Assembly (NCBI RefSeq): GCF_029892045.1
Contig: NZ_CP120367.1
Coordinates: forward strand, 682,001-746,000
Direction: 5' to 3'
Length of the DNA: 64,000 nucleotides
From: Sinorhizobium numidicum
GTDB lineage: Bacteria; Pseudomonadota; Alphaproteobacteria; Rhizobiales; Rhizobiaceae
In this document: positions 1-64,000 of the stretch, piece after piece
How the letters are laid out: every line of letters starts with the position of its first letter
How positions within the stretch are numbered: position 1 is the stretch's first letter
Translations under genes and position numbers: made by a program
The notes under the pieces: model-generated
Database searches by the model: none
Told to the model about the DNA's origin: nothing
The model's input: only the letters and a program-made list of their open reading frames with translations

Positions 1-619
1 GGTCGTCGCCGATGGCTTTGAGGTAGCGACCGACGAGATCGCTGAGCCGGGAGCGTTCCGGGCCGGCAATCTCGATCGTGCTGTTGAGCGGCCGAGCAAG
101 TGCAACGTCGGCCATGATGTCGGCGACGTCATCGGAGGCTATCGGCTGTACATAGGCGGGCGACAGACGCACCGTGTTGCCGGCAGTTCCGGATTGCGCG
201 ATACCGCCGAGGAACTCCATGAACTGCGTCGAGTGAACGATCGTGTAGGGAATGCCGGAGGCCTTGATCAGCCTTTCCTGAGCAAGCTTGGCACGGAAGT
301 AACCACTTTCCTGCAGGCGTTCGGTGCCGACGACCGAGAGCGCTATATGGTGTTTGACGCCAGCAACCTTTTCCGCCGCAAGCAGATTGCGGCCCGAGGT
401 CTCGAAGAATTCCAACACTGCCTTGTCCTCGAAAGACGGTGAGTTGGCGAGGTCGATTACGACCTCAGCGCCGCCGAGCGCTTCGGTCAATCCTTCGCCG
501 GTGATGGTATTGACGCCGGTGTTTGGAGAGGCGGCGATCACCTCATGACCCTGCTTGCGCAGGCGGTCGACTGTCTTGGAACCGATGAGACCGGTTCCGC
601 CAATGATGACAATCTTCAT
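1..619 (-). CDS. NmrA-like NAD(P)-binding SDR oxidoreductase (C-terminus cut by window edge)
   Basis: Reverse-strand reading frame open from an ATG at 619 to the window edge, about 206 residues seen. It begins MKIVIIGGTGLIGSK, the glycine-rich GGTGxIG dinucleotide-binding loop of atypical SDRs (NmrA/SDR_a5 type). The start is preceded by GGAGAAG. It is closely similar along its visible length to the protein at 6972-7733, sharing blocks such as VLEFFETSGRNLLAAE, KASGIPYTI and LSPA..QPIASDDVA, so the two are paralogues. It lies downstream of and co-directed with the AhpD-like gene (684-1163), likely as one transcript. Such proteins sense or reduce with NAD(P)H; the substrate is unknown. Family certain, function open. 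Confidence 0.85.
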   Translation of the reverse strand, partial: MKIVIIGGTGLIGSKTVDRLRKQGHEVIAASPNTGVNTITGEGLTEALGGAEVVIDLANSPSFEDKAVLEFFETSGRNLLAAEKVAGVKHHIALSVVGTERLQESGYFRAKLAQERLIKASGIPYTIVHSTQFMEFLGGIAQSGTAGNTVRLSPAYVQPIASDDVADIMADVALARPLNSTIEIAGPERSRLSDLVGRYLKAIGDD

Positions 620-683
620 GACACTTCTCCGTTCACGGCAGCTTGCGCTGCGCTGTTTTATGGGCAAGCGAAGGTGTGAGGAC

Positions 684-1163
684 CTAGTTCAGGCCGGCCT
701 TGTCGAGGCCATAAAGCTTGTCAGCGGAACCCGGCACGGTCTTGAAGGCGATGCTGACGCGGTTCCAGGCATTGATGACCATGATCGAAAATGTCAGGTC
801 GGAAATTTCCTTCTCCGAAAGCTGGCCACGGACGCGTTCGTAGAGTTCGTCGGGAATGCCGCCTTCGGGCAGCTTTGTTACCGCTTCGGTCCACGCAAGT
901 GCAGCGCGTTCGCGTGGGATGAAGAGGTTCGACTCCCGCCAGATGGCGACGTGGTAGAGACGCAACTCGCTCTCACCGTGAATCTTGGCTTCCTTCACAT
1001 GCATATCGAGGCAAAAGCCGCAGCCGTTTATCTGCGATGCCCGGATCTGAACGAGATCGTGGATCTTCTGTTCGATGACGCTGTCTTTCACGGTCATGCT
1101 GAGGTCTGAGAGCTTCTTGAAGAGCTCGGGCGATTGCTGGGCGTAGTTCAGGCGCTGTGTCAT
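684..1163 (-). CDS. AhpD-like alkylhydroperoxidase / carboxymuconolactone decarboxylase family protein
   Basis: 159-residue protein of the AhpD/CMD fold. The redox motif C48-G-F-C51-x3-H55 (NGCGFCLDMH) is the CxxCxxxH signature of peroxidase-active AhpD proteins, which reduce organic hydroperoxides through a disulfide relay. The start at 1163 is chosen because GAGGAG lies just upstream; the frame stays open to 1199 without a better site. It is divergent from the LysR regulator at 1286 and followed by the NmrA-like dehydrogenase. AhpD plus NmrA-like dehydrogenase plus divergent LysR suggests a small redox-stress unit controlled by that LysR protein, which is inference. Confidence 0.85.
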   Translation of the reverse strand: MTQRLNYAQQSPELFKKLSDLSMTVKDSVIEQKIHDLVQIRASQINGCGFCLDMHVKEAKIHGESELRLYHVAIWRESNLFIPRERAALAWTEAVTKLPEGGIPDELYERVRGQLSEKEISDLTFSIMVINAWNRVSIAFKTVPGSADKLYGLDKAGLN

Positions 1164-1285
1164 TCTTTTCTCCTCAATATTTGATATCATTATGGACAAA
1201 TGATATCCGTAATATCGGGGCAGTAAAGCCCTTCCTGCCTAAGCTGCCGACATAAGGCTTATGCCAAAAAGTATTGGGAGTGACG

Positions 1286-2197
1286 ATGGACATCGTATCT
1301 GCACTGCGAACCTTCCTGAGGGTGGCTGAGACCGGTTCGTTTTCCGCAGCGGCGGCCGACCTCAACTTGACCCAGCCGGCCGTGTCCCGGCAGGTGTCGG
1401 CACTGGAAGCGCATCTGAACACGCGGCTTCTGCATCGCACGACAACCGCACTGGCATTGACGGCCGAAGGCGAGCGGATCATTCCGATGGCGCTCAGGGT
1501 CGTCGAAGCGGTTGACGCTCTCGGCGAGACCACCTGTGCCGAGGGAGCAATGGCTTCGGGGAAAGTACGGCTCACGCTGCCCGCGCCGCTCGGGCTTTAC
1601 ATGAGCGACCGCCTCACGGGGCTGCTCGAACGCCATCCGGGGCTTCATGTCGAATTGATCTTCCGCGAAGAACCGTCAGATGTGGTCGGAGAAGGAATTG
1701 ATCTCGAGGTGCGGCTTGGGCCGGTTGCAGACAGCAGCCTGATATGTCGTCGGATCGGCTGGACGACTGCCTTTCTCGTCGCGGCGCCATCCTACCTGGA
1801 AGGGCGAATTGCACCGGAAACGCCGAACGATCTCAGTGGCCATGAATGCATCTGTTACCGCCGTGCTGGCAACGGTCGGTCGTGGTCATTTTCCAACGGG
1901 GCGGACGAGGTTGCCGTACGGATTGCGCCTCGCCTGATCGCCGACAATGCAGTGGCCGTCCATCGCGCGGCGCTGGCCGGGAGCGGTCTTGCGGTGCTCT
2001 CCCATATCCTCGCTTGCCCCGACATTGAGGCGGGCAGACTGGTGAACGTGATGCCGGATTTTCCGCCGACCCGCCTGCCGATCAGCGTCGTCTATGCATC
2101 CCGGCGGAATATGCCGCTGCGCGTCAGAACGGTCCTCGACTTCCTCGCCGACGCAGTCAGCGAGGATCCTTTGATGGTATCCACCTCCGTTCCTTGA
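1286..2197 (+). CDS. LysR family transcriptional regulator
   Basis: 303-residue LysR protein. Residues 1-60 form the winged helix-turn-helix (FLRVAETGSFSAAAADL followed by the TQPAVSRQVSALE recognition helix), and the rest is the periplasmic-binding-like effector domain, with VRLTLPAPLG at its start and the GSGLAVLSHILA segment near the end. It is of the AaeR/CrgA-like kind often placed divergently from the genes it controls, here the AhpD-like/NmrA-like pair 120 bp away. The ATG at 1286 has GGGAG 5-10 bases upstream; a TTG at 1274 in the same frame has no ribosome site. Confidence 0.88.
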   Translation: MDIVSALRTFLRVAETGSFSAAAADLNLTQPAVSRQVSALEAHLNTRLLHRTTTALALTAEGERIIPMALRVVEAVDALGETTCAEGAMASGKVRLTLPAPLGLYMSDRLTGLLERHPGLHVELIFREEPSDVVGEGIDLEVRLGPVADSSLICRRIGWTTAFLVAAPSYLEGRIAPETPNDLSGHECICYRRAGNGRSWSFSNGADEVAVRIAPRLIADNAVAVHRAALAGSGLAVLSHILACPDIEAGRLVNVMPDFPPTRLPISVVYASRRNMPLRVRTVLDFLADAVSEDPLMVSTSVP

Positions 2198-2272
2198 CTA
2201 GGCTGTGGCTACCGAGAAGCCCTGCGTCGGCCAAAATCCGCCGAAGAACGCTATCGGCGCGACAGGCCTAGC

Positions 2273-3067
2273 TCATGGCTTCGTGCTCGCGCCCTGGTTC
2301 CGCATCGCCGCCTCTCCGGCGTCCGACACCTCGACCCACTTTTTGTCGGGCGCTGCCTCTGCGACGTAGCTGTCGTGCCAGTTCCACCACTTGTAGGTCG
2401 GGGTCTGAGGATAGCCCTCGGGCGAGTCCTCCCAGACCTCCTGCCGCCCCAGCGGCGTGATGTCGAGGTAGTTCCAGGTGCTCCCCATCTGCTCGTCGCC
2501 GCGATTGTTGATGAAGTAGGTGCGGAACACGCGGTCGCCGTCGCGGTAGAACACATTCGTGCCGTGCCACTCGTCCACCCCGAAGTCGGCGTCAAAACTG
2601 TCCGTGATGGTGAACCACGGCATCTCCCAGCCCATCCGCGCCTTCAGCCGCGCGATATCCGCCTGAGGCGCACGCGAGACGAAGACGAGGGTGGTGTCTC
2701 GAGCGTTCAGATGGGCGAGGTGGGCGACCTGATCGGCCACCATGGAGCAGCCTCGGCAGGCGTGGTCGGGCCAACCGAACACCCCCGGCTCGAAGAAGGC
2801 GCGGTAGACGATCAGCTGACGCCGGCCGTCGAACAGGCCGAGCAGGCTCACTTTGCCCGCCGGCCCTTCGAACATGTAGTCCTTCGTCACAGCCATCCAC
2901 GGCATTCGCCGGCGCTCGGCGGCCAGGGCGTCACGAGCGCGAGTTTGGGCCTTTTCCTTCACGAGCAGCTGCTTGCGGGCCGCCTCCCACTCTTCAGCTG
3001 GCACGATCGGTGGGGTGTGCATGGCAGGCTGTCCGCCTTTCCGTCCGTTCTCAACTGATGTGGTCAT
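2273..3067 (-). CDS. DUF899 family thioredoxin-like protein
   Basis: 264-residue DUF899 protein, a thioredoxin-fold family of unknown activity. Visible family features are the FEGPAGKVSLLGLFDGRRQLIVYRAFF-type core, the redox-like C104-R-G-C107 pair in DHACRGCSM, and the C-terminal stretch with YNYLDITPLGRQE-like and WWNWHDSY sequence. The start at 3067 follows GAGGAGG; the frame continues upstream to 3307 but without a ribosome site and with residues unlike the family. It is monocistronic with no related neighbour. Typical annotation is thioredoxin family protein; the substrate is unknown. Confidence 0.85.
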   Translation of the reverse strand: MTTSVENGRKGGQPAMHTPPIVPAEEWEAARKQLLVKEKAQTRARDALAAERRRMPWMAVTKDYMFEGPAGKVSLLGLFDGRRQLIVYRAFFEPGVFGWPDHACRGCSMVADQVAHLAHLNARDTTLVFVSRAPQADIARLKARMGWEMPWFTITDSFDADFGVDEWHGTNVFYRDGDRVFRTYFINNRGDEQMGSTWNYLDITPLGRQEVWEDSPEGYPQTPTYKWWNWHDSYVAEAAPDKKWVEVSDAGEAAMRNQGASTKP

Positions 3068-3483
3068 GGCTTTTGAAACCTCCTCATTTGGGCGAATTCC
3101 TGCGCCTCGAGGCTGAAGCGCGGTCCCTTCGCTGCTCATCGCTTGTTGTTGGTCGTGAGACAGTTTTGGCACCGGAAATCGAACGGTGGGAGTAACAAGT
3201 GTGACGGTATTCCGATGGAGTCGCTGATTGCAGGCGCGGCGCGTGCTCTCGTAACGGGGCTGGATCAATCGGTGGCCGATCGAACTCGATCCCGTTTTCC
3301 CCCGCATAAGCGTCCGGGTAGTGACCGCCGGCAGCGATCAGGCAGCAGCCTGAGCGTGTGCCTGCTCTGGCCCGTTTTGACCATGATTTGGCGTTAGGTT
3401 CGGTCGATTTCCAGACATTTTGGTTAAACGACGGGGGAGAGCGAGCATGGCAGTATTCGCAAAAGTACTGTTCCCCGCAAATG
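3068..3483. other. Gap between DUF899 and efflux genes
   Basis: About 415 bases with no convincing full gene. Several open frames here run antisense to each other and none has family features. The only item of note is a well-formed ribosome site (GGGGGAGAG at about 3433-3441) followed by an ATG at 3447 on the plus strand, described separately. Confidence 0.5.
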
Positions 3484-3536
3484 TCAGATGCAGAATCGTC
3501 GCTTTGGTGCCGTCGTGCCGCCGCGATCCAAAATAG
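3447..3536 (+). pseudogene. Possible 5' fragment of a lost gene (29 codons with a strong ribosome site)
   Basis: ATG at 3447 stands 6 bases after GGGGGAGAG, the best ribosome site in this part of the window, yet the frame stops after 29 codons (MAVFAKVLFPANVRC, then a proline- and arginine-containing tail) and runs antisense into the 3' end of the MFS gene. A strong start with no body suggests the head of a gene cut by a recombination that brought in the efflux genes. No family was recognised. It could also be chance. Confidence 0.25.
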
Positions 3537-5274
3537 GGTCGATACCCGAGAGCGCGTCGCTCGGATCAGCGAGGGCCTCACTGATCGCCAGCACGATGTC
3601 GGTGCGAGCGTGCGGCCTTGATTCAGCATTGTCCGGTCGAGCGGACTTCGGCGTGACCTGTCGCACGTTCGGTTCCTTCATCTTGAGCAACCGCGCAGTG
3701 CGCATTTTCGCGTACCGGGAGAGTCCGATCTTAATGGCGACCAGCACGGGCGCGGCGATGACAAAAAGCAGGGCGACTGCATTGAACGCCGTGTCGAAGG
3801 CGATCACGGTGGACTGACCTGTGACAACCCGGCCGAGTAGGCTCGTCGCTGCCCGACCAGCGGCCGCGGCCTCCATTCCTCTCGCCGCGAGCATGGCGGT
3901 CGTCGTCGTCAGCCGGTCGATGACCGCGGGCCGTCCTGCGGTGACGTTGGCGCCGAGGACCGCGACATTGGCGACGACGTTGTGGTCGATCAGCGTCTGG
4001 AGTGCTGCGACCCCGATCAGACCACCAAGCTGGCGACCGGTATTGAAGAGGCCGATTCCGGACGCGAGATTTCGGCTGTTGAGGTTGCTGAAAGCGATCA
4101 GAGTGATCGATAGAAACAGGAAGCCCAGGCCCAAGCCGCGCAACAGGATTGCTGCCATCATGTCGTCCGCGCCGCTCTCGCTGGTCGAACCGGAGAGCAT
4201 CCACATCGCAACCATGATCATCAGGATTCCAAAGGGCACCGTGGCGAACGGAGGAACGCGGCGGACCTGCATGAGGAAGGCGGCAATGAGGAGCGCGCCG
4301 ATGAAAAGCGCGCCACTCGGCAACAGGAGCAGGCCGGCAGCGGTCGGCGTGAACGCGAGGACGGAAACGGCAAAGGCCGGAATCAGGAACGCGCTTCCGA
4401 ACAAGGCGGCGCCAGCGACAAAACTGACGATGAAGGCGAAGGAAAAATCCTCCGATTTGAACAGGGTGAAGTCGAGCAAGCCCTGGCCTTTGGCCAGCAC
4501 TTGTTGGCCGAGAAATGCCATGAGAGTGGCGGCGCCGATCACCGTCAGCCAGAGGATGCGAGGCTCCTCGAACCAGTCCCATCGGCTGCCTTGGCTGAAG
4601 ACGTAGGTGAAACTGAAAAGCGTGACGGCGATCAGCGAGAAGCCAATCCAGTCAAACGGACGGTACGCAGTTTTGGGGGGCACTGGGCCGTCTGCGATCA
4701 GCAGAAGCCCGGCCGCCGCCAGCGCCAGCGGAACAACGCTGAAGAAGATCCATGTCCAGGACTGGCTATCGAGCAACCACCCCTGAAGGGCTGGCGCGAT
4801 CGTCGCGGGGGCGACAACGGACCCCATCGCGAACAGAGCCTGAAGGAGCGGCTGGTGGGATCGCGGATAGGCGAGAAAAATCATCGCCTGGCCGGCGACA
4901 AGCAGGGTGCCGCCGGCGAAGCCCTGAATCATTCGAAGCGCGACCAGCAGGTCCAGCCGAGCCGTGATGGCGGCAATGCCGCACGCCAGGCCCATGGCAA
5001 GCGTTGCGCCGATGATCAGGCTCAGCGGGTTGAGACGGTTCAGCAGCCAAGGGGCGGCCATGAATCCGATGAGCTTGAGCGCGGTGTAGCCGACATCGAG
5101 CCAGGCGAACTCATCAGGCGTTGCGTATGTGTCGCCGATGATGTCGCCGCGTCCGAGCGACAGGACGGTGCTGGCGATCGCCTCCGTCAGCGTGGCAAGG
5201 ACGATGCCCACGACCAGCAGGGCTCCGGTCGTCGATCTGTCGCGACTCGGCGTGGCGGTGACGATCGCGTTCAT
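3484..5274 (-). CDS. MFS drug efflux transporter, DHA2/EmrB type
   Basis: 596-residue major facilitator of the 14-helix DHA2 family (EmrB-like): hydrophobic helices fill residues 18-520, with LVALRMIQGFAGGTLLVAGQAMIF as the family's helix-4 region. EmrB homologues are about 510-530 residues; here about 75 charged residues follow the last helix (from about 525), ending APKRRFCI, which may be read-through sequence past a junction. The start overlaps the stop of the HlyD gene (ATGA, 5271-5274), so the two are translationally coupled and form a tripartite-type pump exporting hydrophobic compounds across the inner membrane and periplasm. The substrate is unknown. Confidence 0.9.
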   Translation of the reverse strand: MNAIVTATPSRDRSTTGALLVVGIVLATLTEAIASTVLSLGRGDIIGDTYATPDEFAWLDVGYTALKLIGFMAAPWLLNRLNPLSLIIGATLAMGLACGIAAITARLDLLVALRMIQGFAGGTLLVAGQAMIFLAYPRSHQPLLQALFAMGSVVAPATIAPALQGWLLDSQSWTWIFFSVVPLALAAAGLLLIADGPVPPKTAYRPFDWIGFSLIAVTLFSFTYVFSQGSRWDWFEEPRILWLTVIGAATLMAFLGQQVLAKGQGLLDFTLFKSEDFSFAFIVSFVAGAALFGSAFLIPAFAVSVLAFTPTAAGLLLLPSGALFIGALLIAAFLMQVRRVPPFATVPFGILMIMVAMWMLSGSTSESGADDMMAAILLRGLGLGFLFLSITLIAFSNLNSRNLASGIGLFNTGRQLGGLIGVAALQTLIDHNVVANVAVLGANVTAGRPAVIDRLTTTTAMLAARGMEAAAAGRAATSLLGRVVTGQSTVIAFDTAFNAVALLFVIAAPVLVAIKIGLSRYAKMRTARLLKMKEPNVRQVTPKSARPDNAESRPHARTDIVLAISEALADPSDALSGIDPILDRGGTTAPKRRFCI

Positions 5275-6368
5275 GAGCCGCTCCCCAGGTCAATCTCGAC
5301 ACGCGCGGACAGGCCGGGTACGAGGCGGCCCGGCAATGGATTGCTGACAAACCGGATCTTGGTCGGCACACGTTGGACGACGCGAACGAAGTTCCCCGTC
5401 GCATTGTCCGTGGGCAGCAAGCTGAAGGCAGAGCCGCTGCCGGGCGCAAAGCTGTCGACCACGCCTTCAAGCGCCCCGTTCGGGTAGCCATCGATCGTGA
5501 TGCGGACGTGCTGGCCAGCTTGGATATGCTCGAGCTGGGTTTCCTTGAAATTCGCCACGACCCAGACATCGTTGACCGGGACGATATCGAGCAAGGCGCC
5601 GCCCGGCGCAACAAGCCGGCCGACGCGGACCTGCCGGTTGCCGATAACGCCGCCGACCGGCGCGCGTACCACGGTATTCTCCAGATCGATTTGGGCGAGA
5701 TCGCGCGCGGCCTCTGCCTGCGCCACCGCGGCAATGGCAGCTTCGCGCTGAGCACCAAGAACGGCGATGCGTTGCTGCTGGGCCTCCAGCGTTGCCGCTG
5801 CCGCCGCCACGCCCGCTTCGGCTCTCGACCGTGCCGCGTCGCTTTCATCGACAATAGCCTGGCTGATGGTGTTGCTGCGGATGAGTTCACGGTGGCGGCT
5901 GGCGGCTTTGGTCGCCAGATTCACCTCGGCCACGGCCGAACGTCTCTGCGCCTCGGCCTGCCGAATGAGCGCATGTTGAAGCTCCGTCTCCGCATCGACA
6001 TTGGTGAGGCGAGCCTGGGCCGCTTCGACATTGGCCACCGCTTGCGCAAGCCGTGCGCGGTAGTCACGATCGTCGATCCGGAACAGGACGTCACCCGCCC
6101 GCACAGTTTGGTTGTCCTGAACCTCTACCGCCGTGACATAACCGGCGACCTTCGGGGCAAGCGAAGTGACATCCCCGCGGACATAGGCATTGTCGGTCGA
6201 CGCGACGCCGCTCGGACGAGCCCAGGCCCATCCGCCAGCTACGACCACCACGGCGCCGAGGCAGAGCAGCAAGCCGACCATCTTTTTCTTGTTGGGTTGC
6301 GCCACGGCGACACCGGGCCTTGAGCTTCCGCCGGTGACGATGGCGACCTTGTCCTCGAGCGAATCCAT
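5271..6368 (-). CDS. HlyD/EmrA-type membrane fusion protein with an SDR-like N-terminal tag
   Basis: 365-residue periplasmic adaptor for the MFS partner. After a membrane segment (about residues 31-49, MVGLLLCLGAVVVVAGG) come the TDNAYVRGDV entry, the lipoyl half-motifs (VAGYVTAVEVQDNQTVRAGDVL), a long coiled-coil hairpin (about 85-200) and the beta-barrel region with NTVVRAPVGGVIGN. The first about 20 residues, MDSLEDKVAIVTGGSSRPG, do not belong to this family; they match the opening of a classical short-chain dehydrogenase. Start and ribosome site (AGGAACTG) therefore appear to come from a lost SDR gene fused in frame to the HlyD gene. It is coupled to the MFS gene by an ATGA overlap. Confidence 0.88.
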   Translation of the reverse strand: MDSLEDKVAIVTGGSSRPGVAVAQPNKKKMVGLLLCLGAVVVVAGGWAWARPSGVASTDNAYVRGDVTSLAPKVAGYVTAVEVQDNQTVRAGDVLFRIDDRDYRARLAQAVANVEAAQARLTNVDAETELQHALIRQAEAQRRSAVAEVNLATKAASRHRELIRSNTISQAIVDESDAARSRAEAGVAAAAATLEAQQQRIAVLGAQREAAIAAVAQAEAARDLAQIDLENTVVRAPVGGVIGNRQVRVGRLVAPGGALLDIVPVNDVWVVANFKETQLEHIQAGQHVRITIDGYPNGALEGVVDSFAPGSGSAFSLLPTDNATGNFVRVVQRVPTKIRFVSNPLPGRLVPGLSARVEIDLGSGS

Positions 6369-6458
6369 TTTCTCAGTTCCTGTTGAATGCCGATTGCCCG
6401 GAAGCAGCCCTGGCGGCGGTCGCCTTACTAGGGCTGCGGGCATCGAAGCCGCGTTCGT

Positions 6459-6872
6459 TCATTGCCCGACGGGCGTGACCAGTTCCTTTTCGTCAGTGTC
6501 GACGACAAACACCGCAAGCAGCCGGGCAGGCTCCGTGTCGCTGGCATTCGCGCTCACTTCATGATGGGAGCCTGGCTCTTCGTAGAAGTTTTGGCCTGCT
6601 TGGTAGACCTTTTCCGGCGAGCCGTTGACGCTGCTGCGGATCGCGCCTTCGAGCACCGTCGCATAGATGAAGGCGGACTTGGGGTGCGTGTGGGCGGGCG
6701 ATGCGCCCCCCGGCCCGTATTCGACGAGCACACCCCTCATGCTCTTGCCGGGGACGTTCGGAAGCGCGTGGTCAAATACGACCGTCACCTTGCCCGCGGG
6801 CCGGTCGCCGGCCGAAGCTGCGGTGATCGAGAGCGCTGCGAAGGCAGTGGCTGAGAGAAATCGTGTAAACAT
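6459..6872 (-). CDS. Secreted cupin domain protein
   Basis: 137-residue protein with a Sec signal peptide (about residues 1-21, cleavage near ASAG) and a single cupin barrel. Metal ligands are visible as H61-x-H63 in SPAHTHPKSAF, E75 in the VLEG strand, and a histidine pair at 103-104 in GSHHEVSAN. The start at 6872 follows AAGGAG. Cupins of this sort are small metal-binding periplasmic proteins of varied or unknown activity. It lies upstream of the HlyD gene in the same direction (90-base gap) and downstream of the NmrA-like gene; an operon link is possible but unproven. Confidence 0.82.
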   Translation of the reverse strand: MFTRFLSATAFAALSITAASAGDRPAGKVTVVFDHALPNVPGKSMRGVLVEYGPGGASPAHTHPKSAFIYATVLEGAIRSSVNGSPEKVYQAGQNFYEEPGSHHEVSANASDTEPARLLAVFVVDTDEKELVTPVGQ

Positions 6873-6971
6873 TGCAATTCTCCTTCGAGAGTACCTGTTG
6901 GGAAGGCGCGGCCGGTGCCGGATCGAACGCATTCCTGATTTGTCCATGGGCCTGACTTGTCCGTGGGAGCC

Positions 6972-7733
6972 TTAGCGCGCCGCTTGGGCCGTCGACTGAC
7001 CGAGCCAGTCCTCGAAGCGGGTTGCGCCGAGGCGCGGGTTCTTGCCGGGGGTCAGCGATTGATCGTCGAGGACGGCGCCGAAGTAGCGCGCGTGGACGTC
7101 CGGCACGACCTTGCGCGTGTCCTGCGTTGCGCGCAGATAGCGCCTGACCACTTCGTCGAGCGGGATAGCCTCAGGGCCGGCGACTTCGACGGTGCCGTTG
7201 ACCGGCGGTGCGAGTGTGACATCGGCGAGCGCCGCCGCCACGTCGTCGGACGCGATCGGCTGGAACAGTGCCGGTGATAGGCGGATCTCGTCGCCGACCG
7301 TCCCCGCCTGCGCAATGCCGCCGACGAACTCGAAGAACTGCGTCGCGCGCAGAATGGTATAGGGAATGCCGGACGCCTTGATGAGGTTTTCCTGCGCGAT
7401 CTTGGCCCGGAAATAACCGTTGTCGGGAAGCCGTTCGCTACCGACGATCGACAGCGCAACATGGTGGCGCACGCCGGCGGCAGCTTCTGCAGCGAGCAGG
7501 TTACGGCCCGACGTCTCGAAGAACTCGAGGACGGCTTTGTCTTCCCAAACCGGCGCGTTCGCCACGTCGACAACGATCTGAGCTCCATCCATCGCTTCGG
7601 CCAGTCCCTCGCGAGTGATGGTGTTCACGCCCGTGTTGGGGGCCGCTGCGAGCACGTCATGGCCGCGCTCGCGGAGCTTCTTCACAAGTTTCGATCCGAT
7701 GAGGCCGGTGCCTCCGATGACGACGATCTTCAT
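6972..7733 (-). CDS. NmrA-like NAD(P)-binding SDR oxidoreductase
   Basis: 253-residue atypical SDR starting MKIVVIGGTGLIGSK, with the nucleotide-binding GGTGLIG loop at residues 7-13 and no classical Tyr-x3-Lys active site. It resembles NAD(P)-sensing NmrA and SDR_a5 proteins. It is a paralogue of the gene at the left window edge. The ATG at 7733 has GGAGAG close upstream; the open frame continues to 7883 without a good site. It diverges from the winged-helix/TPR regulator at 7989, which may control it. The substrate is unknown. Confidence 0.87.
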   Translation of the reverse strand: MKIVVIGGTGLIGSKLVKKLRERGHDVLAAAPNTGVNTITREGLAEAMDGAQIVVDVANAPVWEDKAVLEFFETSGRNLLAAEAAAGVRHHVALSIVGSERLPDNGYFRAKIAQENLIKASGIPYTILRATQFFEFVGGIAQAGTVGDEIRLSPALFQPIASDDVAAALADVTLAPPVNGTVEVAGPEAIPLDEVVRRYLRATQDTRKVVPDVHARYFGAVLDDQSLTPGKNPRLGATRFEDWLGQSTAQAAR

Positions 7734-7988
7734 GGGTTCTCTCCGCTTCTCTCGACCGCAACCATTGCCGTCGATGTGGATGGAGAGTGCCTGCGCGCAC
7801 CGGGGAAGTCCCTGTGACGGGCTTGAATTGTCCTTCAGGGAAGATTGTTTTTTCATCCAAGGGACAGTTGTTCCGACCGGCATGCCTTGCTGCGAGCGGT
7901 GCAGTCAGTTACGCGGTACCGTGCTATCAATGTCCGATGATATTCGCCCGTACTGCGAGCCGAGGGCGCTTGGCCAGGGGATGCCGAC

Positions 7989-9584
7989 GTGCAATTCATG
8001 TTTGGAGACTACGTGCTCGATCCGGAGCGCCGGGAACTTACCTCGCGCATGCAAATCGTGGCTGTCGGGCCGCAGGTCTTCGACGTGCTGCTGCATCTCA
8101 TCCGGAACAGCGACCGCGTCGTCAGTAAGGACGAGCTGCTGCAGGCGGTATGGGGCGGCCGAATCGTCTCGGAATCGACCATCACCAGCCACATCAACGC
8201 AGTTCGCAAGGCAATCGGCGACAGCGGCGAGGGGCAGCGCCTGGTCCGGACGGTCGCGCGCAAAGGTTTCCGATTCGTCGGCGAGATCAAGCTCGGCGAG
8301 ATCGGGGACGCGCGACAGCCCGGCGCGCCAACCGTCATTGAATACGCCTCCAGCAAATCAGAGGGGCCGCCGTCCGGCCTCGCACTTCCAGACAAGCCTT
8401 CCATTACCGTCTTGCCCTTCCAGAACCTGAGCGGCGATCCGGAGCAGGATTATTTCGCTGACGGCGTGGTGGAGGATATCATCGCCGCCCTGTCGCGCAT
8501 CCGCTGGTTGTTCACCATCGCGCGCAATTCGAGCTTTACCTACAAGGGCCGTGCGGTGGACGTGAAGGAAGTGGGCCGCGAGCTTGGCGTGCGCTACGTG
8601 GTCGAAGGCAGCGTGCGCAAGTCCGGGAATAAGGTCCGCATGACCGGACAGCTCATCGATGCCACGACCGGCACTCATCTCTGGGCGGAGCGCTTTGAAG
8701 GCACGCTCGACGACATCTTTGAGCTGCAGGACCAGATGGCCGAAAGCGTCGTCGGCGCGATCTCACCGCAACTCGAACGCGCGGAGATCGAGCGCGCCAA
8801 GCGCAAGCCGACGGAGAGCCTGGACGCCTACGACTATTATCTTCGCGGCATGGCGAAGTTGCACAACGGAACGCGCGAAGCAATCGAGACGGCGCTCCCC
8901 TTGTTCTACAAGGCGATCGAGCTCGACCCCGAATTTGCGTCGGCCTATGCCGCGGCGGCATGGTGCCATTTCTGGCGCAAGTTAAACGGCTGGATGACCG
9001 AGCGGGCCCACGAGATCGCCGAGGGCGTGCGGCTGGCGCGGCTGGCAGTGGAACTCGGCCGGGACGATGCGGTCGCCCTGACGAGAGGCGGGCATGCGTT
9101 CGCCCATCTCGCCGGCGACCTCGACGGCGGCATCGCGTTGCTCGACAGGGCCGTGCTGCTCAATCCGAACCTCGCCACCGCCTGGTTCCTCGGCGGCGCC
9201 CTGCGCGCTCTCCGCGGCGAAACAGACGCCGCAATTGAGCACCTGGCGCATGCGGTTCGCCTGAGCCCGCTGGATCCGGAAATGTTCCGGATGCAGGTCG
9301 GGATGGCGCTGGCACATTTCTTCGCCGGGCGCTTCGATTCCGCCTCGGCCTGGGCGGAAAAGGCGCTCGGGAACCTACCCAGCCTGCTGGTAGCGGTCGC
9401 CCTGCTGGCGGCGAGCCATGCGCTTGCCGGGCGCATCGACGAAGCGCGGCAGGCGACACAGCGGCTGCGGGTACTCGATCCATCCTTACGCGTCTCCAAC
9501 CTCAAGGATTGGCTGCCAATCCACCGGCCCGAGGATCTCGCGCGGTTCGCCGATGGCCTGCGACTGGCTGGGCTGCCCGAATGA
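7989..9584 (+). CDS. Winged-helix DNA-binding protein with FlgO-like and TPR domains
   Basis: 531 residues in three parts. Residues 1-95 are an OmpR/CadC-type winged helix (SKDELLQAVWGGRIVSESTITSHINAVRKAIGD). Residues about 130-260 begin with the PSITVLPFQNLSGDPEQDYFADGV block typical of proteins formerly called adenylate cyclase-like. The rest is a TPR solenoid (YYLRGMAKLHNG onward). No transmembrane helix separates the first two parts, unlike CadC, and no cyclase domain is present, so it is probably a soluble transcription factor sensing through its TPRs. A GTG at 7989 is used because AGGGG lies 8 bases upstream; ATG 7998 is an alternative. It is divergent from the NmrA-like gene. Confidence 0.83.
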   Translation: MQFMFGDYVLDPERRELTSRMQIVAVGPQVFDVLLHLIRNSDRVVSKDELLQAVWGGRIVSESTITSHINAVRKAIGDSGEGQRLVRTVARKGFRFVGEIKLGEIGDARQPGAPTVIEYASSKSEGPPSGLALPDKPSITVLPFQNLSGDPEQDYFADGVVEDIIAALSRIRWLFTIARNSSFTYKGRAVDVKEVGRELGVRYVVEGSVRKSGNKVRMTGQLIDATTGTHLWAERFEGTLDDIFELQDQMAESVVGAISPQLERAEIERAKRKPTESLDAYDYYLRGMAKLHNGTREAIETALPLFYKAIELDPEFASAYAAAAWCHFWRKLNGWMTERAHEIAEGVRLARLAVELGRDDAVALTRGGHAFAHLAGDLDGGIALLDRAVLLNPNLATAWFLGGALRALRGETDAAIEHLAHAVRLSPLDPEMFRMQVGMALAHFFAGRFDSASAWAEKALGNLPSLLVAVALLAASHALAGRIDEARQATQRLRVLDPSLRVSNLKDWLPIHRPEDLARFADGLRLAGLPE

Positions 9585-9668
9585 CCGCGGCACTTTGCCG
9601 AAACAGGGGCGGCTTTGCGCCAAAAGACCATTGCCTCGCTGCGAGGAATGCAACAATCGGGAGGGACA

Positions 9669-9893
9669 ATGGCCATGCAAATGCTGCAGACCATCATCAA
9701 TCGGCTTGCCGAGAAACCGGTCCTGAACGTCATCGTCAAACACGAGAAACTCGCGCAGCCCCTAGCGGTTCGTGCCGTCGGCAGTGCGGAGGAAGCATGC
9801 GGTGAAGGGCAGGCATATATCGCCGCAGGGCATAGCCGCCGGCGAGCCAAAACACAAACGGGGCCTGCACTTCTAGCACAGGCCCCGTTCTAA
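9669..9893 (+). CDS. Small hypothetical protein
   Basis: 74-codon frame with a good ribosome site (GGGAGGGA) ahead of the ATG at 9669. The product starts MAMQMLQTIINRLAEKP and has no membrane segment or recognised family. Its last codons lie in the inverted repeat at 9857-9889 and the stop directly follows it, which suggests either that the hairpin is the gene's terminator or that the frame is accidental. It is not recognised, so confidence is low. Confidence 0.3.
   Translation: MAMQMLQTIINRLAEKPVLNVIVKHEKLAQPLAVRAVGSAEEACGEGQAYIAAGHSRRRAKTQTGPALLAQAPF
9857..9889. terminator. Perfect 11-bp inverted repeat, terminator-like
   Basis: AACGGGGCCTG (9857-9867) and CAGGCCCCGTT (9879-9889) are perfect reverse complements around an 11-base loop. 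The stem is GC-rich but only a weak T-run follows (CTAAATCGTTTC), so intrinsic termination is plausible but not assured. It stands downstream of the regulator at 7989-9584. Confidence 0.55.
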
Positions 9894-10126
9894 ATCGTTT
9901 CTGAAAAAATTTGGTTCTTGTAGGTATGTATCGCCGCGGCGACCCCCAAAAATTAGGGTGTCATCATCTTAGATCTATACGGACCTTGGTCCGGCGCACC
10001 GGTGAACTTCAATGGCCAAAGGTCTGATACATAGGTGGGAGTTAATCACTGGACGAGATCACGACGTCGCCACAGGGCAATCGAAAACGGGATCCGGGGT
10101 CATCTGAATGCCGAGATGCTAAAAGA
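9894..10126. other. Intergenic stretch with an operator-like dyad
   Basis: No gene is seen. The stretch contains GACCCCCAAAAATTAGGGTGTC (9941-9962; an imperfect dyad, CCC/GGG arms about an AT-rich centre) and a short GGACC/GGTCC hairpin near 9981. The dyad looks like a transcription factor site but I cannot assign the protein. Confidence 0.3.
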
Positions 10127-10541
10127 TTATTCCTGCTTTTTCACAGAGTTGATCCTTCCGCCGAGCGCCAGGCCGGCTGCCAGGCCGATAAAGCCAATAC
10201 CGGTTTCGCCGCGGCACGATCAAAATAGTCCACGAAAGCCGCCATTGATGCCGTGAAAATTGCGGTATTGAGGGGGGAATTGCTGTGCTGACGATCGAGC
10301 AAAAAAGTGAAAAGAACCGCCCAGAAGCAGCAAGCGAGATAATGTGTCAGGACCCCGACGCCGGTATGGGGAATATCAAGACGATCAGCGCGTGCCGCGC
10401 TTCTCCATGGACCCAGTGACTGGTTGCATTCAGGACTTGCCACAAAGACTTGTCTCGACGCCGCGCCAAGAGACACAAGACTGCGGCGCTCGTCGTGCCG
10501 GCCAGCAGACCACTCAGAACAATGTTTTTCGCGTTGCGCAT
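10127..10541 (-). pseudogene. Conserved small membrane protein gene broken by two frameshifts
   Basis: Three consecutive reading frames on the reverse strand together spell one protein. The first (from ATG 10541, ribosome site GGGAG) gives MRNAKNIVLSGLLAGTTSA and continues to about HGEARHA. The second continues from about DRLDIPHTGVGVLTHYLA through FTASMAAFVDYFDRAAAKP. The third gives GIGFIGLAAGLALGGRI and ends at the stop at 10127. The join gives the usual layout of a small rhizobial inner-membrane protein of unknown function (about 140 residues, four hydrophobic segments). Each shift moves one frame on, so two indels are needed; the gene should be inactive unless the sequence is in error. 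Confidence 0.65.
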
Positions 10542-10589
10542 TGTCGCTCCCGCGCAGAACAACTGCGGCACAGCTCAATCGTTCCTATT

Positions 10590-11324
10590 CTAGCGCACGA
10601 TGAGTTCGGCACGACCGCTTCGGAATACATGCCCGGTAAGGAATGACACGATCGCGGCCGCGATCTTGCTGCCGCCCTTTTCCGACGGCTCGATGGCGTT
10701 GGTAAAGTCGTCGTCCTCGTCGCAGATGACGCGAAGATCGATCAGTGGAACGCCACGTTCAGCGGCTGCCCGTGTGATACAGTCATTGAGGATCGAGAGC
10801 GCGGTTACCGCAATGCGCCTCTGGTCGGCGTCGGCATACCGGACGTCGTAGATCGAGCAGATGGCAGTCGGCAGCTTAGTGGCCAAAACAGCATCCAGTG
10901 TCGAGGCGTAGGCCGAGCAGAACTGCTCTCTTATTTCGGCTAGTCTTAGCAATGTGTCGGCGACCGAGCGCGAGGGAGCGTTCAAAACATCGGAAACGCC
11001 GAGCGCGTCATTTCCGCCCATGCTTACCACCAGATGAGTGGCGTCGGCCGGCAGGCGCTCCATCTGTCGGCGCACGTCTGCCATGACGCTGCCATCGACG
11101 GCGAGCAGCACGGCAGACCACCCTGGTGGAAGCTCGCGCGCGAGGTGAGCCAAAACATCCGCTCCGCGAGCAACGTAGGCGCGGTTGTCAAAAACCGAAT
11201 CCCCGAGAAGCGCAACCTTGTTGGTCATGGCGGTACCTCCGGCCAAAGTGGTTTGAATAGCCGCAGGTGCTGGCAAGGCGGCAGCCGCTAGCAAAAAGTT
11301 CCTGCGCGACATTGTGATTTTCAC
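10590..11324 (-). CDS. Exported SGNH/GDSL-type hydrolase
   Basis: About 244-residue protein. The N-terminus MSRRNFLLAAAALPAPAA carries twin arginines and a hydrophobic run, compatible with a Tat or Sec export signal. The hydrolase part opens with the GDSVFDN block (nucleophile Ser in G-D-S) and contains the GGND block III; the C-terminal D-x-x-H is not obvious, so activity is less certain. The start is placed at a GTG (11324) because GGAGGA stands 8 bases before it; an ATG four codons later (11312) is equally possible. Such enzymes act on esters or acyl groups; the substrate is unknown. It stands alone. Confidence 0.75.
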   Translation of the reverse strand: MKITMSRRNFLLAAAALPAPAAIQTTLAGGTAMTNKVALLGDSVFDNRAYVARGADVLAHLARELPPGWSAVLLAVDGSVMADVRRQMERLPADATHLVVSMGGNDALGVSDVLNAPSRSVADTLLRLAEIREQFCSAYASTLDAVLATKLPTAICSIYDVRYADADQRRIAVTALSILNDCITRAAAERGVPLIDLRVICDEDDDFTNAIEPSEKGGSKIAAAIVSFLTGHVFRSGRAELIVR

Positions 11325-11593
11325 CCAGACTCTCCTCCAAGCGGCCTCACTGATATAGCTAGCGGGGAGGGGCGCAAACTCAACGTTACTCCGGTACCAT
11401 CGGTTCAAAGCGATCGAGGCGTCGATACGTCTGCTCGCCTTCGACGTGCCGACGATAGAAGCTTGCAGGCGGTTCGGTACGCTGCATGCTCGCCGGCATC
11501 CATTTATCGCGGCAGGAAAGCGTGAACACGCAGGCGCTTTACGCCGCCATGTCCGACCGGTAGAACCAGCTCATCGAAGCAAAGGTATTGAAA

Positions 11594-12397
11594 ATGCCGC
11601 AATCGCGCCCCGTCTACAGTTTCAATAACATCATCGTCCGCGCGCCTTCACAGTCCGTCGTCAACGGGTTGCGCGCCGCCGACCGCGGAAGTCCAACCTT
11701 CGAGGGCGTGAAGGCGGAACATGACGGTTATGTCGCAGCGATGAAGGATGCGGGCGTGAAGGTCACCGTACTGCCGGCGCTCGAAGCCTTCCCGGATTCG
11801 ATCTTCGTCGAGGATCCGGCGCTCGTCTTCACCGAAGGCGCGATCCTGCTGCGTCCAGGCGCAGCCACACGCATGAAAGAAACCGCGGAGATCGAACCGA
11901 CGCTGCGGCAGATGTTCGAGGCCGTTCTCGACCTGCCGGGCACGGGCTACGCCGATGGCGGCGACGTGCTGACGACGAGCGAAAGCGTGATGATCGGGCT
12001 CTCGGCGCGAACCGACAGGGCGGGCGCGGAAGCGCTCCGAGGCTGCCTTGACAAGCTCGGCCGCAAGACCGAGATCGTCGCGACGCCGGAGGGCGTTCTC
12101 CACTTCAAGACCGATTGCTCGCTCCTCGACGACGAGACCATGTTGTCGACCGGCCGCCTCGCGCGCTCGGGCGCCTTCAAGAAGTTCAAGCAGATGATCA
12201 TTCCGGAAGGCGAGGAGCCGGCAGCCAACGCCCTTCGCGTCAACGACGTCGTCATGGTCGGTTCGGACTTCCCGCGGACGATCGAGATGCTCGACAAAGC
12301 CGGCTACAAGGTCGTGCCGCTGAAGACGACGGAAATCGGCAAGATCGATGCGGGCCTTTCCTGCATGTCGCTGAGGTGGTTCAGCAATACGAGCTGA
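11594..12397 (+). CDS. N(G),N(G)-dimethylarginine dimethylaminohydrolase (DDAH)
   Basis: 267-residue member of the amidinotransferase/arginine deiminase superfamily, DDAH branch, which hydrolyses methylated arginines to citrulline and methylamines. Visible landmarks are FPDSIFVEDPALV (residues 67-78, with D74), the YADGGDVL motif (119-126), H170 with D174 in VLHFKTDCS, and the nucleophile C257 in DAGLSCMSLR. The catalytic Cys-His pair is complete. The final residues WFSNTS lie just after the catalytic block, about where family members end. The start uses ATG 11594, with AAAGG upstream. No arginine-degradation genes are adjacent. Confidence 0.88.
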   Translation: MPQSRPVYSFNNIIVRAPSQSVVNGLRAADRGSPTFEGVKAEHDGYVAAMKDAGVKVTVLPALEAFPDSIFVEDPALVFTEGAILLRPGAATRMKETAEIEPTLRQMFEAVLDLPGTGYADGGDVLTTSESVMIGLSARTDRAGAEALRGCLDKLGRKTEIVATPEGVLHFKTDCSLLDDETMLSTGRLARSGAFKKFKQMIIPEGEEPAANALRVNDVVMVGSDFPRTIEMLDKAGYKVVPLKTTEIGKIDAGLSCMSLRWFSNTS

Positions 12398-12424
12398 TCC
12401 GGAGCCCAGCCTTGGGATGATTCG

Positions 12425-12795
12425 CCGCTCGACGGCGCCATGACCGGCGTCTCCACACACTCGGCAGTAATCGGCGTCCAGCGTGATGATGAAATCAGGG
12501 ACCTGGCCGAACCACTGCTTCACCTGCTCTTCCCGGGCGCGGGACCACTTGCCCATCGTGCCTTGCGGAGATCCTGTCTCGCACTGGCCGATGATGCGGC
12601 GGCCCTTGCGGCTGTTCTCGACGACAGTCCAGAGGAAGCCGATTTCGGCGTGCGGTAAGTGCGCGTGCTCCGGATTGTGGAGCGGAGAGGATGGTCGAGG
12701 AAGATTGCCTCTATCCATTCGGGCGTGTATTCGGCCGGAACGAAGGCCGGGGAGTCGATGTCGTCGAAAATCGAGGATGGCAGTTGAGGGCGCAT
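12425..12795 (-). pseudogene. Remnant of a phage/plasmid putative metallopeptidase gene
   Basis: Two reverse-strand frames join to one protein. The frame from ATG 12795 reads MRPQLPSSIFDDIDSPAFV and on to about EWIEAIFLDHPL; after a frameshift near 12690 the next frame continues with PHAEIGFLWTVVEN, KGRRIIGQCE, GKWSRAREEQV and FGQVPDFIITLDADYC. This is the usual order in phage-borne putative metallopeptidases (PhageMetallopep type), from my memory of the family. The sequence stops being recognisable at DADYC, before the zinc-binding HExxH helix, so the copy is both frameshifted and truncated. It points to a decayed mobile element here. Confidence 0.6.
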
Positions 12796-13273
12796 CAAGG
12801 TGAAAGACGTAAGAGGTGGAAACGTGGGAGCCCGCATGCTAGGTCGACTTTCATCTTCACCCAGTCCCAAGCACTTGAGAGTTAAGCCGCATGACCGATT
12901 GCCCGAGCTTTAGAGTGTCCAAAGGCATCTACGCGGACCCGGAGACTTTGATTGCGACCGAGGCGCTTGTCTGGAGTCGGCAGTAATCGATAAGGAGGGC
13001 TTGGTCTGTGATCCGTGGGGCTTGGAGGCGATTCGGTTGAGCCTCAGTCGTGAATACGGCGACCGAGTGCCCAAGATCATCGTCTTCAAGGCGCCAAATG
13101 ACCTCCCGCAGACGTTCCCCAGCTTATGAGGCTGGCGAGCTACCGGGCTGCTCTAATTGACCTCGCCGAACATCGAGGATGGCGGTTTCGGCCTCATCTA
13201 ATTGCCTTGCCTTTGGACAATGGTTGCGTAAACCTTTCATGCCCTGCATCTTTTGAACTGGCATGTGAAACCA
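12796..13273. other. Degenerate stretch without a recognisable gene
   Basis: About 480 bases with only short frames. Two pieces look like former coding sequence on the plus strand (a 31-codon frame from ATG 12890, and a frame near 13010-13128 with GLEAIRLSLSREYGDRVPK), but neither has a ribosome site or known family. It probably belongs to the same decayed segment as the metallopeptidase remnant. Confidence 0.35.
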
Positions 13274-13579
13274 ATGAGCAACAAAATTTTTGAGACTTTG
13301 ACCGGCATGTACTTCACCGTCGACGATCCCGATGGAAGTTACGGCACTGGTCAAGTTATTCGTCTCGCTGCCGAAGGGATCTATTTCGTTCGCTTCGACG
13401 GCAACGAGGTGACGCTGCCACTAGAACTCGTATCCATCGGGGAGATGTTGCAGACCACCGACGAAGACTACAAGCTCTGGCGGTTCTTCGACACTATCGA
13501 GGAAAGAGACAAGTGGATCGAATGGCTAGACGCGCCGTCTAAGCCGCGGGTCATCTCGCTTGTGAAGCCGACCAAGTAA
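13274..13579 (+). CDS. Hypothetical protein, 101 residues
   Basis: Plus-strand frame with natural-looking protein composition (acidic, with aromatic residues): MSNKIFETLTGMYFTVDDPD near the start, a GQVIRLAAEGIYFVRFDG beta-rich middle and the acidic segment EERDKWIEWLD near the end. No signal peptide or membrane segment. I do not recognise a family. ATG 13274 is chosen over a TTG at 13253; no strong ribosome site is visible for either. It sits among remnants of a decayed element. Confidence 0.55.
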   Translation: MSNKIFETLTGMYFTVDDPDGSYGTGQVIRLAAEGIYFVRFDGNEVTLPLELVSIGEMLQTTDEDYKLWRFFDTIEERDKWIEWLDAPSKPRVISLVKPTK

Positions 13580-13784
13580 CGCCTCGCGACTAGTACCGCA
13601 GAAGCCGACAGCCGCGAAGGCGCGAAATCCCCTAAAATTTAACGGTATTGTCATGCCGCTGTGGCAAGGTTCGTCGCGTATTGAGGAGAATGGCTCATTT
13701 TAGCTGCAATTTAGAGCAGGGCTTTGCAGAGATTGCGGGGCCCTGCTTGTAGCGAGCCGGGGGAGTGTGCCTGCGCTGCTGAAT
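13580..13784. other. Intergenic, nothing recognised
   Basis: About 200 bases between the hypothetical gene and the tRNA-like sequence. It includes AT-rich TAAAATTTAACGG, but I see no gene, hairpin or promoter I would defend. Confidence 0.4.
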
Positions 13785-13861
13785 TGGTTGCAAGCCCCGG
13801 GAATCGAATCCGGTCTTTCGTGGTTATGAGCCACGCGGCTTACCAGTTGCCCTGCGTGCGT
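13785..13861 (-). pseudogene. Degenerate tRNA-Met(CAT)-like sequence
   Basis: On the reverse strand an intact anticodon arm is present: stem CGTGG, loop CTCATAA, stem CCACG, giving anticodon CAT (13826-13828). It is flanked by a D-arm (GGGC..GGTAA..GCC), a T-loop TTCGATT and a 3' CCA-like end. The T-stem has an A-C mismatch at its closing pair and the acceptor arms (ACGCACG and GGCTTGC region) pair poorly, so this is probably a decayed tRNA gene, perhaps a remnant integration site or a phage-borne tRNA. Confidence 0.4.
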
Positions 13862-13966
13862 AATGATGTGGCTTGGTTTAGACAAAATTAACCAAGACAG
13901 GGATCAGTGGAGTTTTCTCCTGATGGCTGCCCCGCTTTGCTCACATTCACCTCACCAAGATGCAGG

Positions 13967-14098
13967 ATGGATACAGCGGGAACAGCCTTTCTGGCGCTCA
14001 TATGCATCCTCGTCGCGATCGTGATGAGCATTTTGGCGTTCGATCCAGCAACTGAGGCGCCACCCACCAGACCGGCAATGGTCCCGGCCAACTACTAG
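13967..14098 (+). CDS. Possible small single-pass membrane protein
   Basis: 43-codon frame beginning MDTAGTAFLALICILVAIVM, i.e. one strongly hydrophobic helix (about residues 6-25) followed by a short polar, proline-rich tail. The ribosome site is weak (GCAGG directly before the ATG). Short hydrophobic proteins like this are common in rhizobia but I recognise no family. Confidence 0.35.
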   Translation: MDTAGTAFLALICILVAIVMSILAFDPATEAPPTRPAMVPANY

Positions 14099-14400
14099 GC
14101 CTTCAAGGAGCCAACCTACCCGGGTTGGTTACGCCATGATCCAGCAAGACCTCGACGGATGACGAACAAGCGTTCTCGCTAGTCCCCGCAGCTCAACTCG
14201 ATGCGTCCGTCAAAGCGGCGAGTACATCCGGCGCTTTGATATTCAGTTGCCCTTGAAGGGGACGGTGCCTGATACCCGGCCATCATTCGCAGCGAACTCC
14301 GAGAAAGGGTCGGAGGCGTTCGCCGCCGGTCCGTGGCGCCCGTACAATCGCTGATTCGCTACACACAAGGGGCGAATTGGATGCAAAACCGCACACTGCG
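14099..14400. other. Intergenic, nothing recognised
   Basis: About 300 bases before the convergent 3' end of the flavin oxidoreductase. I see no gene, clear hairpin or repeat. Confidence 0.4.
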
Positions 14401-15777
14401 CTAAGTTGCAGGCGACAGATCGCCGAACACGGTCGGAATCAGTTCCGATACCGTCGGGTGGATGTGCACGGCGCGGGTGATCGTCGTATAAGGTCTCTTT
14501 GCATACATGACGTCGAGGATGCTCTGGATCGCCTCGTCGCCCCCCGTGCCGAGGATCGAGGCGCCCAAGATTTCCTTGGTATCGGCATCGACGATCACCT
14601 TCATGAAGCCTTGTGTCTCGCCCTTCTCGACGGCGCGGCCGACCCGCGTCATAGGCCGGGTGCCGATCAGCAGCTTGCGGCCGCTCTTGCGGGCCTCGGT
14701 CTCGGTCATTCCTGCGCGACCGAGCGGCGGGTCGATATAAAGCGCATAGGCCAGGATTCGGTCGGTGACCCGGCGCGTATCGTTGTCGAGCAGGTCCGCG
14801 GCAACGATCTCGAAATCATTATACGCGGTGTGCGTAAAGGCGCCGTGGCCGTTGCACTCGCCCATCGCGAAAATATGCGGCACGTTCGTGCGGAGGAAAT
14901 CGTCGACCTCTATATAGCCGCGAGCATCGGTTTTCACGCCAGCCTTGTCGAGCCCGAGGTCGTCCGTGTTGGGACGGCGGCCGGTGGCGAGCAGCACATG
15001 AGAGCCGATGACCTCCGGTGGCCCTGAGGTGCAATCGACGCCGGCAGCAATCCCATCTTCATGCTTGGCGAAGCGAATGCATTCCGCATTCAGCCGGACA
15101 TGGATGCCTTCCTCTTCGAGAATCGCACGAATGGTGTCGGAGACGTCCGGGTCTTCCCGCGCGATCAGTCGCGGACCCTTTTCGATTACAGTTATTTTGG
15201 AGCCGAAGCGCCGGAACATCTGAGCGAATTCGAGCCCTATATAGCTGCCGCCGATGATTACGAGATGTTCCGGAAGCTCTGTGAGATCCATTATCGAGCT
15301 ATTGGTGAAATAGGAAACCTCGTCCACACCCGAAAAATCTGGCACCGCCGCACGTGCACCGGTGTTGAGAAAGATCTGCTCTCCGGAAATCAGTTCCTCG
15401 CCTATGCGGATTTCGGTCGGGCTTTCGAAGCGGGCGTGGGCTTCGAAGACAGTGCAGTTCTTCATCCCCTTGAGCCAGCTCTCGACGCCGGAACGGGCAT
15501 CGAGGCGGACCTTCTCCTTCCGCGCCATGACCCGAGCGAAATCGACGGAGACGGCACCGACCGCCATGCCGTATTCGGCGCCACGGCGGGCGGTATGGAT
15601 CGCATAGGCGCTCGCGACCATCGCCTTGGTCGGCATGCAGCCGGTATTGACGCAGGTGCCGCCGAAGAGTTTGCGCTCTACGAGGGCGACGGATTTGCCG
15701 GCAGCCGTAAGCCGCCCGGCGAGGGATGGTCCGGCCTGGCCGGCGCCAATGATGATTGCATCGAAATGTTTGCTCAT
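14401..15777 (-). CDS. FAD-dependent pyridine nucleotide-disulfide oxidoreductase (MerA/lipoamide dehydrogenase-like)
   Basis: 458-residue class I flavin disulfide reductase. In order: FAD-binding GAGQAG (residues 11-16), redox pair C42-VNTG-C47 in GGTCVNTGCMPTKA, NAD(P)-binding GGSYIGLEFA near residue 175, second FAD motif with IFAMGECNG, and the C-terminal dimer domain with IHPTVSELIPT supplying the catalytic His. It is often called mercuric reductase-like, but it lacks the N-terminal HMA domain and the C-terminal cysteine pair that binds Hg(II), so mercury reduction is unlikely. It overlaps the DUF4126 gene by four bases (ATGA), so the two are cotranscribed. Confidence 0.88.
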   Translation of the reverse strand: MSKHFDAIIIGAGQAGPSLAGRLTAAGKSVALVERKLFGGTCVNTGCMPTKAMVASAYAIHTARRGAEYGMAVGAVSVDFARVMARKEKVRLDARSGVESWLKGMKNCTVFEAHARFESPTEIRIGEELISGEQIFLNTGARAAVPDFSGVDEVSYFTNSSIMDLTELPEHLVIIGGSYIGLEFAQMFRRFGSKITVIEKGPRLIAREDPDVSDTIRAILEEEGIHVRLNAECIRFAKHEDGIAAGVDCTSGPPEVIGSHVLLATGRRPNTDDLGLDKAGVKTDARGYIEVDDFLRTNVPHIFAMGECNGHGAFTHTAYNDFEIVAADLLDNDTRRVTDRILAYALYIDPPLGRAGMTETEARKSGRKLLIGTRPMTRVGRAVEKGETQGFMKVIVDADTKEILGASILGTGGDEAIQSILDVMYAKRPYTTITRAVHIHPTVSELIPTVFGDLSPAT

Positions 15778-16235
15778 GATGACACCACCCAGACCGCCAG
15801 CAGAATGGCGACGAGATCTTCGAGAAGGGCGATCGGCAGGTCCTTGCCGCCGATGGCCGCGACGAGACGCTTGCGTGCTTCATAGCCGCCGAGCGTGCCG
15901 ATGACAGCTCCGATTACGCCGGCAACCGCGCCGCCGGTAAGCGAGCCGCCGGCGGTGCCGATCACTGCACCACAGAAGCCACCGCTCACGACGCGCGCGC
16001 CGAATTGCTGCGGAACCTTGCGGCTCGGTGTGCTTGGAAGCTGGTCGGTGACATATTCCACTAACGCCAGAAGACCGAAAATATAAGGCGTGAAACGGTA
16101 GCCCATGAAGGCCGCCCAACTATTCGCGACGGGCAGCCAGCCGGCCGCGGCCGCAATGCTGACAGCAGCGGGCGCCGTCATTGCCCGCAGACCTGCCACG
16201 ACGCCGATGAGAAGCGCAAGAACATAGATGGACAT
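15774..16235 (-). CDS. DUF4126 family membrane protein
   Basis: 153-residue hydrophobic protein with about four membrane segments and a glycine-rich C-terminal half (GGAVAGVIGAVIGTLGGYEARK), typical of DUF4126. The start MSIYVLALLIGVVAGLRAMT contains the family's GLRAMTAPA stretch. Its function is unknown. The stop overlaps the start of the flavin oxidoreductase, so the pair forms an operon and the membrane protein may serve the redox enzyme. Confidence 0.82.
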   Translation of the reverse strand: MSIYVLALLIGVVAGLRAMTAPAAVSIAAAAGWLPVANSWAAFMGYRFTPYIFGLLALVEYVTDQLPSTPSRKVPQQFGARVVSGGFCGAVIGTAGGSLTGGAVAGVIGAVIGTLGGYEARKRLVAAIGGKDLPIALLEDLVAILLAVWVVSS

Positions 16236-16590
16236 GCATCCCCCCGACCGGTTTCCAAAAGATAGTGCGAGCGGCGGTCCGAAAGAGCGTCTTTCTCAGC
16301 GGTCTCGGATCATGCTGGCATCGCAAAATGAAGCAGCAGCGGATCGATGTATTATGGCCCCGAGAAAAAAACGGGCTGCAGTGGGGCCGGATGAAAGAGT
16401 GGCCGACTTCAGCCCCGATTGCAACGTCCTTGAGGAGACAACTTCACCCTCGGCCACGAGGACTTCGATCGGAGGTCGTGATCTGCCTACCGTTCTGTTT
16501 TTCACCAAAGCCTGCCATATATGGAATGGCTTACCTGCACGCAGCGGAAAATCCGTGATCAAACTGCGAGATCAATCGAGGGAGACAATC
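16236..16590. other. Upstream region of the osmolyte importer
   Basis: About 355 bases between divergent genes. The frame of the next gene is open throughout but lacks the signal peptide and start context, so it is read as leader. I expect the promoters for both directions here but see no convincing -35/-10 pair. Confidence 0.4.
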
Positions 16591-17508
16591 ATGCGCCTGA
16601 ACCTGATCAAGACACTTATCGGTACCGCCTTTGCCCTTGCACTCACCTCCGCTGTGGCCGAGGCCGACGTCGTCGTTTCCTCAAAGATCGACACGGAAGG
16701 CAGCGTTCTCGGCAACATCATGCTCGCCGTCCTGAATGCCAACAACATCAAGACCACGGATCGCGTGCAGCTTGGTGCTACCCCGGTCGTGCGCAAGGCG
16801 ATTACCGCCGGCGAAATCGACATCTATCCGGAATATACCGGCAACGCGGCCTTCTTCTTCGAAAAAGCTGATGACCCGGCTTGGAAGGACGCCGCCAAGG
16901 CCTATGAGCAGGCGAAGAAACTCGATTACGAGGCGAACAAGATCGTCTGGCTGACGCCGTCCCCCGCCAACAACACCTGGGCTATCGCACTGCGCAAGGA
17001 TGTTGCCGAGAAAAACAATCTCAAAACACTTTCCGACTTCGGCAAATATGTCAGCAGCGGTGGCGAGGTCGTGCTGGCGGCCTCCTCCGAATTCGTCAAT
17101 TCCGCAGCCGCGCTGCCCGCCTTCCAGACGACATACTCCTTCACTCTAAAACCGGAGCAGCTCATCACACTTTCGGGCGGAGACACCGCGGCAACGATCG
17201 CCGCTGCGGCAAACCAGACGAATGGCGCCAATGCAGCGATGGTATACGGTACGGACGGCGGTATCGCCCCCTCTGGTCTCGTCGTGCTCGAGGACGACAA
17301 GAACGTGCAGCCGGTCTATCAGCCGACGCCGATTATCCGCGAAGCGGTTCTGAAGGAAAATCCGGAGATAGAAAGCCTGCTGAAGCCGGTCTTCGAAAAG
17401 CTTGACCTGGTGACGTTGCAGGAACTCAACGGCCGTGTGCAGGTCGGTGGCGAGCCCGCCAAGGCGGTCGCCGAGGATTTCCTCAAGAAGAACGGCTTCC
17501 TGAAATAA
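16591..17508 (+). CDS. Glycine betaine/choline-type ABC importer, periplasmic binding protein (OsmF-like)
   Basis: 305-residue OpuAC/OsmF-type solute-binding protein with a Sec signal peptide (residues 1-24, ending AVAEA). Family features are VVVSSKIDTEGSVLGNIM, then GEIDIYPEYTGNAAFF, the classic motif of OsmF/ProX/choline-binding proteins, and NNTWAIALRKDVAEK. The start at 16591 has GAGGGAG 5-11 bases upstream. It is the first gene of a four-gene operon (binding protein, permease, ATPase, permease), the layout of E. coli yehZYXW/osmF. The ligand is a quaternary ammonium osmolyte by family, not proven. Confidence 0.88.
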   Translation: MRLNLIKTLIGTAFALALTSAVAEADVVVSSKIDTEGSVLGNIMLAVLNANNIKTTDRVQLGATPVVRKAITAGEIDIYPEYTGNAAFFFEKADDPAWKDAAKAYEQAKKLDYEANKIVWLTPSPANNTWAIALRKDVAEKNNLKTLSDFGKYVSSGGEVVLAASSEFVNSAAALPAFQTTYSFTLKPEQLITLSGGDTAATIAAAANQTNGANAAMVYGTDGGIAPSGLVVLEDDKNVQPVYQPTPIIREAVLKENPEIESLLKPVFEKLDLVTLQELNGRVQVGGEPAKAVAEDFLKKNGFLK

Positions 17509-17523
17509 CTTGACGAAGAGATA

Positions 17524-17553
17524 GGGCGCTGGTCGGATACCGCCGCCGCGCCC
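17524..17553 (+). other. Intercistronic stem-loop after the binding-protein gene
   Basis: GGGCGC (17524-17529) pairs with GCGCCC (17548-17553), 16-20 bases after the binding-protein stop and before the permease. There is no T-run. Such hairpins between a binding-protein gene and its permease commonly stabilise the upstream message or partly terminate, raising binding-protein levels. Confidence 0.45.
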
Positions 17554-17616
17554 TTGTCCATTCGTAGAGCGGGGGCTCTCGAATGCTAATCTGGCCGGCT
17601 TGAAGGAAAGGAACGC

Positions 17617-18783
17617 ATGCCTCTCCGTTTCGACAAGCTCGGCGTGATCATAGCTGGCCTCGCACTCTACGGCGCATCTCTTGCTCCTTTCGCAACATTT
17701 CGGGCCAATCGCATCGTCCAGGGCGAAGCGAAGTCTGTCCTGGAGGCCTTGCCGCCATCGCTTGCATATTTCCTTCTCGCCCTAGTCATCTTGGCTGCCG
17801 GCGTTGCCCTTCTCAAAACTGCGAGCCTCTTGAGGATGAGTGCGGCCTTCGCGGTTCTTGTCGCGCTGGGCATGCTGATCGGGATCGCGGCGGGCCACCT
17901 GACACCACCGGAGAATACCTATGCCCGCGTTTCTCCGGCCTCCGGTTTCTGGGTCGTGGTCTTCGCCTTCTCGCTTCTGCTCGCCGATGGGCTGACGCGC
18001 CTCAATCCGGGCCCGATCGTCCGGGTTCTGTTCCTCACCGCGGTGCTAGCGCTCGCGGGCGGAATGCTGGTCGCCGGCGGCTGGGCCGGGCTTTCGATGC
18101 TGAAGGAATACGCCAGCCGCGCTGACATTTTCTGGACGGAGGCCGGCCGTCACGTGACGCTTGCGCTCGGATCGCTCGCCGCCGCGACCGTTGTTGGATT
18201 GCCGCTCGGCATCCTCTGCCATCGCGTCGAAAGCCTCCGCGCCGGCGTGCTGAACGTCCTGAACGCCATTCAAACGATTCCGTCGATCGCCCTTTTCGGC
18301 ATTCTGATCGCTCCGCTTGGCTGGATCGCGGCGCATGTTCCGGGCGCCGCGGCGGTCGGCATTCGCGGCATAGGGGTCGCTCCTGCCTTTGTCGCGCTTT
18401 TTCTCTATTCCTTGCTGCCGGTGGTCGCCAATACGGTCGTCGGGCTTGCCGGCGTGCCCCGCGACGCAAATGATGCCGCGCGCGGCGTCGGCATGACCGA
18501 TTGGCAAAGGCTTGCCCGCATCGAATTTCCGCTGGCCTTCCCCGTGATCCTCACCGGAATACGCATTGTGCTCGTTCAGAATATCGGGCTTGCCACGATC
18601 GCCGCCCTGATAGGCGGCGGCGGCTTTGGCGTCTTCGTCTTTCAGGGTATTGGCCAGACGGCCATGGACCTCGTGCTGCTCGGCGCGGTGCCGACCGTCG
18701 TCCTCGCCTTCGCGGCGGCTATCATCCTCGATGCTCTGATCGAAATGACTTTACCGACCCGCAACCATGGCAGCGCCGCATGA
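17617..18783 (+). CDS. ABC importer permease (YehY-like)
   Basis: 388-residue permease. The N-terminal half has several extra hydrophobic segments; the C-terminal half is a BPD_transp_1 domain (ALGSLAAATVVGLPLGI through the coupling-helix region DANDAARGVGMTDWQRLARIEFPLAFPVILTGI). This long form matches YehY rather than short ProW-like permeases. GAAAGGAACGC precedes the ATG. Its last codon overlaps the ATPase start (ATGA, 18780-18783). With the second permease it forms the heterodimeric channel of the osmolyte importer. Confidence 0.87.
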   Translation: MPLRFDKLGVIIAGLALYGASLAPFATFRANRIVQGEAKSVLEALPPSLAYFLLALVILAAGVALLKTASLLRMSAAFAVLVALGMLIGIAAGHLTPPENTYARVSPASGFWVVVFAFSLLLADGLTRLNPGPIVRVLFLTAVLALAGGMLVAGGWAGLSMLKEYASRADIFWTEAGRHVTLALGSLAAATVVGLPLGILCHRVESLRAGVLNVLNAIQTIPSIALFGILIAPLGWIAAHVPGAAAVGIRGIGVAPAFVALFLYSLLPVVANTVVGLAGVPRDANDAARGVGMTDWQRLARIEFPLAFPVILTGIRIVLVQNIGLATIAALIGGGGFGVFVFQGIGQTAMDLVLLGAVPTVVLAFAAAIILDALIEMTLPTRNHGSAA

Positions 18784-19718
18784 TCGAGATCAAGCACATT
18801 ACCAAACGTTACGGAGACACGGCCGTGGTCAGCGACGTGTCGCTAACGGTCGAACCGCATACGATCACGGTCGTCGTTGGCACGTCGGGGTCTGGCAAGA
18901 CCACGCTGGTGAGAATGGTCAACCGCTTGGTCGAGCCGACCTCGGGGACCATCAGCATCGATGGCGAAGACAATCGCTCCGTGCCGGATTTCGAGCTGCG
19001 CCGCCGCATCGGCTACGCCATCCAGGGCCACGGACTGTTTCCGCACAGGACGGTCGCTCAGAACATCGCCACCGTGCCGACACTTCTTGGCTGGGAGAAG
19101 GCGCGCATCAATGCCAAAGTCGAAGAACTGCTGACGCTTTTCCAGCTCGATCCGGACACGTTCGGTCCGCGCTACCCTCATGAGCTTTCGGGCGGCCAGC
19201 AACAGCGGGTCGGCGTAGCGCGCGCGCTTGCGGCAGAACCCAACGTGCTGTTGATGGATGAACCTTTCGGCGCCCTCGATCCCATCATCCGGGCCAAGGC
19301 GCAGGACGACCTGATCGCCATACAGAAACATTTTCGCACGACGATCATCCTGGTCACTCACGACATGGAAGAGGCTTTTCATCTGGCCGATAAGATCGCC
19401 GTGATGGACAAAGGCGAAGTCGTGCAATACGCGACGCCGGCCGAGATGCTGGTCGAGCCTGCCACGCCTTTCGTGGAGACTTTGATCGGCGCGAGCGAAA
19501 GACCGTTCCGGTTGCTGTCGATCGAAACGGCAGGTGATGCCGTCGAGCCCGGTTCGGCCGAGGGCACGCCGATACCGGCGACACTCAGCCAGCGGGATGC
19601 GCTTTCCGAGCTCCTGTGGTCGGGACGGTCGGTGCTGCCGGTCGCGGCACCCGATGGCGCGATCATCGGCAAGATCAGTCTCGAAGCCTTGGTAAAGCGC
19701 GCGGCGAGACCGCAATGA
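18780..19718 (+). CDS. ABC importer ATP-binding protein (OsmV/YehX/OpuCA-like)
   Basis: 312-residue ATPase. Walker A GTSGSGKTT at residues 34-42, signature [15 protein letters not shown] near 140, Walker B VLLMDEPFGALDP near 160, and the switch His in VTHDMEEAF near 195. The C-terminal about 60 residues look like a shortened CBS-type regulatory tail (PATLSQRDALSELL...GAIIGKISLEALV), common in this osmolyte-importer subfamily. It starts inside the upstream permease stop and its own stop overlaps the second permease start, so translation is coupled through the operon. Confidence 0.9.
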   Translation: MIEIKHITKRYGDTAVVSDVSLTVEPHTITVVVGTSGSGKTTLVRMVNRLVEPTSGTISIDGEDNRSVPDFELRRRIGYAIQGHGLFPHRTVAQNIATVPTLLGWEKARINAKVEELLTLFQLDPDTFGPRYPHELSGGQQQRVGVARALAAEPNVLLMDEPFGALDPIIRAKAQDDLIAIQKHFRTTIILVTHDMEEAFHLADKIAVMDKGEVVQYATPAEMLVEPATPFVETLIGASERPFRLLSIETAGDAVEPGSAEGTPIPATLSQRDALSELLWSGRSVLPVAAPDGAIIGKISLEALVKRAARPQ

Positions 19719-20473
19719 TGGCGCGGTTGCCCAATCTCGCTCGGTTGCCCAATCTCACTCGGCTGGCAGTTCTTGTGCTGTTGCTGATATTCCTGCTGCA
19801 GCCCATCTGGTTTGAGCCCTTGCTGCGGCCGCTCGTGCAGGAGAATGCGCCCGCGGTCTACAACCAGGGCAGCCTGTTCTGGCTCACGGTCCTGCATCTT
19901 CGAACGGTATTTGTCGCCACGCTCGCGGCAACGCTCGTTGCAGTCGCGCTGGCAATCGTCGTGACGCGCAAGGCGGGCGCCGAATTCCTGCCGCTCTCGC
20001 GCAGCCTCGTCAATATCGGCCAGACGTTCCCACCGGTGGCCGTTCTCGCACTGGCGGTGCCGATTTTCGGTTTCGGCGAAAAGCCGACCCTGATTGCCCT
20101 TTTTCTTTATGGCCTGCTGCCGATCTTCGAGAATGCGCTTACCGGCCTGACGACATTGCCGCCCGCGGTGATGGAAGCTGCACACGGGGCGGGCATGACC
20201 GAGCGCCAGCGCCTCATCAAGATCGAGCTTCCGCTGGCGTTGCCAGTGATCCTGACGGGCATACGCCTTTCCGTCGTCATCAGTCTCGCAACCGCAACGA
20301 TCGGCTCGACCGTTGCCGCCAAGACGCTCGGCGAAGTCATCATCGCCGGATTGCAGTCGAACAACCTCGCCTTTGTGCTGCAGGGTGGGTTGATTGTGGC
20401 CGCACTCGCGGTCCTCATCCACGACGCGCTTCAGGCTTTGGAGCGTGCGCTCTCCGGTCGCGTCCACGCCTAG
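19715..20473 (+). CDS. ABC importer permease (YehW-like)
   Basis: 252-residue BPD_transp_1 permease with about six helices; the coupling region is AAHGAGMTERQRLIKIELPLALPVILTGI. The start ATG 19715 overlaps the stop of the ATPase gene. The N-terminus ARLPNLARLPNLTRL is encoded by an 18-bp tandem duplication (19724-19760 region), which lengthens the cytoplasmic tail. It is the last gene of the osmolyte operon. Confidence 0.87.
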   Translation: MMARLPNLARLPNLTRLAVLVLLLIFLLQPIWFEPLLRPLVQENAPAVYNQGSLFWLTVLHLRTVFVATLAATLVAVALAIVVTRKAGAEFLPLSRSLVNIGQTFPPVAVLALAVPIFGFGEKPTLIALFLYGLLPIFENALTGLTTLPPAVMEAAHGAGMTERQRLIKIELPLALPVILTGIRLSVVISLATATIGSTVAAKTLGEVIIAGLQSNNLAFVLQGGLIVAALAVLIHDALQALERALSGRVHA

Positions 20474-20687
20474 CTAGAAAGCACCGCTGTGGCGCTCCGC
20501 GCCCGCTCGCTTGCAACGGCTTCGATACGCGTCAAAGTCGTAGTCGCGAACGAGCCGTCCGCTAGATCCTGCGTGCCCTATGAAAATGAATTTCAGGTTT
20601 TGCCCGATTGCTCGGTTTTTTGTTGACGCAATGAAAAATCTATCCCAGTCTGCGAAAATAAATTACGCCATAAGGGAACGGCACAGC
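20474..20687. promoter_or_regulatory. Leader of the carbohydrate uptake operon
   Basis: About 210 bases. It contains the dyad at 20581-20595, a TTGACG hexamer at 20623-20628 that may be a -35 element (no good -10 at standard spacing), and the AAGGGAAC ribosome site for the dehydrogenase gene. The frame upstream of ATG 20688 is open but not protein-like. Confidence 0.35.
20581..20595. promoter_or_regulatory. TGAAA-N5-TTTCA dyad, candidate RpiR operator
   Basis: TGAAA (20581-20585) and TTTCA (20591-20595) are perfect inverted repeats separated by five bases, just upstream of a possible -35 hexamer for the sugar operon. A near-identical dyad with a four-base spacer lies at 29526-29539, in front of the genes for M81/NTF2 and RidA/RpiR. 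RpiR regulators often bind TGAAA/TTTCA-like palindromes (from general knowledge), so the RpiR protein at 30135 is the likely binder. Confidence 0.4.
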
Positions 20688-21848
20688 ATGAAAGTCGGGA
20701 TAATCGGACTCGGATTCCGTCTCGGGTATCTGGGCTATGTCTTCAAGGCGGTCGACGAAAGCTTCGAGATAGTGGGCTATGTCGATCCGGCACCCGCCGG
20801 CCTGGCCAGTCTCGCGGAGAAAGGTATCTCTCCAGGCAAGGCCTATGCCTCGCCGCAGGAACTGATTGCCGGCGAGAAGCTCGATCTCCTGATGATCGGT
20901 TCACCGAACCACATGCATCTCGATCATATCCGCCTCGGTCTCGAAGCGGGGCTGAAGGTTTTCTGCGAAAAGCCGATCGTCAGCACGATCGAGCAAAGCC
21001 TGGAACTTGCGCAGCTCCTGGCGAAACATGGGCATGATCGCCTGATGGTCGGTCTTGTCCTGCGCTATGCACCGATGTATCGCGATCTGCGTAACGCCCA
21101 GTCCGCGGGAACGCTCGGTGAGATCGTTTCCATCGAAGCCGCAGAGCACATCGAACCCTATCATGGCGCATTCTTCATGCGTGATTGGCGCCGCTACGGA
21201 CGCTACGCAGGCAGCTTCATGCTCGAGAAATGCTGCCATGATCTTGATCTCTATAATGGCGTTGTCGGTGCGCGGCCGGAGCGCGTAGCGAGCTTCGGCG
21301 GCCGCAAGAGTTTCGTTCCGGCGAATGACCCCGCCCGTGACGGCATCAACGACCTGGAGCTCTTCCACCGCAAACCGAGCGGATGGCTCGGATCGGACAA
21401 GGTCTTCGACAGCGACGGCGACATCATCGACTACCAGGTTGCGATCATCGAATACGCCAATGGCGTCGCCATGAATTTTCACACCAATCTCAACGTGCCG
21501 GACCAGTTCCGCCGCTTCTGCGTGATGGGGTCGCGCGGCATGGCGGAAGGCGACTTCATTCGCGGCTATCTCGATGTGCATGAGGTGCTTTCCGGCAAGA
21601 AGGTTCTTGAGAAGAAATATCGCAAGGAGACGGCACTTTCACAGCACTACGGTGCGGACGAGGAGATGGCGGCCGACATTCTGGCTCACGTCAAGAACGG
21701 CGCTTCGTTGCCTGTTTCGCCGCTCGATGCGCTCGAGGCAGGTATCCTCGCGCTTTCCATGGATGAGGCGCGGTCGAGGAGGACGGTCGTCGACCTGCGC
21801 CCGCTCTGGGATCGCTTCGATGAAGCCCTGCACGCCCGTGCGGCCTGA
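20688..21848 (+). CDS. Gfo/Idh/MocA family oxidoreductase
   Basis: 386-residue NAD(P)-dependent dehydrogenase. The N-terminus MKVGIIGLGFRLG holds the GxGxxx Rossmann loop; GSPNHMHLDH and VFCEKPIVSTIEQ (residues about 65-105) are the family's EKP motif with the catalytic Lys; DLDLYNGV lies in the substrate domain, with HDLDL giving the active-site His/Asp. This family oxidises or epimerises sugars and cyclitols. ATG 20688 follows AAGGGAA. It is the first gene of a CUT1-type importer operon, so it probably acts on the imported sugar or its product. Confidence 0.86.
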   Translation: MKVGIIGLGFRLGYLGYVFKAVDESFEIVGYVDPAPAGLASLAEKGISPGKAYASPQELIAGEKLDLLMIGSPNHMHLDHIRLGLEAGLKVFCEKPIVSTIEQSLELAQLLAKHGHDRLMVGLVLRYAPMYRDLRNAQSAGTLGEIVSIEAAEHIEPYHGAFFMRDWRRYGRYAGSFMLEKCCHDLDLYNGVVGARPERVASFGGRKSFVPANDPARDGINDLELFHRKPSGWLGSDKVFDSDGDIIDYQVAIIEYANGVAMNFHTNLNVPDQFRRFCVMGSRGMAEGDFIRGYLDVHEVLSGKKVLEKKYRKETALSQHYGADEEMAADILAHVKNGASLPVSPLDALEAGILALSMDEARSRRTVVDLRPLWDRFDEALHARAA

Positions 21849-21861
21849 GAGGGGACGCGGG

Positions 21862-22746
21862 ATGAGTGTTCGCCGCAGCACCATCATCTTCGCCTGGATC
21901 CTGCTTCTTCCTGCCGTTCTCTATGTGACTGTGATCGTCGCCTATCCGCTGGTGGATACGTTCATCCTCTCCTTCACCGATGCCTCGCTGAAGAAAACGA
22001 CCAAATGGGTGGGCACCGCCAACTACGACAAGATCTTCAACGGCACCTTCGCGGAAGTGATCATCCGCACCTTCGTCTGGACCGCCTTTTCGGTGTCGAT
22101 CAAGATGATCATCGGCACCTTCGGTGCAGTGATGCTGAATTCGGCGGTGCCGGGGCGGGCGCTCTTCCGTGTGCTCACCATGCCCCCATGGATCGTGCCG
22201 ATGGCGATCGGCATCTTCATGTGGGGCTGGATGTATAATGGCCAGTTCGGCATGATTTCCGGCATGCTGCAGAACTGGGGCCTAGTCGATGGTCCTGTCG
22301 CCTTCCTCGCCCACGGTTCGACGGCATTTTGGGCAACGATCATCACCGATGTCTGGATCGGTGTGCCGCTGGTGACCCTTTACATGCTGGCCTCGATCCA
22401 GGCGATCCCGCAGGATCTCTACGAGGCGGCCTGGACGGACGGAGCAGGGCGTTTCTACCGTTTCCGCCGCATTACTCTGCCGCTTCTCGTGCCATCGATG
22501 ATCACCATGTCGATGCTGTCGCTGATCGCCACCTTCAACTCGTTCGACATCATCTGGATTCTCACCCAGGGCGGGCCGAACGGCGACACGACGACGATGA
22601 TCATCGATACCTACCGCACCGCGATCGGCTCGAAAAAATACGGGGAGGGTGCCGCCCGCGCTGTGCTCATCTGCATCTTTCTGTCGATTTTCTGCTTCGC
22701 CTACTTCCGCGTCACGCATCGTCTCGCCTCGGGAGAAAGCCGATGA
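21862..22746 (+). CDS. Carbohydrate ABC importer permease (MalF/UgpA type)
   Basis: 294-residue CUT1 permease with six predicted helices; the coupling motif is EAAWTDGAGRFYRFRRITLPLLVPSM (EAA...G...I-LP). The start ATG 21862 follows GAGAGGGGACG; the frame extends upstream but overlaps the dehydrogenase. Its stop overlaps the next permease start (ATGA at 22743-22746). Confidence 0.88.
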   Translation: MSVRRSTIIFAWILLLPAVLYVTVIVAYPLVDTFILSFTDASLKKTTKWVGTANYDKIFNGTFAEVIIRTFVWTAFSVSIKMIIGTFGAVMLNSAVPGRALFRVLTMPPWIVPMAIGIFMWGWMYNGQFGMISGMLQNWGLVDGPVAFLAHGSTAFWATIITDVWIGVPLVTLYMLASIQAIPQDLYEAAWTDGAGRFYRFRRITLPLLVPSMITMSMLSLIATFNSFDIIWILTQGGPNGDTTTMIIDTYRTAIGSKKYGEGAARAVLICIFLSIFCFAYFRVTHRLASGESR

Positions 22747-23600
22747 GCCAACCGGCCATGATCAACCGCTATCGCTGGTACGAGCTGATCGGTATCTACG
22801 CAGGCATCTTCGTCTTCCTGGCGTTCATCCTCGCCCCCTTCGTCGAAGGCTTTCTGGTGTCGCTGAAGCCGCTCGGGCTTCTGTTCTCCTCACCCTACAG
22901 GTTTTGGCCGGAGAACGGTTCTTTCGCCGCCTATCGCAGCATGTGGGTGAGCGTGCCGGGCTTTGCCCGTTACATCTTCAATTCGTTCTTCATTTCCACG
23001 ATCGTCACCGTGATCGTGCTCGTTCTGGTCGTGCCGGCGGCCTATGCCTTTGCGCGGTTCAGGTTCCGCGGCAGCGGGCCGCTGCTTGCGGCCTTTCTGG
23101 CGGTCAACATGTTTTCGGGTGCGGTGCTGCTCATTCCGCTTTTCCGGCTGATGCGCAGCTTCGGCGTGCTCAACACCTATTTCGCGATGATCGTACCGGG
23201 TGTCGCTTTTCTCATTCCGTCGGGCATCTGGTTGCTGCGGACCTACATGATGCGCATTCCGCGCGAACTGGACGAAGCCGCCTTCGTCGACGGGGCAAGC
23301 CATCTCTATACGCTCCGCCGTGTGATCCTGCCGATCGCTATGCCCGGCATTACCGTTGTCGCGATCACGACCTTCATCGGATCGTATGCCCAGCAATTCA
23401 TCTTCGCGCTGACCTTCAACTCGAGGACCGAATACATGCCGCTGCCGATCGGCCTCTATGCTTATTTCGGCCGGCAGGAAGTCATCTGGAATGAACTGAT
23501 GGCGGCGAGCTTCGTCGGCATCGCGCCGGCTGTCATTCTCATCTTCCTGATGCAACGCTATCTCGTCGCGGGCCTGACCGCCGGCGCCGTGAAACAGTAA
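22743..23600 (+). CDS. Carbohydrate ABC importer permease (MalG/UgpE type)
   Basis: 285-residue CUT1 permease, partner of the preceding one. The EAA motif reads DEAAFVDGASHLYTLRRVILPIAMPGI, and the C-terminus MQRYLVAGLTAGAVK is the usual MalG-type end (RYLVxGLTAGAVKG). Six hydrophobic segments. The start at 22743 overlaps the upstream stop. Confidence 0.89.
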   Translation: MSQPAMINRYRWYELIGIYAGIFVFLAFILAPFVEGFLVSLKPLGLLFSSPYRFWPENGSFAAYRSMWVSVPGFARYIFNSFFISTIVTVIVLVLVVPAAYAFARFRFRGSGPLLAAFLAVNMFSGAVLLIPLFRLMRSFGVLNTYFAMIVPGVAFLIPSGIWLLRTYMMRIPRELDEAAFVDGASHLYTLRRVILPIAMPGITVVAITTFIGSYAQQFIFALTFNSRTEYMPLPIGLYAYFGRQEVIWNELMAASFVGIAPAVILIFLMQRYLVAGLTAGAVKQ

Positions 23601-23635
23601 CCGCAACAACGAGCTTCATAAGCGAGGGGAATACC

Positions 23636-24850
23636 ATGACAAAACATGCCTCATTGATTGCCGGAACTTTTGCGCTCATCGTCAGTACCGCATTGCCGGC
23701 GCTCGCCGACACCGAGATCAGCTTCCTGGAATGCGGCGACAAGATGCAGCCGGCTCACGCCGACTTCATCAAGAAATGGGAGGAGGCCAATCCGGGCTAC
23801 AAGATCGCCGCGGAAGTGGTCGGCTGGGGCCAGTGCCAGGACAAGGTGACGACGCTCGCGGCTTCCGGCACGCCGGTGGCGCTTGCCTATGTCGGCTCGC
23901 GCACTTTGAAGGAATTCGCCGACAACGAACTGATAGTGCCGATCACCTTCACCGAAGAGGAGAAGGCTTCCTACTATCCCTATATCATCGACACGGTAAC
24001 GACCGCCGGCAAGCAATGGGGCGTTCCCGTCGCCTTCTCCACAAAGTCGCTCTACTGGAACAAGGCATTGTTCAAGCAGGCCGGCCTTGATCCCGAGAAA
24101 CCGCCGAAGACCTGGGCGGAAGAACTGGAATACGCAAAGACGATCAAGGAAAAGACCGGCATCGCCGGCTTCGGCGTCGTCGCCAAGACCTTCGACAACA
24201 CCATGCATCAGTTTCTGCACTGGGTTTACACCAATAACGGCTCGGTGATCGACGCCGACGGCAACATTACTCTCGACAGCAAGGAAAACCTGGAGGCGCT
24301 GACAGCGCTGACGGACATCGTCCCCTATGCCGAGGAGGGGCCGACCTCCTATGAACAGAACGAAGTGCGGGCGATCTTCCTCGACGGCAAGCTCGGCATG
24401 ATTCACGCTTCAGTCGGAGCCGTGAACCGGCTCAAAGAGACGAAGATCGACTGGGGTGTCGCCCCGCTGCCGCTCGGTCCGAGTGCCAAGGGGCCAGGTA
24501 CGCTTCTAATCACCGACAGCCTTGCCGTGTTTAGTGGCACCGGCGTCGAAGAGAAGGCGATCGAATTCGCAAAATTCCTGACCAATCCCGAAAACCAGCC
24601 GATCTACGAAGGGCAGGAAGGCTTGACGCCGCTGCGTCCGGGCAAGGCGGTGGACGACATGGTCGCGGCCAATCCTTACTGGAAGCCCTTCATCGACGGT
24701 ATCTCCTTCGGCGGGCCGGAACCGCTCTTTACCGACTATAAGGGCTTGCAGAACACGATGATCGAGATGGTCCAGTCGGTCGTCACCGGCAAGGCGGAGC
24801 CGGCCGACGCGTTGAAGAAGGCGGCGGCCGATCTCGAACAATACAAGTAA
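23636..24850 (+). CDS. Carbohydrate ABC importer, extracellular binding protein family 1
   Basis: 404-residue periplasmic protein with a signal peptide (residues 1-24, ALPALA cleavage) and the SBP_bac_1 fold: [58 protein letters not shown] and the late segment [31 protein letters not shown]1 binding proteins of this kind take di- or oligosaccharides or glycosides. The gene precedes a terminator, with the ATPase gene beyond it. The specific ligand cannot be read from sequence; the downstream GH20 enzyme suggests a beta-N-acetylhexosaminide. Confidence 0.89.
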
Positions 24851-24857
24851 GTCCTCG

Positions 24858-24895
24858 GGGACCGCGCGCGTCGGCTTCGCGGTCCCTTCTTTATT
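24858..24895 (+). terminator. Stem-loop between binding-protein and ATPase genes
   Basis: GGGACCGCG (24858-24866) and CGCGGTCCC (24878-24886) form a perfect 9-bp stem followed by TTCTTTATT. It is a good intrinsic terminator or attenuator placed after the binding-protein gene, so the ATPase and downstream genes may be made at lower level. Confidence 0.7.
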
Positions 24896-24936
24896 CGCGG
24901 AAATGCCGCTTTGCGGCGGTGGCCGGAGACAGATTC

Positions 24937-26070
<1,134 letters not shown>

Positions 26071-26084
26071 ACTTGGACGCCTCG

Positions 26085-26576
26085 ATGATCCGACTGCTCA
26101 GTATCGACGACGTGGGAATCTTCCGGCGCATTCGGTTGGAGGCCCTGCGCACCGAGCCCGCCTCATTTGCCAGCAGCATCGAAGATTGGGAAAATCTGGC
26201 GGATGATGAATGGCGCCGTCGAATGATCGATAATGCTGTTTTCGTTGCCTTTCGCGGCGACGAGCCGGTAGGCATTATGGGCTTGATGCGTCAGCGCGCC
26301 AGTAAGATGGCGCATCGGGCAACCGTAGTCATGGTCTATCTGCAGGCGAGCCTGCGGGGAACCGGCGTTGCGCGGATGCTGCTTCAAACGCTTGTGGATC
26401 ATGCGCGGCATGAAGGCATCCGGCAGTTGGAGCTGGCGGTCAGCGCGGAAAACGCCGTGGCTATCCGCTTCTACTTGCGCGAGGGATTTGCGCAGGTCGG
26501 CCGTATTCCCGGCGGTATTCTTCATAATGGCCAGGAGATCGACGATATCGTCATGGCTCGACGCATCGTCGATTGA
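26085..26576 (+). CDS. GNAT family N-acetyltransferase
   Basis: 163-residue GNAT. The acetyl-CoA binding loop is in VYLQASLRGTGVARMLLQTLVDHAR (R/Q-x-x-G-x-G/A form, about residues 88-112), followed by the ELAVSAENAVAIRFYLREGF strand-helix typical of motif B. ATG 26085 is used; a TTG at 26073 is in frame. It follows the ATPase by 14 bases, so is probably cotranscribed; it may acetylate an amino sugar or amine released in the pathway, which is inference. Confidence 0.8.
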   Translation: MIRLLSIDDVGIFRRIRLEALRTEPASFASSIEDWENLADDEWRRRMIDNAVFVAFRGDEPVGIMGLMRQRASKMAHRATVVMVYLQASLRGTGVARMLLQTLVDHARHEGIRQLELAVSAENAVAIRFYLREGFAQVGRIPGGILHNGQEIDDIVMARRIVD

Positions 26577-26616
26577 ATGCTGCGCGTTCCCCGAAGACCT
26601 GCGCCTGTTCGGCGTT

Positions 26617-27265
26617 TCAGAGGGTCGAGTTGAACGCGCCGCCATCCAGCAGCAGGTTCTGGCCGACGATATAGCCTGCATATTGGCTGCAAAGGAATGC
26701 CGCCGCGGCGCCGAACTCGCTTGTGGTACCGACGCGCCCCGTGGGATTTTGCGCATGTTCCTCGGCGCGGGCCTCCTCGAGCGAGATACTCCGCGCCCGG
26801 GCGGTCTTTTCTAGGAGCTGTTCCATGCGCTCTGTGTCATGCGATCCGGGCAGCAGGTTGTTGATGACGACGCCGTGACGCGCGACCTGGCGCGGTCCCG
26901 GCGACGAAGCCGGTGAGGCCGCTGCGGGCGCCGTTGGAGAGACAGAGTTCGGGGATCGGCGACTTGACCGAGGCCGAGGTGATGTTGACGATCCGTCCCC
27001 ATTGCCGCTCGATCATGCTGGGAAGCACAGCCTTCATGAGTAGGATCGGTGCCAGCATGTTGGTCGTTACCGCTTCGCGCCAATTGTCTTCCGTGACGGC
27101 TGACCAATCGCCGGGCGGCGGGCCGCCGGCATTGGTGATGAGAATGTCGGATCGCGGCTCCGCTCGAAGGAGGGCATTGCGGCCTTCTTCCGTCGTCACG
27201 TCTGCAGCCACGATCTCCACTTTCGCGCCGTATTCTTCGCTGATCGCTCGCGCCGTCTCTCGAAG
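26617..27265 (-). pseudogene. Short-chain dehydrogenase pseudogene (N-terminus missing, one frameshift)
   Basis: On the reverse strand, sequence from about 27265 gives LRETARAISEEYGAKVEIVA, then LITNAGGPPPGDW, IERQWGRIVNITSASVKSPI and SNGARSGLTGFVAGT. A frameshift near 26893 then leads into RQVARHGVVINNLLPGSHD and the C-terminus ending with YIVGQNLLLDGGAFNSTL at 26617. The cofactor-binding first about 40 residues (TGxxxGxG) are absent, replaced at 27270 by unrelated sequence. The gene is therefore dead at both places. It is a FabG-like SDR; its original role is unknown. Confidence 0.7.
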
Positions 27266-27371
27266 CTGTTTATTGGCTCATTTTGCCGGAAGACCGACGG
27301 CTTAACACGGCTGCCGAGATCTTCGCATCGTGGCTGAAGGAAGCGGCGACGAGTTCATCTTGCTGTTGCTG

Positions 27372-27464
27372 AAGCGCTCTCGATGTCTTCGCGAAATCCT
27401 CCCCGATGTAGAGCAGCCGGCATCCATGCTCCTTCGCCACTTGATAGGCGAAGCGGTCACCCAC
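27372..27464 (-). pseudogene. C-terminal fragment of a VapC-like PIN-domain toxin
   Basis: The reverse frame from 27464 reads GDRFAYQVAKEHGCRLLYIG then EDFAKT, the characteristic last strand-helix of type II VapC toxins (D/C-FAYA-AK-x-LLY-G-DF--TD). The rest of the PIN domain and its acidic catalytic residues (except this D) are missing, and no antitoxin gene is adjacent. It abuts the SDR pseudogene, so the two form a patch of gene debris. Confidence 0.5.
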
Positions 27465-27517
27465 TCAGCAGGCTCTCCTCAGCTTCAGACCATTCTCTGG
27501 TTCGGGTTACTGCCCTA

Positions 27518-28993
27518 TCAAGCCGCGCCCCTTTCCGGCGTGTGCGGATCGAGAATCATCGGCCAGATGTCGCGCCGCGCCCGCCGATAGGGCGTTTTTG
27601 CCGGATCGTTCGGGTAGGGCGTTCCAGCCGAGCAATAGAGGACTTTCGAGGCGATCTTCGAGAACGAAGCGTAGAAATGGTTCGTCGATTTGACCACGAG
27701 GATCTTCTTCGATTGCGGATCGATGCCCATTACCGAGAACAGGCTCGGGTCGAAGCTCTGCGCGCGCGTGGAATTCAAAATGATGTCGATGCCGCGATAT
27801 TGAATATGCGCTGCGTCGCCGAAAGGCGCGAAGCTCTCTCCGAACCGCATTTCGGCATTCCGCACCAGGCGCATGACTTTTACCTTGCCGTCGATCGGAT
27901 TGCCGGTGCCGGGCGCGGACTTCGCGCCGAAGCGCAACGGTATCTCGGCGCCTTGGCCGGCCGCCATGCAGATCTGCACCGCCATCGGATCCCAGATGGT
28001 GCCGATCGCCGCATCGGTGACGCCGTTGGCGAGCAACTCTTCGAGGACGACCGTCGCGTCGCCGGCCGTGCCGCCGCCCGGATTGTCCCACATGTCGGCG
28101 ATCACCACCGGACCGGCGGTTGTGGCGATCGCCTCGGCGACGGCCTGGCGCTCGTCGATCTCCGGCATGCGGAATGTGCCGCGCTTGGCAAAAAGTTCGA
28201 GCCCGAGTTCGCGGGCCAGAGCCTGGCCCTTTTCCGGATTGCCGTCGGTCACCGCAATCATCTTCGTACCCATTTCCGGAACGTCGCCGGCCATGAAGCC
28301 ATGCACGACGGAAAGCGACAGAACGTCGGCATTATCCTTCTCGATCCTTATGAGTTTGTCGACGAAGCTGCGCATTGGCTCGCGCGAGGTCGGGAACACG
28401 TCGATCATCCGGCAATCGAAAACCGACATTACCGGTTTGATGCGGCCTTCGAGCGTGTCGATCGCAATGCGCCACAGATCCTCGGCGCGGTCGACGAAAT
28501 CGGTATGCGGAAATTCCTTGAAGAAGACGAAGAAATCGGCGGCCGCGACCCGCTTCTGAGTGAGATGGCTGTGCGGGTCGAGTTCGGCGCAGACGAGCAC
28601 GTCCGGACCGACGATGGCACGAACGCGCGTCAGGAGGTCGCCTTCCGTGTCCTCGTAGCCGTCGGCGACCATCGCTCCATGCAGGCCGAGAATGACGGCA
28701 TCGACAGGAAGGGCCGCATGCAACTGATCTATGATCTCGTCGCGCAGCGTTTCATAGGTCTCGCGATTGACAAGGCCGGCCGGGTCCGCCCAGGCAGCCG
28801 TTCCCTCGATCAACTGCCAGCCCTTCTCTGCGGCGACTCGTCGGCCGACGGTGATCGGCGCTGTGCAGAGCGTAGGGGTCTCCGGGTGTTTGCCGGCTGG
28901 CGCGTAGAGCGAGGCTTCGAAAGCGCGTTTGTCGATGCAGATGGGCGAGAAGGTGTTTGTTTCGGTCGCCAGGGCCGCCGTGAAGATACGCAA
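27518..28993 (-). CDS. M81 family metallopeptidase (MlrC-like), first copy
   Basis: 491-residue MlrC-like protein. DUF1485/M81 features in order: MRIFTAALATETNTFSPI, the LGLHGAMVADGYEDTEGD zinc-site region, AELDPHSHLTQK (His pair), FKEFPHTDFVDRA, and the C-terminal MlrC domain with DNPGGGTAGDATVVLEELL and LVVKSTNHFYASF. MlrC cleaves the linear tetrapeptide of microcystin in sphingomonads; rhizobial homologues have unknown substrates. A TTG at 28993 behind GAGGAAAAG is taken as start because the family begins there; the frame continues to 29329 over the NTF2-like gene. It is in one leftward operon with that gene. Confidence 0.85.
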   Translation of the reverse strand: MRIFTAALATETNTFSPICIDKRAFEASLYAPAGKHPETPTLCTAPITVGRRVAAEKGWQLIEGTAAWADPAGLVNRETYETLRDEIIDQLHAALPVDAVILGLHGAMVADGYEDTEGDLLTRVRAIVGPDVLVCAELDPHSHLTQKRVAAADFFVFFKEFPHTDFVDRAEDLWRIAIDTLEGRIKPVMSVFDCRMIDVFPTSREPMRSFVDKLIRIEKDNADVLSLSVVHGFMAGDVPEMGTKMIAVTDGNPEKGQALARELGLELFAKRGTFRMPEIDERQAVAEAIATTAGPVVIADMWDNPGGGTAGDATVVLEELLANGVTDAAIGTIWDPMAVQICMAAGQGAEIPLRFGAKSAPGTGNPIDGKVKVMRLVRNAEMRFGESFAPFGDAAHIQYRGIDIILNSTRAQSFDPSLFSVMGIDPQSKKILVVKSTNHFYASFSKIASKVLYCSAGTPYPNDPAKTPYRRARRDIWPMILDPHTPERGAA

Positions 28994-29019
28994 TGCCGTC
29001 GCCTTTTCCTCGCCCCGCT

Positions 29020-29448
29020 CTAGTTGGAACCCATCGGATTGGGCAGGTAGCCTGTGAAGCCGCAAATTTTCCAGCGGTCTTCCTGCCGGCGGCAGTAATA
29101 GACGGTCTGCCACTTCATGACGTCGAAGCCGCCATCGGCTTTCTTCAGGCCGCCGTCGAATTTCTTGCGCGCCAGCGCCTGGTCGCCGTTGATCTCGATG
29201 TCCGCGAGCGTGGTGGTGGCGAAGATGGCCGCGCGCGGGTCCTCGGCAAAGGATTGACCGGCGAAATCCCTCGCCTGGCGCAGCCATTCGTCGCGGTAAG
29301 CTGTAAGCGACGGAAAGGCGAGGCGCCATTTATCCGGATTCGTTTCCCGCCTTCCATCGATGCCGATGAAGCCATCCTCCACGAAATCCTCGGCGACCAT
29401 GGGCCAGTCGGCAGCGAGGAAAGCATCGATGTCCCTTGGCACCAGCAT
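29020..29448 (-). CDS. NTF2-like (SnoaL-fold) small protein
   Basis: 142-residue protein with NTF2-like character: an N-terminal helix LVPRDIDAFLAADWPMVAED, the strand pair with GFIGIDG, and a C-terminal beta sheet ending RWKICGFTGYLP. No catalytic residues can be assigned. The frame stays open upstream to about 29560 without an ATG; ATG 29448 or GTG 29442 (GGGAG 6 bases before it) are the candidate starts. It is the first gene of the leftward operon with the M81 gene, 26 bases apart. Small NTF2-fold enzymes often isomerise, dehydrate or hydrolyse; the role here is unknown. Confidence 0.7.
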   Translation of the reverse strand: MLVPRDIDAFLAADWPMVAEDFVEDGFIGIDGRRETNPDKWRLAFPSLTAYRDEWLRQARDFAGQSFAEDPRAAIFATTTLADIEINGDQALARKKFDGGLKKADGGFDVMKWQTVYYCRRQEDRWKICGFTGYLPNPMGSN

Positions 29449-29525
29449 CTCCCAGATCGAACGTCGCGCGGTATCGAAGTGGGGAATGGGTTCTGGAAGG
29501 GATCCCGCATTGTTTCGCCCTAGAT

Positions 29526-29539
29526 TGAAATTCTTTTCA
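29526..29539. promoter_or_regulatory. TGAAA-N4-TTTCA dyad, candidate RpiR operator
   Basis: TGAAA (29526-29530), TTCT, TTTCA (29535-29539) sits in the shared control region between the leftward NTF2/M81 genes and the rightward RidA/RpiR/SDR/GH20/M81 genes. It matches the dyad at 20581-20595 in front of the sugar importer. A looser copy (TGAAGAAAATAATTTGCA, about 29594-29611) lies nearer the RidA start. Confidence 0.42.
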
Positions 29540-29623
29540 TAAATGACGTTTTTCTCTGGTCAAATTCGGCTTTCTATGGTCACTTGTCAACGGTTGAAGA
29601 AAATAATTTGCACAAGGTCTCTG

Positions 29624-30058
29624 ATGCCCATCAAACGTTACGATGCCGAGCAGGTCGAGGCAGGCGGCGAGTCATTGCCTTTCGCGCGTGCTGTCGAGGC
29701 GGACGGATGGCTGCACGTGTCCGGTCAAGTGGCCATGGAAGACGGCGAGGTCGTCAGCGGCAATATCGTGGCGCAGACGCACAAGGCGATCGGCAATCTT
29801 CTGACCATTTTGAAAGAGGCCGGTTACAGTGTCGAGCACGTCGTAAGGGACGGTGTCTGGCTAGACGACGCGCGCGATTTCTGGAGTTTCAACAAGATCT
29901 ATCAGGAATATTTCGGGGTTCATCCGCCGGCGCGCGCCTGCGTTCAGTCTTCGATGATGGTCGACTGCAAGGTGGAGATCGACTGCGTCGCGTATAGCAG
30001 AAGGACGCCTGATATAATGCGAGATGAGAAGTGCGTGCGGTTTTCCGCCCGCATCTAA
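29624..30058 (+). CDS. RidA family (enamine/imine deaminase) protein with a RIME-encoded tail
   Basis: 144-residue RidA/YjgF-type protein: LPFARAVEADGWLHVSGQVAM, then IVAQTHKAIGNLLTILKEAGYSVEHVV and the ending R-A-C-V-Q-S near residue 107 with VDCKVEIDCVAYS, where family members normally stop at about 125 residues. The conserved Arg of ARACVQ is present. RidA proteins hydrolyse reactive enamines/imines released by PLP- or flavin-dependent amine chemistry. The last about 20 residues (SRRTPDIMRDEKCVRFSARI) are read from the RIME1-like element at 30013, so the stop was displaced. Start ATG 29624 with AAGG upstream. Confidence 0.85.
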   Translation: MPIKRYDAEQVEAGGESLPFARAVEADGWLHVSGQVAMEDGEVVSGNIVAQTHKAIGNLLTILKEAGYSVEHVVRDGVWLDDARDFWSFNKIYQEYFGVHPPARACVQSSMMVDCKVEIDCVAYSRRTPDIMRDEKCVRFSARI

Positions 30059-30117
30059 GTAGAGTCGATCACGTGGGTGATTTTCGGTCCATTCAACCCA
30101 AATCACACACGTGATCT
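30013..30117. repeat. RIME1-like mosaic element, copy 1
   Basis: First arm region GATGAGAAGTGCGTGCGG..TTTTCCGCCCGCATC (30023-30055), then GTCGATCACG..GATTTTCGG and CCAAATCACACACGTGATC (30064-30117): two imperfect palindromes in the same order as at 37145 and 50463. This copy is the most diverged in its left arm. It overlaps the 3' end of the RidA gene and ends just before the RpiR gene. Naming as RIME1 is from memory of Rhizobium intergenic mosaic elements. Confidence 0.7.
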
Positions 30118-30134
30118 GAAGGGATGGCCGTTCG

Positions 30135-30998
30135 ATGGATATTTTCGCGACACTGCAGGAGGAAAAGGGGCGGCTTTCCCAGTCGGAGAGTCGCATTGCC
30201 GATATCCTGCTCAATGACTTCGAGTTTGCGGTGAACGCCTCGATCATCGAGCTTGCGGGGAAGGCGGACGTGTCGCCGCCGACGGTTACGCGCTTCTGCC
30301 GGCGTCTCGGTTGCGAGAGCTTCTCCGATTTCAAGGTCCAGTTGGCGCGCACTGCCTACATAGGCATGAGGTATCTCAAGCCCGAGCCGAAGAGCCGGGA
30401 GCCGGCTGATGTCGCGCAGGACATCATCACCAAGGCGCAGAACGCGCTGTTTCTGCTGCACCGTTCCCTCGACCTGGTGGCGATCGAGCGGGCGACCGAC
30501 CGACTGGCCAGTGCGGAAATGATTTACGCTTTCGGTTCCGGCGGCAATTCGTCGATGATTGCAAGCGAATTGCAAAATCGCCTGTTTCGTCTCGGCTTGC
30601 GCATAACGTCGAGCTCCGACCACAGCATGCAATTGATGATGGCGGCGGCGGCCAAGCCCACCGATGTGCTCATCGGCTCGTCCTTTTCGGGTCGCAATGC
30701 CGAGCTGGTGCGCGCTTTTACGCTCGCCCGCGAAGCCAAGGTGGCAACGATTGCGCTCACCCAAGGCGGCAGCCCGGTGGCACAAGCGGCCGATATCACC
30801 GTGCCGGTCGACCTGCCGGAGGGCAACAACATCTATCGTCCAACATCCACGCGCATCGCCTATCTGGCGCTGCTTGATATCGTTGCCAGCCTCGTCGCCT
30901 ACCGCATCCAGCCGCAGGCGACGACGACACTGAGGCGGATCAAGCAGCAACTGGTCGTGCACAGGGATGGCGACGATCGCCAGCTTCTCGGAGACTGA
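30135..30998 (+). CDS. RpiR/MurR family transcriptional regulator
   Basis: 287 residues. N-terminal RpiR helix-turn-helix: LSQSESRIADILLNDFEFAV, then IIELAGKADVSPPTVTRFCR (about residues 36-57). C-terminal SIS sugar-phosphate-binding domain: MIYAFGSGGNSSMIASELQNRLFRLG and DVLIGSSFSGRN (about 125-180). RpiR proteins respond to phosphorylated or amino sugars. It lies within the rightward operon between the RidA and SDR genes, so it is probably autoregulated and controls the adjoining uptake and hydrolysis genes through the TGAAA/TTTCA dyads. Confidence 0.9.
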   Translation: MDIFATLQEEKGRLSQSESRIADILLNDFEFAVNASIIELAGKADVSPPTVTRFCRRLGCESFSDFKVQLARTAYIGMRYLKPEPKSREPADVAQDIITKAQNALFLLHRSLDLVAIERATDRLASAEMIYAFGSGGNSSMIASELQNRLFRLGLRITSSSDHSMQLMMAAAAKPTDVLIGSSFSGRNAELVRAFTLAREAKVATIALTQGGSPVAQAADITVPVDLPEGNNIYRPTSTRIAYLALLDIVASLVAYRIQPQATTTLRRIKQQLVVHRDGDDRQLLGD

Positions 30999-31017
30999 CG
31001 TGCCACAGGAAGCCCGC

Positions 31018-31794
31018 ATGACAAAATCCGTAGCGATCGTGACCGGGGCGGCGGGTGATATCGGCCGCGCGATCGCCCGACGCCTTGCCGACGATCACGA
31101 CGTGATCCTGCTCGCCGACATCGACCGCGATGCTGCGGAGAAAGTCGCGCGCGATCTGGGCGAAGCGGGGCGGTTCGCAGCGTTTTCGTGTGACGTCACC
31201 GACGCTGCGAGCGTAGCCTCTATGGCTGCAGCCGCAGGCGCGATCGGAGCAGTTCGCACGCTCGTCAACAATGCGGGGGCGGCGCGCGCGGTTAGCCTGC
31301 ACGATACGACGCAGGATATCTGGCGGATGGATAATGCACTCAACTTGGAGGCCGCCTTCCTTTGCTTCCGGGCAGTCGAGAATATGTTGAAGGAGACGAG
31401 GGGTTCGGTCGTCAACATCGCCTCCGTTAACGGCATGAGCGTCTTTGGCCATCCGGCCTATAGCGCCGCCAAGGCGGGTCTCCTCCATTTGACCCGGTTG
31501 ATTGCCGTCGAATATGGCAAGTTCGGCATCCGCTCGAATGCCGTGGCGCCGGGCACCGTCCGCACCCAGGCCTGGGAAGCACGCGCCGCGGCGAACCCTC
31601 AGGTCTTCGAAGAGGCAAAGCGCTGGTATCCGCTTCAGTGCATCGTCAATCCGGAAGACGTCGCCAATGCCGTCCATTTCCTGGCGGGCCCGCAGGCAAG
31701 CGCCATTTCCGGCGTCTGCCTGCCGGTCGATTGCGGGCTCACCGCAGGCCAAGCCGAACTCGCCCGCACCTTTTCGCAGTCCAGCCACTACTGA
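31018..31794 (+). CDS. Short-chain dehydrogenase/reductase
   Basis: 258-residue classical SDR: cofactor loop TGAAGDIG (residues 8-15), NNAGAA, catalytic Ser in NIASVNGMS, Tyr-x3-Lys in PAYSAAKAGLLHLTR, and the C-terminal CLPVDCGLTAG. Start ATG 31018 follows CAGGAA. Located between the RpiR and GH20 genes with short gaps, it probably reduces or oxidises a product of the imported glycoside; the specific reaction is unknown. Confidence 0.87.
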   Translation: MTKSVAIVTGAAGDIGRAIARRLADDHDVILLADIDRDAAEKVARDLGEAGRFAAFSCDVTDAASVASMAAAAGAIGAVRTLVNNAGAARAVSLHDTTQDIWRMDNALNLEAAFLCFRAVENMLKETRGSVVNIASVNGMSVFGHPAYSAAKAGLLHLTRLIAVEYGKFGIRSNAVAPGTVRTQAWEARAAANPQVFEEAKRWYPLQCIVNPEDVANAVHFLAGPQASAISGVCLPVDCGLTAGQAELARTFSQSSHY

Positions 31795-31817
31795 CGTTTC
31801 CTATTTGGAGGATGCCA

Positions 31818-33743
31818 ATGCTGCCGGTCTCTTATCGCCTCGAATCTGTCTGGGAACCGGACGGCGGGCCATGCGGACGCTTCACCTTCACACTCTTCAA
31901 CCTGTCGGATCGGCCGCTCAGCGGCTTCCGTCTCGCCTATACTTCGCTGACCCGCATTGTTGACCCGTCGGCTTGCGACAATGCCACCTTCCTGCGCCGC
32001 AACGCCAATTTCCATGAATTCGCGCCGCTCGCGGGCACGACGCTCCGGCCTGGAGAAGGCTGGACCTTTACCGTCAGTGGCCTTCATCGGCCGGCAAAAC
32101 ATTGCACGGACGGGGCAAAGTCGGCCTACCTGACGCTTTCGAATGGCCGGCATGTACCTGTGGCTGTTTCCGATCTTCTCCTCGAAGGGGCAATGAGTGA
32201 GCCGCCTCCGGTACGCTTGCCAGAGGGCAGGCTCGATCTACCTTTTGCGCTGCAACCCTGGCCGGCGGAGATCGACGCCGTGCCGGGCGATGGTTTTCCG
32301 GTGGTTCTCTACCCGGCAACCGGCAGCAGTGCAGACGAGATCAACGCGATCTCGAATGTTCTGGCGCTTTTCCATCGACTCTTTCCGGCGGGACATGCTC
32401 CTTTCAGTCTTGCTGCATCAAAGCAGGGGCGCGGGATCGTCTTCACGAGGAAAACGCATCTCGCACCGGAGGTTTACGCGCTTCACTTCACCAATGAAGA
32501 AGTTCGCCTGGACTACGGCGCATCCGCCGGCCGACAATACGCTCTGACGACGCTTGCGCAGCTTCTCAACGGCGCCCGCCATGAGCCGAGTAAATTCCGC
32601 TTCCCGGTACAGGGGAGTATTTCCGATGCGCCTCGCTACGGTTGGCGCGGTTGCCATCTCGATGTCTCGCGGCAATTCTATCCGACTGCCGATGTCGCTC
32701 GCCTCATCGATATTCTTGCTTGGTTCAAGCTCAATGTCTTCCACTGGCATCTGACTGACGACGAGGCTTGGCGGCTGGAGATCAGGGCCTATCCGACCCT
32801 GACGACGCTCGGTGTCTTGCGCGGCCCCGACGAGCCGATGCTGCCGCAGCTCGGCAACGGCGCCGACCCAGTCGGCGGCTTCTATAGCCAGGAGGACGTG
32901 AAGGCCATCGTGGCGCACGCCGCTGCGCTCAATGTCGAGGTCGTTCCGGAGATCGACATTCCCGGCCACAGCACCGCCGCGCTCATCGCGCTCCCGGAGC
33001 TTGCCGATGGGCAGGAGGCGCCCGAGAGCTATCATTCGGTCCAGGGTTATCCCAACAACGCGCTTAACCCCGCTATCCCGCTGACCTATGAATTCCTCGA
33101 AAAGGTGTTCGATGAAATGGTCGGACTCTTTCCGAGCCAATATATTCATGTCGGCGGGGATGAGGTGGCGGATGGATCCTGGCTGGCGTCGCCCTTAGCG
33201 CGCAGGCTGATGGAAGAGGAGGGCATCTCCGGCACCTTCGCTCTGCAATCCTACTTCCTCAAAAAGGTGAAGCAGATGCTGACGGCGCGCGGCCGAAAGC
33301 TCGTCGGCTGGAACGAGGTCGCCCATGGTGGTGGCGTCGGAACCGAGGGCACGCTGCTGATGGCCTGGGAGAACCCGAAGGTCGGAATTGAACTGGCGCG
33401 CGAGGGCTACGACGTCGTCATGACGCCGGGGCAGGCCTATTACCTCGACATGGCACAGGCGGAAGCCTGGCAGGAGCCAGGCGCGAGCTGGGCCGGCACG
33501 GCAACACCGGCGCATACTTATGCCTATGAGGCGGAGGGCGAGTTTCCGGAAGACTTGAAGGGCCGCATGAAGGGCGTGCAGGCCTGCATCTGGTCGGAGC
33601 ACTTCCTGTCGCGCGGCTATTTCAATCGCCTCGTCTTTCCGCGCCTGCCCGCCATCGCCGAAGCGGCCTGGACGCCGAGGTCCCAAAAGGACTGGCAGCG
33701 TTTCGCCGCGATCGCACCTCTGACCCCGATTTTGCGAGCGTGA
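31818..33743 (+). CDS. Cytoplasmic GH20 beta-N-acetylhexosaminidase
   Basis: 641 residues without a signal peptide. Domains: an N-terminal beta-sandwich like the bacterial CHB_HEX carbohydrate-binding region (about 1-115), the GH20b domain (about 130-245, ending GRQYALTTLAQLL), then the catalytic barrel (about 255-610) with CHLDVSRQFYP, FHWHLTDDEAWR, EIDIPGHSTAALI and the catalytic pair D448-E449 in HVGGDEV; QACIWSEHF closes the site. GH20 enzymes remove terminal GlcNAc or GalNAc with retention using the substrate acetamido group. ATG 31818 lies 6 bases after GGAGG. It is in the RpiR operon, so it acts on imported material. Confidence 0.92.
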   Translation: MLPVSYRLESVWEPDGGPCGRFTFTLFNLSDRPLSGFRLAYTSLTRIVDPSACDNATFLRRNANFHEFAPLAGTTLRPGEGWTFTVSGLHRPAKHCTDGAKSAYLTLSNGRHVPVAVSDLLLEGAMSEPPPVRLPEGRLDLPFALQPWPAEIDAVPGDGFPVVLYPATGSSADEINAISNVLALFHRLFPAGHAPFSLAASKQGRGIVFTRKTHLAPEVYALHFTNEEVRLDYGASAGRQYALTTLAQLLNGARHEPSKFRFPVQGSISDAPRYGWRGCHLDVSRQFYPTADVARLIDILAWFKLNVFHWHLTDDEAWRLEIRAYPTLTTLGVLRGPDEPMLPQLGNGADPVGGFYSQEDVKAIVAHAAALNVEVVPEIDIPGHSTAALIALPELADGQEAPESYHSVQGYPNNALNPAIPLTYEFLEKVFDEMVGLFPSQYIHVGGDEVADGSWLASPLARRLMEEEGISGTFALQSYFLKKVKQMLTARGRKLVGWNEVAHGGGVGTEGTLLMAWENPKVGIELAREGYDVVMTPGQAYYLDMAQAEAWQEPGASWAGTATPAHTYAYEAEGEFPEDLKGRMKGVQACIWSEHFLSRGYFNRLVFPRLPAIAEAAWTPRSQKDWQRFAAIAPLTPILRA

Positions 33744-33747
33744 CGCC

Positions 33748-35202
33748 ATGCGGATCGCCGTCGGTGGAATCCATACGGAATGCAGCACCTATTCGCCCGT
33801 CCTGACGACGATGGAGGACTTTCGGTTCCTAAGGGGAGAGGACCTTCTGAACGCAAACTATTTCGATTTCCTCGATGCGGCTGGCGTCGAGCATATTCCA
33901 CTTCTTCATGCCCGCGCCGTGCCCGGCGGTCCGCTGTCGCCTCGCGCCTATGACGCGTTCAAGGCGGAGTTTCTCGAGCGGCTCGAGGATGCTCTACCGC
34001 TCGAGGGCCTCTACCTCGCCATGCACGGTGCGATCAAGGTCCAGGGCATGGATGATGCCGAAGGCGATTGGATTTCTGCGGCGCGCGACGTTGTCGGGCA
34101 GGCTTGCCCGATTGCCGTGAGCTACGATCTCCACGGCAATGTCAGCCAGCGGATCATCGACCAGATCGATATCTTCGCCGCCTATCGCACCGCGCCGCAT
34201 ATCGATACCCGCGAGACTATGATCAGAGCCTGGTCGATGCTGGTTGACGCCCTTCGCCATCGCACGCATCCGGGCGTTGCCTGGGCGCCGGTGCCTGTGC
34301 TTTTGCCGGGCGAGTGCACATCGACGGAGGATGAACCGGCAAAGAGCCTCTATCGCCGTCTGTCCGAAGTCGATGGAAGGCCCGGCATTCTCGATGCCAA
34401 TTTGATGGTCGGCTATGTCTGGGCGGACGAACCGCGCGCGACCGCCTGTGCCGTGGTGACGGGACTGGACAAAGAGGCCGCCTCGAAAGCAGCAGAGGAA
34501 ATTGCCGCAAACTACTGGAACAAAAGGAAACGCTTCTCCTTCGGTCCGGTAACTGGTGCACTCGACTCTATGCTCGATATTGCCGAGCAGGCGACGACCA
34601 GGCCCGTCATTCTCGCCGATTCCGGTGACAATCCGACAGGTGGCGGTGTCGGCGACCGTGCCGATGTACTGAGAGCGCTTCTCTCGCGCGGCTGGCGCGA
34701 TGCGCTCATCGCCGGCATTGCCGATCGACCTGCAGTCGAAGCGTGTTTCGCGGCTGGGGAGGGTAGGACACTCCCTTTGCGGATCGGCGGCAGTCTCGAC
34801 CCGTCCAGCGTCGTCGCGGACGTAACAGCCGAGGTGGTGCGCCTCGACAACCCAGGTCCGGCAGCGGAACGCCAGGCGGTGGTGCGCGTCGACGGCATCG
34901 AGGTCGTCCTTTCGGCACGGCGGCGTCCCTACCACAACATCGCGGATTTTCGTCGCCTTGGTCTCGATCCGAAGACCGTGCGCCTGCTCGTCGTCAAGTC
35001 GGGCTATCTTTCGCCGGAACTCGCGCCGATCGCCAATCCCAATCTGATGGCGCTCACCGAGGGCGTCGTCAATCAGGATATCGAAAACCTCGCGAGTGAC
35101 CGTCGGCAGCGCCCGGTTTTTCCCTTCGACCGCGATTTCGATTTCGAGCCCAGGTCGCGACTCTCGGCTCGCTGGTCTAGTCCGGCTTTCAGTAGGTTCT
35201 AA
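33748..35202 (+). CDS. M81 family metallopeptidase (MlrC-like), second copy
   Basis: 484-residue MlrC-like protein starting four bases after the GH20 stop. Order of motifs matches the first copy: MRIAVGGIHTECSTYSPV, YLAMHGAIKVQGMDDAEGD, SYDLHGNVSQR, AAYRTAPHIDTRET, DSGDNPTGGGVGDRADVLRALL and RLLVVKSGYLSPE. The zinc-site His and Asp residues are present. It is clearly divergent from the copy at 27518-28993, so not a recent duplicate. Two M81 enzymes with a GH20 hexosaminidase suggest hydrolysis of amide or peptide-like bonds in the same imported compound, which is inference. Confidence 0.86.
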   Translation: MRIAVGGIHTECSTYSPVLTTMEDFRFLRGEDLLNANYFDFLDAAGVEHIPLLHARAVPGGPLSPRAYDAFKAEFLERLEDALPLEGLYLAMHGAIKVQGMDDAEGDWISAARDVVGQACPIAVSYDLHGNVSQRIIDQIDIFAAYRTAPHIDTRETMIRAWSMLVDALRHRTHPGVAWAPVPVLLPGECTSTEDEPAKSLYRRLSEVDGRPGILDANLMVGYVWADEPRATACAVVTGLDKEAASKAAEEIAANYWNKRKRFSFGPVTGALDSMLDIAEQATTRPVILADSGDNPTGGGVGDRADVLRALLSRGWRDALIAGIADRPAVEACFAAGEGRTLPLRIGGSLDPSSVVADVTAEVVRLDNPGPAAERQAVVRVDGIEVVLSARRRPYHNIADFRRLGLDPKTVRLLVVKSGYLSPELAPIANPNLMALTEGVVNQDIENLASDRRQRPVFPFDRDFDFEPRSRLSARWSSPAFSRF

Positions 35203-35438
35203 CGCATCTCGCTGCCGCCGGGCCACGGGCGGCCTCCCACGACTTCAGTGTTGCACACTTTGTGCTCGGCACACGCATCAGCGGTTATTCCGGAACCGCG
35301 CTTCTCGGTGCGCTCGCAGGGGTGGCAGACTTCGTCCTGCTCCTGCTCCTCGACGGCGATCATGGCCGGCGAGCGCCGGCACCCGAACAGGCCCCTTTCA
35401 GGAGCAGCGGGAGGCCGGCTGCGACCTCCCGTGTTTCC
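35203..35438. other. Intergenic between convergent genes
   Basis: About 235 bases; an open plus-strand frame here is not protein-like. The only structure is the hairpin at 35408-35431 listed separately. Confidence 0.4.
35408..35431 (-). terminator. Hairpin downstream of hutU
   Basis: CGGGAGG (35408-35414) and CCTCCCG (35425-35431) form a 7-bp stem eight bases past the hutU stop on the reverse strand. No T-run follows in that direction (CTGCTCCTG), so it may end or protect the message. Confidence 0.4.
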
Positions 35439-37118
35439 TCAGTTCCCGAGAATGCCGGGGAGGCGCAGGCCCTGTTCTTTTGCGCAGTCGAGCGCGATCT
35501 CGTAGCCGGCGTCAGCGTGGCGCATAACGCCGGTGGCAGGGTCGTTCCACAGCACCCGTTCGATCCGACGGTCGGCATCCTCGCTGCCGTCACAGCAGAT
35601 CACCATGCCCGAATGCTGCGAGAATCCCATGCCGACGCCGCCGCCGTGGTGCAGCGATACCCAGGTGGCGCCGGAGGCGGTATTGAGCAGCGCGTTCAAG
35701 AGCGGCCAGTCGGAGACGGCATCCGAGCCATCCTTCATCGCTTCCGTCTCGCGGTTGGGCGAGGCGACCGAACCGGAATCGAGATGGTCGCGGCCAATGA
35801 CGATCGGCGCTTTCAGTTCGCCGTTGCGCACCATTTCATTGAAGGCGAGGCCAAGGCGGTGGCGGTCGCCAAGGCCGACCCAGCAGATGCGCGCTGGCAG
35901 TCCCTGGAAGGAAATGCGCTCGCGCGCCATGTCGAGCCAGTTGTGAAGGTGAGTGTTGCCGGGGGTCAATTCCTTCACCTTCCGGTCGGTCTTGTAGATG
36001 TCTTCCGGGTCGCCGGAGAGGGCCGCCCAGCGGAACGGGCCGATGCCCTTGCAAAAGAGGGGACGGATATAGGCCGGCACGAAACCGGGGAAATCGAAGG
36101 CGCGATCAAGGCCCTCGTCCTTGGCGACCTGGCGAATATTATTGCCGTAGTCGAGCGTCGGAATGCCGGCGTCCCAGAAGGCGAGCATGGCCTCGACGTG
36201 GTCGCGCATCGAGGCGCGGGCAGCCTTCTCGACGGATTTCGGATCGCCCTCGCGCTTGGCCTTCCATTCGGCCATGGTCCAGCCCTTCGGTAGATACCCG
36301 TTGACCGGATCGTGCGCGGAGGTCTGGTCGGTGACGATGTCGGGGCGGATGCCCCGGCGGACCATTTCCGGCAGGATTTCCGACGCGTTACCGAGCAGGC
36401 CGACGGATTTGGCTTCGCCAGCCTTGGTCCAGCGATCGATCATCGCCATTGCGTCGTCAAGCGTTTCCGCCTTCTCATCGAGATAGCGGGTGCGCAGGCG
36501 AAAATCGATCGAGTCGGGATTGCATTCGACGGTCAGGCAGCAGGCGCCGGCCATGACGGCGGCGAGCGGCTGGGCGCCACCCATGCCGCCGAGGCCGCCC
36601 GTCAATATCCACTTGCCCTTGAGATTGCCGCCATAGTGCTGGCGCCCGGCCTCGATGAAGGTTTCGTAGGTACCCTGGACGATGCCTTGCGTGCCGATAT
36701 AGATCCAGGAGCCGGCCGTCATCTGGCCGTACATCGCAAGGCCCTTCTTATCCAGCTCGTTGAAATGATCCCAGGTCGCCCAGTGCGGCACGAGATTGGA
36801 ATTCGCGATCAATACGCGCGGGGCGTCCTTGTGGGTGCGGAAGACGCCGACCGGCTTGCCGGACTGGACGAGAAGCGTCTCGTCCTCGTCGAGATCCTTG
36901 AGCGCCGCGACGATCCGGTCGAAATCCGCCCAAGTGCGGGCCGCCCGGCCGATGCCGCCATAGACGACGAGCTCGTGTGGGTTCTCGGCCACATCCGGGT
37001 CGAGGTTGTTCATCAGCATCCGGAGCGGTGCCTCCGTCAGCCAGCTCTTGGCGTTGAGCTCGGTCCCGCGCGGACTGCGCACTTCGCGAATATTGTGGCG
37101 CGGATTGTTCATGTTCAT
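35439..37118 (-). CDS. hutU: Urocanate hydratase
   Basis: 559-residue urocanase, which hydrates urocanate to imidazolonepropionate using tightly bound NAD as electrophile. Strong family landmarks: [25 protein letters not shown], the [18 protein letters not shown] nucleotide loop, [30 protein letters not shown] and [17 protein letters not shown]. Length is as usual (about 555). Two ATGs lie at 37118 and 37112; GAGG fits either. It is separated from hutG by a RIME1-like element, so it may have its own promoter or be read through from hutI-H-G. Confidence 0.97.
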
Positions 37119-37144
37119 GCCTCGCTCCCTGTCAGTTTGAGGTC

Positions 37145-37256
37145 CGAGCGGGGTGAGGAAAATTGTGCGGCGGTTCTCCGCCTGCGTCCCGCTCTAATTT
37201 AATAGGATCGATCACGTTTGTGATTTGGGTCCAAAATCACCGTGATCGAGTGCGAT
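37145..37256. repeat. RIME1-like mosaic element, copy 2
   Basis: GAGCGGGGTGAGGAAAATTG..CGGTTCTCCGCC..GTCCCGCTC (37146-37194) followed by GATCGATCACGTTTGTGATTTGGG and CCAAAATCACCGTGATCGAGTGCGATCG (37207-37258): the same two palindromes as copies 1 and 3. It lies between hutG and hutU and contributes the last codons and the stop of hutG. Confidence 0.78.
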
Positions 37257-38033
37257 CGTTTCGATGTGTTCCAAGATGGCTTGGAGATGGATGCGAAGGC
37301 GTTCGGCTTTGGAAGCGTCCAGGTCGAAGGGCGGCGCTTCGCTCGCCAAATGGGTCGATTGCACCAACTCCATCTGAATGGCGTGCACGCCCTTTTCCGG
37401 CCGGCCATAGTGGCGGGTCGTCCAGCCGCCTTTGAAGCGACCGTTCAGAACATGGCTGTAACCGTCTGCTTTAGCGGCAATTTCCGCGGCCGCGCGCTCG
37501 ATAGCCGAGGCACAGGTTCTCCCCATATCAGTGCCGATGTTGAAGTCCGGCAACTTGCCTTCAAAGAGGAACGGGATATGCGAGCGGATCGAATGGCAGT
37601 CGTAAAGCACGGCAACGCCGTGGATTGCCTTGACGCGGGCGATCTCGGCAGCAAGGGCCGCGTGATAAGGCGCGTGGAAGTCACGCAATCTGGCGGCGAT
37701 GTCCGCTTCGGTCGGCCCTTTGCCGCCCTTCCAGATGGATACGCCGTCGAAATCGGTTTCGGGCACGAGGCCGGTCGTGTTCTGGCCGGGATAGAGGCTG
37801 ACGCCTTCCGGGTCGCGATTGGCGTCGATGACATAGCGATGGAATGTTGCGCGGACAGTTGTAATTTCCGGCAGAAGTCCTTCATAAAGCTCGTGAATGT
37901 GCCAGTCGGTATCGGCGAGGATGCGGCCATTGTCGTTTAGCCGCTCCCAGATCGATGCCGGCACGTCCGTGCCCGTATGGGGAAAGCCGAGAATAATCGG
38001 TGATGTGCCTTGCTGGACTTCGAAGACGGTCAT
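37212..38033 (-). CDS. hutG: N-formylglutamate deformylase/amidohydrolase
   Basis: 273-residue FGase: ILGFPHTGTDVP, then DTDWHIHELYEGLLPE, FHRYVIDANRDPEG, the metal-site YDCHSIRSHIPF and the late HAIQMELVQSTHL. It hydrolyses N-formylglutamate to glutamate and formate, the last step of the five-step histidine route in many proteobacteria. Its ATG (38033) begins one base past the hutH stop, with GGAAAG inside hutH as ribosome site. The last dozen residues (about ALDHGDFGPKSQT) come from the right palindrome of the RIME element. Confidence 0.93.
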   Translation of the reverse strand: MTVFEVQQGTSPIILGFPHTGTDVPASIWERLNDNGRILADTDWHIHELYEGLLPEITTVRATFHRYVIDANRDPEGVSLYPGQNTTGLVPETDFDGVSIWKGGKGPTEADIAARLRDFHAPYHAALAAEIARVKAIHGVAVLYDCHSIRSHIPFLFEGKLPDFNIGTDMGRTCASAIERAAAEIAAKADGYSHVLNGRFKGGWTTRHYGRPEKGVHAIQMELVQSTHLASEAPPFDLDASKAERLRIHLQAILEHIETIALDHGDFGPKSQT

Positions 38034-38034
38034 G

Positions 38035-39570
38035 TCAGCTTTCCAGTTTCGGAAGGATGCCGTCGGAGACGGCCGCGCCGAGCCGGCCGGTTGCCACGAG
38101 TTCGCCTGCCGCCTTGAGATCATCGGCCAGATAGCGGTCTTCTTCGATCGTGGGGGACACGGCACGCACGGCGGCCATTGCTTTCAGCAGCTCGGGGCTG
38201 GTGGCGAGGGGGGCTCGGAATTCGATGCCCTGAACGGCCGTCAAGGCCTCGATGCCGATGATCGAAAACAGGTTATCCGTCATCTGCAGGAGGCGCCGGG
38301 CCCCGTGGCAGGCCATCGACACATGGTCTTCCTGGTTGGCCGAGGTCGGCGTCGAGTCGACGGAGGCCGGGTGAGAGAGCTGCTTGTTTTCCGACATCAG
38401 CGCGGCCGAAGTGACTTCGGCGATCATCAGCCCCGAATTGAGGCCCGGCTTTTTGGCGAGGAAGGCGGGGAGGCCGTAGCTCAGCGTCGGATCTACAAGC
38501 AGCGCTACGCGGCGCTGTGAGATGGCGCCGATCTCGCAAACTGCGAGCGCGATTTGATCGGCGGCGAAGGCGACCGGCTCGGCGTGGAAATTTCCGCCTG
38601 AGACGACGGCATTGTCGGAAAGCACCAACGGGTTATCGGTGACGGCGTTTGCTTCGATGGTCAAGGTCGCCGCAACGGAGCGAAGGAGATCGAGGCAGGC
38701 CCCATCAACTTGCGGCTGGCAGCGAATGCAATAGGGATCCTGCACCCGCTCGTCGCCTTCGATATGGCTTGCGCGGATGGCCGATCCCTCAAGCAGGCTG
38801 CGAAGGGCAGCCGCCGTATCGATCTGCCCGCGATGACCGCGCAGCGTGTGGATGTCGGGATGGAAGGGGGCCGACGAACCCATGGCGGCGTCGGTCGAAA
38901 GCGCGCCGGTGATCAGCGCAGCCTGAGCCGCCCGATGGGCGCGGAAAAGACCGGCAAGGGCGAGAGCCGTTGAAACCTGAGTGCCGTTGATTAGGGCCAG
39001 CCCTTCCTTGGCGGCGAGCGTCACCGGCGAAAGCCCGGCTGCTTTCAGCGCCACGGCGGCAGTCATGCGCTCACCGGCAAAGAAGGCCTCGCCATGGCCC
39101 ATCATTACGGCGGCCATATGGGCGAGCGGTGCGAGGTCGCCCGAGGCGCCGACCGACCCCTTCTCCGGAATCAGTGGGATGACCCCCTTTTCCAGCATCG
39201 CCTCGATCAGACGAACAAGCTCCAGGCGCACGCCGGAGGCGCCGCGGCCGAGCGAGATCAGCTTCAGGGCCAAGATCAGGCGCACGATCTGTTCCGGCAA
39301 GGGCTGGCCGACGCCGCAGCAGTGCGACAGGATCAGATTGCGCTGGAGGGTAGTGACGTCGGCGCTGTCGATCTTGATCGACGCCAGTTTGCCGAAGCCG
39401 GTATTGATACCGTAGACGGGTTCGTTTCCCGCGATGATCTCGGCGATCCGCGATGCGGCCTTGAGGATGCCCGCATCGAACAAGGCATCGAGCCGTGCGG
39501 GCTCACCGGTCCAGTAGATCGTCTCCAGATCCTTGAGCGGCACGGAACCGGGTTTCAGAACAATGGTCAT
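38035..39570 (-). CDS. hutH: Histidine ammonia-lyase
   Basis: 511-residue histidase, first enzyme of histidine degradation (histidine to urocanate plus ammonia). The MIO prosthetic group forms from A142-S143-G144 in [14 protein letters not shown]. Other conserved blocks: [11 protein letters not shown] (53-63), [11 protein letters not shown], and [12 protein letters not shown] with the active-site Tyr/Arg, plus the late [14 protein letters not shown]. It overlaps hutI by four bases (ATGA, 39567-39570), so translation is coupled. Confidence 0.97.
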
Positions 39571-40805
39571 CGGGGAATCCTTTCACCCTTGAAGATCCGC
39601 TCGTGCAAGGGATTGAAGCCGATGCGGTAGATCAATTCCGCCGGCGCATCGATGTTCCAAAGCGCAAGGTCCGCGAACTTCCCGGCTTCGATCGTGCCGG
39701 TTTCCTTGAGTATCCCGAGCGCGCCTGCCGCTTCGCGGGTAACGCCGGCTAAACATTCCTCCAGCGTCAGGCGGAACAATGTCGCAGACATGTTCATCGT
39801 CAGCAGTAGAGAGGTCAGAGGCGACGTACCGGGATTGCAATCGGTGGCGATGGCGATGCGTGTTCCGGCTGCACGTAACGCGCCGACTGGTGGGAGCTGC
39901 GTTTCCCGGAGCGTATAGAAGGCCCCCGGCAAGAGCACGGCGACGGTGCCGGCCTTCGCCATCACGGCGGCGCCCTCGGGATCGAGATATTCGAGGTGAT
40001 CGGCCGAAAGCGCACCGTAGGAAGCGGCAAGTTTCGCACCCCCGAGATCCGAAAGCTGTTCAGCATGGAGTTTGACCGGCAGGCCGAGAGCCTTCGCTTT
40101 ATTGAAAACGAGCGCGATCTCCGCCGGCGAAAAGGCAATGCCTTCGCAGAAACCGTCAACGGCGTCGACGAGGCCTTCAGCGTGTGCCTTTGTCAGGCCA
40201 GGAAGAACGACGTCGGCGATGTAGTCGGCATTTCGGCCCTTATATTCCGGCGGCGTGGCGTGGGCGGCGAGATAGCTGGTGACGATGCGGACCGGTCGCA
40301 GATTTTGCAATTGCCGTGCCGCTCGCAGCATCTTCAGTTCGGCTTCGATATTGAGGCCGTAGCCGGACTTGATCTCGACTGTGGAGACACTCTCCGACAA
40401 TAAAGCGTCGAGCCTTGGAAGCGCCGCTTGCACGAGTTCGTCGACGGACAAGGCGTTGGTAGCCTTAACTGTAGATACAATACCCCCGCCGGCGCGGGCG
40501 ATTTCCTCGTAACTCGCACCTTCGAGCCGCAACTGGAATTCGCGCGCGCGGTTGCCGCCGTGAACGATATGGGTATGGCAGTCGATCAGCGCCGGCGTCA
40601 TCCAGCGGCTTTCGCAGTCGACCACCTGGTCGGCGCGCGTGAGATTCGCGGGCAGGTCGCTCTCGGCTCCGGCAAAGGCGATCCGGCCGTCGTGCACCGC
40701 GACTGCGCCTTTTTCGATGACGCCGAGCGGTCCAAAATCCTCGCGGAGCGTGGCTAGGCGCACATTGCGCCACAGGCTGGTCCTTGCCGGTTTCGTCTCG
40801 GACAT
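39567..40805 (-). CDS. hutI: Imidazolonepropionase
   Basis: 412-residue amidohydrolase-superfamily enzyme that opens the imidazolone ring to N-formimino-glutamate. Metal ligands: [10 protein letters not shown] (HxH), [19 protein letters not shown], and the late [11 protein letters not shown] with the ligand Asp. ATG 40805 ([11 protein letters not shown]) is chosen with CGGAAG upstream over the ATG at 40820. It is the first gene of hutI-H-G and has a HutC-like palindrome 42 bases upstream of its start. Confidence 0.95.
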
Positions 40806-40846
40806 TTTGCTTCCGCCCATCAGCTACCGCCTTTCTCCGCTCGATA

Positions 40847-40858
40847 ATGTATATACAT
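40847..40858. promoter_or_regulatory. HutC-type operator
   Basis: ATGTATATACAT is a perfect 12-bp palindrome 42 bases upstream of the hutI start. It contains TGTATATACA, the core of sites bound by the GntR-family repressor HutC, which responds to urocanate. No hutC gene is in the window, so the repressor must be encoded elsewhere or upstream regulation must be by a related GntR protein. Confidence 0.6.
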
Positions 40859-40938
40859 AATAGCAGGTGTGACAAGAAAAAAATGGAACATCCACGACAG
40901 CAGGTAATGCGGCTCCGGCGGCGGGCCAGAAAGCAGCA

Positions 40939-40972
40939 CAAAAAAGCCCCGGACGTCCGGTCCGAGGCTTTG
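40939..40972. terminator. Intrinsic terminator downstream of phnN
   Basis: AAGCCCCGGAC (40944-40954) and GTCCGAGGCTT (40960-40970) form an 11-bp stem with one mismatch or G-U pair and a 5-base loop. On the reverse strand it is followed by a T-run (TTTTTT), a strong intrinsic terminator for the leftward phn transcript; it lies about 27 bases past the phnN stop. Confidence 0.85.
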
Positions 40973-40996
40973 TGATGGTGGGCGCTGGCGACCTCT

Positions 40997-41587
40997 TCAG
41001 GCCGGATGATGGATGTCCGCGCAATGCCGTTCGACGAGCGCGATGAACCGGCGGCCGGCAATATCGAGCCGGCCGCTGTTGTCGATCACCGTCACATCGT
41101 TGCCGGCGATGACGTCGGGGGTCTGACGCGACAGGCGGCGCAAAATGTCCTCCTCGCTCTCGCGGCCGCGTTCGGCCAGGCGCTTTGCCAGCACCGGCGG
41201 GTCGGCTGTGATGACGGCGACGGCAACATCGCCGAACGCTGCGCGAATGGCGGGAAGGGCAGCACGGCTGCCATTGACGATCGCCGTCATGCCGCTTGCG
41301 ATCTTTTCCGCGATCTCCCTCGGAATGCCATAGCTCAAGCCATGCGCCTGCCAGGAGACGGCAAAGGCGCCGTTCTGCCTCATGTCATCGAACTCCGCGG
41401 CCGAAACGCTTTCGTGCACTTCGCCGCCGGCATCCGACGGGCGCGTGATCACCCGCCGCACGAACAGGATGTCCGGACGTTGCGCGAAGTGGCGGGCGGC
41501 AAACCCCATGACGCTATCCTTGCCGGCCCCGCTCGGACCGACGACGACGATGAGCGTCCCGCCGCGCGCTTTTTCGACCGCCGTCAT
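40997..41587 (-). CDS. phnN: Ribose 1,5-bisphosphate phosphokinase
   Basis: 196-residue PhnN of the guanylate-kinase-like fold. P-loop GPSGAGKDSV near residue 18; RRVITRPSDAGGEVHESVSAAEF follows, the PhnN version of the substrate region. It makes PRPP from ribosyl-1,5-bisphosphate, recycling the product of C-P lyase. Start ATG 41587 overlaps the phnM stop by four bases. It is the last gene before the terminator. Confidence 0.9.
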   Translation of the reverse strand: MTAVEKARGGTLIVVVGPSGAGKDSVMGFAARHFAQRPDILFVRRVITRPSDAGGEVHESVSAAEFDDMRQNGAFAVSWQAHGLSYGIPREIAEKIASGMTAIVNGSRAALPAIRAAFGDVAVAVITADPPVLAKRLAERGRESEEDILRRLSRQTPDVIAGNDVTVIDNSGRLDIAGRRFIALVERHCADIHHPA

Positions 41588-42723
41588 GCGACACGCCGTC
41601 CTTCGCGCCATACGGAGCGAACAACCGGAATGCCCTGGGGCCGATGGACGCGGGCGATATCAGCACGGAGCCCGACGGCGATCCGGCCGCGGTCATTAAG
41701 TCCGACCGTGCGCGCCGGCGTTGCCGATACCATCGCGATCGCCTGGGGCAGGGCGATCGCCTCGACTTCGTCGGCGAGCACGAACGGCGCATGGATCAGG
41801 CTGAAGGGGACATAGTCGGAGGAAAGCACGTCGAGCACGCCGTGCTCGGCCAGGTCGCGGGCGGCGATGTTGCCGGAATGCGACTTGCCGCGCACGACGT
41901 TCGGCGCGCCCATCAGAACGCTCAATCCTGCGCGGTGCGACGCTTCCGCCGCCTCGAAGCTCGTCGGGAACTCTGCGAGGCGGATGCCGTAGCCAATCGA
42001 TTCCTCGACATGTTCGACCGTGGCGTCATCGTGGCTGGCGATCGTGATGCCGCGTTCGGCGCAGGCCCTTGCGAGGGCGGTGCGATGTGGCTCGGCATAG
42101 AGCGCCGACAGCGCCTGCTGACGCTCGATGAAAGCAGCAAAGGCTTCATCCGACATGCCGCGCTTCGTCTTGTAATAGAGGGTGTACTGATCCATTGTCT
42201 GAAACTGCCGCTGTCCCGGGGCATGGTCCATCAGCGAGACCAGACGAACCTGCGGGTCGTCTTGAAAATCTTCGTAGTGATCGAGCACATCAGCAGTCGA
42301 AACCTCGCAGCGCAGGTGGATGAGGTGATCGGCCCGTAGCCGGCCTTCTGCTTTTGCCTGCGTCAAGGCGTCCGCCATGCTGCGCATCTCGCCCTTCTGG
42401 AAGCCGCCATCCTCGTCTGAGCCAAGACGCAGGCAATCGAACACGGTGGTGATGCCGGAGGTGACGACCTGCGCGTCATGGGCCTGGATGGCCGCGATCT
42501 TCAGCCAGCGCACGCCCGGCCGCGGCGAATAATGTGCCTCCAGATGGTCGGTGTGGAGCTCGACCAACCCGGGCAGTAGGTAATCGCCTTCGAAATCCTC
42601 GCCCGTATGGCTCGCACCTTCCGAAATGTCGGCGATCCTGCCGTCGCGGATCAGGACCGAGCCGTCGATAATACGGTCTTCGAGAACGATGCGGGCGTTG
42701 GTCAGAACCTGTTCTTTGGTCAT
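41584..42723 (-). CDS. phnM: Alpha-D-ribose 1-methylphosphonate 5-triphosphate diphosphatase
   Basis: 379-residue amidohydrolase. LLPGLVELHTDHLEAHYSPRPGVRW holds the HxDH metal motif characteristic of PhnM; SHDDATVEHVEES and VLSSDYVPFSLI carry further ligands. It removes pyrophosphate from the ribosyl-methylphosphonate triphosphate in the C-P lyase route. The core lyase genes phnGHIJKL are not in the window, so they must lie elsewhere. The start at 42723 (MTKEQVLTNA) lies one base beyond the DUF1045 stop. Confidence 0.93.
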   Translation of the reverse strand: MTKEQVLTNARIVLEDRIIDGSVLIRDGRIADISEGASHTGEDFEGDYLLPGLVELHTDHLEAHYSPRPGVRWLKIAAIQAHDAQVVTSGITTVFDCLRLGSDEDGGFQKGEMRSMADALTQAKAEGRLRADHLIHLRCEVSTADVLDHYEDFQDDPQVRLVSLMDHAPGQRQFQTMDQYTLYYKTKRGMSDEAFAAFIERQQALSALYAEPHRTALARACAERGITIASHDDATVEHVEESIGYGIRLAEFPTSFEAAEASHRAGLSVLMGAPNVVRGKSHSGNIAARDLAEHGVLDVLSSDYVPFSLIHAPFVLADEVEAIALPQAIAMVSATPARTVGLNDRGRIAVGLRADIARVHRPQGIPVVRSVWREGRRVA

Positions 42724-42724
42724 T

Positions 42725-43432
42725 TCATGCGATCTTTCGTTTGGACGCGCTGCCGAGCGGCAGCAGGGAATGAACGGTAAAGGGCGCGCCGCGATGCGGC
42801 TCGACGAAAAGCGCCACCGTCGAGACGGCAAGCGGCTTGCCGATGAACTCTTCGAACGCGGCGTGAAGCGACTCCCGCATTGTTGCGCGCATTTCGCTCG
42901 GTACCGGGCCGGTCAGCGTCAGATGAAACTGGAACTCTTCAAAAACGTAAGGATAACCCCATGCCGCAAGGTATTCTCGTTGACGTTGCGTGAGTTTCTC
43001 GGGATTGCGGCGCGCGATCTCGGTGCCGGATATCGGTGCGCGAAAGGGTTCGAAGCGGCGAACGGCTTGCTCCGCGAGCTGCCGAAGCGGGGCGCAGTCT
43101 TCTGTCGGAACGAGCGCGAAGAAAGCGCCGATCTGGTGAAGAGTGATCTGCGGAACTTCGAAAGCGTCGATCTCGGCCGCGAACTCGTCGAAGGCCGCAA
43201 TCAGGTCGGCCTCGCTACGCCCGGCGGCAAGCTCGAACGGCGCTTTCAACGTGCCGTGGAAGCCGTATCGGCGGGGATCCGCCGTCAGCGTCATTTGAAC
43301 GTCACTGTCTAGATTTGAGCTTGGCGGCCAGCTCAATGCACCGCCGCTGAAGGCGTCCCGTCCAAGCCAATGAGATGCAGTCAGCGACAGCCGGTCGTCG
43401 GCCGGCGGCGCGAAGTAGATCGCATAACGCAC
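42725..43432 (-). CDS. DUF1045 protein (phosphonate-operon 2H phosphoesterase-like)
   Basis: 235-residue DUF1045 protein, a family found almost only in phn operons. It has two H-x-T motifs expected of 2H (LigT-like) phosphoesterases: YGFHGTLKAPF near residue 58 and FQFHLTLTGP near 170. This fits cleavage of a cyclic ribose phosphate intermediate of C-P lyase products, an alternative to PhnP; the reaction is inferred. It precedes phnM by one base. Confidence 0.85.
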   Translation of the reverse strand: MRYAIYFAPPADDRLSLTASHWLGRDAFSGGALSWPPSSNLDSDVQMTLTADPRRYGFHGTLKAPFELAAGRSEADLIAAFDEFAAEIDAFEVPQITLHQIGAFFALVPTEDCAPLRQLAEQAVRRFEPFRAPISGTEIARRNPEKLTQRQREYLAAWGYPYVFEEFQFHLTLTGPVPSEMRATMRESLHAAFEEFIGKPLAVSTVALFVEPHRGAPFTVHSLLPLGSASKRKIA

Positions 43433-43452
43433 GGGTCTTCACTTTCTGTATA

Positions 43453-43476
43453 GACGGCCAACTGCAGTTGGCCGTC
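43453..43476. other. Perfect 24-bp palindrome between phnE2 and the DUF1045 gene
   Basis: GACGGCCAACTG followed directly by its reverse complement. It lies 80 bases past the phnE2 stop and about 20 bases before the DUF1045 start on the reverse strand. It could be a terminator or attenuator separating the transporter from the metabolic genes, or a double-stranded operator; there is no T-run. Confidence 0.6.
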
Positions 43477-43556
43477 GGTTGTTCGCGGGACGAGATGCGC
43501 AGCTAGCCGATTTGCATGACAGCATCATGATGATATCGATGCGAAACGCAAATCGC

Positions 43557-45074
43557 TCAATGCGCGCTGCGGCCCATCAGACGTGATCGGCACACGTTGG
43601 AGATGCTGTCGAAAACGAAGACGACCATCAAGATCAAAAGCACCATATAGGCGACATTTTCCCAGTCCGAATTGGTGCGCATCGCTTCCCACAGCTTGAG
43701 GCCGATGCCGCCGGCGCCGACTGCGCCGATGATCGTTGCCGAGCGGGTATTCGATTCCCAGAAATAGAGCGCTTGGCTGGCGAAGACCGGCAGCACCTGC
43801 GGCAGGACGCCGAAGCGTTGCACGGCAAGCGGCGTCGCGCCGACGGACTTGACGCCCTCGCGCTGCTTGTCATCGATGTTTTCGAGCGCTTCGGAATAGA
43901 GTTTGCCGAGGGTGCCGGTGTCGGTGAAGAAGATGGCGGACATACCAGCGAGCGGCCCCGGCCCGAAGGCACGGGTGAAGAAGAGTGCCCAGATGAACAT
44001 ATCCACCGACCGAAGGAAGTCGAAGAAACGCTTGAAGAGCTGGTTGGCGAAGAGGTTCGGCGTGATGTTGCGTGCCGCGAGGAAACAGAGCGGGAAGGCA
44101 ATGAGCGACGCAAAGAGCGTGCCGACGAAGGCCATCACCACCGTCTGCAACAGTTTGGTCCAGACGTCGAGGTGCTGCCATTCGGCATTGTAGAGGATGT
44201 TATTCCACGCGAGCGCCAGGTTCGAGCGCGCCGGATCGATCCGATCGCCCGAGAGGATCAGCGACGCCACTTCGCCATAGGATTTTCCGAAGAAGGGCGA
44301 GTTGGTGTCGAAGAGGAAGTTCGCCCAGCCGAAAAAGCGGTTGCGGATCGATACCTCGTCGCCTTCGACCTCCGCCCAGCCCGTAAGGCCGAAAGAGAGC
44401 GTGATCTTTTCACCCGGCCGTTTCTGCGTCGCCCACCGGGGCAGGGGGCCTTGCGGCGTTACGGTGTCGGCGCCGTCGACAGCCATTGTAAAGGTCTCGC
44501 CAGCGTGCGTGGCCTTCACCAATCGCTCTGCGACCTCGATGTTCGTGGAGCCGTCATAAGTAACGAGCGCGCGCGTGACGACTTCTTCGGTGCGAGTTTG
44601 CGCGGCGTTCTGTCGCCCTGCTCCTTGGTTCCCGCCGAGCGCGGCATTCGGCGCCATGAAGCTGAAGGAGGAGCTCGCCTTTGGCTTTGGCGCCTGTACC
44701 GCGGCCGCCGGCGTTTCGACGGTCCGCGTCACAGTTTCTTTTTCGAGGACGACCCAATCGGGATTCGGGTTGGCTCCGAGCGGCGAATTGCGCTGGTAGG
44801 AGACGACCATCGTCCCGTCAGGGGCGATCTCGATGTCCGGACGGATTTCGTAGGATATCCAATCGGCAAGATAGGTGCCAGCGATACCCCAATTGGCATT
44901 GGCGAGCACATGGCCAACCGAGAAGAACCACCAGCTGAAAACCATATAGGACACGAGGCTGGCGCCGATCAGCGCGGCTTTCAGCCGCTTGTTTGAAGAC
45001 GACTGCAAAAGATGCGGATGACGGGCCGCGATGGCTTCCATTTCAGGAGCGCTGGGCTTGGTCGAGGCAATCAT
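43557..45074 (-). CDS. phnE2: Phosphate/phosphonate ABC importer permease, long form (PhnE2/PhoT)
   Basis: 505-residue permease, nearly twice the usual about 270. After one N-terminal membrane helix (about residues 33-55) comes a soluble region of about 200 residues (60-260, beta-rich, with an Ala/Gln-rich linker), then the BPD_transp_1 domain with five to six helices; REGVKSVGATPLAVQRFGVLPQVLPVF is the coupling loop and SNTRSATIIGAVGAGGIG the conserved PhnE segment. The start ATG 45074 follows GGAG. It pairs with phnE1 to form the channel. Confidence 0.9.
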   Translation of the reverse strand: MIASTKPSAPEMEAIAARHPHLLQSSSNKRLKAALIGASLVSYMVFSWWFFSVGHVLANANWGIAGTYLADWISYEIRPDIEIAPDGTMVVSYQRNSPLGANPNPDWVVLEKETVTRTVETPAAAVQAPKPKASSSFSFMAPNAALGGNQGAGRQNAAQTRTEEVVTRALVTYDGSTNIEVAERLVKATHAGETFTMAVDGADTVTPQGPLPRWATQKRPGEKITLSFGLTGWAEVEGDEVSIRNRFFGWANFLFDTNSPFFGKSYGEVASLILSGDRIDPARSNLALAWNNILYNAEWQHLDVWTKLLQTVVMAFVGTLFASLIAFPLCFLAARNITPNLFANQLFKRFFDFLRSVDMFIWALFFTRAFGPGPLAGMSAIFFTDTGTLGKLYSEALENIDDKQREGVKSVGATPLAVQRFGVLPQVLPVFASQALYFWESNTRSATIIGAVGAGGIGLKLWEAMRTNSDWENVAYMVLLILMVVFVFDSISNVCRSRLMGRSAH

Positions 45075-45082
45075 GGGGGCTC

Positions 45083-46045
45083 CTACTGCGCAAGCTGAAA
45101 AGCCTGATCGCCGACGAGGCGACGGCGAAGCCACGCGGAAAACTGATCGACGGCGAAGATGGTCGTGAACAGCAGGATGACGATTGCCAGCGTTTTCGCC
45201 TCATGGCCCTGGCCGATCGCCAAGCGCAAGAGCTCGCCGATGCCCCCGCCGCCGACCGCGCCGATAATGGTGGAGGCACGCACATTGATCTCGAGGCGCA
45301 GCAGGAAATAGCTGGTGAAGTTCGGGAGGACCTGCGGCACGATCCCGAACCAGACCCGTTCGATCCAGTTGCCGCCGACGGCGCGTAATCCCTCCTCCGG
45401 CTTCATGTCGGAATTCTCGACGACTTCGAAAAACAGCTTGCCGAGCGCGCCGATCGTATGGATCGACACGGCCGCGATTGCCGGAATAGGACCGAGCGAG
45501 AGAATTGCCAGAAAGAAACCGGCGATCACGACCTCCGGGAAGGCCCGCAGGATCTCCATGAGGCGGCGTACGACGCCCCGGACCCATGGGTTTGGCATCA
45601 AATTGCGCGCCGCGAGAAACGACAGGACGAAGCCGAAGAAGACGCCGATCACCGTCGAAAAGATGGCGATGTTCAAAGTCTCCAGCATCTTGTGGAAATA
45701 TTCCGGAATGTAGAGGTTTTCGGTCAGATACAATCGGCCGTCCGGGTAATTGTATTTGAAGCTGCCGTCGTCATACGGAGAGGGCAGATCGAACATGGCG
45801 CGGATGATTTCCATCGCGTCACGCGGCATCAGATCTCCGACGAAATCGAAGAAATGCGGCAGGCGATCGAAGAACTTGCCGGCGTTCGAGTCATTTGCGA
45901 ACCAGAGAGACGCAAAAACTGTCAGCACCAGGAGCGCAAGGCCAAGCGAGGTATAAAGGCGCCGCCGGGCGTTGAGTTCCTGCCAATGGCGCTCGACAAG
46001 TGCGCCGCTCTCGCTTAGATGCCGGGAAAGCGCGGACGTGGCCAT
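45083..46045 (-). CDS. phnE1: Phosphate/phosphonate ABC importer permease (PhnE1/PhoE)
   Basis: 320-residue PhnE permease: N-terminal helix (about 31-50), then ETLNIAIFSTVIGVFFGFVLSFLAARN, the coupling loop EEGLRAVGGNWIERVWFGIVPQVLPNF, and EINVRASTIIGAVGGGGIGELL. It lies between phnD and phnE2 in the leftward operon, 8 bases from phnE2. From memory, the S. meliloti equivalents (phoCDET) import phosphate as well as phosphonates. Confidence 0.92.
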   Translation of the reverse strand: MATSALSRHLSESGALVERHWQELNARRRLYTSLGLALLVLTVFASLWFANDSNAGKFFDRLPHFFDFVGDLMPRDAMEIIRAMFDLPSPYDDGSFKYNYPDGRLYLTENLYIPEYFHKMLETLNIAIFSTVIGVFFGFVLSFLAARNLMPNPWVRGVVRRLMEILRAFPEVVIAGFFLAILSLGPIPAIAAVSIHTIGALGKLFFEVVENSDMKPEEGLRAVGGNWIERVWFGIVPQVLPNFTSYFLLRLEINVRASTIIGAVGGGGIGELLRLAIGQGHEAKTLAIVILLFTTIFAVDQFSAWLRRRLVGDQAFQLAQ

Positions 46046-46076
46046 GAATTTTCCGGCAGCGCCGGCCCTTAAAGGC

Positions 46077-46130
46077 GGGCGCCCGAGGCGCCCTGAACAG
46101 TCGGACGCCGGCCGCTAACCGCAGCCGGCG
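46077..46130 (-). other. Two hairpins between phnD and phnE1
   Basis: CGCCGGC/GCCGGCG (46106-46112 and 46124-46130) and GGGCGCC/GGCGCCC (46077-46083 and 46087-46093) are perfect 7-bp stems in the 105-base gap after phnD. With no T-runs they are likely mRNA-protecting or processing structures that favour the binding-protein message. Confidence 0.45.
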
Positions 46131-46150
46131 TTGCATCAACGGAACGATAA

Positions 46151-47056
46151 TCAGCCGCCGATCGTTGCCTTGCGTGCGTCGATGATCGGCTTATAGAAGT
46201 CGCTGTTGACCTCGGTGTAGCCGGTGAACTCACCGCCCTGGATAGCGGAGAAGCAGGCGGTGTCCGTCTTCGGCAGGTCCATCATGAACTGCTTGAACTT
46301 CGCCTTCATGTCATCGTTCATCGAGGTGCGGATGACGATCGGCCCGTTCGGGATCAGCGGCGAACGCCAGAGCTCGACGAGGTCGTTCATGTCGAGGATG
46401 CCCTTGTCGACCATCTTGCGCAGGTTGCCGGAGGTATAACCGTCCTTGAACTCGCCAACGCCCGAACCGAAGGTCGTGCCGGCATCGAACGTGCCCTTCA
46501 CGACTTCGAGGACGAGGTTCTCGTGGCCACCGCCGAAGCCGGTTTCGCCAAAGAATTCCTTGACCGGTGCGCCAATCGCTTCAGGCAGCGTGACGAGCGG
46601 GACCAGGTAGCCGGAGGTCGAATCCGGGTCGGCGAAGCCGAGCTTCTTGCCCTTCAGGTCTTCGAGCTTGGCGATGCCCGAATCCTTGCGCGCGACCATG
46701 ATCGAGTGGTAGCCGGTCGCACCGTCGGTCTGAACCGTCGTCAGGATCGGCTCGACGGCGTCCGCCTTGGCAAGATAGATCTTGGCATAGCCGGAAGCGC
46801 CGAGCTCGGCATAATCCAGCGTGCCGCCGAGCAGGCCCTGGATGACGCCGTCGTAGTCGGAAGCCGGGAACAGGGAGACTTTTTCGACGCCGATCGCGGC
46901 CGGAAGCTTGTCGACGAGGCACTGGTAGTTACGCAGGCGGTCGGCTTCGTTCTCGCCGCCAATGATGCCGATGCGGAACTCCTTGAGATCTTCGGCCTGA
47001 GCCTGGCCGACGAGGCCGATGAGCGCGACGGCGCCCAGAAGAGCTTTCTTCAACAT
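46151..47056 (-). CDS. phnD: Phosphate/phosphonate-binding protein
   Basis: 301-residue periplasmic protein with a signal peptide (residues 1-21, GQAQA cleavage). Family features: FRIGIIGGENEADRLRNYQ, LDYAELGASGYAKIYL, and DLKGKKLGFADPDSTSGYLVP, the DPxSTSG phosphonate-binding loop of PhnD. It delivers ligand to PhnE1/E2. Located between phnC and phnE1. Confidence 0.93.
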   Translation of the reverse strand: MLKKALLGAVALIGLVGQAQAEDLKEFRIGIIGGENEADRLRNYQCLVDKLPAAIGVEKVSLFPASDYDGVIQGLLGGTLDYAELGASGYAKIYLAKADAVEPILTTVQTDGATGYHSIMVARKDSGIAKLEDLKGKKLGFADPDSTSGYLVPLVTLPEAIGAPVKEFFGETGFGGGHENLVLEVVKGTFDAGTTFGSGVGEFKDGYTSGNLRKMVDKGILDMNDLVELWRSPLIPNGPIVIRTSMNDDMKAKFKQFMMDLPKTDTACFSAIQGGEFTGYTEVNSDFYKPIIDARKATIGG

Positions 47057-47144
47057 GAGGTTCTTCTCCCGTTTTTCCGGCCGCGCCGGATCCAGTTTCG
47101 GTTCAAGGGATGCCCTTTACGCGGACATTCGATCGCGGCGGGCC

Positions 47145-47987
47145 TCAAAGGCCGGCCAGTGCCAGCGGCTTGAAGCCGGCCGATGCGGTCTCTTCCCGGG
47201 CCGCGGCCGCGGGAATGTTGATGCTTGTCGAGGTCATCGATTCCTCGATGGCCGTGTCCGCACCGTAAATCTCTGCGACGGCTGCGGCGGTCAGATCCTT
47301 TGGCTGGCCATCAAAAACAACGCGCCCGTGGGCCATGCCGATGATCCGCTCGCAATAGTTACGGGCCGTGTCGAGCGTGTGCAGATTGGTGATGACGGTG
47401 ATGCCGTCACGCTCGTTGATGTCGCGCAGAGCGTCCATGACGATCTTGGCGTTGAGCGGATCGAGCGATGCGATCGGCTCGTCGGCGAGCAGCACCTTCG
47501 GTTGCTGCATCAATGCGCGGGCAATCGCAACACGCTGCTGCTGACCGCCGGATAGCGTGCCGGCCGGCTGCAGTGCCGTCTGCTCGATGCCGAGCCGCTC
47601 GAGCGCGCCGATCGCCATGATCCGCTCCTCGCGGCTGAACATGTTGAGAATGCTCAGCGCCGTTGAGCGGTGATTGAGCCGACCGAGCAGGACGTTGGTC
47701 AGAACGTCGAGGCGGGGCACGAGATTGAACTGCTGGAAGATCATCGCGCAATCGCGCTGCCAGTTGCGCAGAGCTGCGCCTTTGAGCGAGGAGACCTCGA
47801 CACCGCCAAATTCGATCGAGCCGGAGGAGAGATCGACCAGGCGGTTGATCATGCGCAGCAGGGTCGATTTGCCGGCGCCGGAGCGGCCGATGACGCCGAC
47901 CATCTGTCCCTGCGGTATGTCGAAGCTAACCGAGCTGACGGCTGTCTTCTTGCCGAACCGGCGGGTTACGTTCTTCAACTGAAACAT
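47145..47987 (-). CDS. phnC: Phosphonate/phosphate ABC importer ATPase
   Basis: 280-residue ATPase of the PhnC type: Walker [13 protein letters not shown] near residue 34, Q-loop [22 protein letters not shown], signature [18 protein letters not shown], Walker [14 protein letters not shown], switch [17 protein letters not shown] (the NLH form usual in PhnC). A C-terminal tail of about 40 residues follows. It is the first gene of phnC-D-E1-E2, with a candidate Pho box about 75-110 bases upstream. Confidence 0.93.
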
Positions 47988-48061
47988 CGGCAGCAGTTCC
48001 TCTTTCGGGGAGACCGGTCATCGGTATGACACGTGCCATATCCGCGCTTCATGAACGCGGA

Positions 48062-48097
48062 ATGTCAGTTTCTTGTACGTTCTGTTACAGTTCACAG
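48062..48097. promoter_or_regulatory. Candidate Pho box upstream of phnC
   Basis: Half-sites TGTCA (48063-48067), TGTAC (48074-48078), TGTTACA (48083-48089) and CACAG recur with about 10-11-bp spacing, the phasing of PhoB direct repeats. They are diverged from the CTGTCAT consensus. The position, 75-110 bases before the phnC start, suits PhoB activation at phosphate limitation. Confidence 0.42.
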
Positions 48098-48155
48098 ACG
48101 CTCAGGCGCTATTGCCCCGAAGCGCCTACCGTGGCGGGATAACCGCCGTTTTCTG

Positions 48156-49277
48156 CTACTTCTGGAAGCGGCGAGGGTCGAAAAGCGCGGAGCTTACCCC
48201 TTCAACATCTTCGGGCATCGATGTGTCTGTAAGCAGACTTGCCGCGAAGGCTCCGAGTGCCGGCGAGGTGAGGATGCCATAGCCACCCTGACCGGCGAGC
48301 CAGAAGAAGTCCGGGTGGTCGGCTGCGAAGCCGATCACCGGCAGCTTGTCGGCGGAAGAGCTGCGCAGGCCCGCCCAGCTTTTGACGATCCGCCGCACCG
48401 TCACCGTCGTCGCCTCCTCGACGTAGTGCGCGGCCCACGCGACGTCGATTTCCTCCGGTTGGACATCAGAGGGTTCGCAGGGTGTCGCATCGGCGGGAGA
48501 CGCAAGCAAACGGCCGCCCTCCGGCTTCATGTAGAAGTCCTCGTCGATCTCGTTGATCTCCGGCAAAGCTGCCGCGTCCACGCCATCCGGCAGATCGACC
48601 GTGATGGCGGTGCGGCGATGCGGGACGATGCCAACCGGCCCCGCACCGAAAAGTGCGGCAACGGGATCGGCCCATGCGCCAGCGGCGTTGACGACGACCT
48701 TCGCCCTGATCTCGCCCCCAGATGTCTTCAATATCCAGGCCGTTCCGTCGTGTCGGGCAGCAAGGATTTCGTGATCCTCAAGAATCTCGCTTCCGTTGCG
48801 GCGGGCGCCCTTGACGTAGCCCTGGAGCAGGTTCTCCACCTCTATGTCCCAGAAGTTCGGATCGTAAAAGGCGGCTGCGACGTAATCCGGCCTGAGAATC
48901 GGAACACGGGTCAGCGCCTGCTCCGGCGACAACCTTTCGATCTCCGGCGTGACGAGGCGTTCTTCGGCCAGGACAGCTTCGAAACGCTCGATCTTTTCCG
49001 CGTTGGCGATCATGACGCCGCCGCGTTGCTTCAGGAGCGGCACGTCGCTGAAGCCTTGAGGCGGTTGATCAAAAAAGACTTTCGATATGGCGGCGAGCGT
49101 GCAGACCTCGGGAGCATTGTATCTCAGCACGAATTCGGCGGCCGAACGACCGGTGCTGTGGTAGCCGAGCGCATCTTCCCGTTCGAGGACGGCAATGGAG
49201 CGGTGCGGACTGAGAAAATAGGCAAGCGACAAGCCGGCAATCCCGCCGCCGATTACCGCTATATCGTAAGCCCGCAT
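48156..49277 (-). CDS. FAD-dependent amine/D-amino acid oxidase (DadA/ThiO-like)
   Basis: 373-residue DAO-fold protein: GGGIAGLSLAYFL dinucleotide loop (residues 10-22), ALGYHSTGRSAAE after the second strand, VVNAAGAWADPVAALFG, and C-terminal VGFAADHPDFFWLAGQGGYGI with the GGYGI FAD motif. These enzymes deaminate D-amino acids, glycine, sarcosine or related amines. It is downstream of and co-directed with the LysR gene (84-base gap). The substrate is unknown; a link to the glutarate genes is possible, for example through lysine-derived amines. Confidence 0.85.
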   Translation of the reverse strand: MRAYDIAVIGGGIAGLSLAYFLSPHRSIAVLEREDALGYHSTGRSAAEFVLRYNAPEVCTLAAISKVFFDQPPQGFSDVPLLKQRGGVMIANAEKIERFEAVLAEERLVTPEIERLSPEQALTRVPILRPDYVAAAFYDPNFWDIEVENLLQGYVKGARRNGSEILEDHEILAARHDGTAWILKTSGGEIRAKVVVNAAGAWADPVAALFGAGPVGIVPHRRTAITVDLPDGVDAAALPEINEIDEDFYMKPEGGRLLASPADATPCEPSDVQPEEIDVAWAAHYVEEATTVTVRRIVKSWAGLRSSSADKLPVIGFAADHPDFFWLAGQGGYGILTSPALGAFAASLLTDTSMPEDVEGVSSALFDPRRFQK

Positions 49278-49361
49278 GGTTCCTGCTCCCGTTCAAAGCA
49301 ACGGCGCGGACCATAGGCAACGCAAAGGCGGCGTTCAAATTTATAGCGGGAAAGGCTGTTA

Positions 49362-50318
49362 TCAATCCCGATGATGCCTCAGACAATGGTCCAGAGGCTC
49401 GGTATCGCCCACATGCGCGAGAAACGCGGCTTCCGCCGGATTGAGGATCGAATTCGGATTGGAGATGCGGAAGACGTCCGTCGTCGGAAGATCGTGATAG
49501 GGCGGCAATTGCCACAGCTTCCCAGCCTCGACGGCGGGATTCGCGAGATGGTCGGGCAGCATGCCGATTCCGACATTGGCCGAGATCAGCCGCATGACTT
49601 CTTCGACGTTACAGGAGACGCCCCTGACCTGCTGACCGAAGGAGCCGATCGCGCGGACGGCGGTGACGGAATTCATGTGCTGTCCGCCCAAATCGTCAGC
49701 AATGAAGGCGATATAGGCGTTGCCGCGCAGGTCGTCGAAATCGACGCCCTCGACGCCAAAAAGCGGATGGCCTCGACCGCAATAGAGCGCATAGCGCTCG
49801 CGTATGTGGAAACTCTTGTTCAAGCCATCCGGTATAATGCCGTCGCAAAGCCCCATGGTCGCGATGTTGCGCTCGACGCCACTCAGCACGTCGACCGTCG
49901 TTGCGACCGTGACGGAGATCGTCACCTTCGGATGCATGCGAAAGAAGCTCTCAAGCTTCCTGTCCCAGGAAGGGTTATGAGCGTGGCTTACCGTGTAAAT
50001 GTTCAGGTGACCGGTGACATCTTCCCCCGCCGTCTCAAGCACATTCGGCAGGCGGATGACTGCCGCGAAGATATCCCGGCACTGCCCGTGCAGTTTTTCG
50101 CCGGCTTCGGTCAGATCGAACCGGCCCGGCCGGCGGTCGATGAGCTTCTGCCCGACGGTCTGCTCCAGACGCTTCAGCGCCATGCTGACGGCCGGCTGCT
50201 GTAACAGCAGGCGGTTGGCGGCCGCCGTTATGCTCCCTTCTTCGACCACGACGACGAAGGTGCGCAGCAGGTTCCAGTCCAGATTGTGGGCGAAGCGTTC
50301 GAGGCGATTGTTGGTCAT
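49362..50318 (-). CDS. LysR family transcriptional regulator (likely glutarate operon)
   Basis: 318-residue LysR protein: HTH DWNLLRTFVVVVEEGSITAAANRL and QQPAVSMALKRLEQTVG (residues about 13-55), then the effector-binding domain. ATG 50318 (MTNNRLERF) is the start; upstream in-frame codons reach 50417 without a ribosome site. It is divergent from the acyl-CoA dehydrogenase/CoA-transferase genes, the usual arrangement for a LysR activator of glutaryl-CoA genes (GcdR-like); target assignment is inference. Confidence 0.86.
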   Translation of the reverse strand: MTNNRLERFAHNLDWNLLRTFVVVVEEGSITAAANRLLLQQPAVSMALKRLEQTVGQKLIDRRPGRFDLTEAGEKLHGQCRDIFAAVIRLPNVLETAGEDVTGHLNIYTVSHAHNPSWDRKLESFFRMHPKVTISVTVATTVDVLSGVERNIATMGLCDGIIPDGLNKSFHIRERYALYCGRGHPLFGVEGVDFDDLRGNAYIAFIADDLGGQHMNSVTAVRAIGSFGQQVRGVSCNVEEVMRLISANVGIGMLPDHLANPAVEAGKLWQLPPYHDLPTTDVFRISNPNSILNPAEAAFLAHVGDTEPLDHCLRHHRD

Positions 50319-50462
50319 GACGGCAGATGTACCGGGGCTATATATCGTCTTTGAATAATCAGCAGAACCACTGCGGGCGCAAGGTCCATTCCCCGGGCGC
50401 ATGAGGCAGTGCCTCAATTTCGTTTGAAACCGCTGCCCCGGCTTGCCATAACGCCAAGTGGA

Positions 50463-50585
50463 CTAGAGCGGGATGAGGAAAAGTGCACGCGGTTTTCCGC
50501 TCGCATCCCGCTCTACCTTATTAAAGTCGATCACGTTCATGATTTTGGGTTGGTTCGACCCAGGATCATCGTGATCTGGTGCGAC
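50463..50585. repeat. RIME1-like mosaic element, copy 3
   Basis: The best-preserved copy. Palindrome A: TAGAGCGGGATGAGG..GTGCACGCGGTTTTCCGC..GCATCCCGCTCTA (50464-50515). Palindrome B: GTCGATCACGTTCATGATTTTGGG..CCCAGGATCATCGTGATC (50527-50577). It occupies most of the LysR/acyl-CoA dehydrogenase intergenic region and ends about 12 bases before the dehydrogenase start. Confidence 0.8.
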
Positions 50586-50596
50586 GGGAGGGATAA

Positions 50597-51784
50597 ATGG
50601 CCGCCAAGACCCAATTCCAATGGGACGATCCGTTCCTGCTCGAGGATCAGTTGAGCGAAGACGAGCGGATGATCCGCGACACGGCGCGCGCCTACGCCCA
50701 GGAAAAGCTGCAGCCGCGCGTGATCGAGGCTTACCGCGAGGAGAAGACCGATCCGAAGATATTTCGCGAGATGGGCGACCTTGGCCTCCTTGGGGTGACC
50801 GTGCCGGAGAGTTATGGCGGCGTCGGAGCCTCCTATGTCGCCTACGGCCTCGTTGCCCGGGAGATCGAACGCGTTGACTCCGGTTATCGCTCGATGATGA
50901 GTGTGCAATCCTCGCTCGTCATCTATCCGATCCTTGCCTATGGCTCCGAGCAGCAGAAACGGAAGTACCTCCCAAAGCTTATCAGCGGGGAATGGATCGG
51001 TTGCTTCGGCCTAACCGAGCCCGATGCCGGTTCGGATCCGGGCGGCATGAAGACCCGCGCAGTCAAGACGAACGGCGGCTATCGCCTGATCGGCTCTAAG
51101 ATGTGGATTTCCAACGCGCCGCTCGCCGATGTCTTCATCGTCTGGGCGAAGTCGGAGGAGCACGGCAATGCCATTCGCGGCTTCGTGCTGGAAAAGGGCC
51201 TGAAAGGGCTTTCGGCACCGAAGATCGCTGGCAAGCTATCGCTCCGAGCATCCATCACAGGAGAAATCGTGCTCGACAATGTCGAACTCGGCGATGAGGC
51301 ACTGCTGCCCGACGTCGAGGGCCTCAAAGGACCCTTCGGCTGCCTCAACCGTGCCCGCTACGGCATTTCCTGGGGCGCGCTTGGTGCTGCCGAGTTCTGC
51401 TGGCACGCGGCACGTCAGTACGGCCTCGACCGCAAGCAGTTCAACCGCCCACTCGCGCAGACGCAACTGTTCCAGAAGAAGCTTGCCGATATGCAGACCG
51501 AGATTGCGCTCGGGCTGCAAGGGTCGCTCCGTGTCGGCCGGCTGATGGACGAGGGCCGGGTGGCTCCGGAAATGATCTCGATCGTCAAGCGCAACAATTG
51601 CGGCAAGGCGCTCGATATCGCCCGGATGGCTCGCGACATGCACGGCGGCAACGGTATTTCGGAGGAATATCAGGTCATGCGTCACATGCTGAACCTTGAA
51701 ACGGTGAATACCTATGAGGGCACCCATGACGTTCATGCCCTGATTCTCGGCCGCGCCCAGACCGGGCTGCAGGCCTTCTTCTGA
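50597..51784 (+). CDS. Glutaryl-CoA dehydrogenase-type acyl-CoA dehydrogenase
   Basis: 395-residue acyl-CoA dehydrogenase of the GCDH branch: [18 protein letters not shown] opening ([17 protein letters not shown]), [16 protein letters not shown] flavin loop, [15 protein letters not shown], and [20 protein letters not shown], with catalytic base E374. GCDH oxidises and decarboxylates glutaryl-CoA to crotonyl-CoA. ATG 50597 follows GGGAGGG. The CoA-transferase gene begins 11 bases after its stop, forming a two-gene operon. Confidence 0.92.
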
Positions 51785-51795
51785 GCGGCGGGACG

Positions 51796-52986
51796 ATGGA
51801 AGCGCCGCTCAAGGGTATTCGCGTTCTCGAACTCGCTCGCATTCTGGCGGGCCCGTGGATCGGCCAGACGCTCGCCGATCTCGGTGCCGACGTGATCAAG
51901 GTCGAGAGCCCGGCTGGCGACGACACCCGGACGTGGGGGCCTCCCTTCGTCGAGGGTGAGGCTGGCGAGAGGCTCGACGCCGCTTATTTTCACGCCTGCA
52001 ACCGCGGCAAGCGCTCGGTCGTTCTGGATTTCACGACCGAGGAAGGGCAGGGGGCCGTCCGGCGGCTCGCGGCGAAATCCGACGTTCTCCTGGAAAATTT
52101 CAAGGTCGGCGGTCTTGCCAAATACGGGCTCGACTATGAAAACCTGAGAAAGATCAATCCGCGGCTGATCTATTGCAGTGTGACCGGTTTCGGCCAGGAC
52201 GGGCCCTATGCGCACCGCGCGGGCTATGATTATATTGTCCAGGGCATGAGTGGCATCATGGACCTGACCGGAGAGCCAGACCGCGAGCCGCAGAAGATCG
52301 GCGTCGCCTTCGCCGACATCTTCACCGGGCTCTACGGCGTCATCGCAGTGCAGGCAGCACTGGCGCAGCGGGAACGCACAGGCGAGGGGCAGCAGATCGA
52401 CATGGCGCTGCTCGATTGCATGACGGGCGTGCTCGCTAACCAGGCGCTGAACTTTCTCGTCTCCGGCAAGTCGCCGCGCCGTCTCGGCAACACGCATCCG
52501 AACATCGCACCCTACCAGGTGTTTCCAACGGCGGACGGCCACCTGATCGTCGCAGTTGGCAATGATCGGCAATTCGTCAAATTCTGCGACATGCTTGCGC
52601 GTCCCGATCTGGCGGCCGACGAGCGCTACCTGACCAATGCCGGCAGGGTTCAGCATCGTGACAGCCTGACACCGGAACTGGCCGCGGAAACGGTGAAGTT
52701 CACGCGGGACGAGCTTCTGGCGAAGCTCGAAGCGGCTGGCGTGCCGGGCGGTCCGATCAACACGGTCGCCGATGTCTTCGCCGATCCGCAGGTCGTTCAC
52801 CGGCAGATGCGCGTCGACACGCCACATACTGGCGCAGCGACCGGGACCTCGCCGGGTGTCAGGACACCACTCCGCTTCTCAGGTGCCTCGCTGGCGCTCG
52901 ACCGCGGGGTGCCGCGCCTCGGGGAACACACGGCCGAGGTGCTCGAAGAGATTGGAATGGCGGCCCCGGGGCAAGGAAAAGAGTGA
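51796..52986 (+). CDS. Class III CoA-transferase (CaiB/BaiF; likely glutarate CoA-transferase)
   Basis: 396-residue family III CoA-transferase: RVLELARILAGPWIGQTLADLGADVIKVE (residues 8-36), YFHACNRGKRSVVLDF, the YDYIVQGMSGIMDLTGEPD region and QIDMALLDCMTGVLAN, with catalytic Asp in the family position near 170. With glutaryl-CoA dehydrogenase upstream, it most likely transfers CoA to glutarate from succinyl-CoA (SUGCT-like). Confidence 0.88.
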   Translation: MEAPLKGIRVLELARILAGPWIGQTLADLGADVIKVESPAGDDTRTWGPPFVEGEAGERLDAAYFHACNRGKRSVVLDFTTEEGQGAVRRLAAKSDVLLENFKVGGLAKYGLDYENLRKINPRLIYCSVTGFGQDGPYAHRAGYDYIVQGMSGIMDLTGEPDREPQKIGVAFADIFTGLYGVIAVQAALAQRERTGEGQQIDMALLDCMTGVLANQALNFLVSGKSPRRLGNTHPNIAPYQVFPTADGHLIVAVGNDRQFVKFCDMLARPDLAADERYLTNAGRVQHRDSLTPELAAETVKFTRDELLAKLEAAGVPGGPINTVADVFADPQVVHRQMRVDTPHTGAATGTSPGVRTPLRFSGASLALDRGVPRLGEHTAEVLEEIGMAAPGQGKE

Positions 52987-53098
52987 GGCGGATTTCGTCA
53001 CCCCTGACCCGCGTCCCCGCCCGCAGCGAGAGGGGACCTGGGCTGCGGCCGGCTCCTCTTCCGTGATCCAGCGAGATTCCGCGTGGTTGCGGCAAGTC

Positions 53099-53123
53099 CC
53101 TTCTCCCCGCAGCAGGGAGAAGG
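53099..53123. repeat. REP-like hairpin between convergent genes
   Basis: CCTTCTCCC (53099-53107) and GGGAGAAGG (53115-53123) form a perfect 9-bp stem, followed by TGCAGGCAGGCG. This CCCTTCTCCCC...GGGAGAAGGTG sequence is a familiar dispersed palindrome in rhizobial intergenic regions (from memory). It lies between the convergent CoA-transferase and htpG 3' ends and may act as a terminator for both. Confidence 0.6.
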
Positions 53124-53168
53124 TGCAGGCAGGCGTAGGGGCGGATAACCCGATATTCCGCGAATTCT

Positions 53169-55052
53169 CTAGGCCCTCAAAGCCCGGTTGAAGACGCGTG
53201 ACAACCGTTCCGCAAAGGCGCGTGGATCTTCGGGCTTGTCGCCGTCGAGAACGCGTGCCTGGTCGAGCAGCAGCTTTACCGCGTCTTCGCGGAACGCCTT
53301 GTCCTCTGTCGGGCAGCTGGCGATGGCGGTGATCAATGCGTGGCCGGGGTTGATCTCCAGGATCGGCTTTGCCGCGTCTTCGAGGCGCCCGGCTCCCTGC
53401 AGCATTTTCTCAAGCTGGCGGTCCGGCCCATGCTCCGGTGCAACGAGGCAGACCGCGCTTTCCGTCAGGCGCTCCGAGGTGCGGACGTCCGATACCGCTT
53501 CGCCGAGCGTCGCCTTGGCGAAGGTCACGAACTCGGCCACCGAAGGGCTCGCCTCGGCGCCTGCGGCCGCGTCCTGCTTGGCAATGCCGGCAAGGTCGGC
53601 TGCGCCCTGCGTGATCGACTTGAACGGCTTGCCTTCGAACTCCGGCGCCGAAGTCACCCAGAAGCTGTCGACCGGATCCGTCAGGAGCAGCACCTCGATG
53701 CCACGGGCGCGGAAACCCTCGAGCTGAGGCGATGCCTCCAACTGGGCGAGGTTGTCGCCCGTGAGGTAGTAGATTGCCGTCTGGCCTTCCTTCATGTCTT
53801 TCATGTAATCGCTCAAGGCGCGCTTCTTCTCATCCGAAGCAGTGGTGCGAAAGCGTGAAAGCGCAAGGAGCTGGGTTCGCCGTTCGAAATCCTCGTAGAT
53901 GCCTTCCTTGAGCACGCTGCCGAAGTTTTCCCAGACCTTGATGAAGGCTTCCGGGTCGCCTTCGGCCAACTTCTCGATGCTTGTCAGAATGCGGTTCGTC
54001 AGCCCCTTGCGGATGTTCGCCAGCAGCGGGCTTTCCTGGATCATCTCGCGCGAGACGTTGAGCGGCAGATCCGCGGTATCGACAAGGCCGCGCACGAAGC
54101 GCAGGTAGCGCGGCAACAGCTCCGCCTCGTCGGTGATGAAGACGCGCTTCACGTAGAGCTTCATCCGTCCCTTGCGGTCGGGATCGAAAAGATCGAAAGG
54201 CTTGGAGCCCGGCACGAAGGCGAGTGCCGTATATTCGTGGCGCCCTTCGGCCCGGAAGTGAACGGTCAGCGCCGGCTCGTCATATTGACCGGCGACGCCG
54301 CGGTAGAAGTCCGCATAGTCTTCCTTGCTGATCTCGCTTTTCTGCTTAGTCCAGAGCGCCGTGCCATCGGCGATCTGGCTCGCCTCGGCGCCTGGCTTCT
54401 CGATGATAGAGATCGGCACGGGCACGTGACCGGACTGTTCCTTGACGATCCGCTCGATCGTCCAGCGCGACGTGTAGATGTTGGCGTCGTCCTTCAGATG
54501 AAGGGTGATGCGCGTGCCGCGTGGTGGCGCATCGGCAGGTTCGACGGCGGAAACCGTGTAGCTGCCCTTGCCGTCCGATGCCCAGTGCCAGGCCTTGTCG
54601 GAGCCGGCGCGACGAGAAACGACGTCGACGTTGTCGGCAACCATGAAAACCGAATAGAAGCCGACTCCGAACTGGCCGATAAGCTGTGCGCCTTCCTTGC
54701 CCTGCGCCGCCTCAATTCGCTCCATGAAGGCCCGCGTGCCGGAGCGTGCGATAGTGCCAAGAGACTCGACCAGCTCGTCTCGGCTCATGCCGATACCGTT
54801 GTCCTCGACGATGAGGCGCCGCTTCTCCTCGTCCAGCGTTAGGACGATGCGTGGCGCGGCATCGCTGCCGAGCAGTTCGGGCGCAACGATCGCCTCGTAG
54901 CGCAGTTTTTCGCAGGCGTCGGCCGCATTCGAAATCAGTTCGCGGAGAAAGACGTTCTTGTCGGAGTAGACCGAATGCACCATCAGGTGCAGCAGTTTTG
55001 CCACGTCCGCTTCGAAGACATGTTTCTCTACGGGCATTTCGACTTCACTCAT
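53169..55052 (-). CDS. htpG: Molecular chaperone HtpG (Hsp90)
   Basis: 627-residue bacterial Hsp90. N-terminal GHKL ATPase motifs: ELISNAADACEKLRY, VEDNGIGMSRDEL, and QLIGQFGVGFYSVFMV; middle-domain SREMIQESPLLANI with the ATP gamma-phosphate-contacting Arg; C-terminal dimer domain to the end. Length matches the family (about 625). ATG 55052 follows AGGAGG; the GTG further upstream overlaps that site. No heat-shock partner gene is adjacent. Confidence 0.96.
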   Translation of the reverse strand: MSEVEMPVEKHVFEADVAKLLHLMVHSVYSDKNVFLRELISNAADACEKLRYEAIVAPELLGSDAAPRIVLTLDEEKRRLIVEDNGIGMSRDELVESLGTIARSGTRAFMERIEAAQGKEGAQLIGQFGVGFYSVFMVADNVDVVSRRAGSDKAWHWASDGKGSYTVSAVEPADAPPRGTRITLHLKDDANIYTSRWTIERIVKEQSGHVPVPISIIEKPGAEASQIADGTALWTKQKSEISKEDYADFYRGVAGQYDEPALTVHFRAEGRHEYTALAFVPGSKPFDLFDPDRKGRMKLYVKRVFITDEAELLPRYLRFVRGLVDTADLPLNVSREMIQESPLLANIRKGLTNRILTSIEKLAEGDPEAFIKVWENFGSVLKEGIYEDFERRTQLLALSRFRTTASDEKKRALSDYMKDMKEGQTAIYYLTGDNLAQLEASPQLEGFRARGIEVLLLTDPVDSFWVTSAPEFEGKPFKSITQGAADLAGIAKQDAAAGAEASPSVAEFVTFAKATLGEAVSDVRTSERLTESAVCLVAPEHGPDRQLEKMLQGAGRLEDAAKPILEINPGHALITAIASCPTEDKAFREDAVKLLLDQARVLDGDKPEDPRAFAERLSRVFNRALRA

Positions 55053-55078
55053 CGCGGTGCAAACCTCCTGGATCACAT

Positions 55079-55105
55079 GAACTTGGACCGCGCCGATCCA
55101 AGTTC
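55079..55105 (-). promoter_or_regulatory. Perfect hairpin in the htpG leader
   Basis: GAACTTGGA (55079-55087) and TCCAAGTTC (55097-55105) pair perfectly around nine bases. On the reverse strand the hairpin ends about ten bases before the AGGAGG ribosome site of htpG. It does not cover that site, so a simple RNA thermometer is unlikely; it may protect the message or be an operator. Confidence 0.4.
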
Positions 55106-55300
55106 AACATCATAAACTCTACCAAGCTGACAGACTGGAGCGTGACCGCCGGAAGGCCACATCCTGCTCCGGTTTTCGCCCCAATTGGCAAGCCGCGCGC
55201 CGAATTTCAAGTGCCCGTCAGCAGTCTGGCATCAGGGCTGAAAAACGCCGGTGCCCATATGACGATCCTCACGGAATGGCGGCAGGGTGGATGAGCGCGA

Positions 55301-56776
55301 TCAGATGTTGCCCATGCAGAGATATTTCATCTCCAGATAGTCCTCGAGACCATGGCGGGAGCCTTCGCGGCCGATGCCGGACTGTTTGATGCCGCCGAAG
55401 GGAGCGGCCTCGGACGACATGCGGCCGGTATTGATGCCGACCATGCCGTATTCCAGCGCCTCGGCCACATGCCAAACACGCTTCAAGTTCTCGGCGTAGA
55501 AATAGGCGGCAAGACCGTAGATCGTATCGTTCGCCTCGGCCACCACCTGCTCTGTGCTTTCGAAGCGGATGATCGGTGCGATCGGCCCGAAGGTCTCTTC
55601 CTGAGCGACCCGCATGTCGTGCGAAATGCCAGTCAGGACGGTCGGTTCGAAAAAGGTGCCGTTCGTCCCGATCCGCTTGCCGCCGCGGCGAAGTTCCGCG
55701 CCTTTTGAGAGCGCGTCGGCCACATGCGCCTCGATCTTGTCGATCGCGTGCACATCAATTATCGGGCCAATCGTGACTCCGGGGGAAAAGCCGTCGCCGA
55801 CCGTGAGTTCACCCACCCGCGCGACGAATTTCTCGGCGAAGGCGTCGTGCACCGCAGATTGAACATAGATGCGGTTCGCTGAAACGCAGGTCTGGCCGGC
55901 ATTGCGAAACTTGGCCTGAACTGCGCCCTCGACTGCTTCATCAATATCGGCATCGTCAAAGACGATGAAGGGCGCGTTGCCGCCAAGTTCGAGGCTGACC
56001 TTCTTGATCTGATCGGAACATTGCCGCATGAGCAGCCGTCCGACCTCGGTCGAGCCGGTGAAACTGATCTTGCGGACCTTGGGATTGCTGCAGAGTTCGC
56101 GGCCGATCGGGGCGCCTTCGGCCGCATAGAGGAGATTGAGAACACCTCTTGGAAAGCCTGCCTTTTCAGCGAGCACGAACATCGCGCCGGCCACGAGCGG
56201 CGTCTGCTCCGCCGGCTTGAGGACGACCGCGCAGCCGGCGGCAAGCGCCGGTGAAATCTTGCGAGCAACCATCGATGCCGGGAAGTTCCAGGGCGTGATG
56301 GTGCCGACGACGCCGACGGGTTGCTTGATGACGAGCATGCGGCGGTCATTGGCGGGCGCCGGGAAAGTCTCGCCGTAGACGCGCTTGGCTTCCTCCGCGT
56401 ACCACTCAATATAGGACGCAGCGTGAAGCACTTCGCCCTTGGCCTCACCCAAAGGCTTACCCATTTCGGCCGTCAGAATCGCGGCGAGATCATCGACTTG
56501 CTCTACGATCAGGTCGTGCCAGCGGCGAAGGATCGCGCTACGGTTCTTCGCCGGCTTTGCCGCCCAGAGGCTCTGAGCCGCGGCGGCAGCCTCGATCGCA
56601 GCGTGTGCGTCATCGATCCCCATGTCGGGAAGCGTCGCAAGCAATTCGCCGGTCGAAGGATTGACGACGTCGAAGGTCGCGCCGGTCCACCTCTCAGAGG
56701 GATGCGTCACATGATCGAGCGCTGCGAACAGGTTCGCTGCGCGAAGGTGTTTGGTGAGTGCGGATGTCAAGGCCAT
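55301..56776 (-). CDS. gabD: NAD(P)-dependent succinate-semialdehyde dehydrogenase
   Basis: 491-residue aldehyde dehydrogenase of the GabD branch: TPWNFPASMVARKISPALAAGC, SFTGSTEVGR, ELGGNAPFIVFDDAD with the catalytic Glu, and C297 in NAGQTCVSANRIYV; the C-terminus ENLKRVWHVAEALEYGMVGIN and GRMSSEAAPFGGIKQSG fits SSADH. It oxidises succinate semialdehyde to succinate. ATG 56776 has GGAGG upstream. Located 124 bases after gabT in the same direction. Confidence 0.93.
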   Translation of the reverse strand: MALTSALTKHLRAANLFAALDHVTHPSERWTGATFDVVNPSTGELLATLPDMGIDDAHAAIEAAAAAQSLWAAKPAKNRSAILRRWHDLIVEQVDDLAAILTAEMGKPLGEAKGEVLHAASYIEWYAEEAKRVYGETFPAPANDRRMLVIKQPVGVVGTITPWNFPASMVARKISPALAAGCAVVLKPAEQTPLVAGAMFVLAEKAGFPRGVLNLLYAAEGAPIGRELCSNPKVRKISFTGSTEVGRLLMRQCSDQIKKVSLELGGNAPFIVFDDADIDEAVEGAVQAKFRNAGQTCVSANRIYVQSAVHDAFAEKFVARVGELTVGDGFSPGVTIGPIIDVHAIDKIEAHVADALSKGAELRRGGKRIGTNGTFFEPTVLTGISHDMRVAQEETFGPIAPIIRFESTEQVVAEANDTIYGLAAYFYAENLKRVWHVAEALEYGMVGINTGRMSSEAAPFGGIKQSGIGREGSRHGLEDYLEMKYLCMGNI

Positions 56777-56900
56777 GGCGTCCTCCGGCGAGGCCGGCGG
56801 CGCAAGCCTCGCTTTGTTTTTTCTTGCGGGCGCGTCGGTTCGGCGCCCCGAGCCGAAACAGCTGACCGGATGACCGCGATAGCGGTCGTCCGGCTCAACG

Positions 56901-58169
56901 TCAACCGCGCGCTTCGAGGATCGAGGCTTCCAAAATATCGAGCGCCTCCGCGAAGACATCGTCCTGGACCGTGATGGGTGCCAGGAAGCGGATCACGTTG
57001 CCGTGTACGCCGCAAGTCAAGAGGATGAGCCCCTTTTCGAGAGCAATGAGGCGGACCTTGTTGGCGAAATCGGCGCTCGGAAGATTGGTCGTCACGTCAT
57101 TGAATTCGACCGCATTCATGAAGCCGGGTCCACGGATGTCGATAATCTCAGGGGCCTTTTCGCGAATAGCGGCGAGGCGCTGCTTCAGGCGATTTCCGAG
57201 CTGGTCCGCTCGTTCGCAGAGCTTCTCCTCGGCGATCACGTCGAGAACGGCATGAGCGGCTGCAATGCCGAGCGGGTTGCCGCCATAGGTGCCGCCAAGG
57301 CCGCCCGGCGCGGGCGCGTCCATGATCTCGGCGCGGCCGGTGACTGCGGCGAGCGGGAAGCCGCCGGCGAGGCTCTTCGCCATGGTCATCAGGTCCGGGG
57401 CCACGTCGTGATGCTCCATTGCGAACAATTTTCCGGTGCGGGCGAAGCCGGTCTGGACCTCGTCTGCAATCAGCAGAAAGCTGTGCTGGTCGCAGATTTC
57501 CCGAAGCGCCTTCATGAAGGCCGTTGGTGCAGGATAGAAGCCACCTTCGCCCTGGACCGGCTCGATAATGATCGCCGCGACACGGCCCGGATCGACGTCG
57601 GCTGCGAAAAGCTTCTTCAATGCCGCCAACGACTGTTCGACGCTGACGCCGTGAAGTTCGATCGGGAAGGGGGCGTGGAAGACATCGGCCGGCATTGCAC
57701 CGAAGCCGATCTTGTAGGGCACGACCTTGCCGGTCAGCGCCATGCCCATGAAGGTGCGGCCATGAAAGCCACCGCCGAAGGCGATGATCGCCTGGCGTCC
57801 AGTCGCTGCGCGGGCGATCTTGACGGCGTTCTCGACGGCCTCGGCGCCGGTCGTGACAAAGATCGTCTTCTTGGCGAATTTACCAGGGGCCAAGGTATTC
57901 AGCCGTTCCGCCAGATGCACGTAACTCTCATAGGGCACCACCTGGTGGCAGGTATGGGTGAAGCGGTCGAGCTGCGCCTTGACGGCGGCAACGACCTTCG
58001 GGTGGCGATGTCCGGTGTTGACGACGGCGATCCCTGAGGCGAAATCGATATAGCGGTTGCCCTCCTTGTCCCAGATCTCGGCGTTTTCCGCGCGGTCGGC
58101 ATAGATTTGCGTGGTCATTCCAACGCCGCGGGAAATGGCGGCATTCTTCCGATCGGTCAGGCTGGTCAT
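56901..58169 (-). CDS. gabT: 4-aminobutyrate aminotransferase
   Basis: 422-residue class III PLP aminotransferase: TTGAEAVENAVKIAR, FGGGFHGRTFMGMALTGK, IIEPVQGEGGFYPAP, ADEVQTGFARTGKLFAMEH, and the PLP lysine in TMAKSLAGGFPLAAVTGRA. The set matches GabT, moving the amino group of GABA to 2-oxoglutarate and giving succinate semialdehyde for gabD. ATG 58169 is the start. The divergent MerR/XRE/cupin regulator starts 229 bases away and likely controls it. Confidence 0.92.
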   Translation of the reverse strand: MTSLTDRKNAAISRGVGMTTQIYADRAENAEIWDKEGNRYIDFASGIAVVNTGHRHPKVVAAVKAQLDRFTHTCHQVVPYESYVHLAERLNTLAPGKFAKKTIFVTTGAEAVENAVKIARAATGRQAIIAFGGGFHGRTFMGMALTGKVVPYKIGFGAMPADVFHAPFPIELHGVSVEQSLAALKKLFAADVDPGRVAAIIIEPVQGEGGFYPAPTAFMKALREICDQHSFLLIADEVQTGFARTGKLFAMEHHDVAPDLMTMAKSLAGGFPLAAVTGRAEIMDAPAPGGLGGTYGGNPLGIAAAHAVLDVIAEEKLCERADQLGNRLKQRLAAIREKAPEIIDIRGPGFMNAVEFNDVTTNLPSADFANKVRLIALEKGLILLTCGVHGNVIRFLAPITVQDDVFAEALDILEASILEARG

Positions 58170-58194
58170 CGTCGTTGTCCCGTTTACGAGGGTA

Positions 58195-58219
58195 GCAATA
58201 TATTGCATTTTTTCTGCAA
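58195..58219. promoter_or_regulatory. Tandem dyads in the gabT/regulator control region
   Basis: GCAATATATTGC (58195-58206) is a perfect 12-bp palindrome, overlapping a second inverted repeat TTGCA-N7-TGCAA (58203-58219). They lie 26-50 bases upstream of the gabT start, a good place for an operator of the divergent regulator. Confidence 0.5.
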
Positions 58220-58397
58220 TTTTTCTCCGGAAGTGGTACACCTTTTAACATGGATTTCAAATCAAATTTGGTGATCGAGACAACACCGCGACTGATGAGC
58301 GGTTCTTGTAATCCCATGATGCAGGCGGATAGATTTCCGGCAACAGTAACGGCTTGGAATCGCTTGGTGCCCGATGCCAGAACGAGGAAATGGAGCG

Positions 58398-59219
58398 ATG
58401 AGCGGGTCCGGCAACGTGCGCTATAAAGTTGCCGAGGCGGCAAGGCTCGCTGGCGTATCGGCGTCGACCCTGCGGCTATGGGAAACGCAAGGGCTCGTGG
58501 TGCCGGAGCGTTCGGCCACGGGACACCGGCAATATACGGAAAAGGATCTCGCGCGGCTGAAGCGCATTTCCTGGTTTCGTGCCGAGCGCGGCCTGAACCC
58601 GGCCGCCATTCGCGAGGCGTTGGAGGCAGAGGGCGCCAATGACGAGACCGGTCCCGCGACCTCGGAAAGCAATGTCGATCTGCAGGTCGGGCGAAAATTG
58701 CGCAGCCTGAGGCATGCTACAGGCAAGACGCTGGAGCAGGTGGCAAGCGATGTCGGCATTGCCGCCTCCATGCTTTCGACTTTGGAGCGCACCTCTCAGG
58801 GGGTCTCGGTCGCAGTTCTCCACAATCTTGCCGAATATTTCGGAACGACGGTTTCGAGCCTTTCTGGCGAAGAAGAGCGCGACGTGCGGGCGCTCGTGCG
58901 AGCGGGGGAGTGGCGGAATTGGCCCCGCACGACGCCGGGCGTGACGGTCCAATTGCTCGCCGAAGGCAAGAATCAGATGGACTGCCATCGCTTCGTTCTG
59001 GCGCCCGGTGCATCGAGCGACGGGGCTTACCGGCACGACGGCGAGGAGTTCGTCTATGTCCTCGCCGGTCGCGTCGAGTTCATACTGGACTCCGATCAGT
59101 TCTACGATCTTCATCCAGGCGACTCGCTCTATTTCGAGAGCCGCCGCCGCCATGCCTGGTCAAATCGCCACGACGGTGAAACCGTTCTGCTGTGGATCAA
59201 CACGCCGCCGACCTTTTAG
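58398..59219 (+). CDS. Transcriptional regulator with MerR HTH, XRE HTH and cupin domains
   Basis: 273 residues. Residues 8-75 are a MerR helix-turn-helix (YKVAEAARLAGVSASTLRLW, then ERSATGHRQYTEKDLARL). Residues about 95-155 are a second, XRE/Cro-type helix-turn-helix (GRKLRSLRHATGKTLEQVASDVGIAASMLSTLE). Residues about 185-268 form a cupin (YRHDGEEFVYVLAGRVEFIL, PGDSLYFESRRRHAW). The XRE plus cupin part resembles regulators such as PuuR of polyamine/GABA pathways; the added MerR domain is less common. ATG 58398 follows TGGAGCG. It is divergent from gabT; the ligand may be GABA or a precursor, which is inference. Confidence 0.85.
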   Translation: MSGSGNVRYKVAEAARLAGVSASTLRLWETQGLVVPERSATGHRQYTEKDLARLKRISWFRAERGLNPAAIREALEAEGANDETGPATSESNVDLQVGRKLRSLRHATGKTLEQVASDVGIAASMLSTLERTSQGVSVAVLHNLAEYFGTTVSSLSGEEERDVRALVRAGEWRNWPRTTPGVTVQLLAEGKNQMDCHRFVLAPGASSDGAYRHDGEEFVYVLAGRVEFILDSDQFYDLHPGDSLYFESRRRHAWSNRHDGETVLLWINTPPTF

Positions 59220-59609
59220 TTGCTCGGCCCGCCACTTACGCGGACACCTAAAGTGTTTCCGTTGGTTTGCGGCGTTCCGGATGTATTGCCAAGATTTATG
59301 CAACTAACGACGCGCCACCGCGGCTCAATTCGAGGCTAACTCGGATCTTCGTTCGGTATTGCTGGCGGGACACATTATTGATTGCTTAAAAACACCGTGC
59401 GCTTTCCTTGAGCCAGCATTGTCAAAGTTTGGCCCTATTCGCTCCTACAGTCGCCTATGCCGCCTTTAACCATTCTTTCACCTGCCTAAATTCACGGCTC
59501 TTGCCAAAGAGCGATCAGCGAAATCGGCGGCAAAAATCATACCTGCTTAGGGAGCTGACGCCACCAGGAGAGTATCCCGCAAAAGGTTTGAACTCGGAGG
59601 GGGATGTTC
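59220..59609. other. Intergenic region upstream of the polysaccharide cluster
   Basis: About 390 bases with no protein-like frame. It should hold the promoter of the acyltransferase operon; I see AT-rich ATTATTGATTGCTTAAAAAC (59372-59391) but no pair of hexamers I can defend. A strong ribosome site (GGAGGGGG, 59597-59603) closes it. Confidence 0.4.
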
Positions 59610-60734
59610 ATGCGGATTGTGCGCGACCGGCAGTTGGACGGCTTAAGAGCCGTAGCTGTCACGATGGTGCTTTATGCGCATTTTTTTGCGGCCGACGGCT
59701 CCTATTGGGGCCATATCGGCGTGCGCCTGTTCTTCGTGCTGAGCGGCTTCCTGATTACCCGATTGCTACTCGAAGCGCGGGACGACCTTCGGTTCGAGCC
59801 GGCGACGGCGCTGAAATCCTTCTACGCGCGCCGGGCGCTACGCATCTTTCCACCTTACTTTGCCGTCTTGAGCTTCGTATGGCTGACCAATCTGGAAAGC
59901 TCCAACGAAGTCCTGGCATGGCATGCGCTTTACCTTTCGAACTTCTGGTACGCGGTTCAGAACGAGTGGACGCCGTGGATACTCTGCCATACCTGGAGCT
60001 TGAGCATAGAAGAGCAATTCTATCTCATCTGGCCGCTGATCGTCCTGATCGCGCCGCGGCGCTCAATCATTGGCATTTGCGTCGGCGTCATCGCCTGCTC
60101 GTTGGCCTACCGATTCTATTGGCCACTCACCGGTGTGCCGTCACTTGCTCGCGATCTGCTTCCCCCGGCGTCAATGGACGCCCTCGCTGCCGGCGCTCTG
60201 CTGGCCGCCTACCGATTGGAGAGCGCGGCTTGGCCGCGGTGGACAAGGCTGAGTTGGATGCCGCTGCTGGGTGCCTCGTTTATCCTGTTGTGGATGAGGC
60301 CCGTATCATCGACGCCAGCGCTGGAGTGGCTGGCCTGGATTGCACTGGAGGCCCTTCCCCTCGTGCCGCTTGCTATGCTGGTCGGCTGTTGTTCAAAGGG
60401 AATGGACGGCTATGTCGGTCGGATGGCCGAGCTTCCGGCCTTCACGGCGCTCGGACGCATCAGCTACGGCGTCTATCTTTACCACGCAATTGTTCTCGCA
60501 TTGGTCGTCAAGGCTCAACCGTGGCTTCCCGTCAATGTCTCGGAGCAGGGTGCAGGGCGGGTGCTCGTCGCAGGCGCCGCGACGCTGCTGATCGCTTCGA
60601 TCTCCTGGCTCACCTTCGAAAAGCCGCTCAACGAGCTGAAACGCCACTTTCCCTACGTGCGTCCTGGAAGTCGCGGAAGCGCCGCCGTCCCAGTCGATTG
60701 CGGCAAAGTCCTGCCGACTTCGGATTATCAATAA
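59610..60734 (+). CDS. Acyltransferase family 3 membrane protein
   Basis: 374-residue acyltransferase-3 (OafA/NodX type) with about ten helices. It opens with RQLDGLRAVAVTMVLYAHFF (His in the family's conserved R-x10-H motif), then GHIGVRLFFVLSGFLITRLLL, FYARRALRIFPPYF and the TWSLSIEEQFYLIWPLIV block. These enzymes O-acylate sugars, commonly acetylating or succinylating exopolysaccharide or LPS, at the inner membrane. ATG 59610 is chosen because GGAGGGGG ends 6 bases before it; ATG 59604 is too close. First gene of a four-gene cluster. Confidence 0.88.
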   Translation: MRIVRDRQLDGLRAVAVTMVLYAHFFAADGSYWGHIGVRLFFVLSGFLITRLLLEARDDLRFEPATALKSFYARRALRIFPPYFAVLSFVWLTNLESSNEVLAWHALYLSNFWYAVQNEWTPWILCHTWSLSIEEQFYLIWPLIVLIAPRRSIIGICVGVIACSLAYRFYWPLTGVPSLARDLLPPASMDALAAGALLAAYRLESAAWPRWTRLSWMPLLGASFILLWMRPVSSTPALEWLAWIALEALPLVPLAMLVGCCSKGMDGYVGRMAELPAFTALGRISYGVYLYHAIVLALVVKAQPWLPVNVSEQGAGRVLVAGAATLLIASISWLTFEKPLNELKRHFPYVRPGSRGSAAVPVDCGKVLPTSDYQ

Positions 60735-60750
60735 ACACGCGAGCTGAACC

Positions 60751-61854
60751 ATGCCCCCGCCATTGGTCTCCGTCCTGCTGCCCGTCTACAACGCCGAACC
60801 GTACGTCGCGACGGCGCTCGAAAGCATCCTGCGCCAGACCTATGAACGTTTGGAAGTCATCGCCATCGACGATGGATCGACGGATCGTTCGTTGGAGATT
60901 CTCGAGCGCTATCGCAAGGTCGATCGCCGGATCTCCATCCTTTCACGGGAGAACCGCGGCCTCATTGCGACCCTGAACGAGGGGCTGGTTCTGGCCAGGG
61001 GTGATCTGGTCGCGCGGATGGACGCCGATGACGTGTCGTACGCGTCACGTTTTTCGCGGCAAGTGTCGTTGTTCGAGGAGCAGCCCGAGCTCGCCCTTTG
61101 CGGCACGGGCATCGACACATTGATAGGCGACCGCATCGTTCGCGGTGCACCCAATCCGATCTACCGGTCGGGTAGTCTGCGCATTCTGTCGATGTTCTTC
61201 ACGATCTTCATGCACTCGACCGTGGTCTACAACCGAAAAGTGATCCCGGAGGACATGCTCCATTACGATGCCGGCTATGTGCATGCGGAAGATTTCGACC
61301 TCTTCAGGCGGACCGCTGAGCGCTTCCCGGCAATGATGATCGACGACGCACTGGTCGCCTACCGGATTCATGGCGACAGCGTCACAAGCAAACACCAGCG
61401 ACAAATGCGTCGAACGCATCTGAAGATCGTCGCGGAAAACCTTGAGCGGGAAGGACTTTTCGACGACACCAGCGCTCTGCGTGAAATCGGCGTCACGATA
61501 ACAGAGGGCACGGTCCGAAACCTTGCTGACTTCATCCTGGCGCTCGACGACAAGATCTCGGCTCAGCCGATGGAGACGCTAGGAGCCTACCAGGATGGCG
61601 CCTTGTGTTTCTTCTATTTTCTCTTCCAGCTCATCCTCGACGAGGAACGGCCGGAATTGGCGCACGCATTCCTGACCCGGACAGGCAAGTGGGGCCTTAT
61701 CCGCCGCCGCGAGCGATACGGGCTGCTCGCCGGCGTCCATGCACCCTGGTGCAGTCGCCTTTCGCTCGCAGCCGCCAAGAGGGCGGATTCGCTCACGCGA
61801 TACCTGCGGTCCGTGCCGGCCGCGACCATCCTTCCTCAACATGGCCCGGCCTGA
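60751..61854 (+). CDS. Family 2 glycosyltransferase
   Basis: 367-residue GT-A glycosyltransferase: PLVSVLLPVYNAEPYVATAL (residues 4-23), IAIDDGSTDRSLEIL, and the nucleotide-sugar metal site MDADDVSY (D-x-D near residue 91). HAEDFDLFRR is the acceptor-side ED motif. No membrane helices, so cytoplasmic. It transfers a sugar to a lipid-linked or polymer acceptor. It starts 16 bases after the acyltransferase gene. Sugar specificity cannot be read. Confidence 0.88.
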   Translation: MPPPLVSVLLPVYNAEPYVATALESILRQTYERLEVIAIDDGSTDRSLEILERYRKVDRRISILSRENRGLIATLNEGLVLARGDLVARMDADDVSYASRFSRQVSLFEEQPELALCGTGIDTLIGDRIVRGAPNPIYRSGSLRILSMFFTIFMHSTVVYNRKVIPEDMLHYDAGYVHAEDFDLFRRTAERFPAMMIDDALVAYRIHGDSVTSKHQRQMRRTHLKIVAENLEREGLFDDTSALREIGVTITEGTVRNLADFILALDDKISAQPMETLGAYQDGALCFFYFLFQLILDEERPELAHAFLTRTGKWGLIRRRERYGLLAGVHAPWCSRLSLAAAKRADSLTRYLRSVPAATILPQHGPA

Positions 61855-62902
61855 GATGGCGCTTCAACATCCTGAAATAGCGCGCGAGCGTTTCGATGAG
61901 TTGGCGGCGCCGCGTGCGGGCATGTGCTCTGCTTCGGATCGATCGCGGCCTTTCGCAAGCTTTATCGTCTGCACGCGCGACCGCGTTCAAGCACTCCCGG
62001 CTTGCATCCGATCGATCGAGGCGGCGTGTTGCAGCCACCCCACCATTACAAGCCAGCTCGTGGTGGTCGACAACGGCTCCACGGATGGCACGCCGGGGGA
62101 ACTGCGCCGCTTAGCCGCGGCGTCGAAGATGACCATCACGGTTGTCACCGAGCCGCGTCCCGGCCTTGCCACTGCGCGCAATACCGGAATGGAGCGGGCG
62201 CGCGGTCTGGTCTTCGTCTTCATCGATGACGATTGCGAGGTCGATGGCAATTACCTTCGGGATCTGGAGCAGCATTACTCTACTGGCGAAAAACGCGTCA
62301 TCCGCGGCGGCCGCGTTGAGCTCGGCAATCCCGACGACCTGCCGTTCACGATCAAGCGGTCCCGGCTGCGGGCACGACTGACCACCGAGGTCCATCCGGG
62401 CGGCTTCGTGCTCGGCTGCAACATGACGATGCACCGCGAGGTCGCCGCGCTTGTCGGCCGCTTCGACGAGCGTTTCGGTGCCGGCGCGCCGCTGCAATCG
62501 GCCGAGGATACTGATTACCTCGTGCGCGCCTTTCAGCTCGGTATTCCAGTCGAATACGTGCCCGACATGACGGTCTTTCATCATCACGGCCGAAAGGCCC
62601 GCGCCGCCATCGAAAAACTCCATCGAAGTTACAGCCTGGGCAATGGGGCACTGTGCCTGAAGCATTTCTTCAAAGCTCCGTGGCTGCTCAAGCACTTCTG
62701 CTGGACGACAAGATCGGCCTGCGGGGAAACCTTCGGCGGTGCCAGGTTCGACCCCGAACTACAACTGTCCCATTGGCCGATCGTGTCGATGAATCTGCTG
62801 GGAGCCGCAATATTTGCGCGTCTCGCCATGAGCGACCGCGCGGCGCCAACGGAACTGCGTCCGGCCGGAGAGACAAAGCCAGGGCTGGAGCGAGGTCAAT
62901 GA
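61841..62902 (+). CDS. Family 2 glycosyltransferase
   Basis: About 353-residue GT-A enzyme: ASFIVCTRDRVQALPACIRS, VVVDNGSTDGTPGELRRLA, GLATARNTGMERARG, FIDDDCEVDGNYL (DDD metal site), and SAEDTDYLVRAFQLG, the late acidic motif. The C-terminal part has a hydrophobic helix near 320-340. Starts at 61841 or 61856 overlap or adjoin the previous stop; neither has a clear ribosome site. Its stop overlaps the ABC exporter start (ATGA). It forms a cluster with the acyltransferase and the other glycosyltransferase. Confidence 0.85.
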   Translation: MARPEMALQHPEIARERFDELAAPRAGMCSASDRSRPFASFIVCTRDRVQALPACIRSIEAACCSHPTITSQLVVVDNGSTDGTPGELRRLAAASKMTITVVTEPRPGLATARNTGMERARGLVFVFIDDDCEVDGNYLRDLEQHYSTGEKRVIRGGRVELGNPDDLPFTIKRSRLRARLTTEVHPGGFVLGCNMTMHREVAALVGRFDERFGAGAPLQSAEDTDYLVRAFQLGIPVEYVPDMTVFHHHGRKARAAIEKLHRSYSLGNGALCLKHFFKAPWLLKHFCWTTRSACGETFGGARFDPELQLSHWPIVSMNLLGAAIFARLAMSDRAAPTELRPAGETKPGLERGQ

Positions 62903-64000
62903 TGGTGCAGTTCTCGAGATCCGGCTTGCAGCTCTTGCGCGAAGCGCTGGGCAGGCAATTGCGCCTTATACCGGCTGTCGTGGTTCTGGGGCTCGCGAGT
63001 GCGGCGCTCGAAGGCGCCGGCATCGGCCTCATCATTCCGATGCTCGGCATTATTGCCGGAAACGGGGATGCCGGCGGATTGGGCGGGATATCTGCCATCT
63101 TCCAGCAGGTGGGGTCCGGGCTGGACGACGGCGAAAGATTGCTGGCGATCACGGCCGCCGTGCTGGTTCTGATCACTCTGAAAAACGTGCTCGCCTTTGC
63201 GAATACGGTGCTCACAACCTTCATCTACGGAAAGGCGAGCCACTCCGTCCGAAGTGCGCTCTCCGATCAGCTCCTGAGGATCGGCTACCCGTTCTTCATG
63301 CAACAGAATCCCGGCCGGCTGCTCAACATCATCTCAAATGAGTCATGGCGGGCCTCGGATGCCATACAGACCGTCCTTGCGGCGATCGTGAATGCGTCGG
63401 CCGCCGTGATCCTGCTCGCATTCCTGCTGCTCCTGTCCTGGCAGATGACGCTCTTCGTTGCCCTCGGGCTTATCCTCGTCCAAGTGGCGCATGCCGCGCT
63501 ATCGGCCACTCTCAAAGGCCCGAGCCGCAGCGTGACCTCCTTCAACAGCGAGCTTGCCGCCAGGATGCTTCATCTCGTGCATGCAGGGCGGCTGATCCGT
63601 GTGTTTGGCCAGGAGGGGCGCGAAAAGGCGGCATTCGATGCCGCATCGGATTCTGTCCGGCGGGCCGGCTTCGTGCTGCAAACCCGCCAGGGTGTACTGC
63701 CGCCACTCACGGAGGTGCTTCACTCCGCCCTGTTCCTGGCGGTCGTCGTGAGCGCCTGGTTCATTGGAGTGAGCTTTCCGGTGATCGTGGCTTTCGTGGT
63801 GCTGCTCTACCGGCTGCAGCCGCACATGCGCGCCTTGCAAATGTCCTGGAGCCAGCTCCAGGGCTGGAGCGGGTCGCTCGAAGAGGTGAGATGGCTGCTG
63901 GATTCGTCGGACAAGCCGAAGCCGCCGGCCGGCAGCGAGCCGGTCGATGGATTAAGACAGCGCATCGAATTCGACCGCGTGACATTTAAATATCCTGGTT
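62899..64000 (+). CDS. ABC exporter with fused membrane and ATPase parts, MsbA-like (cut by window edge)
   Basis: About 367 residues are visible: the six-helix exporter domain, with LIPAVVVLGLASAALEGAGIG as first helix and YGKASHSVRSALSDQLLRI in the intracellular loop region. The frame then reaches RIEFDRVTFKYPG, the beta strand that opens the ATPase domain, at the window end. Its position after two glycosyltransferases and an acyltransferase suggests it flips a glycolipid or exports an oligosaccharide. From memory, the S. meliloti pSymB counterpart is MsbA2, important for symbiosis; orthology is not proven here. ATG 62899 overlaps the previous stop, with GAGGT upstream. Confidence 0.87.
   Translation, partial: MMVQFSRSGLQLLREALGRQLRLIPAVVVLGLASAALEGAGIGLIIPMLGIIAGNGDAGGLGGISAIFQQVGSGLDDGERLLAITAAVLVLITLKNVLAFANTVLTTFIYGKASHSVRSALSDQLLRIGYPFFMQQNPGRLLNIISNESWRASDAIQTVLAAIVNASAAVILLAFLLLLSWQMTLFVALGLILVQVAHAALSATLKGPSRSVTSFNSELAARMLHLVHAGRLIRVFGQEGREKAAFDAASDSVRRAGFVLQTRQGVLPPLTEVLHSALFLAVVVSAWFIGVSFPVIVAFVVLLYRLQPHMRALQMSWSQLQGWSGSLEEVRWLLDSSDKPKPPAGSEPVDGLRQRIEFDRVTFKYPG

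Follow-up and report, generated by a model that had tools for sequence, protein, structure and literature searches.

An RpiR-linked rhizobial locus with a proposed role in the catabolism of beta-linked N-acetylhexosamine compounds

Described amino-sugar pathways and the layout of the locus

The closest described system is the ong oxidative-chitin pathway of Pseudoalteromonas prydzensis ACAM 620, which comprises the GH20 enzyme OngA, the deacetylase OngB, the PLP deaminase OngC (yielding 2-keto-3-deoxygluconate, KDG), the RidA protein OngD, and the RpiR repressor OngR, and whose complete form is reported from Gammaproteobacteria and one Betaproteobacterium (PMC9537276). An earlier note on the present DNA had known of no described pathway with its gene set, which was too strong given that ong shares GH20, RpiR, and RidA and likewise has a deacetylase step and a PLP deaminase (PMC9537276). 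The M81 family, with two members here, is known mainly for the destruction of a cyanobacterial toxin, and the portion of its literature used here deals with microcystin cleavage only. The canonical nag route, with a CUT1-type importer, a kinase, NagA, and an SIS protein, imports and de-N-acetylates amino sugars, as is proposed for our locus. NagA acts on a phosphorylated sugar.

We analyzed a window of 64 kb (the whole stretch of DNA under study) from a genome of 6.72 Mb, in which the locus occupies 20.6-35.2 kb. The genes that the earlier note had named are all present: profile matches back every one except a permease, assigned by synteny, and the NTF2-like gene, recognized by a structure match. 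Two relics had been overlooked, however, one of an SDR within the block and one of an MFS transporter just after it. The features are as follows, in window coordinates:

20688..21848, +, Gfo/Idh/MocA oxidoreductase (PF01408 1.2e-18, PF02894, PF22725)
21862..22746, +, CUT1 permease F (PF00528 2.6e-15; synteny)
22743..23600, +, CUT1 permease G (synteny alone, with permease F, SBP, and ATPase)
23636..24850, +, CUT1 substrate-binding protein, SBP (PF01547 2e-41)
24919..26070 (start 24937 possible), +, importer ATPase, MalK/UgpC-type (PF00005, OB_MalK, TOBE_2; NF008653 above cut-off)
26073..26576, +, GNAT acetyltransferase (PF00583 1.7e-16)
26620..27271, -, second-SDR relic, frameshifted across two frames (tblastn with the intact L039 homologue)
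27518..28993, -, M81a, MlrC-like amide hydrolase (PF07364 5.5e-80, PF07171)
29020..29448, -, NTF2-fold (SnoaL-like) protein (AlphaFold and Foldseek match via an Ensifer relative)
29624..30058, +, RidA-family enamine/imine deaminase (PF01042 9e-26)
30135..30998, +, RpiR-family regulator, HexR-like (PF01418 and PF01380)
31018..31794, +, short-chain dehydrogenase, SDR (NF005474, 441 bits versus a cut-off of 361)
31818..33743, +, GH20 beta-N-acetylhexosaminidase (PF00728 1.4e-109)
33748..35202, +, M81b, second M81 amide hydrolase, adjoining GH20 (PF07364 9.8e-98, PF07171)
35235..35384, +, MFS (SET-like) transporter relic, just past the block, intact in relatives

The importer combines an SBP_bac_1 protein, two BPD permeases (permease G from synteny), and a MalK-type ATPase with a TOBE domain; its SBP has no close PDB relative (best 6dtq, 2.4e-24), and the ATPase gene is absent from 14 of the 80 named loci described below, 4 of these being cut short. 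The GH20 protein has the catalytic-domain profile and the Asp-Glu pair (D448-E449, kept in 196 of 196 aligned segments), and its best PDB relative is Nag2 (6ezr, 7.6e-112); inspection by eye revealed no signal peptide, and the enzyme is probably cytoplasmic. The NTF2-like protein had no match in Pfam or NCBIfam, and its fold was matched to NTF2-like structures (Foldseek best E 2.9e-6, TM ~0.5-0.6, identity 12-19%) through the AlphaFold model P0002 of an Ensifer relative (pLDDT 87.6). Its gene has an apparent frameshift close to the start, with relatives beginning ~21 codons earlier, and homologues at 52-55% identity have GH20 and NagA/NagK-like ORFs as locus neighbors (ORF names by eye). The GNAT gene, found in 9 of 25 loci L033-L057 versus 0 of 55 loci L058-L112, is probably accessory, and the MFS transporter was found in 51 of the 80 named loci.

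Both ong and our locus have a GH20 for GlcNAc-containing oligosaccharides, an RpiR regulator, and RidA, and a deacetylase step is proposed here. They differ in import, which in ong runs through TonB receptors and a sodium symporter, whereas our locus has a CUT1 importer and distant clusters have TRAP or Dpp importers; in the site of GH20, with OngA periplasmic and the present enzyme apparently cytoplasmic (by eye); and in the deacetylase, OngB having a D-aminoacylase fold where our locus has M81 instead. The ong PLP deaminase and KDG kinase have counterparts only in relatives of the locus, which for its part adds Gfo/Idh, SDR, and NTF2-like genes in an alphaproteobacterial host. A chitin-active AA10 LPMO (LPMO_10, PF03067) gave no match in the source genome at E ≤ 0.001, and the search for an OngB-type deacetylase in the window returned just a weak partial match of 44 residues (E 0.001) outside the locus. 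Given that neither LPMO nor OngB was found, that import relies on a different class of transporter, and that the PLP enzyme is encoded at another place in the genome, our best reading is that the locus resembles ong in its working yet is no member of it. The source genome has a separate nag locus (L188), with NagA above cut-off and no match to GH20, M81, or RidA, which seems to serve free GlcNAc.

Conservation as a unit and RpiR-type boxes

The gene set is largely syntenic in 80 named loci of Sinorhizobium/Ensifer, Rhizobium, and other Rhizobiales, and in five families it is rearranged yet kept together; the locus is a real unit. M81a is present in 76 of the 80, and the remaining 4 end at contig edges there. 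The neighborhood check that the earlier note had put forward came out in its favor, with GH20 and M81 staying together in other genomes, among them those of 20 of 47 order-level GH20 loci. The 20 loci with M81 contained the importer in 19, RpiR in 19, RidA in 18, SDR in 16, and the PLP enzyme in 14 cases, versus 1, 1, 0, 0, and 0, respectively, for the 27 without M81, a comparison whose identity thresholds were chosen after the data had been viewed and whose Fisher p-values disregard relatedness and are not taken as proof. Some of these 27 loci carry weaker RidA (25-28%) and SDR (29-34%) matches. GH20 lineages 40-44% identical to the present one also lie beside M81 (L158, L159, L162). Among M81b homologues at ≤62% identity, GH20 adjoined in 0 of 10 places examined; at class level, GH20 was found in 6 of 337 genomes, the source genome counted, and the module was absent from the one such locus examined (L250).

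Four RpiR-type boxes were found in the window:

20581..20595, +, box 1, palindrome TGAAA-N5-TTTCA, upstream of Gfo
20653..20667, +, box 2, upstream of Gfo
29526..29539, -, box 3, divergent NTF2-like/RidA promoter region
29599..29609, +, box 4, divergent NTF2-like/RidA promoter region

The pattern GAAAA[T/G][A/G]?AATT[T/A] has four occurrences in the 64 kb, split evenly between the region upstream of Gfo and the gap separating NTF2-like from RidA, with none outside these two expected promoter regions, so that the shared dyads reported earlier are real; 200 shuffles in two-base blocks gave a mean of 0.03 and a maximum of 1. The pattern was built from the four sites themselves, and independent support therefore comes only from its absence elsewhere and from box conservation in relatives: box 1 (GAAAATGAATTTC) lies upstream of Gfo in all 8 relatives covering that region, box 3 (AAATTCTTTTCAT) is kept in 73 of 76 relatives, and box 4 (GAAAATAATTTG) in 75 of 76. 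The regulator has the HTH_6 and SIS domains of the RpiR family and is nearest to HexR (194 bits, under the NCBIfam HexR cut-off of 296). We infer its targets, the four boxes, and likewise its ligand. The idea of one regulon-like unit joining the import and the dismantling of an N-acetylhexosaminide is supported.

M81 proteins and the PLP enzyme of relatives

M81a and M81b are the only PF07364 matches in the 6.72-Mb genome, and they are 26% identical. Both exceed the PF07364/PF07171 cut-offs and have the five metal-site residues, and the zinc-site residues of M81b are kept in 126 of 126 aligned segments. M81a is identical to the microcystinase MlrC (7ylq), a member of the same family, at 187 of 474 aligned residues and keeps E39, H133, D167, H169, and H191 (the last metal ligand is given once as H196 and elsewhere as H191 in PMC9982164). 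The MlrC residues W59, F67, E70, S485, and R492 are, by contrast, replaced in M81a. Every one of the 128 aligned M81a segments carries Leu in place of E70, the proposed general acid/base of MlrC (PMC9982164), so the catalysis of M81a may differ from that of MlrC. The NCBIfam MlrC model gave 385.9 and 149.1 bits for the two locus proteins, far below its cut-off of 999. With substrate residues replaced and this cut-off missed, microcystin-type degradation was rejected. We propose that M81a is an N-acetyl-aldonate deacetylase; since the OngB fold is unrelated to M81 (PMC12017989), this assignment rests on analogy.

Many relatives encode, next to M81a, a PLP enzyme of fold type III that has the PNHxC motif of dehydratases; it was found in 0 of the 25 loci L033-L057 (L049 being too short for a verdict) and in 48 of the 55 loci L058-L112, and the 64-kb window lacks it. 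Among proteins of solved structure, it is related to D-Thr aldolases, a D-3-hydroxyaspartate dehydratase/aldolase, and a D-Ser dehydratase; it shares family and metal motif with the D-serine/D-threonine dehydratase-aldolase family (PF14031; 3wqc, 4v15), the nearest solved member scoring 182-186 bits, and reads PNHTC as in the dehydratase 3wqc, versus PSHVD in the aldolases 4v15 and 7dib. The K/H/C residues are kept in 94 of 94 aligned segments, among them that of a 54% paralogue, the sole homologue found in the source genome, which lies ~0.43 Mb from the locus next to an apparent polar-amino-acid importer and could have D-amino acids as its substrates. Within ~1.5 kb per side, the PLP enzyme was seen in 4 of 29 class-level M81a loci (one at 32%), and M81a was absent from 12 of the 16 stretches that surround PLP homologues.

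One distant cluster (L246) brings together a KdgK-type kinase, RpiR, RidA, a TRAP importer, M81a, the PLP enzyme, and an NTF2-like protein; the kinase scored 300 bits against NF052444, under the cut-off of 400, and 2 of its 3 PDB matches are KDG kinases. A kinase 38% identical to it occurs in L247, where the M81a-PLP pair lies beside a Dpp-type importer, suggesting peptides. KdgK gave no significant match in the window and none in the rhizobial clusters save a weak 24% match in L153. The PLP enzyme beside M81a and RidA, together with the KDG-kinase-type neighbors, argues for an amino-sugar acid as the substrate.

One cluster among the relatives carries an OngB-family protein. This cluster, L154, has the module with M81b and without M81a, and the protein in question resembles D-aminoacylases and PpOngB (9kb1, 4.9e-59). 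In genome G203, the cluster lacks M81a and has an OngB-family protein, and a second M81 (30%) is found elsewhere, beside a dipeptide-type importer. Among the 14 genomes of that genus, only G203 and G1280 contain an OngB-family protein at E ≤ 1e-60, that of G1280 in a different kind of locus. A clean exchange of M81a for OngB was discarded, as it rests on one cluster and the OngB-family case retains M81b.

A proposed pathway and its competitors

We give about an even chance to the reading that RpiR here controls a catabolic locus whose substrates are beta-linked N-acetylhexosamine compounds and whose last steps belong to oxidized amino-sugar (aldonic acid) metabolism. A GlcNAc-containing oligosaccharide, or its C1-oxidized form, would enter through the CUT1 importer, and cytoplasmic GH20 would trim HexNAc residues, GlcNAc or possibly GalNAc, from it. 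N-acetyl-D-glucosaminate (GlcNAc1A) might then arise as the released reducing end or through intracellular oxidation of GlcNAc by Gfo/Idh or SDR, and M81a, perhaps with M81b, would de-N-acetylate it to D-glucosaminate (the roles of Gfo/Idh, SDR, M81b, and the NTF2-like protein are provisional). A D-Ser-dehydratase-type PLP enzyme would deaminate D-glucosaminate to KDG, with RidA clearing the enamine/imine from this step, and KDG would enter the Entner-Doudoroff route, which fits a HexR-like regulator.

A more specific version, tentative and in our view somewhat improbable, holds that in this clade the M81 proteins serve as physiological deacetylases of N-acetyl-aldonates (GlcNAc1A-type) and evolved independently of OngB, in an LPMO-independent oxidative GlcNAc pathway of rhizobia, where cytoplasmic GH20 would free GlcNAc, the linked Gfo/Idh or SDR would oxidize it, and D-glucosaminate would be converted to KDG without prior sugar phosphorylation. 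For M81 metallohydrolases, the main reading suggests a physiological reaction, and it gives a testable role to a locus of many Sinorhizobium and Rhizobium genomes, whose bearers encounter the chitin of fungi and arthropods in soil. If right, it would extend the oxidative amino-sugar route to Alphaproteobacteria with other importers and another deacetylase, a non-orthologous replacement.

The earlier note had pictured an imported N-acetylhexosaminide conjugated to a peptide, an amide, or an unusual amino acid, for example as an antibiotic-like glycoside. Its sugar half stands, and its other half is weakened by the PLP enzyme and the KDG-kinase-type neighbors and is not needed for the explanation. 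In a full account along such lines, the partner of the N-acetylhexosaminide would be a peptide, an amide, or an unusual (D-)amino acid; GH20 would take off the sugar, M81 would open the amide bond, and a D-amino acid would go to the PLP enzyme and RidA. This seems unlikely to us. MlrC, the characterized M81 enzyme, does cleave peptides (PMC9982164), OngC also deaminates D-Ser and D-Thr (PMC9537276), and both the Dpp-type importer of L247 and the apparent amino-acid importer beside the source-genome paralogue point the same way; yet the importer of the rhizobial clusters is of the sugar class CUT1, D-Ser or D-Thr products would leave the KDG-kinase-type neighbors unexplained, and M81a lacks W59, F67, and E70 of MlrC.

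Ordinary use of chitobiose or GlcNAc oligosaccharides, with GH20 feeding GlcNAc to NagK and NagA and with M81, RidA, and the oxidoreductases in side reactions, we rate as quite unlikely. It is consistent with Nag2 as the closest solved structure to GH20, with the nagA locus elsewhere in the source genome, and with f51 genomes that have GH20 with NagA-like and NagK-like ORFs (names by eye), but that nag locus owns a separate CUT1-type importer, M81, RidA, SDR, and importer travel together here, and L246, L264, L265, and L267 have M81a, the PLP enzyme, RidA, and RpiR with no GH20 in the stretches examined. Muropeptide recycling, in which GH20 cuts GlcNAc off MurNAc peptides, M81 the lactyl-peptide amide, and RpiR senses MurNAc-6-phosphate, is highly improbable, for although MurR belongs to the RpiR family (weak model match, 53.5 bits versus 408) and M81 is annotated as peptidase, the regulator is closest to HexR, such a route offers a dehydratase-type PLP enzyme no obvious role, and no MurQ-, AnmK-, NagZ-, or AmpD-type protein was found among the ten locus proteins scanned per library (Pfam, NCBIfam).

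As a minor observation, CutC proteins recur near several of the clusters and in the nag locus of the source genome.

Gene content and candidate regulatory boxes

The gene list of the earlier note was borne out by ORFs, profiles and gene junctions, but it had overlooked two relics, a frameshifted SDR gene and the tail of an MFS gene.

Genes and relics of the locus
20688-21848, + strand: Gfo/Idh (ORF and profile)
21862-26070, + strand: CUT1 permeases, SBP and ATPase (ORFs, profiles, junctions)
26620-27271, - strand: relic of a second SDR gene, frameshifted over two frames, beside GNAT
GNAT, then M81a (27518-28993) and the NTF2-like gene, the latter two on the - strand (ORFs and junctions; profiles for GNAT and M81a)
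29449-29510, - strand: apparent frameshift near the start of the NTF2-like gene
Up to 35202, + strand: RidA, RpiR, SDR, GH20 and M81b (33748-35202) (ORFs, profiles, junctions)
35235-35384, + strand: relic after M81b, tail of an MFS (SET-like) transporter

By eye, the locus is flanked by an opu-type ABC operon on one side and hut genes on the other. The second SDR is unbroken in L039, an Ensifer locus, and is followed there by a class-V aminotransferase, a RidA-like protein and a LysR regulator, which are present in some Sinorhizobium loci. The NTF2-like protein gave zero matches in a profile search; its relatives, labelled SnoaL-like in some sources, start ~21 codons earlier in a different frame, and the predicted structure of one of them (pLDDT 87.6) resembles NTF2-like structures. 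The whole genome (6.72 Mb, three contigs) holds two PF07364 matches, both in this locus; for GH20, a single match reached E<=1e-30.

The entire window contains four copies of the pattern GAAAA[T/G][A/G]?AATT[T/A], two of them upstream of Gfo and two between the divergent NTF2-like and RidA genes, against a mean of 0.03 and a maximum of 1 in 200 shuffles by two-base blocks; as it was built from those four sites, only its absence elsewhere in the window and its conservation are independent. Within the NTF2-like/RidA intergenic regions, AAATTCTTTTCAT is kept in 73 of 76 relatives and GAAAATAATTTG in 75 of 76, and the Gfo-side box is kept in 8 of 8. We regard the four boxes as candidate RpiR-type sites in both promoter regions. 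For the RpiR protein itself HexR was the best-scoring model, yet below the HexR cut-off.

Linkage of GH20, M81 and their neighbours

Co-location of GH20 with M81, on which the earlier reading depended, recurs in other genomes. At family level, 69 of 394 genomes have M81b, and its neighbourhoods were examined at 46 distinct places (30 short and 20 longer loci, four shared; 23 genomes lie outside this count), at 35 of which GH20 adjoins it. GH20 is absent at ten places, all with M81b at <=62% identity, and from the otherwise intact module of L176. M81 proteins are widespread at order level (129 of 297 genomes at E<=1e-20), so their presence by itself says little and adjacency is what counts. At this level GH20 occurs in 45 of 297 genomes (E<=1e-30), and 20 of all 47 GH20 loci outside the own genome, from five families, have an M81 (at least 50%) in the stretch. 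At thresholds chosen after inspecting the neighbour matches, these 20 loci contain the importer and RpiR in 19 each (against 1 each in the 27 loci lacking M81), RidA and M81a in 18 each (0), M81b and SDR in 16 each (0), the PLP enzyme, a fold-III D-Ser-dehydratase-type protein, in 14 (0), the NTF2-like gene in 14 (3) and Gfo in 11 (3). One of the 27, L213, resembles a module clipped by the stretch edge, and in L215, one of the 20, the GH20 is a paralogue ~4 kb off the module. Gene order varies by family; in family f16 (L158, L159), Gfo-permF-permG-SBP-ATP-RpiR-GH20-M81b adjoins M81a-RidA-SDR-RpiR-PLP enzyme. Because the linkage persists through rearrangement, we count it as evidence that the module genes share a function.

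Named genomes were also scanned with GH20, and the best 80 of 173 places were used with a neighbour threshold of at least 55% identity. Among these best 80, SDR is present in 80, RpiR in 79, and M81a and the NTF2-like gene in 76 each, the remaining four ending at contig ends. RidA was found in 64, the ATPase in 66 (four of the 14 loci missing it are cut at contig ends), M81b and MFS in 51 each and the PLP enzyme in 48. The importer is not invariably adjacent, being absent from the upstream sequence examined in L034-L038, L040, L068, L069, L072 and L074.

The PLP enzyme and the comparison with the ong pathway

Of the 55 loci L058-L112 (Rhizobium and other Rhizobiales), 48 encode an Ala_racemase_N/D-ser_dehydrat protein, the PLP enzyme, flanked by the importer and M81a. 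The solved structures related to it are those of D-threonine aldolases, D-threo-3-hydroxyaspartate dehydratase, D-3-hydroxyaspartate aldolase and D-serine dehydratase. Its motif PNHTC matches that of the dehydratase 3wqc (PNHAC), the aldolases 4v15 and 7dib having PSHVD; 3wqg (PNHAA) and 4pb3 (PNAAC), both otherwise near-identical to 3wqc, are taken to be mutants of its motif residues. All 94 aligned segments, that of a paralogue in the own genome among them, conserve the K, H and C. RidA is a common companion of such PLP enzymes, and D-glucosaminate, with its 2R configuration and beta-hydroxyl group, is an amino acid of the D-Thr type.

The window's own branch has the PLP gene in none of 25 loci (L033-L057; one is too short to tell). 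Here, either the own-genome paralogue would have to supply its function or the pathway would have to have diverged.

Own-genome paralogue
C1:1136962, within L187:5865-10521 (contig C1, about 1.133-1.138 Mb): PLP enzyme paralogue (53-54%)

By eye, the neighbours of this paralogue include an IclR-type regulator and an ABC importer for polar amino acids, and L187 also contains a second RidA, 66% identical to the window's; it is probably a D-amino-acid locus.

In the published oxidative-chitin (ong) pathway, as described in PMC9537276, OngA is a GH20, OngB deacetylates N-acetyl-D-glucosaminate, OngC deaminates D-glucosaminate to 2-keto-3-deoxygluconate (KDG) and also acts on D-Ser and D-Thr, and OngD is a RidA; KdgK and the RpiR-type repressor OngR complete the set. 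Compared with these descriptions, the relatives' module matches function by function, with M81 at the deacetylase position. According to PMC9537276, the pathway is complete only in Gammaproteobacteria and in a single Betaproteobacterium, and a partly similar glucosaminate route is predicted for haloarchaea in PMC12343721. Among the matches listed from the open literature (subscription journals fall mostly outside its scope), no title or abstract opening dealt with this rhizobial locus or with an M81 role beyond microcystins.

The MlrC metal-site residues are kept in 128 of 128 M81a and 126 of 126 M81b aligned segments (overlapping loci included). In contrast, W59, F67 and E70 of MlrC, as given in PMC9982164 and PMC12474180, are replaced in M81a. 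The position of E70, the proposed general base of MlrC, is Leu in every M81a segment aligned, and hence M81a either must activate water otherwise or may differ more than assumed. M81a would be an amide hydrolase with a substrate unlike that of MlrC, probably more polar and most likely an N-acetyl-aldonate; the sugar may be GlcNAc or GalNAc. The acid would be imported already oxidised or formed intracellularly by Gfo or SDR. A search of the own genome for LPMO_10 gave no match, and free GlcNAc seems to be served by a separate CUT1-type/NagA locus, which leaves internal oxidation or scavenging as the remaining options. That locus, L188:365-11591 (own genome, contig C2, about 183-195 kb), is of GlcNAc type, with NagA over the cut-off, a CutC match and, by eye, a CUT1-type importer, a BadF-type kinase, a SIS protein and a ROK kinase.

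Distant clusters and further amino-sugar loci

M81a relatives occur in 69 of 289 class-level genomes, and the PLP enzyme lies near M81a in 4 of 29 short loci (~1.5 kb viewed per side), one at 32% only. Seven longer stretches were taken, six around M81a and one around GH20. In L246, a KdgK-type kinase, RpiR and RidA are followed by a TRAP importer, M81a and the PLP enzyme, and these by the NTF2-like gene. The kinase scores 300 bits against NF052444 (cut-off 400), and two of its three PDB matches are KDG kinases, the top match being an uncharacterised sugar kinase. In L247, the neighbours of M81a and the PLP enzyme are a Dpp-type importer, RidA, RpiR and a kinase that shares 38% identity with the L246 kinase, and L249 has M81a with the PLP enzyme and RpiR ~5 kb distant; the longer stretches of L248, L251 and L252 lack an M81a/PLP-type module. 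In the rhizobial loci searched, a KdgK-type kinase was absent except for a weak 24% match in L153.

The PLP enzyme was found in 48 of 329 phylum-level genomes, and 16 stretches around its homologues include M81a in four (L264-L267) and not in 12. In L264 and L267 the module comes with a CUT1-type importer of another kind, and GH20 is absent from the stretch; L265 and L266 have neither GH20 nor M81b between SDR and MFS. Between RpiR and the PLP enzyme of L264, an ORF (L264:7663-9060) resembles, by eye, a GH1 beta-glucosidase; the sugar-cutting enzyme may therefore vary. In a single cluster, L154, an OngB-related protein occurs without M81a, alongside Gfo, importer, GH20, M81b, PLP enzyme, RpiR, RidA, SDR and the NTF2-like gene. 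In the PDB, this protein is related to N-acyl-D-glutamate deacylase, D-aminoacylase and PpOngB, and its best NCBIfam model is an amidohydrolase subfamily (155 bits, below cut-off).

CutC-family genes recur near GH20/M81b clusters (L154:12239-12982, L144, L146, L153 and others) and in the nag locus (L188:9991-10671), which hints that CutC may have a part in amino-sugar metabolism. Homologues of the NTF2-like protein (52-55%) lie at L160:6739-7221, L205:11889-12380 and L208:6150-6641, beside GH20 and, by eye, GH3-, NagK- and NagA-like ORFs, which links this family to GlcNAc metabolism.
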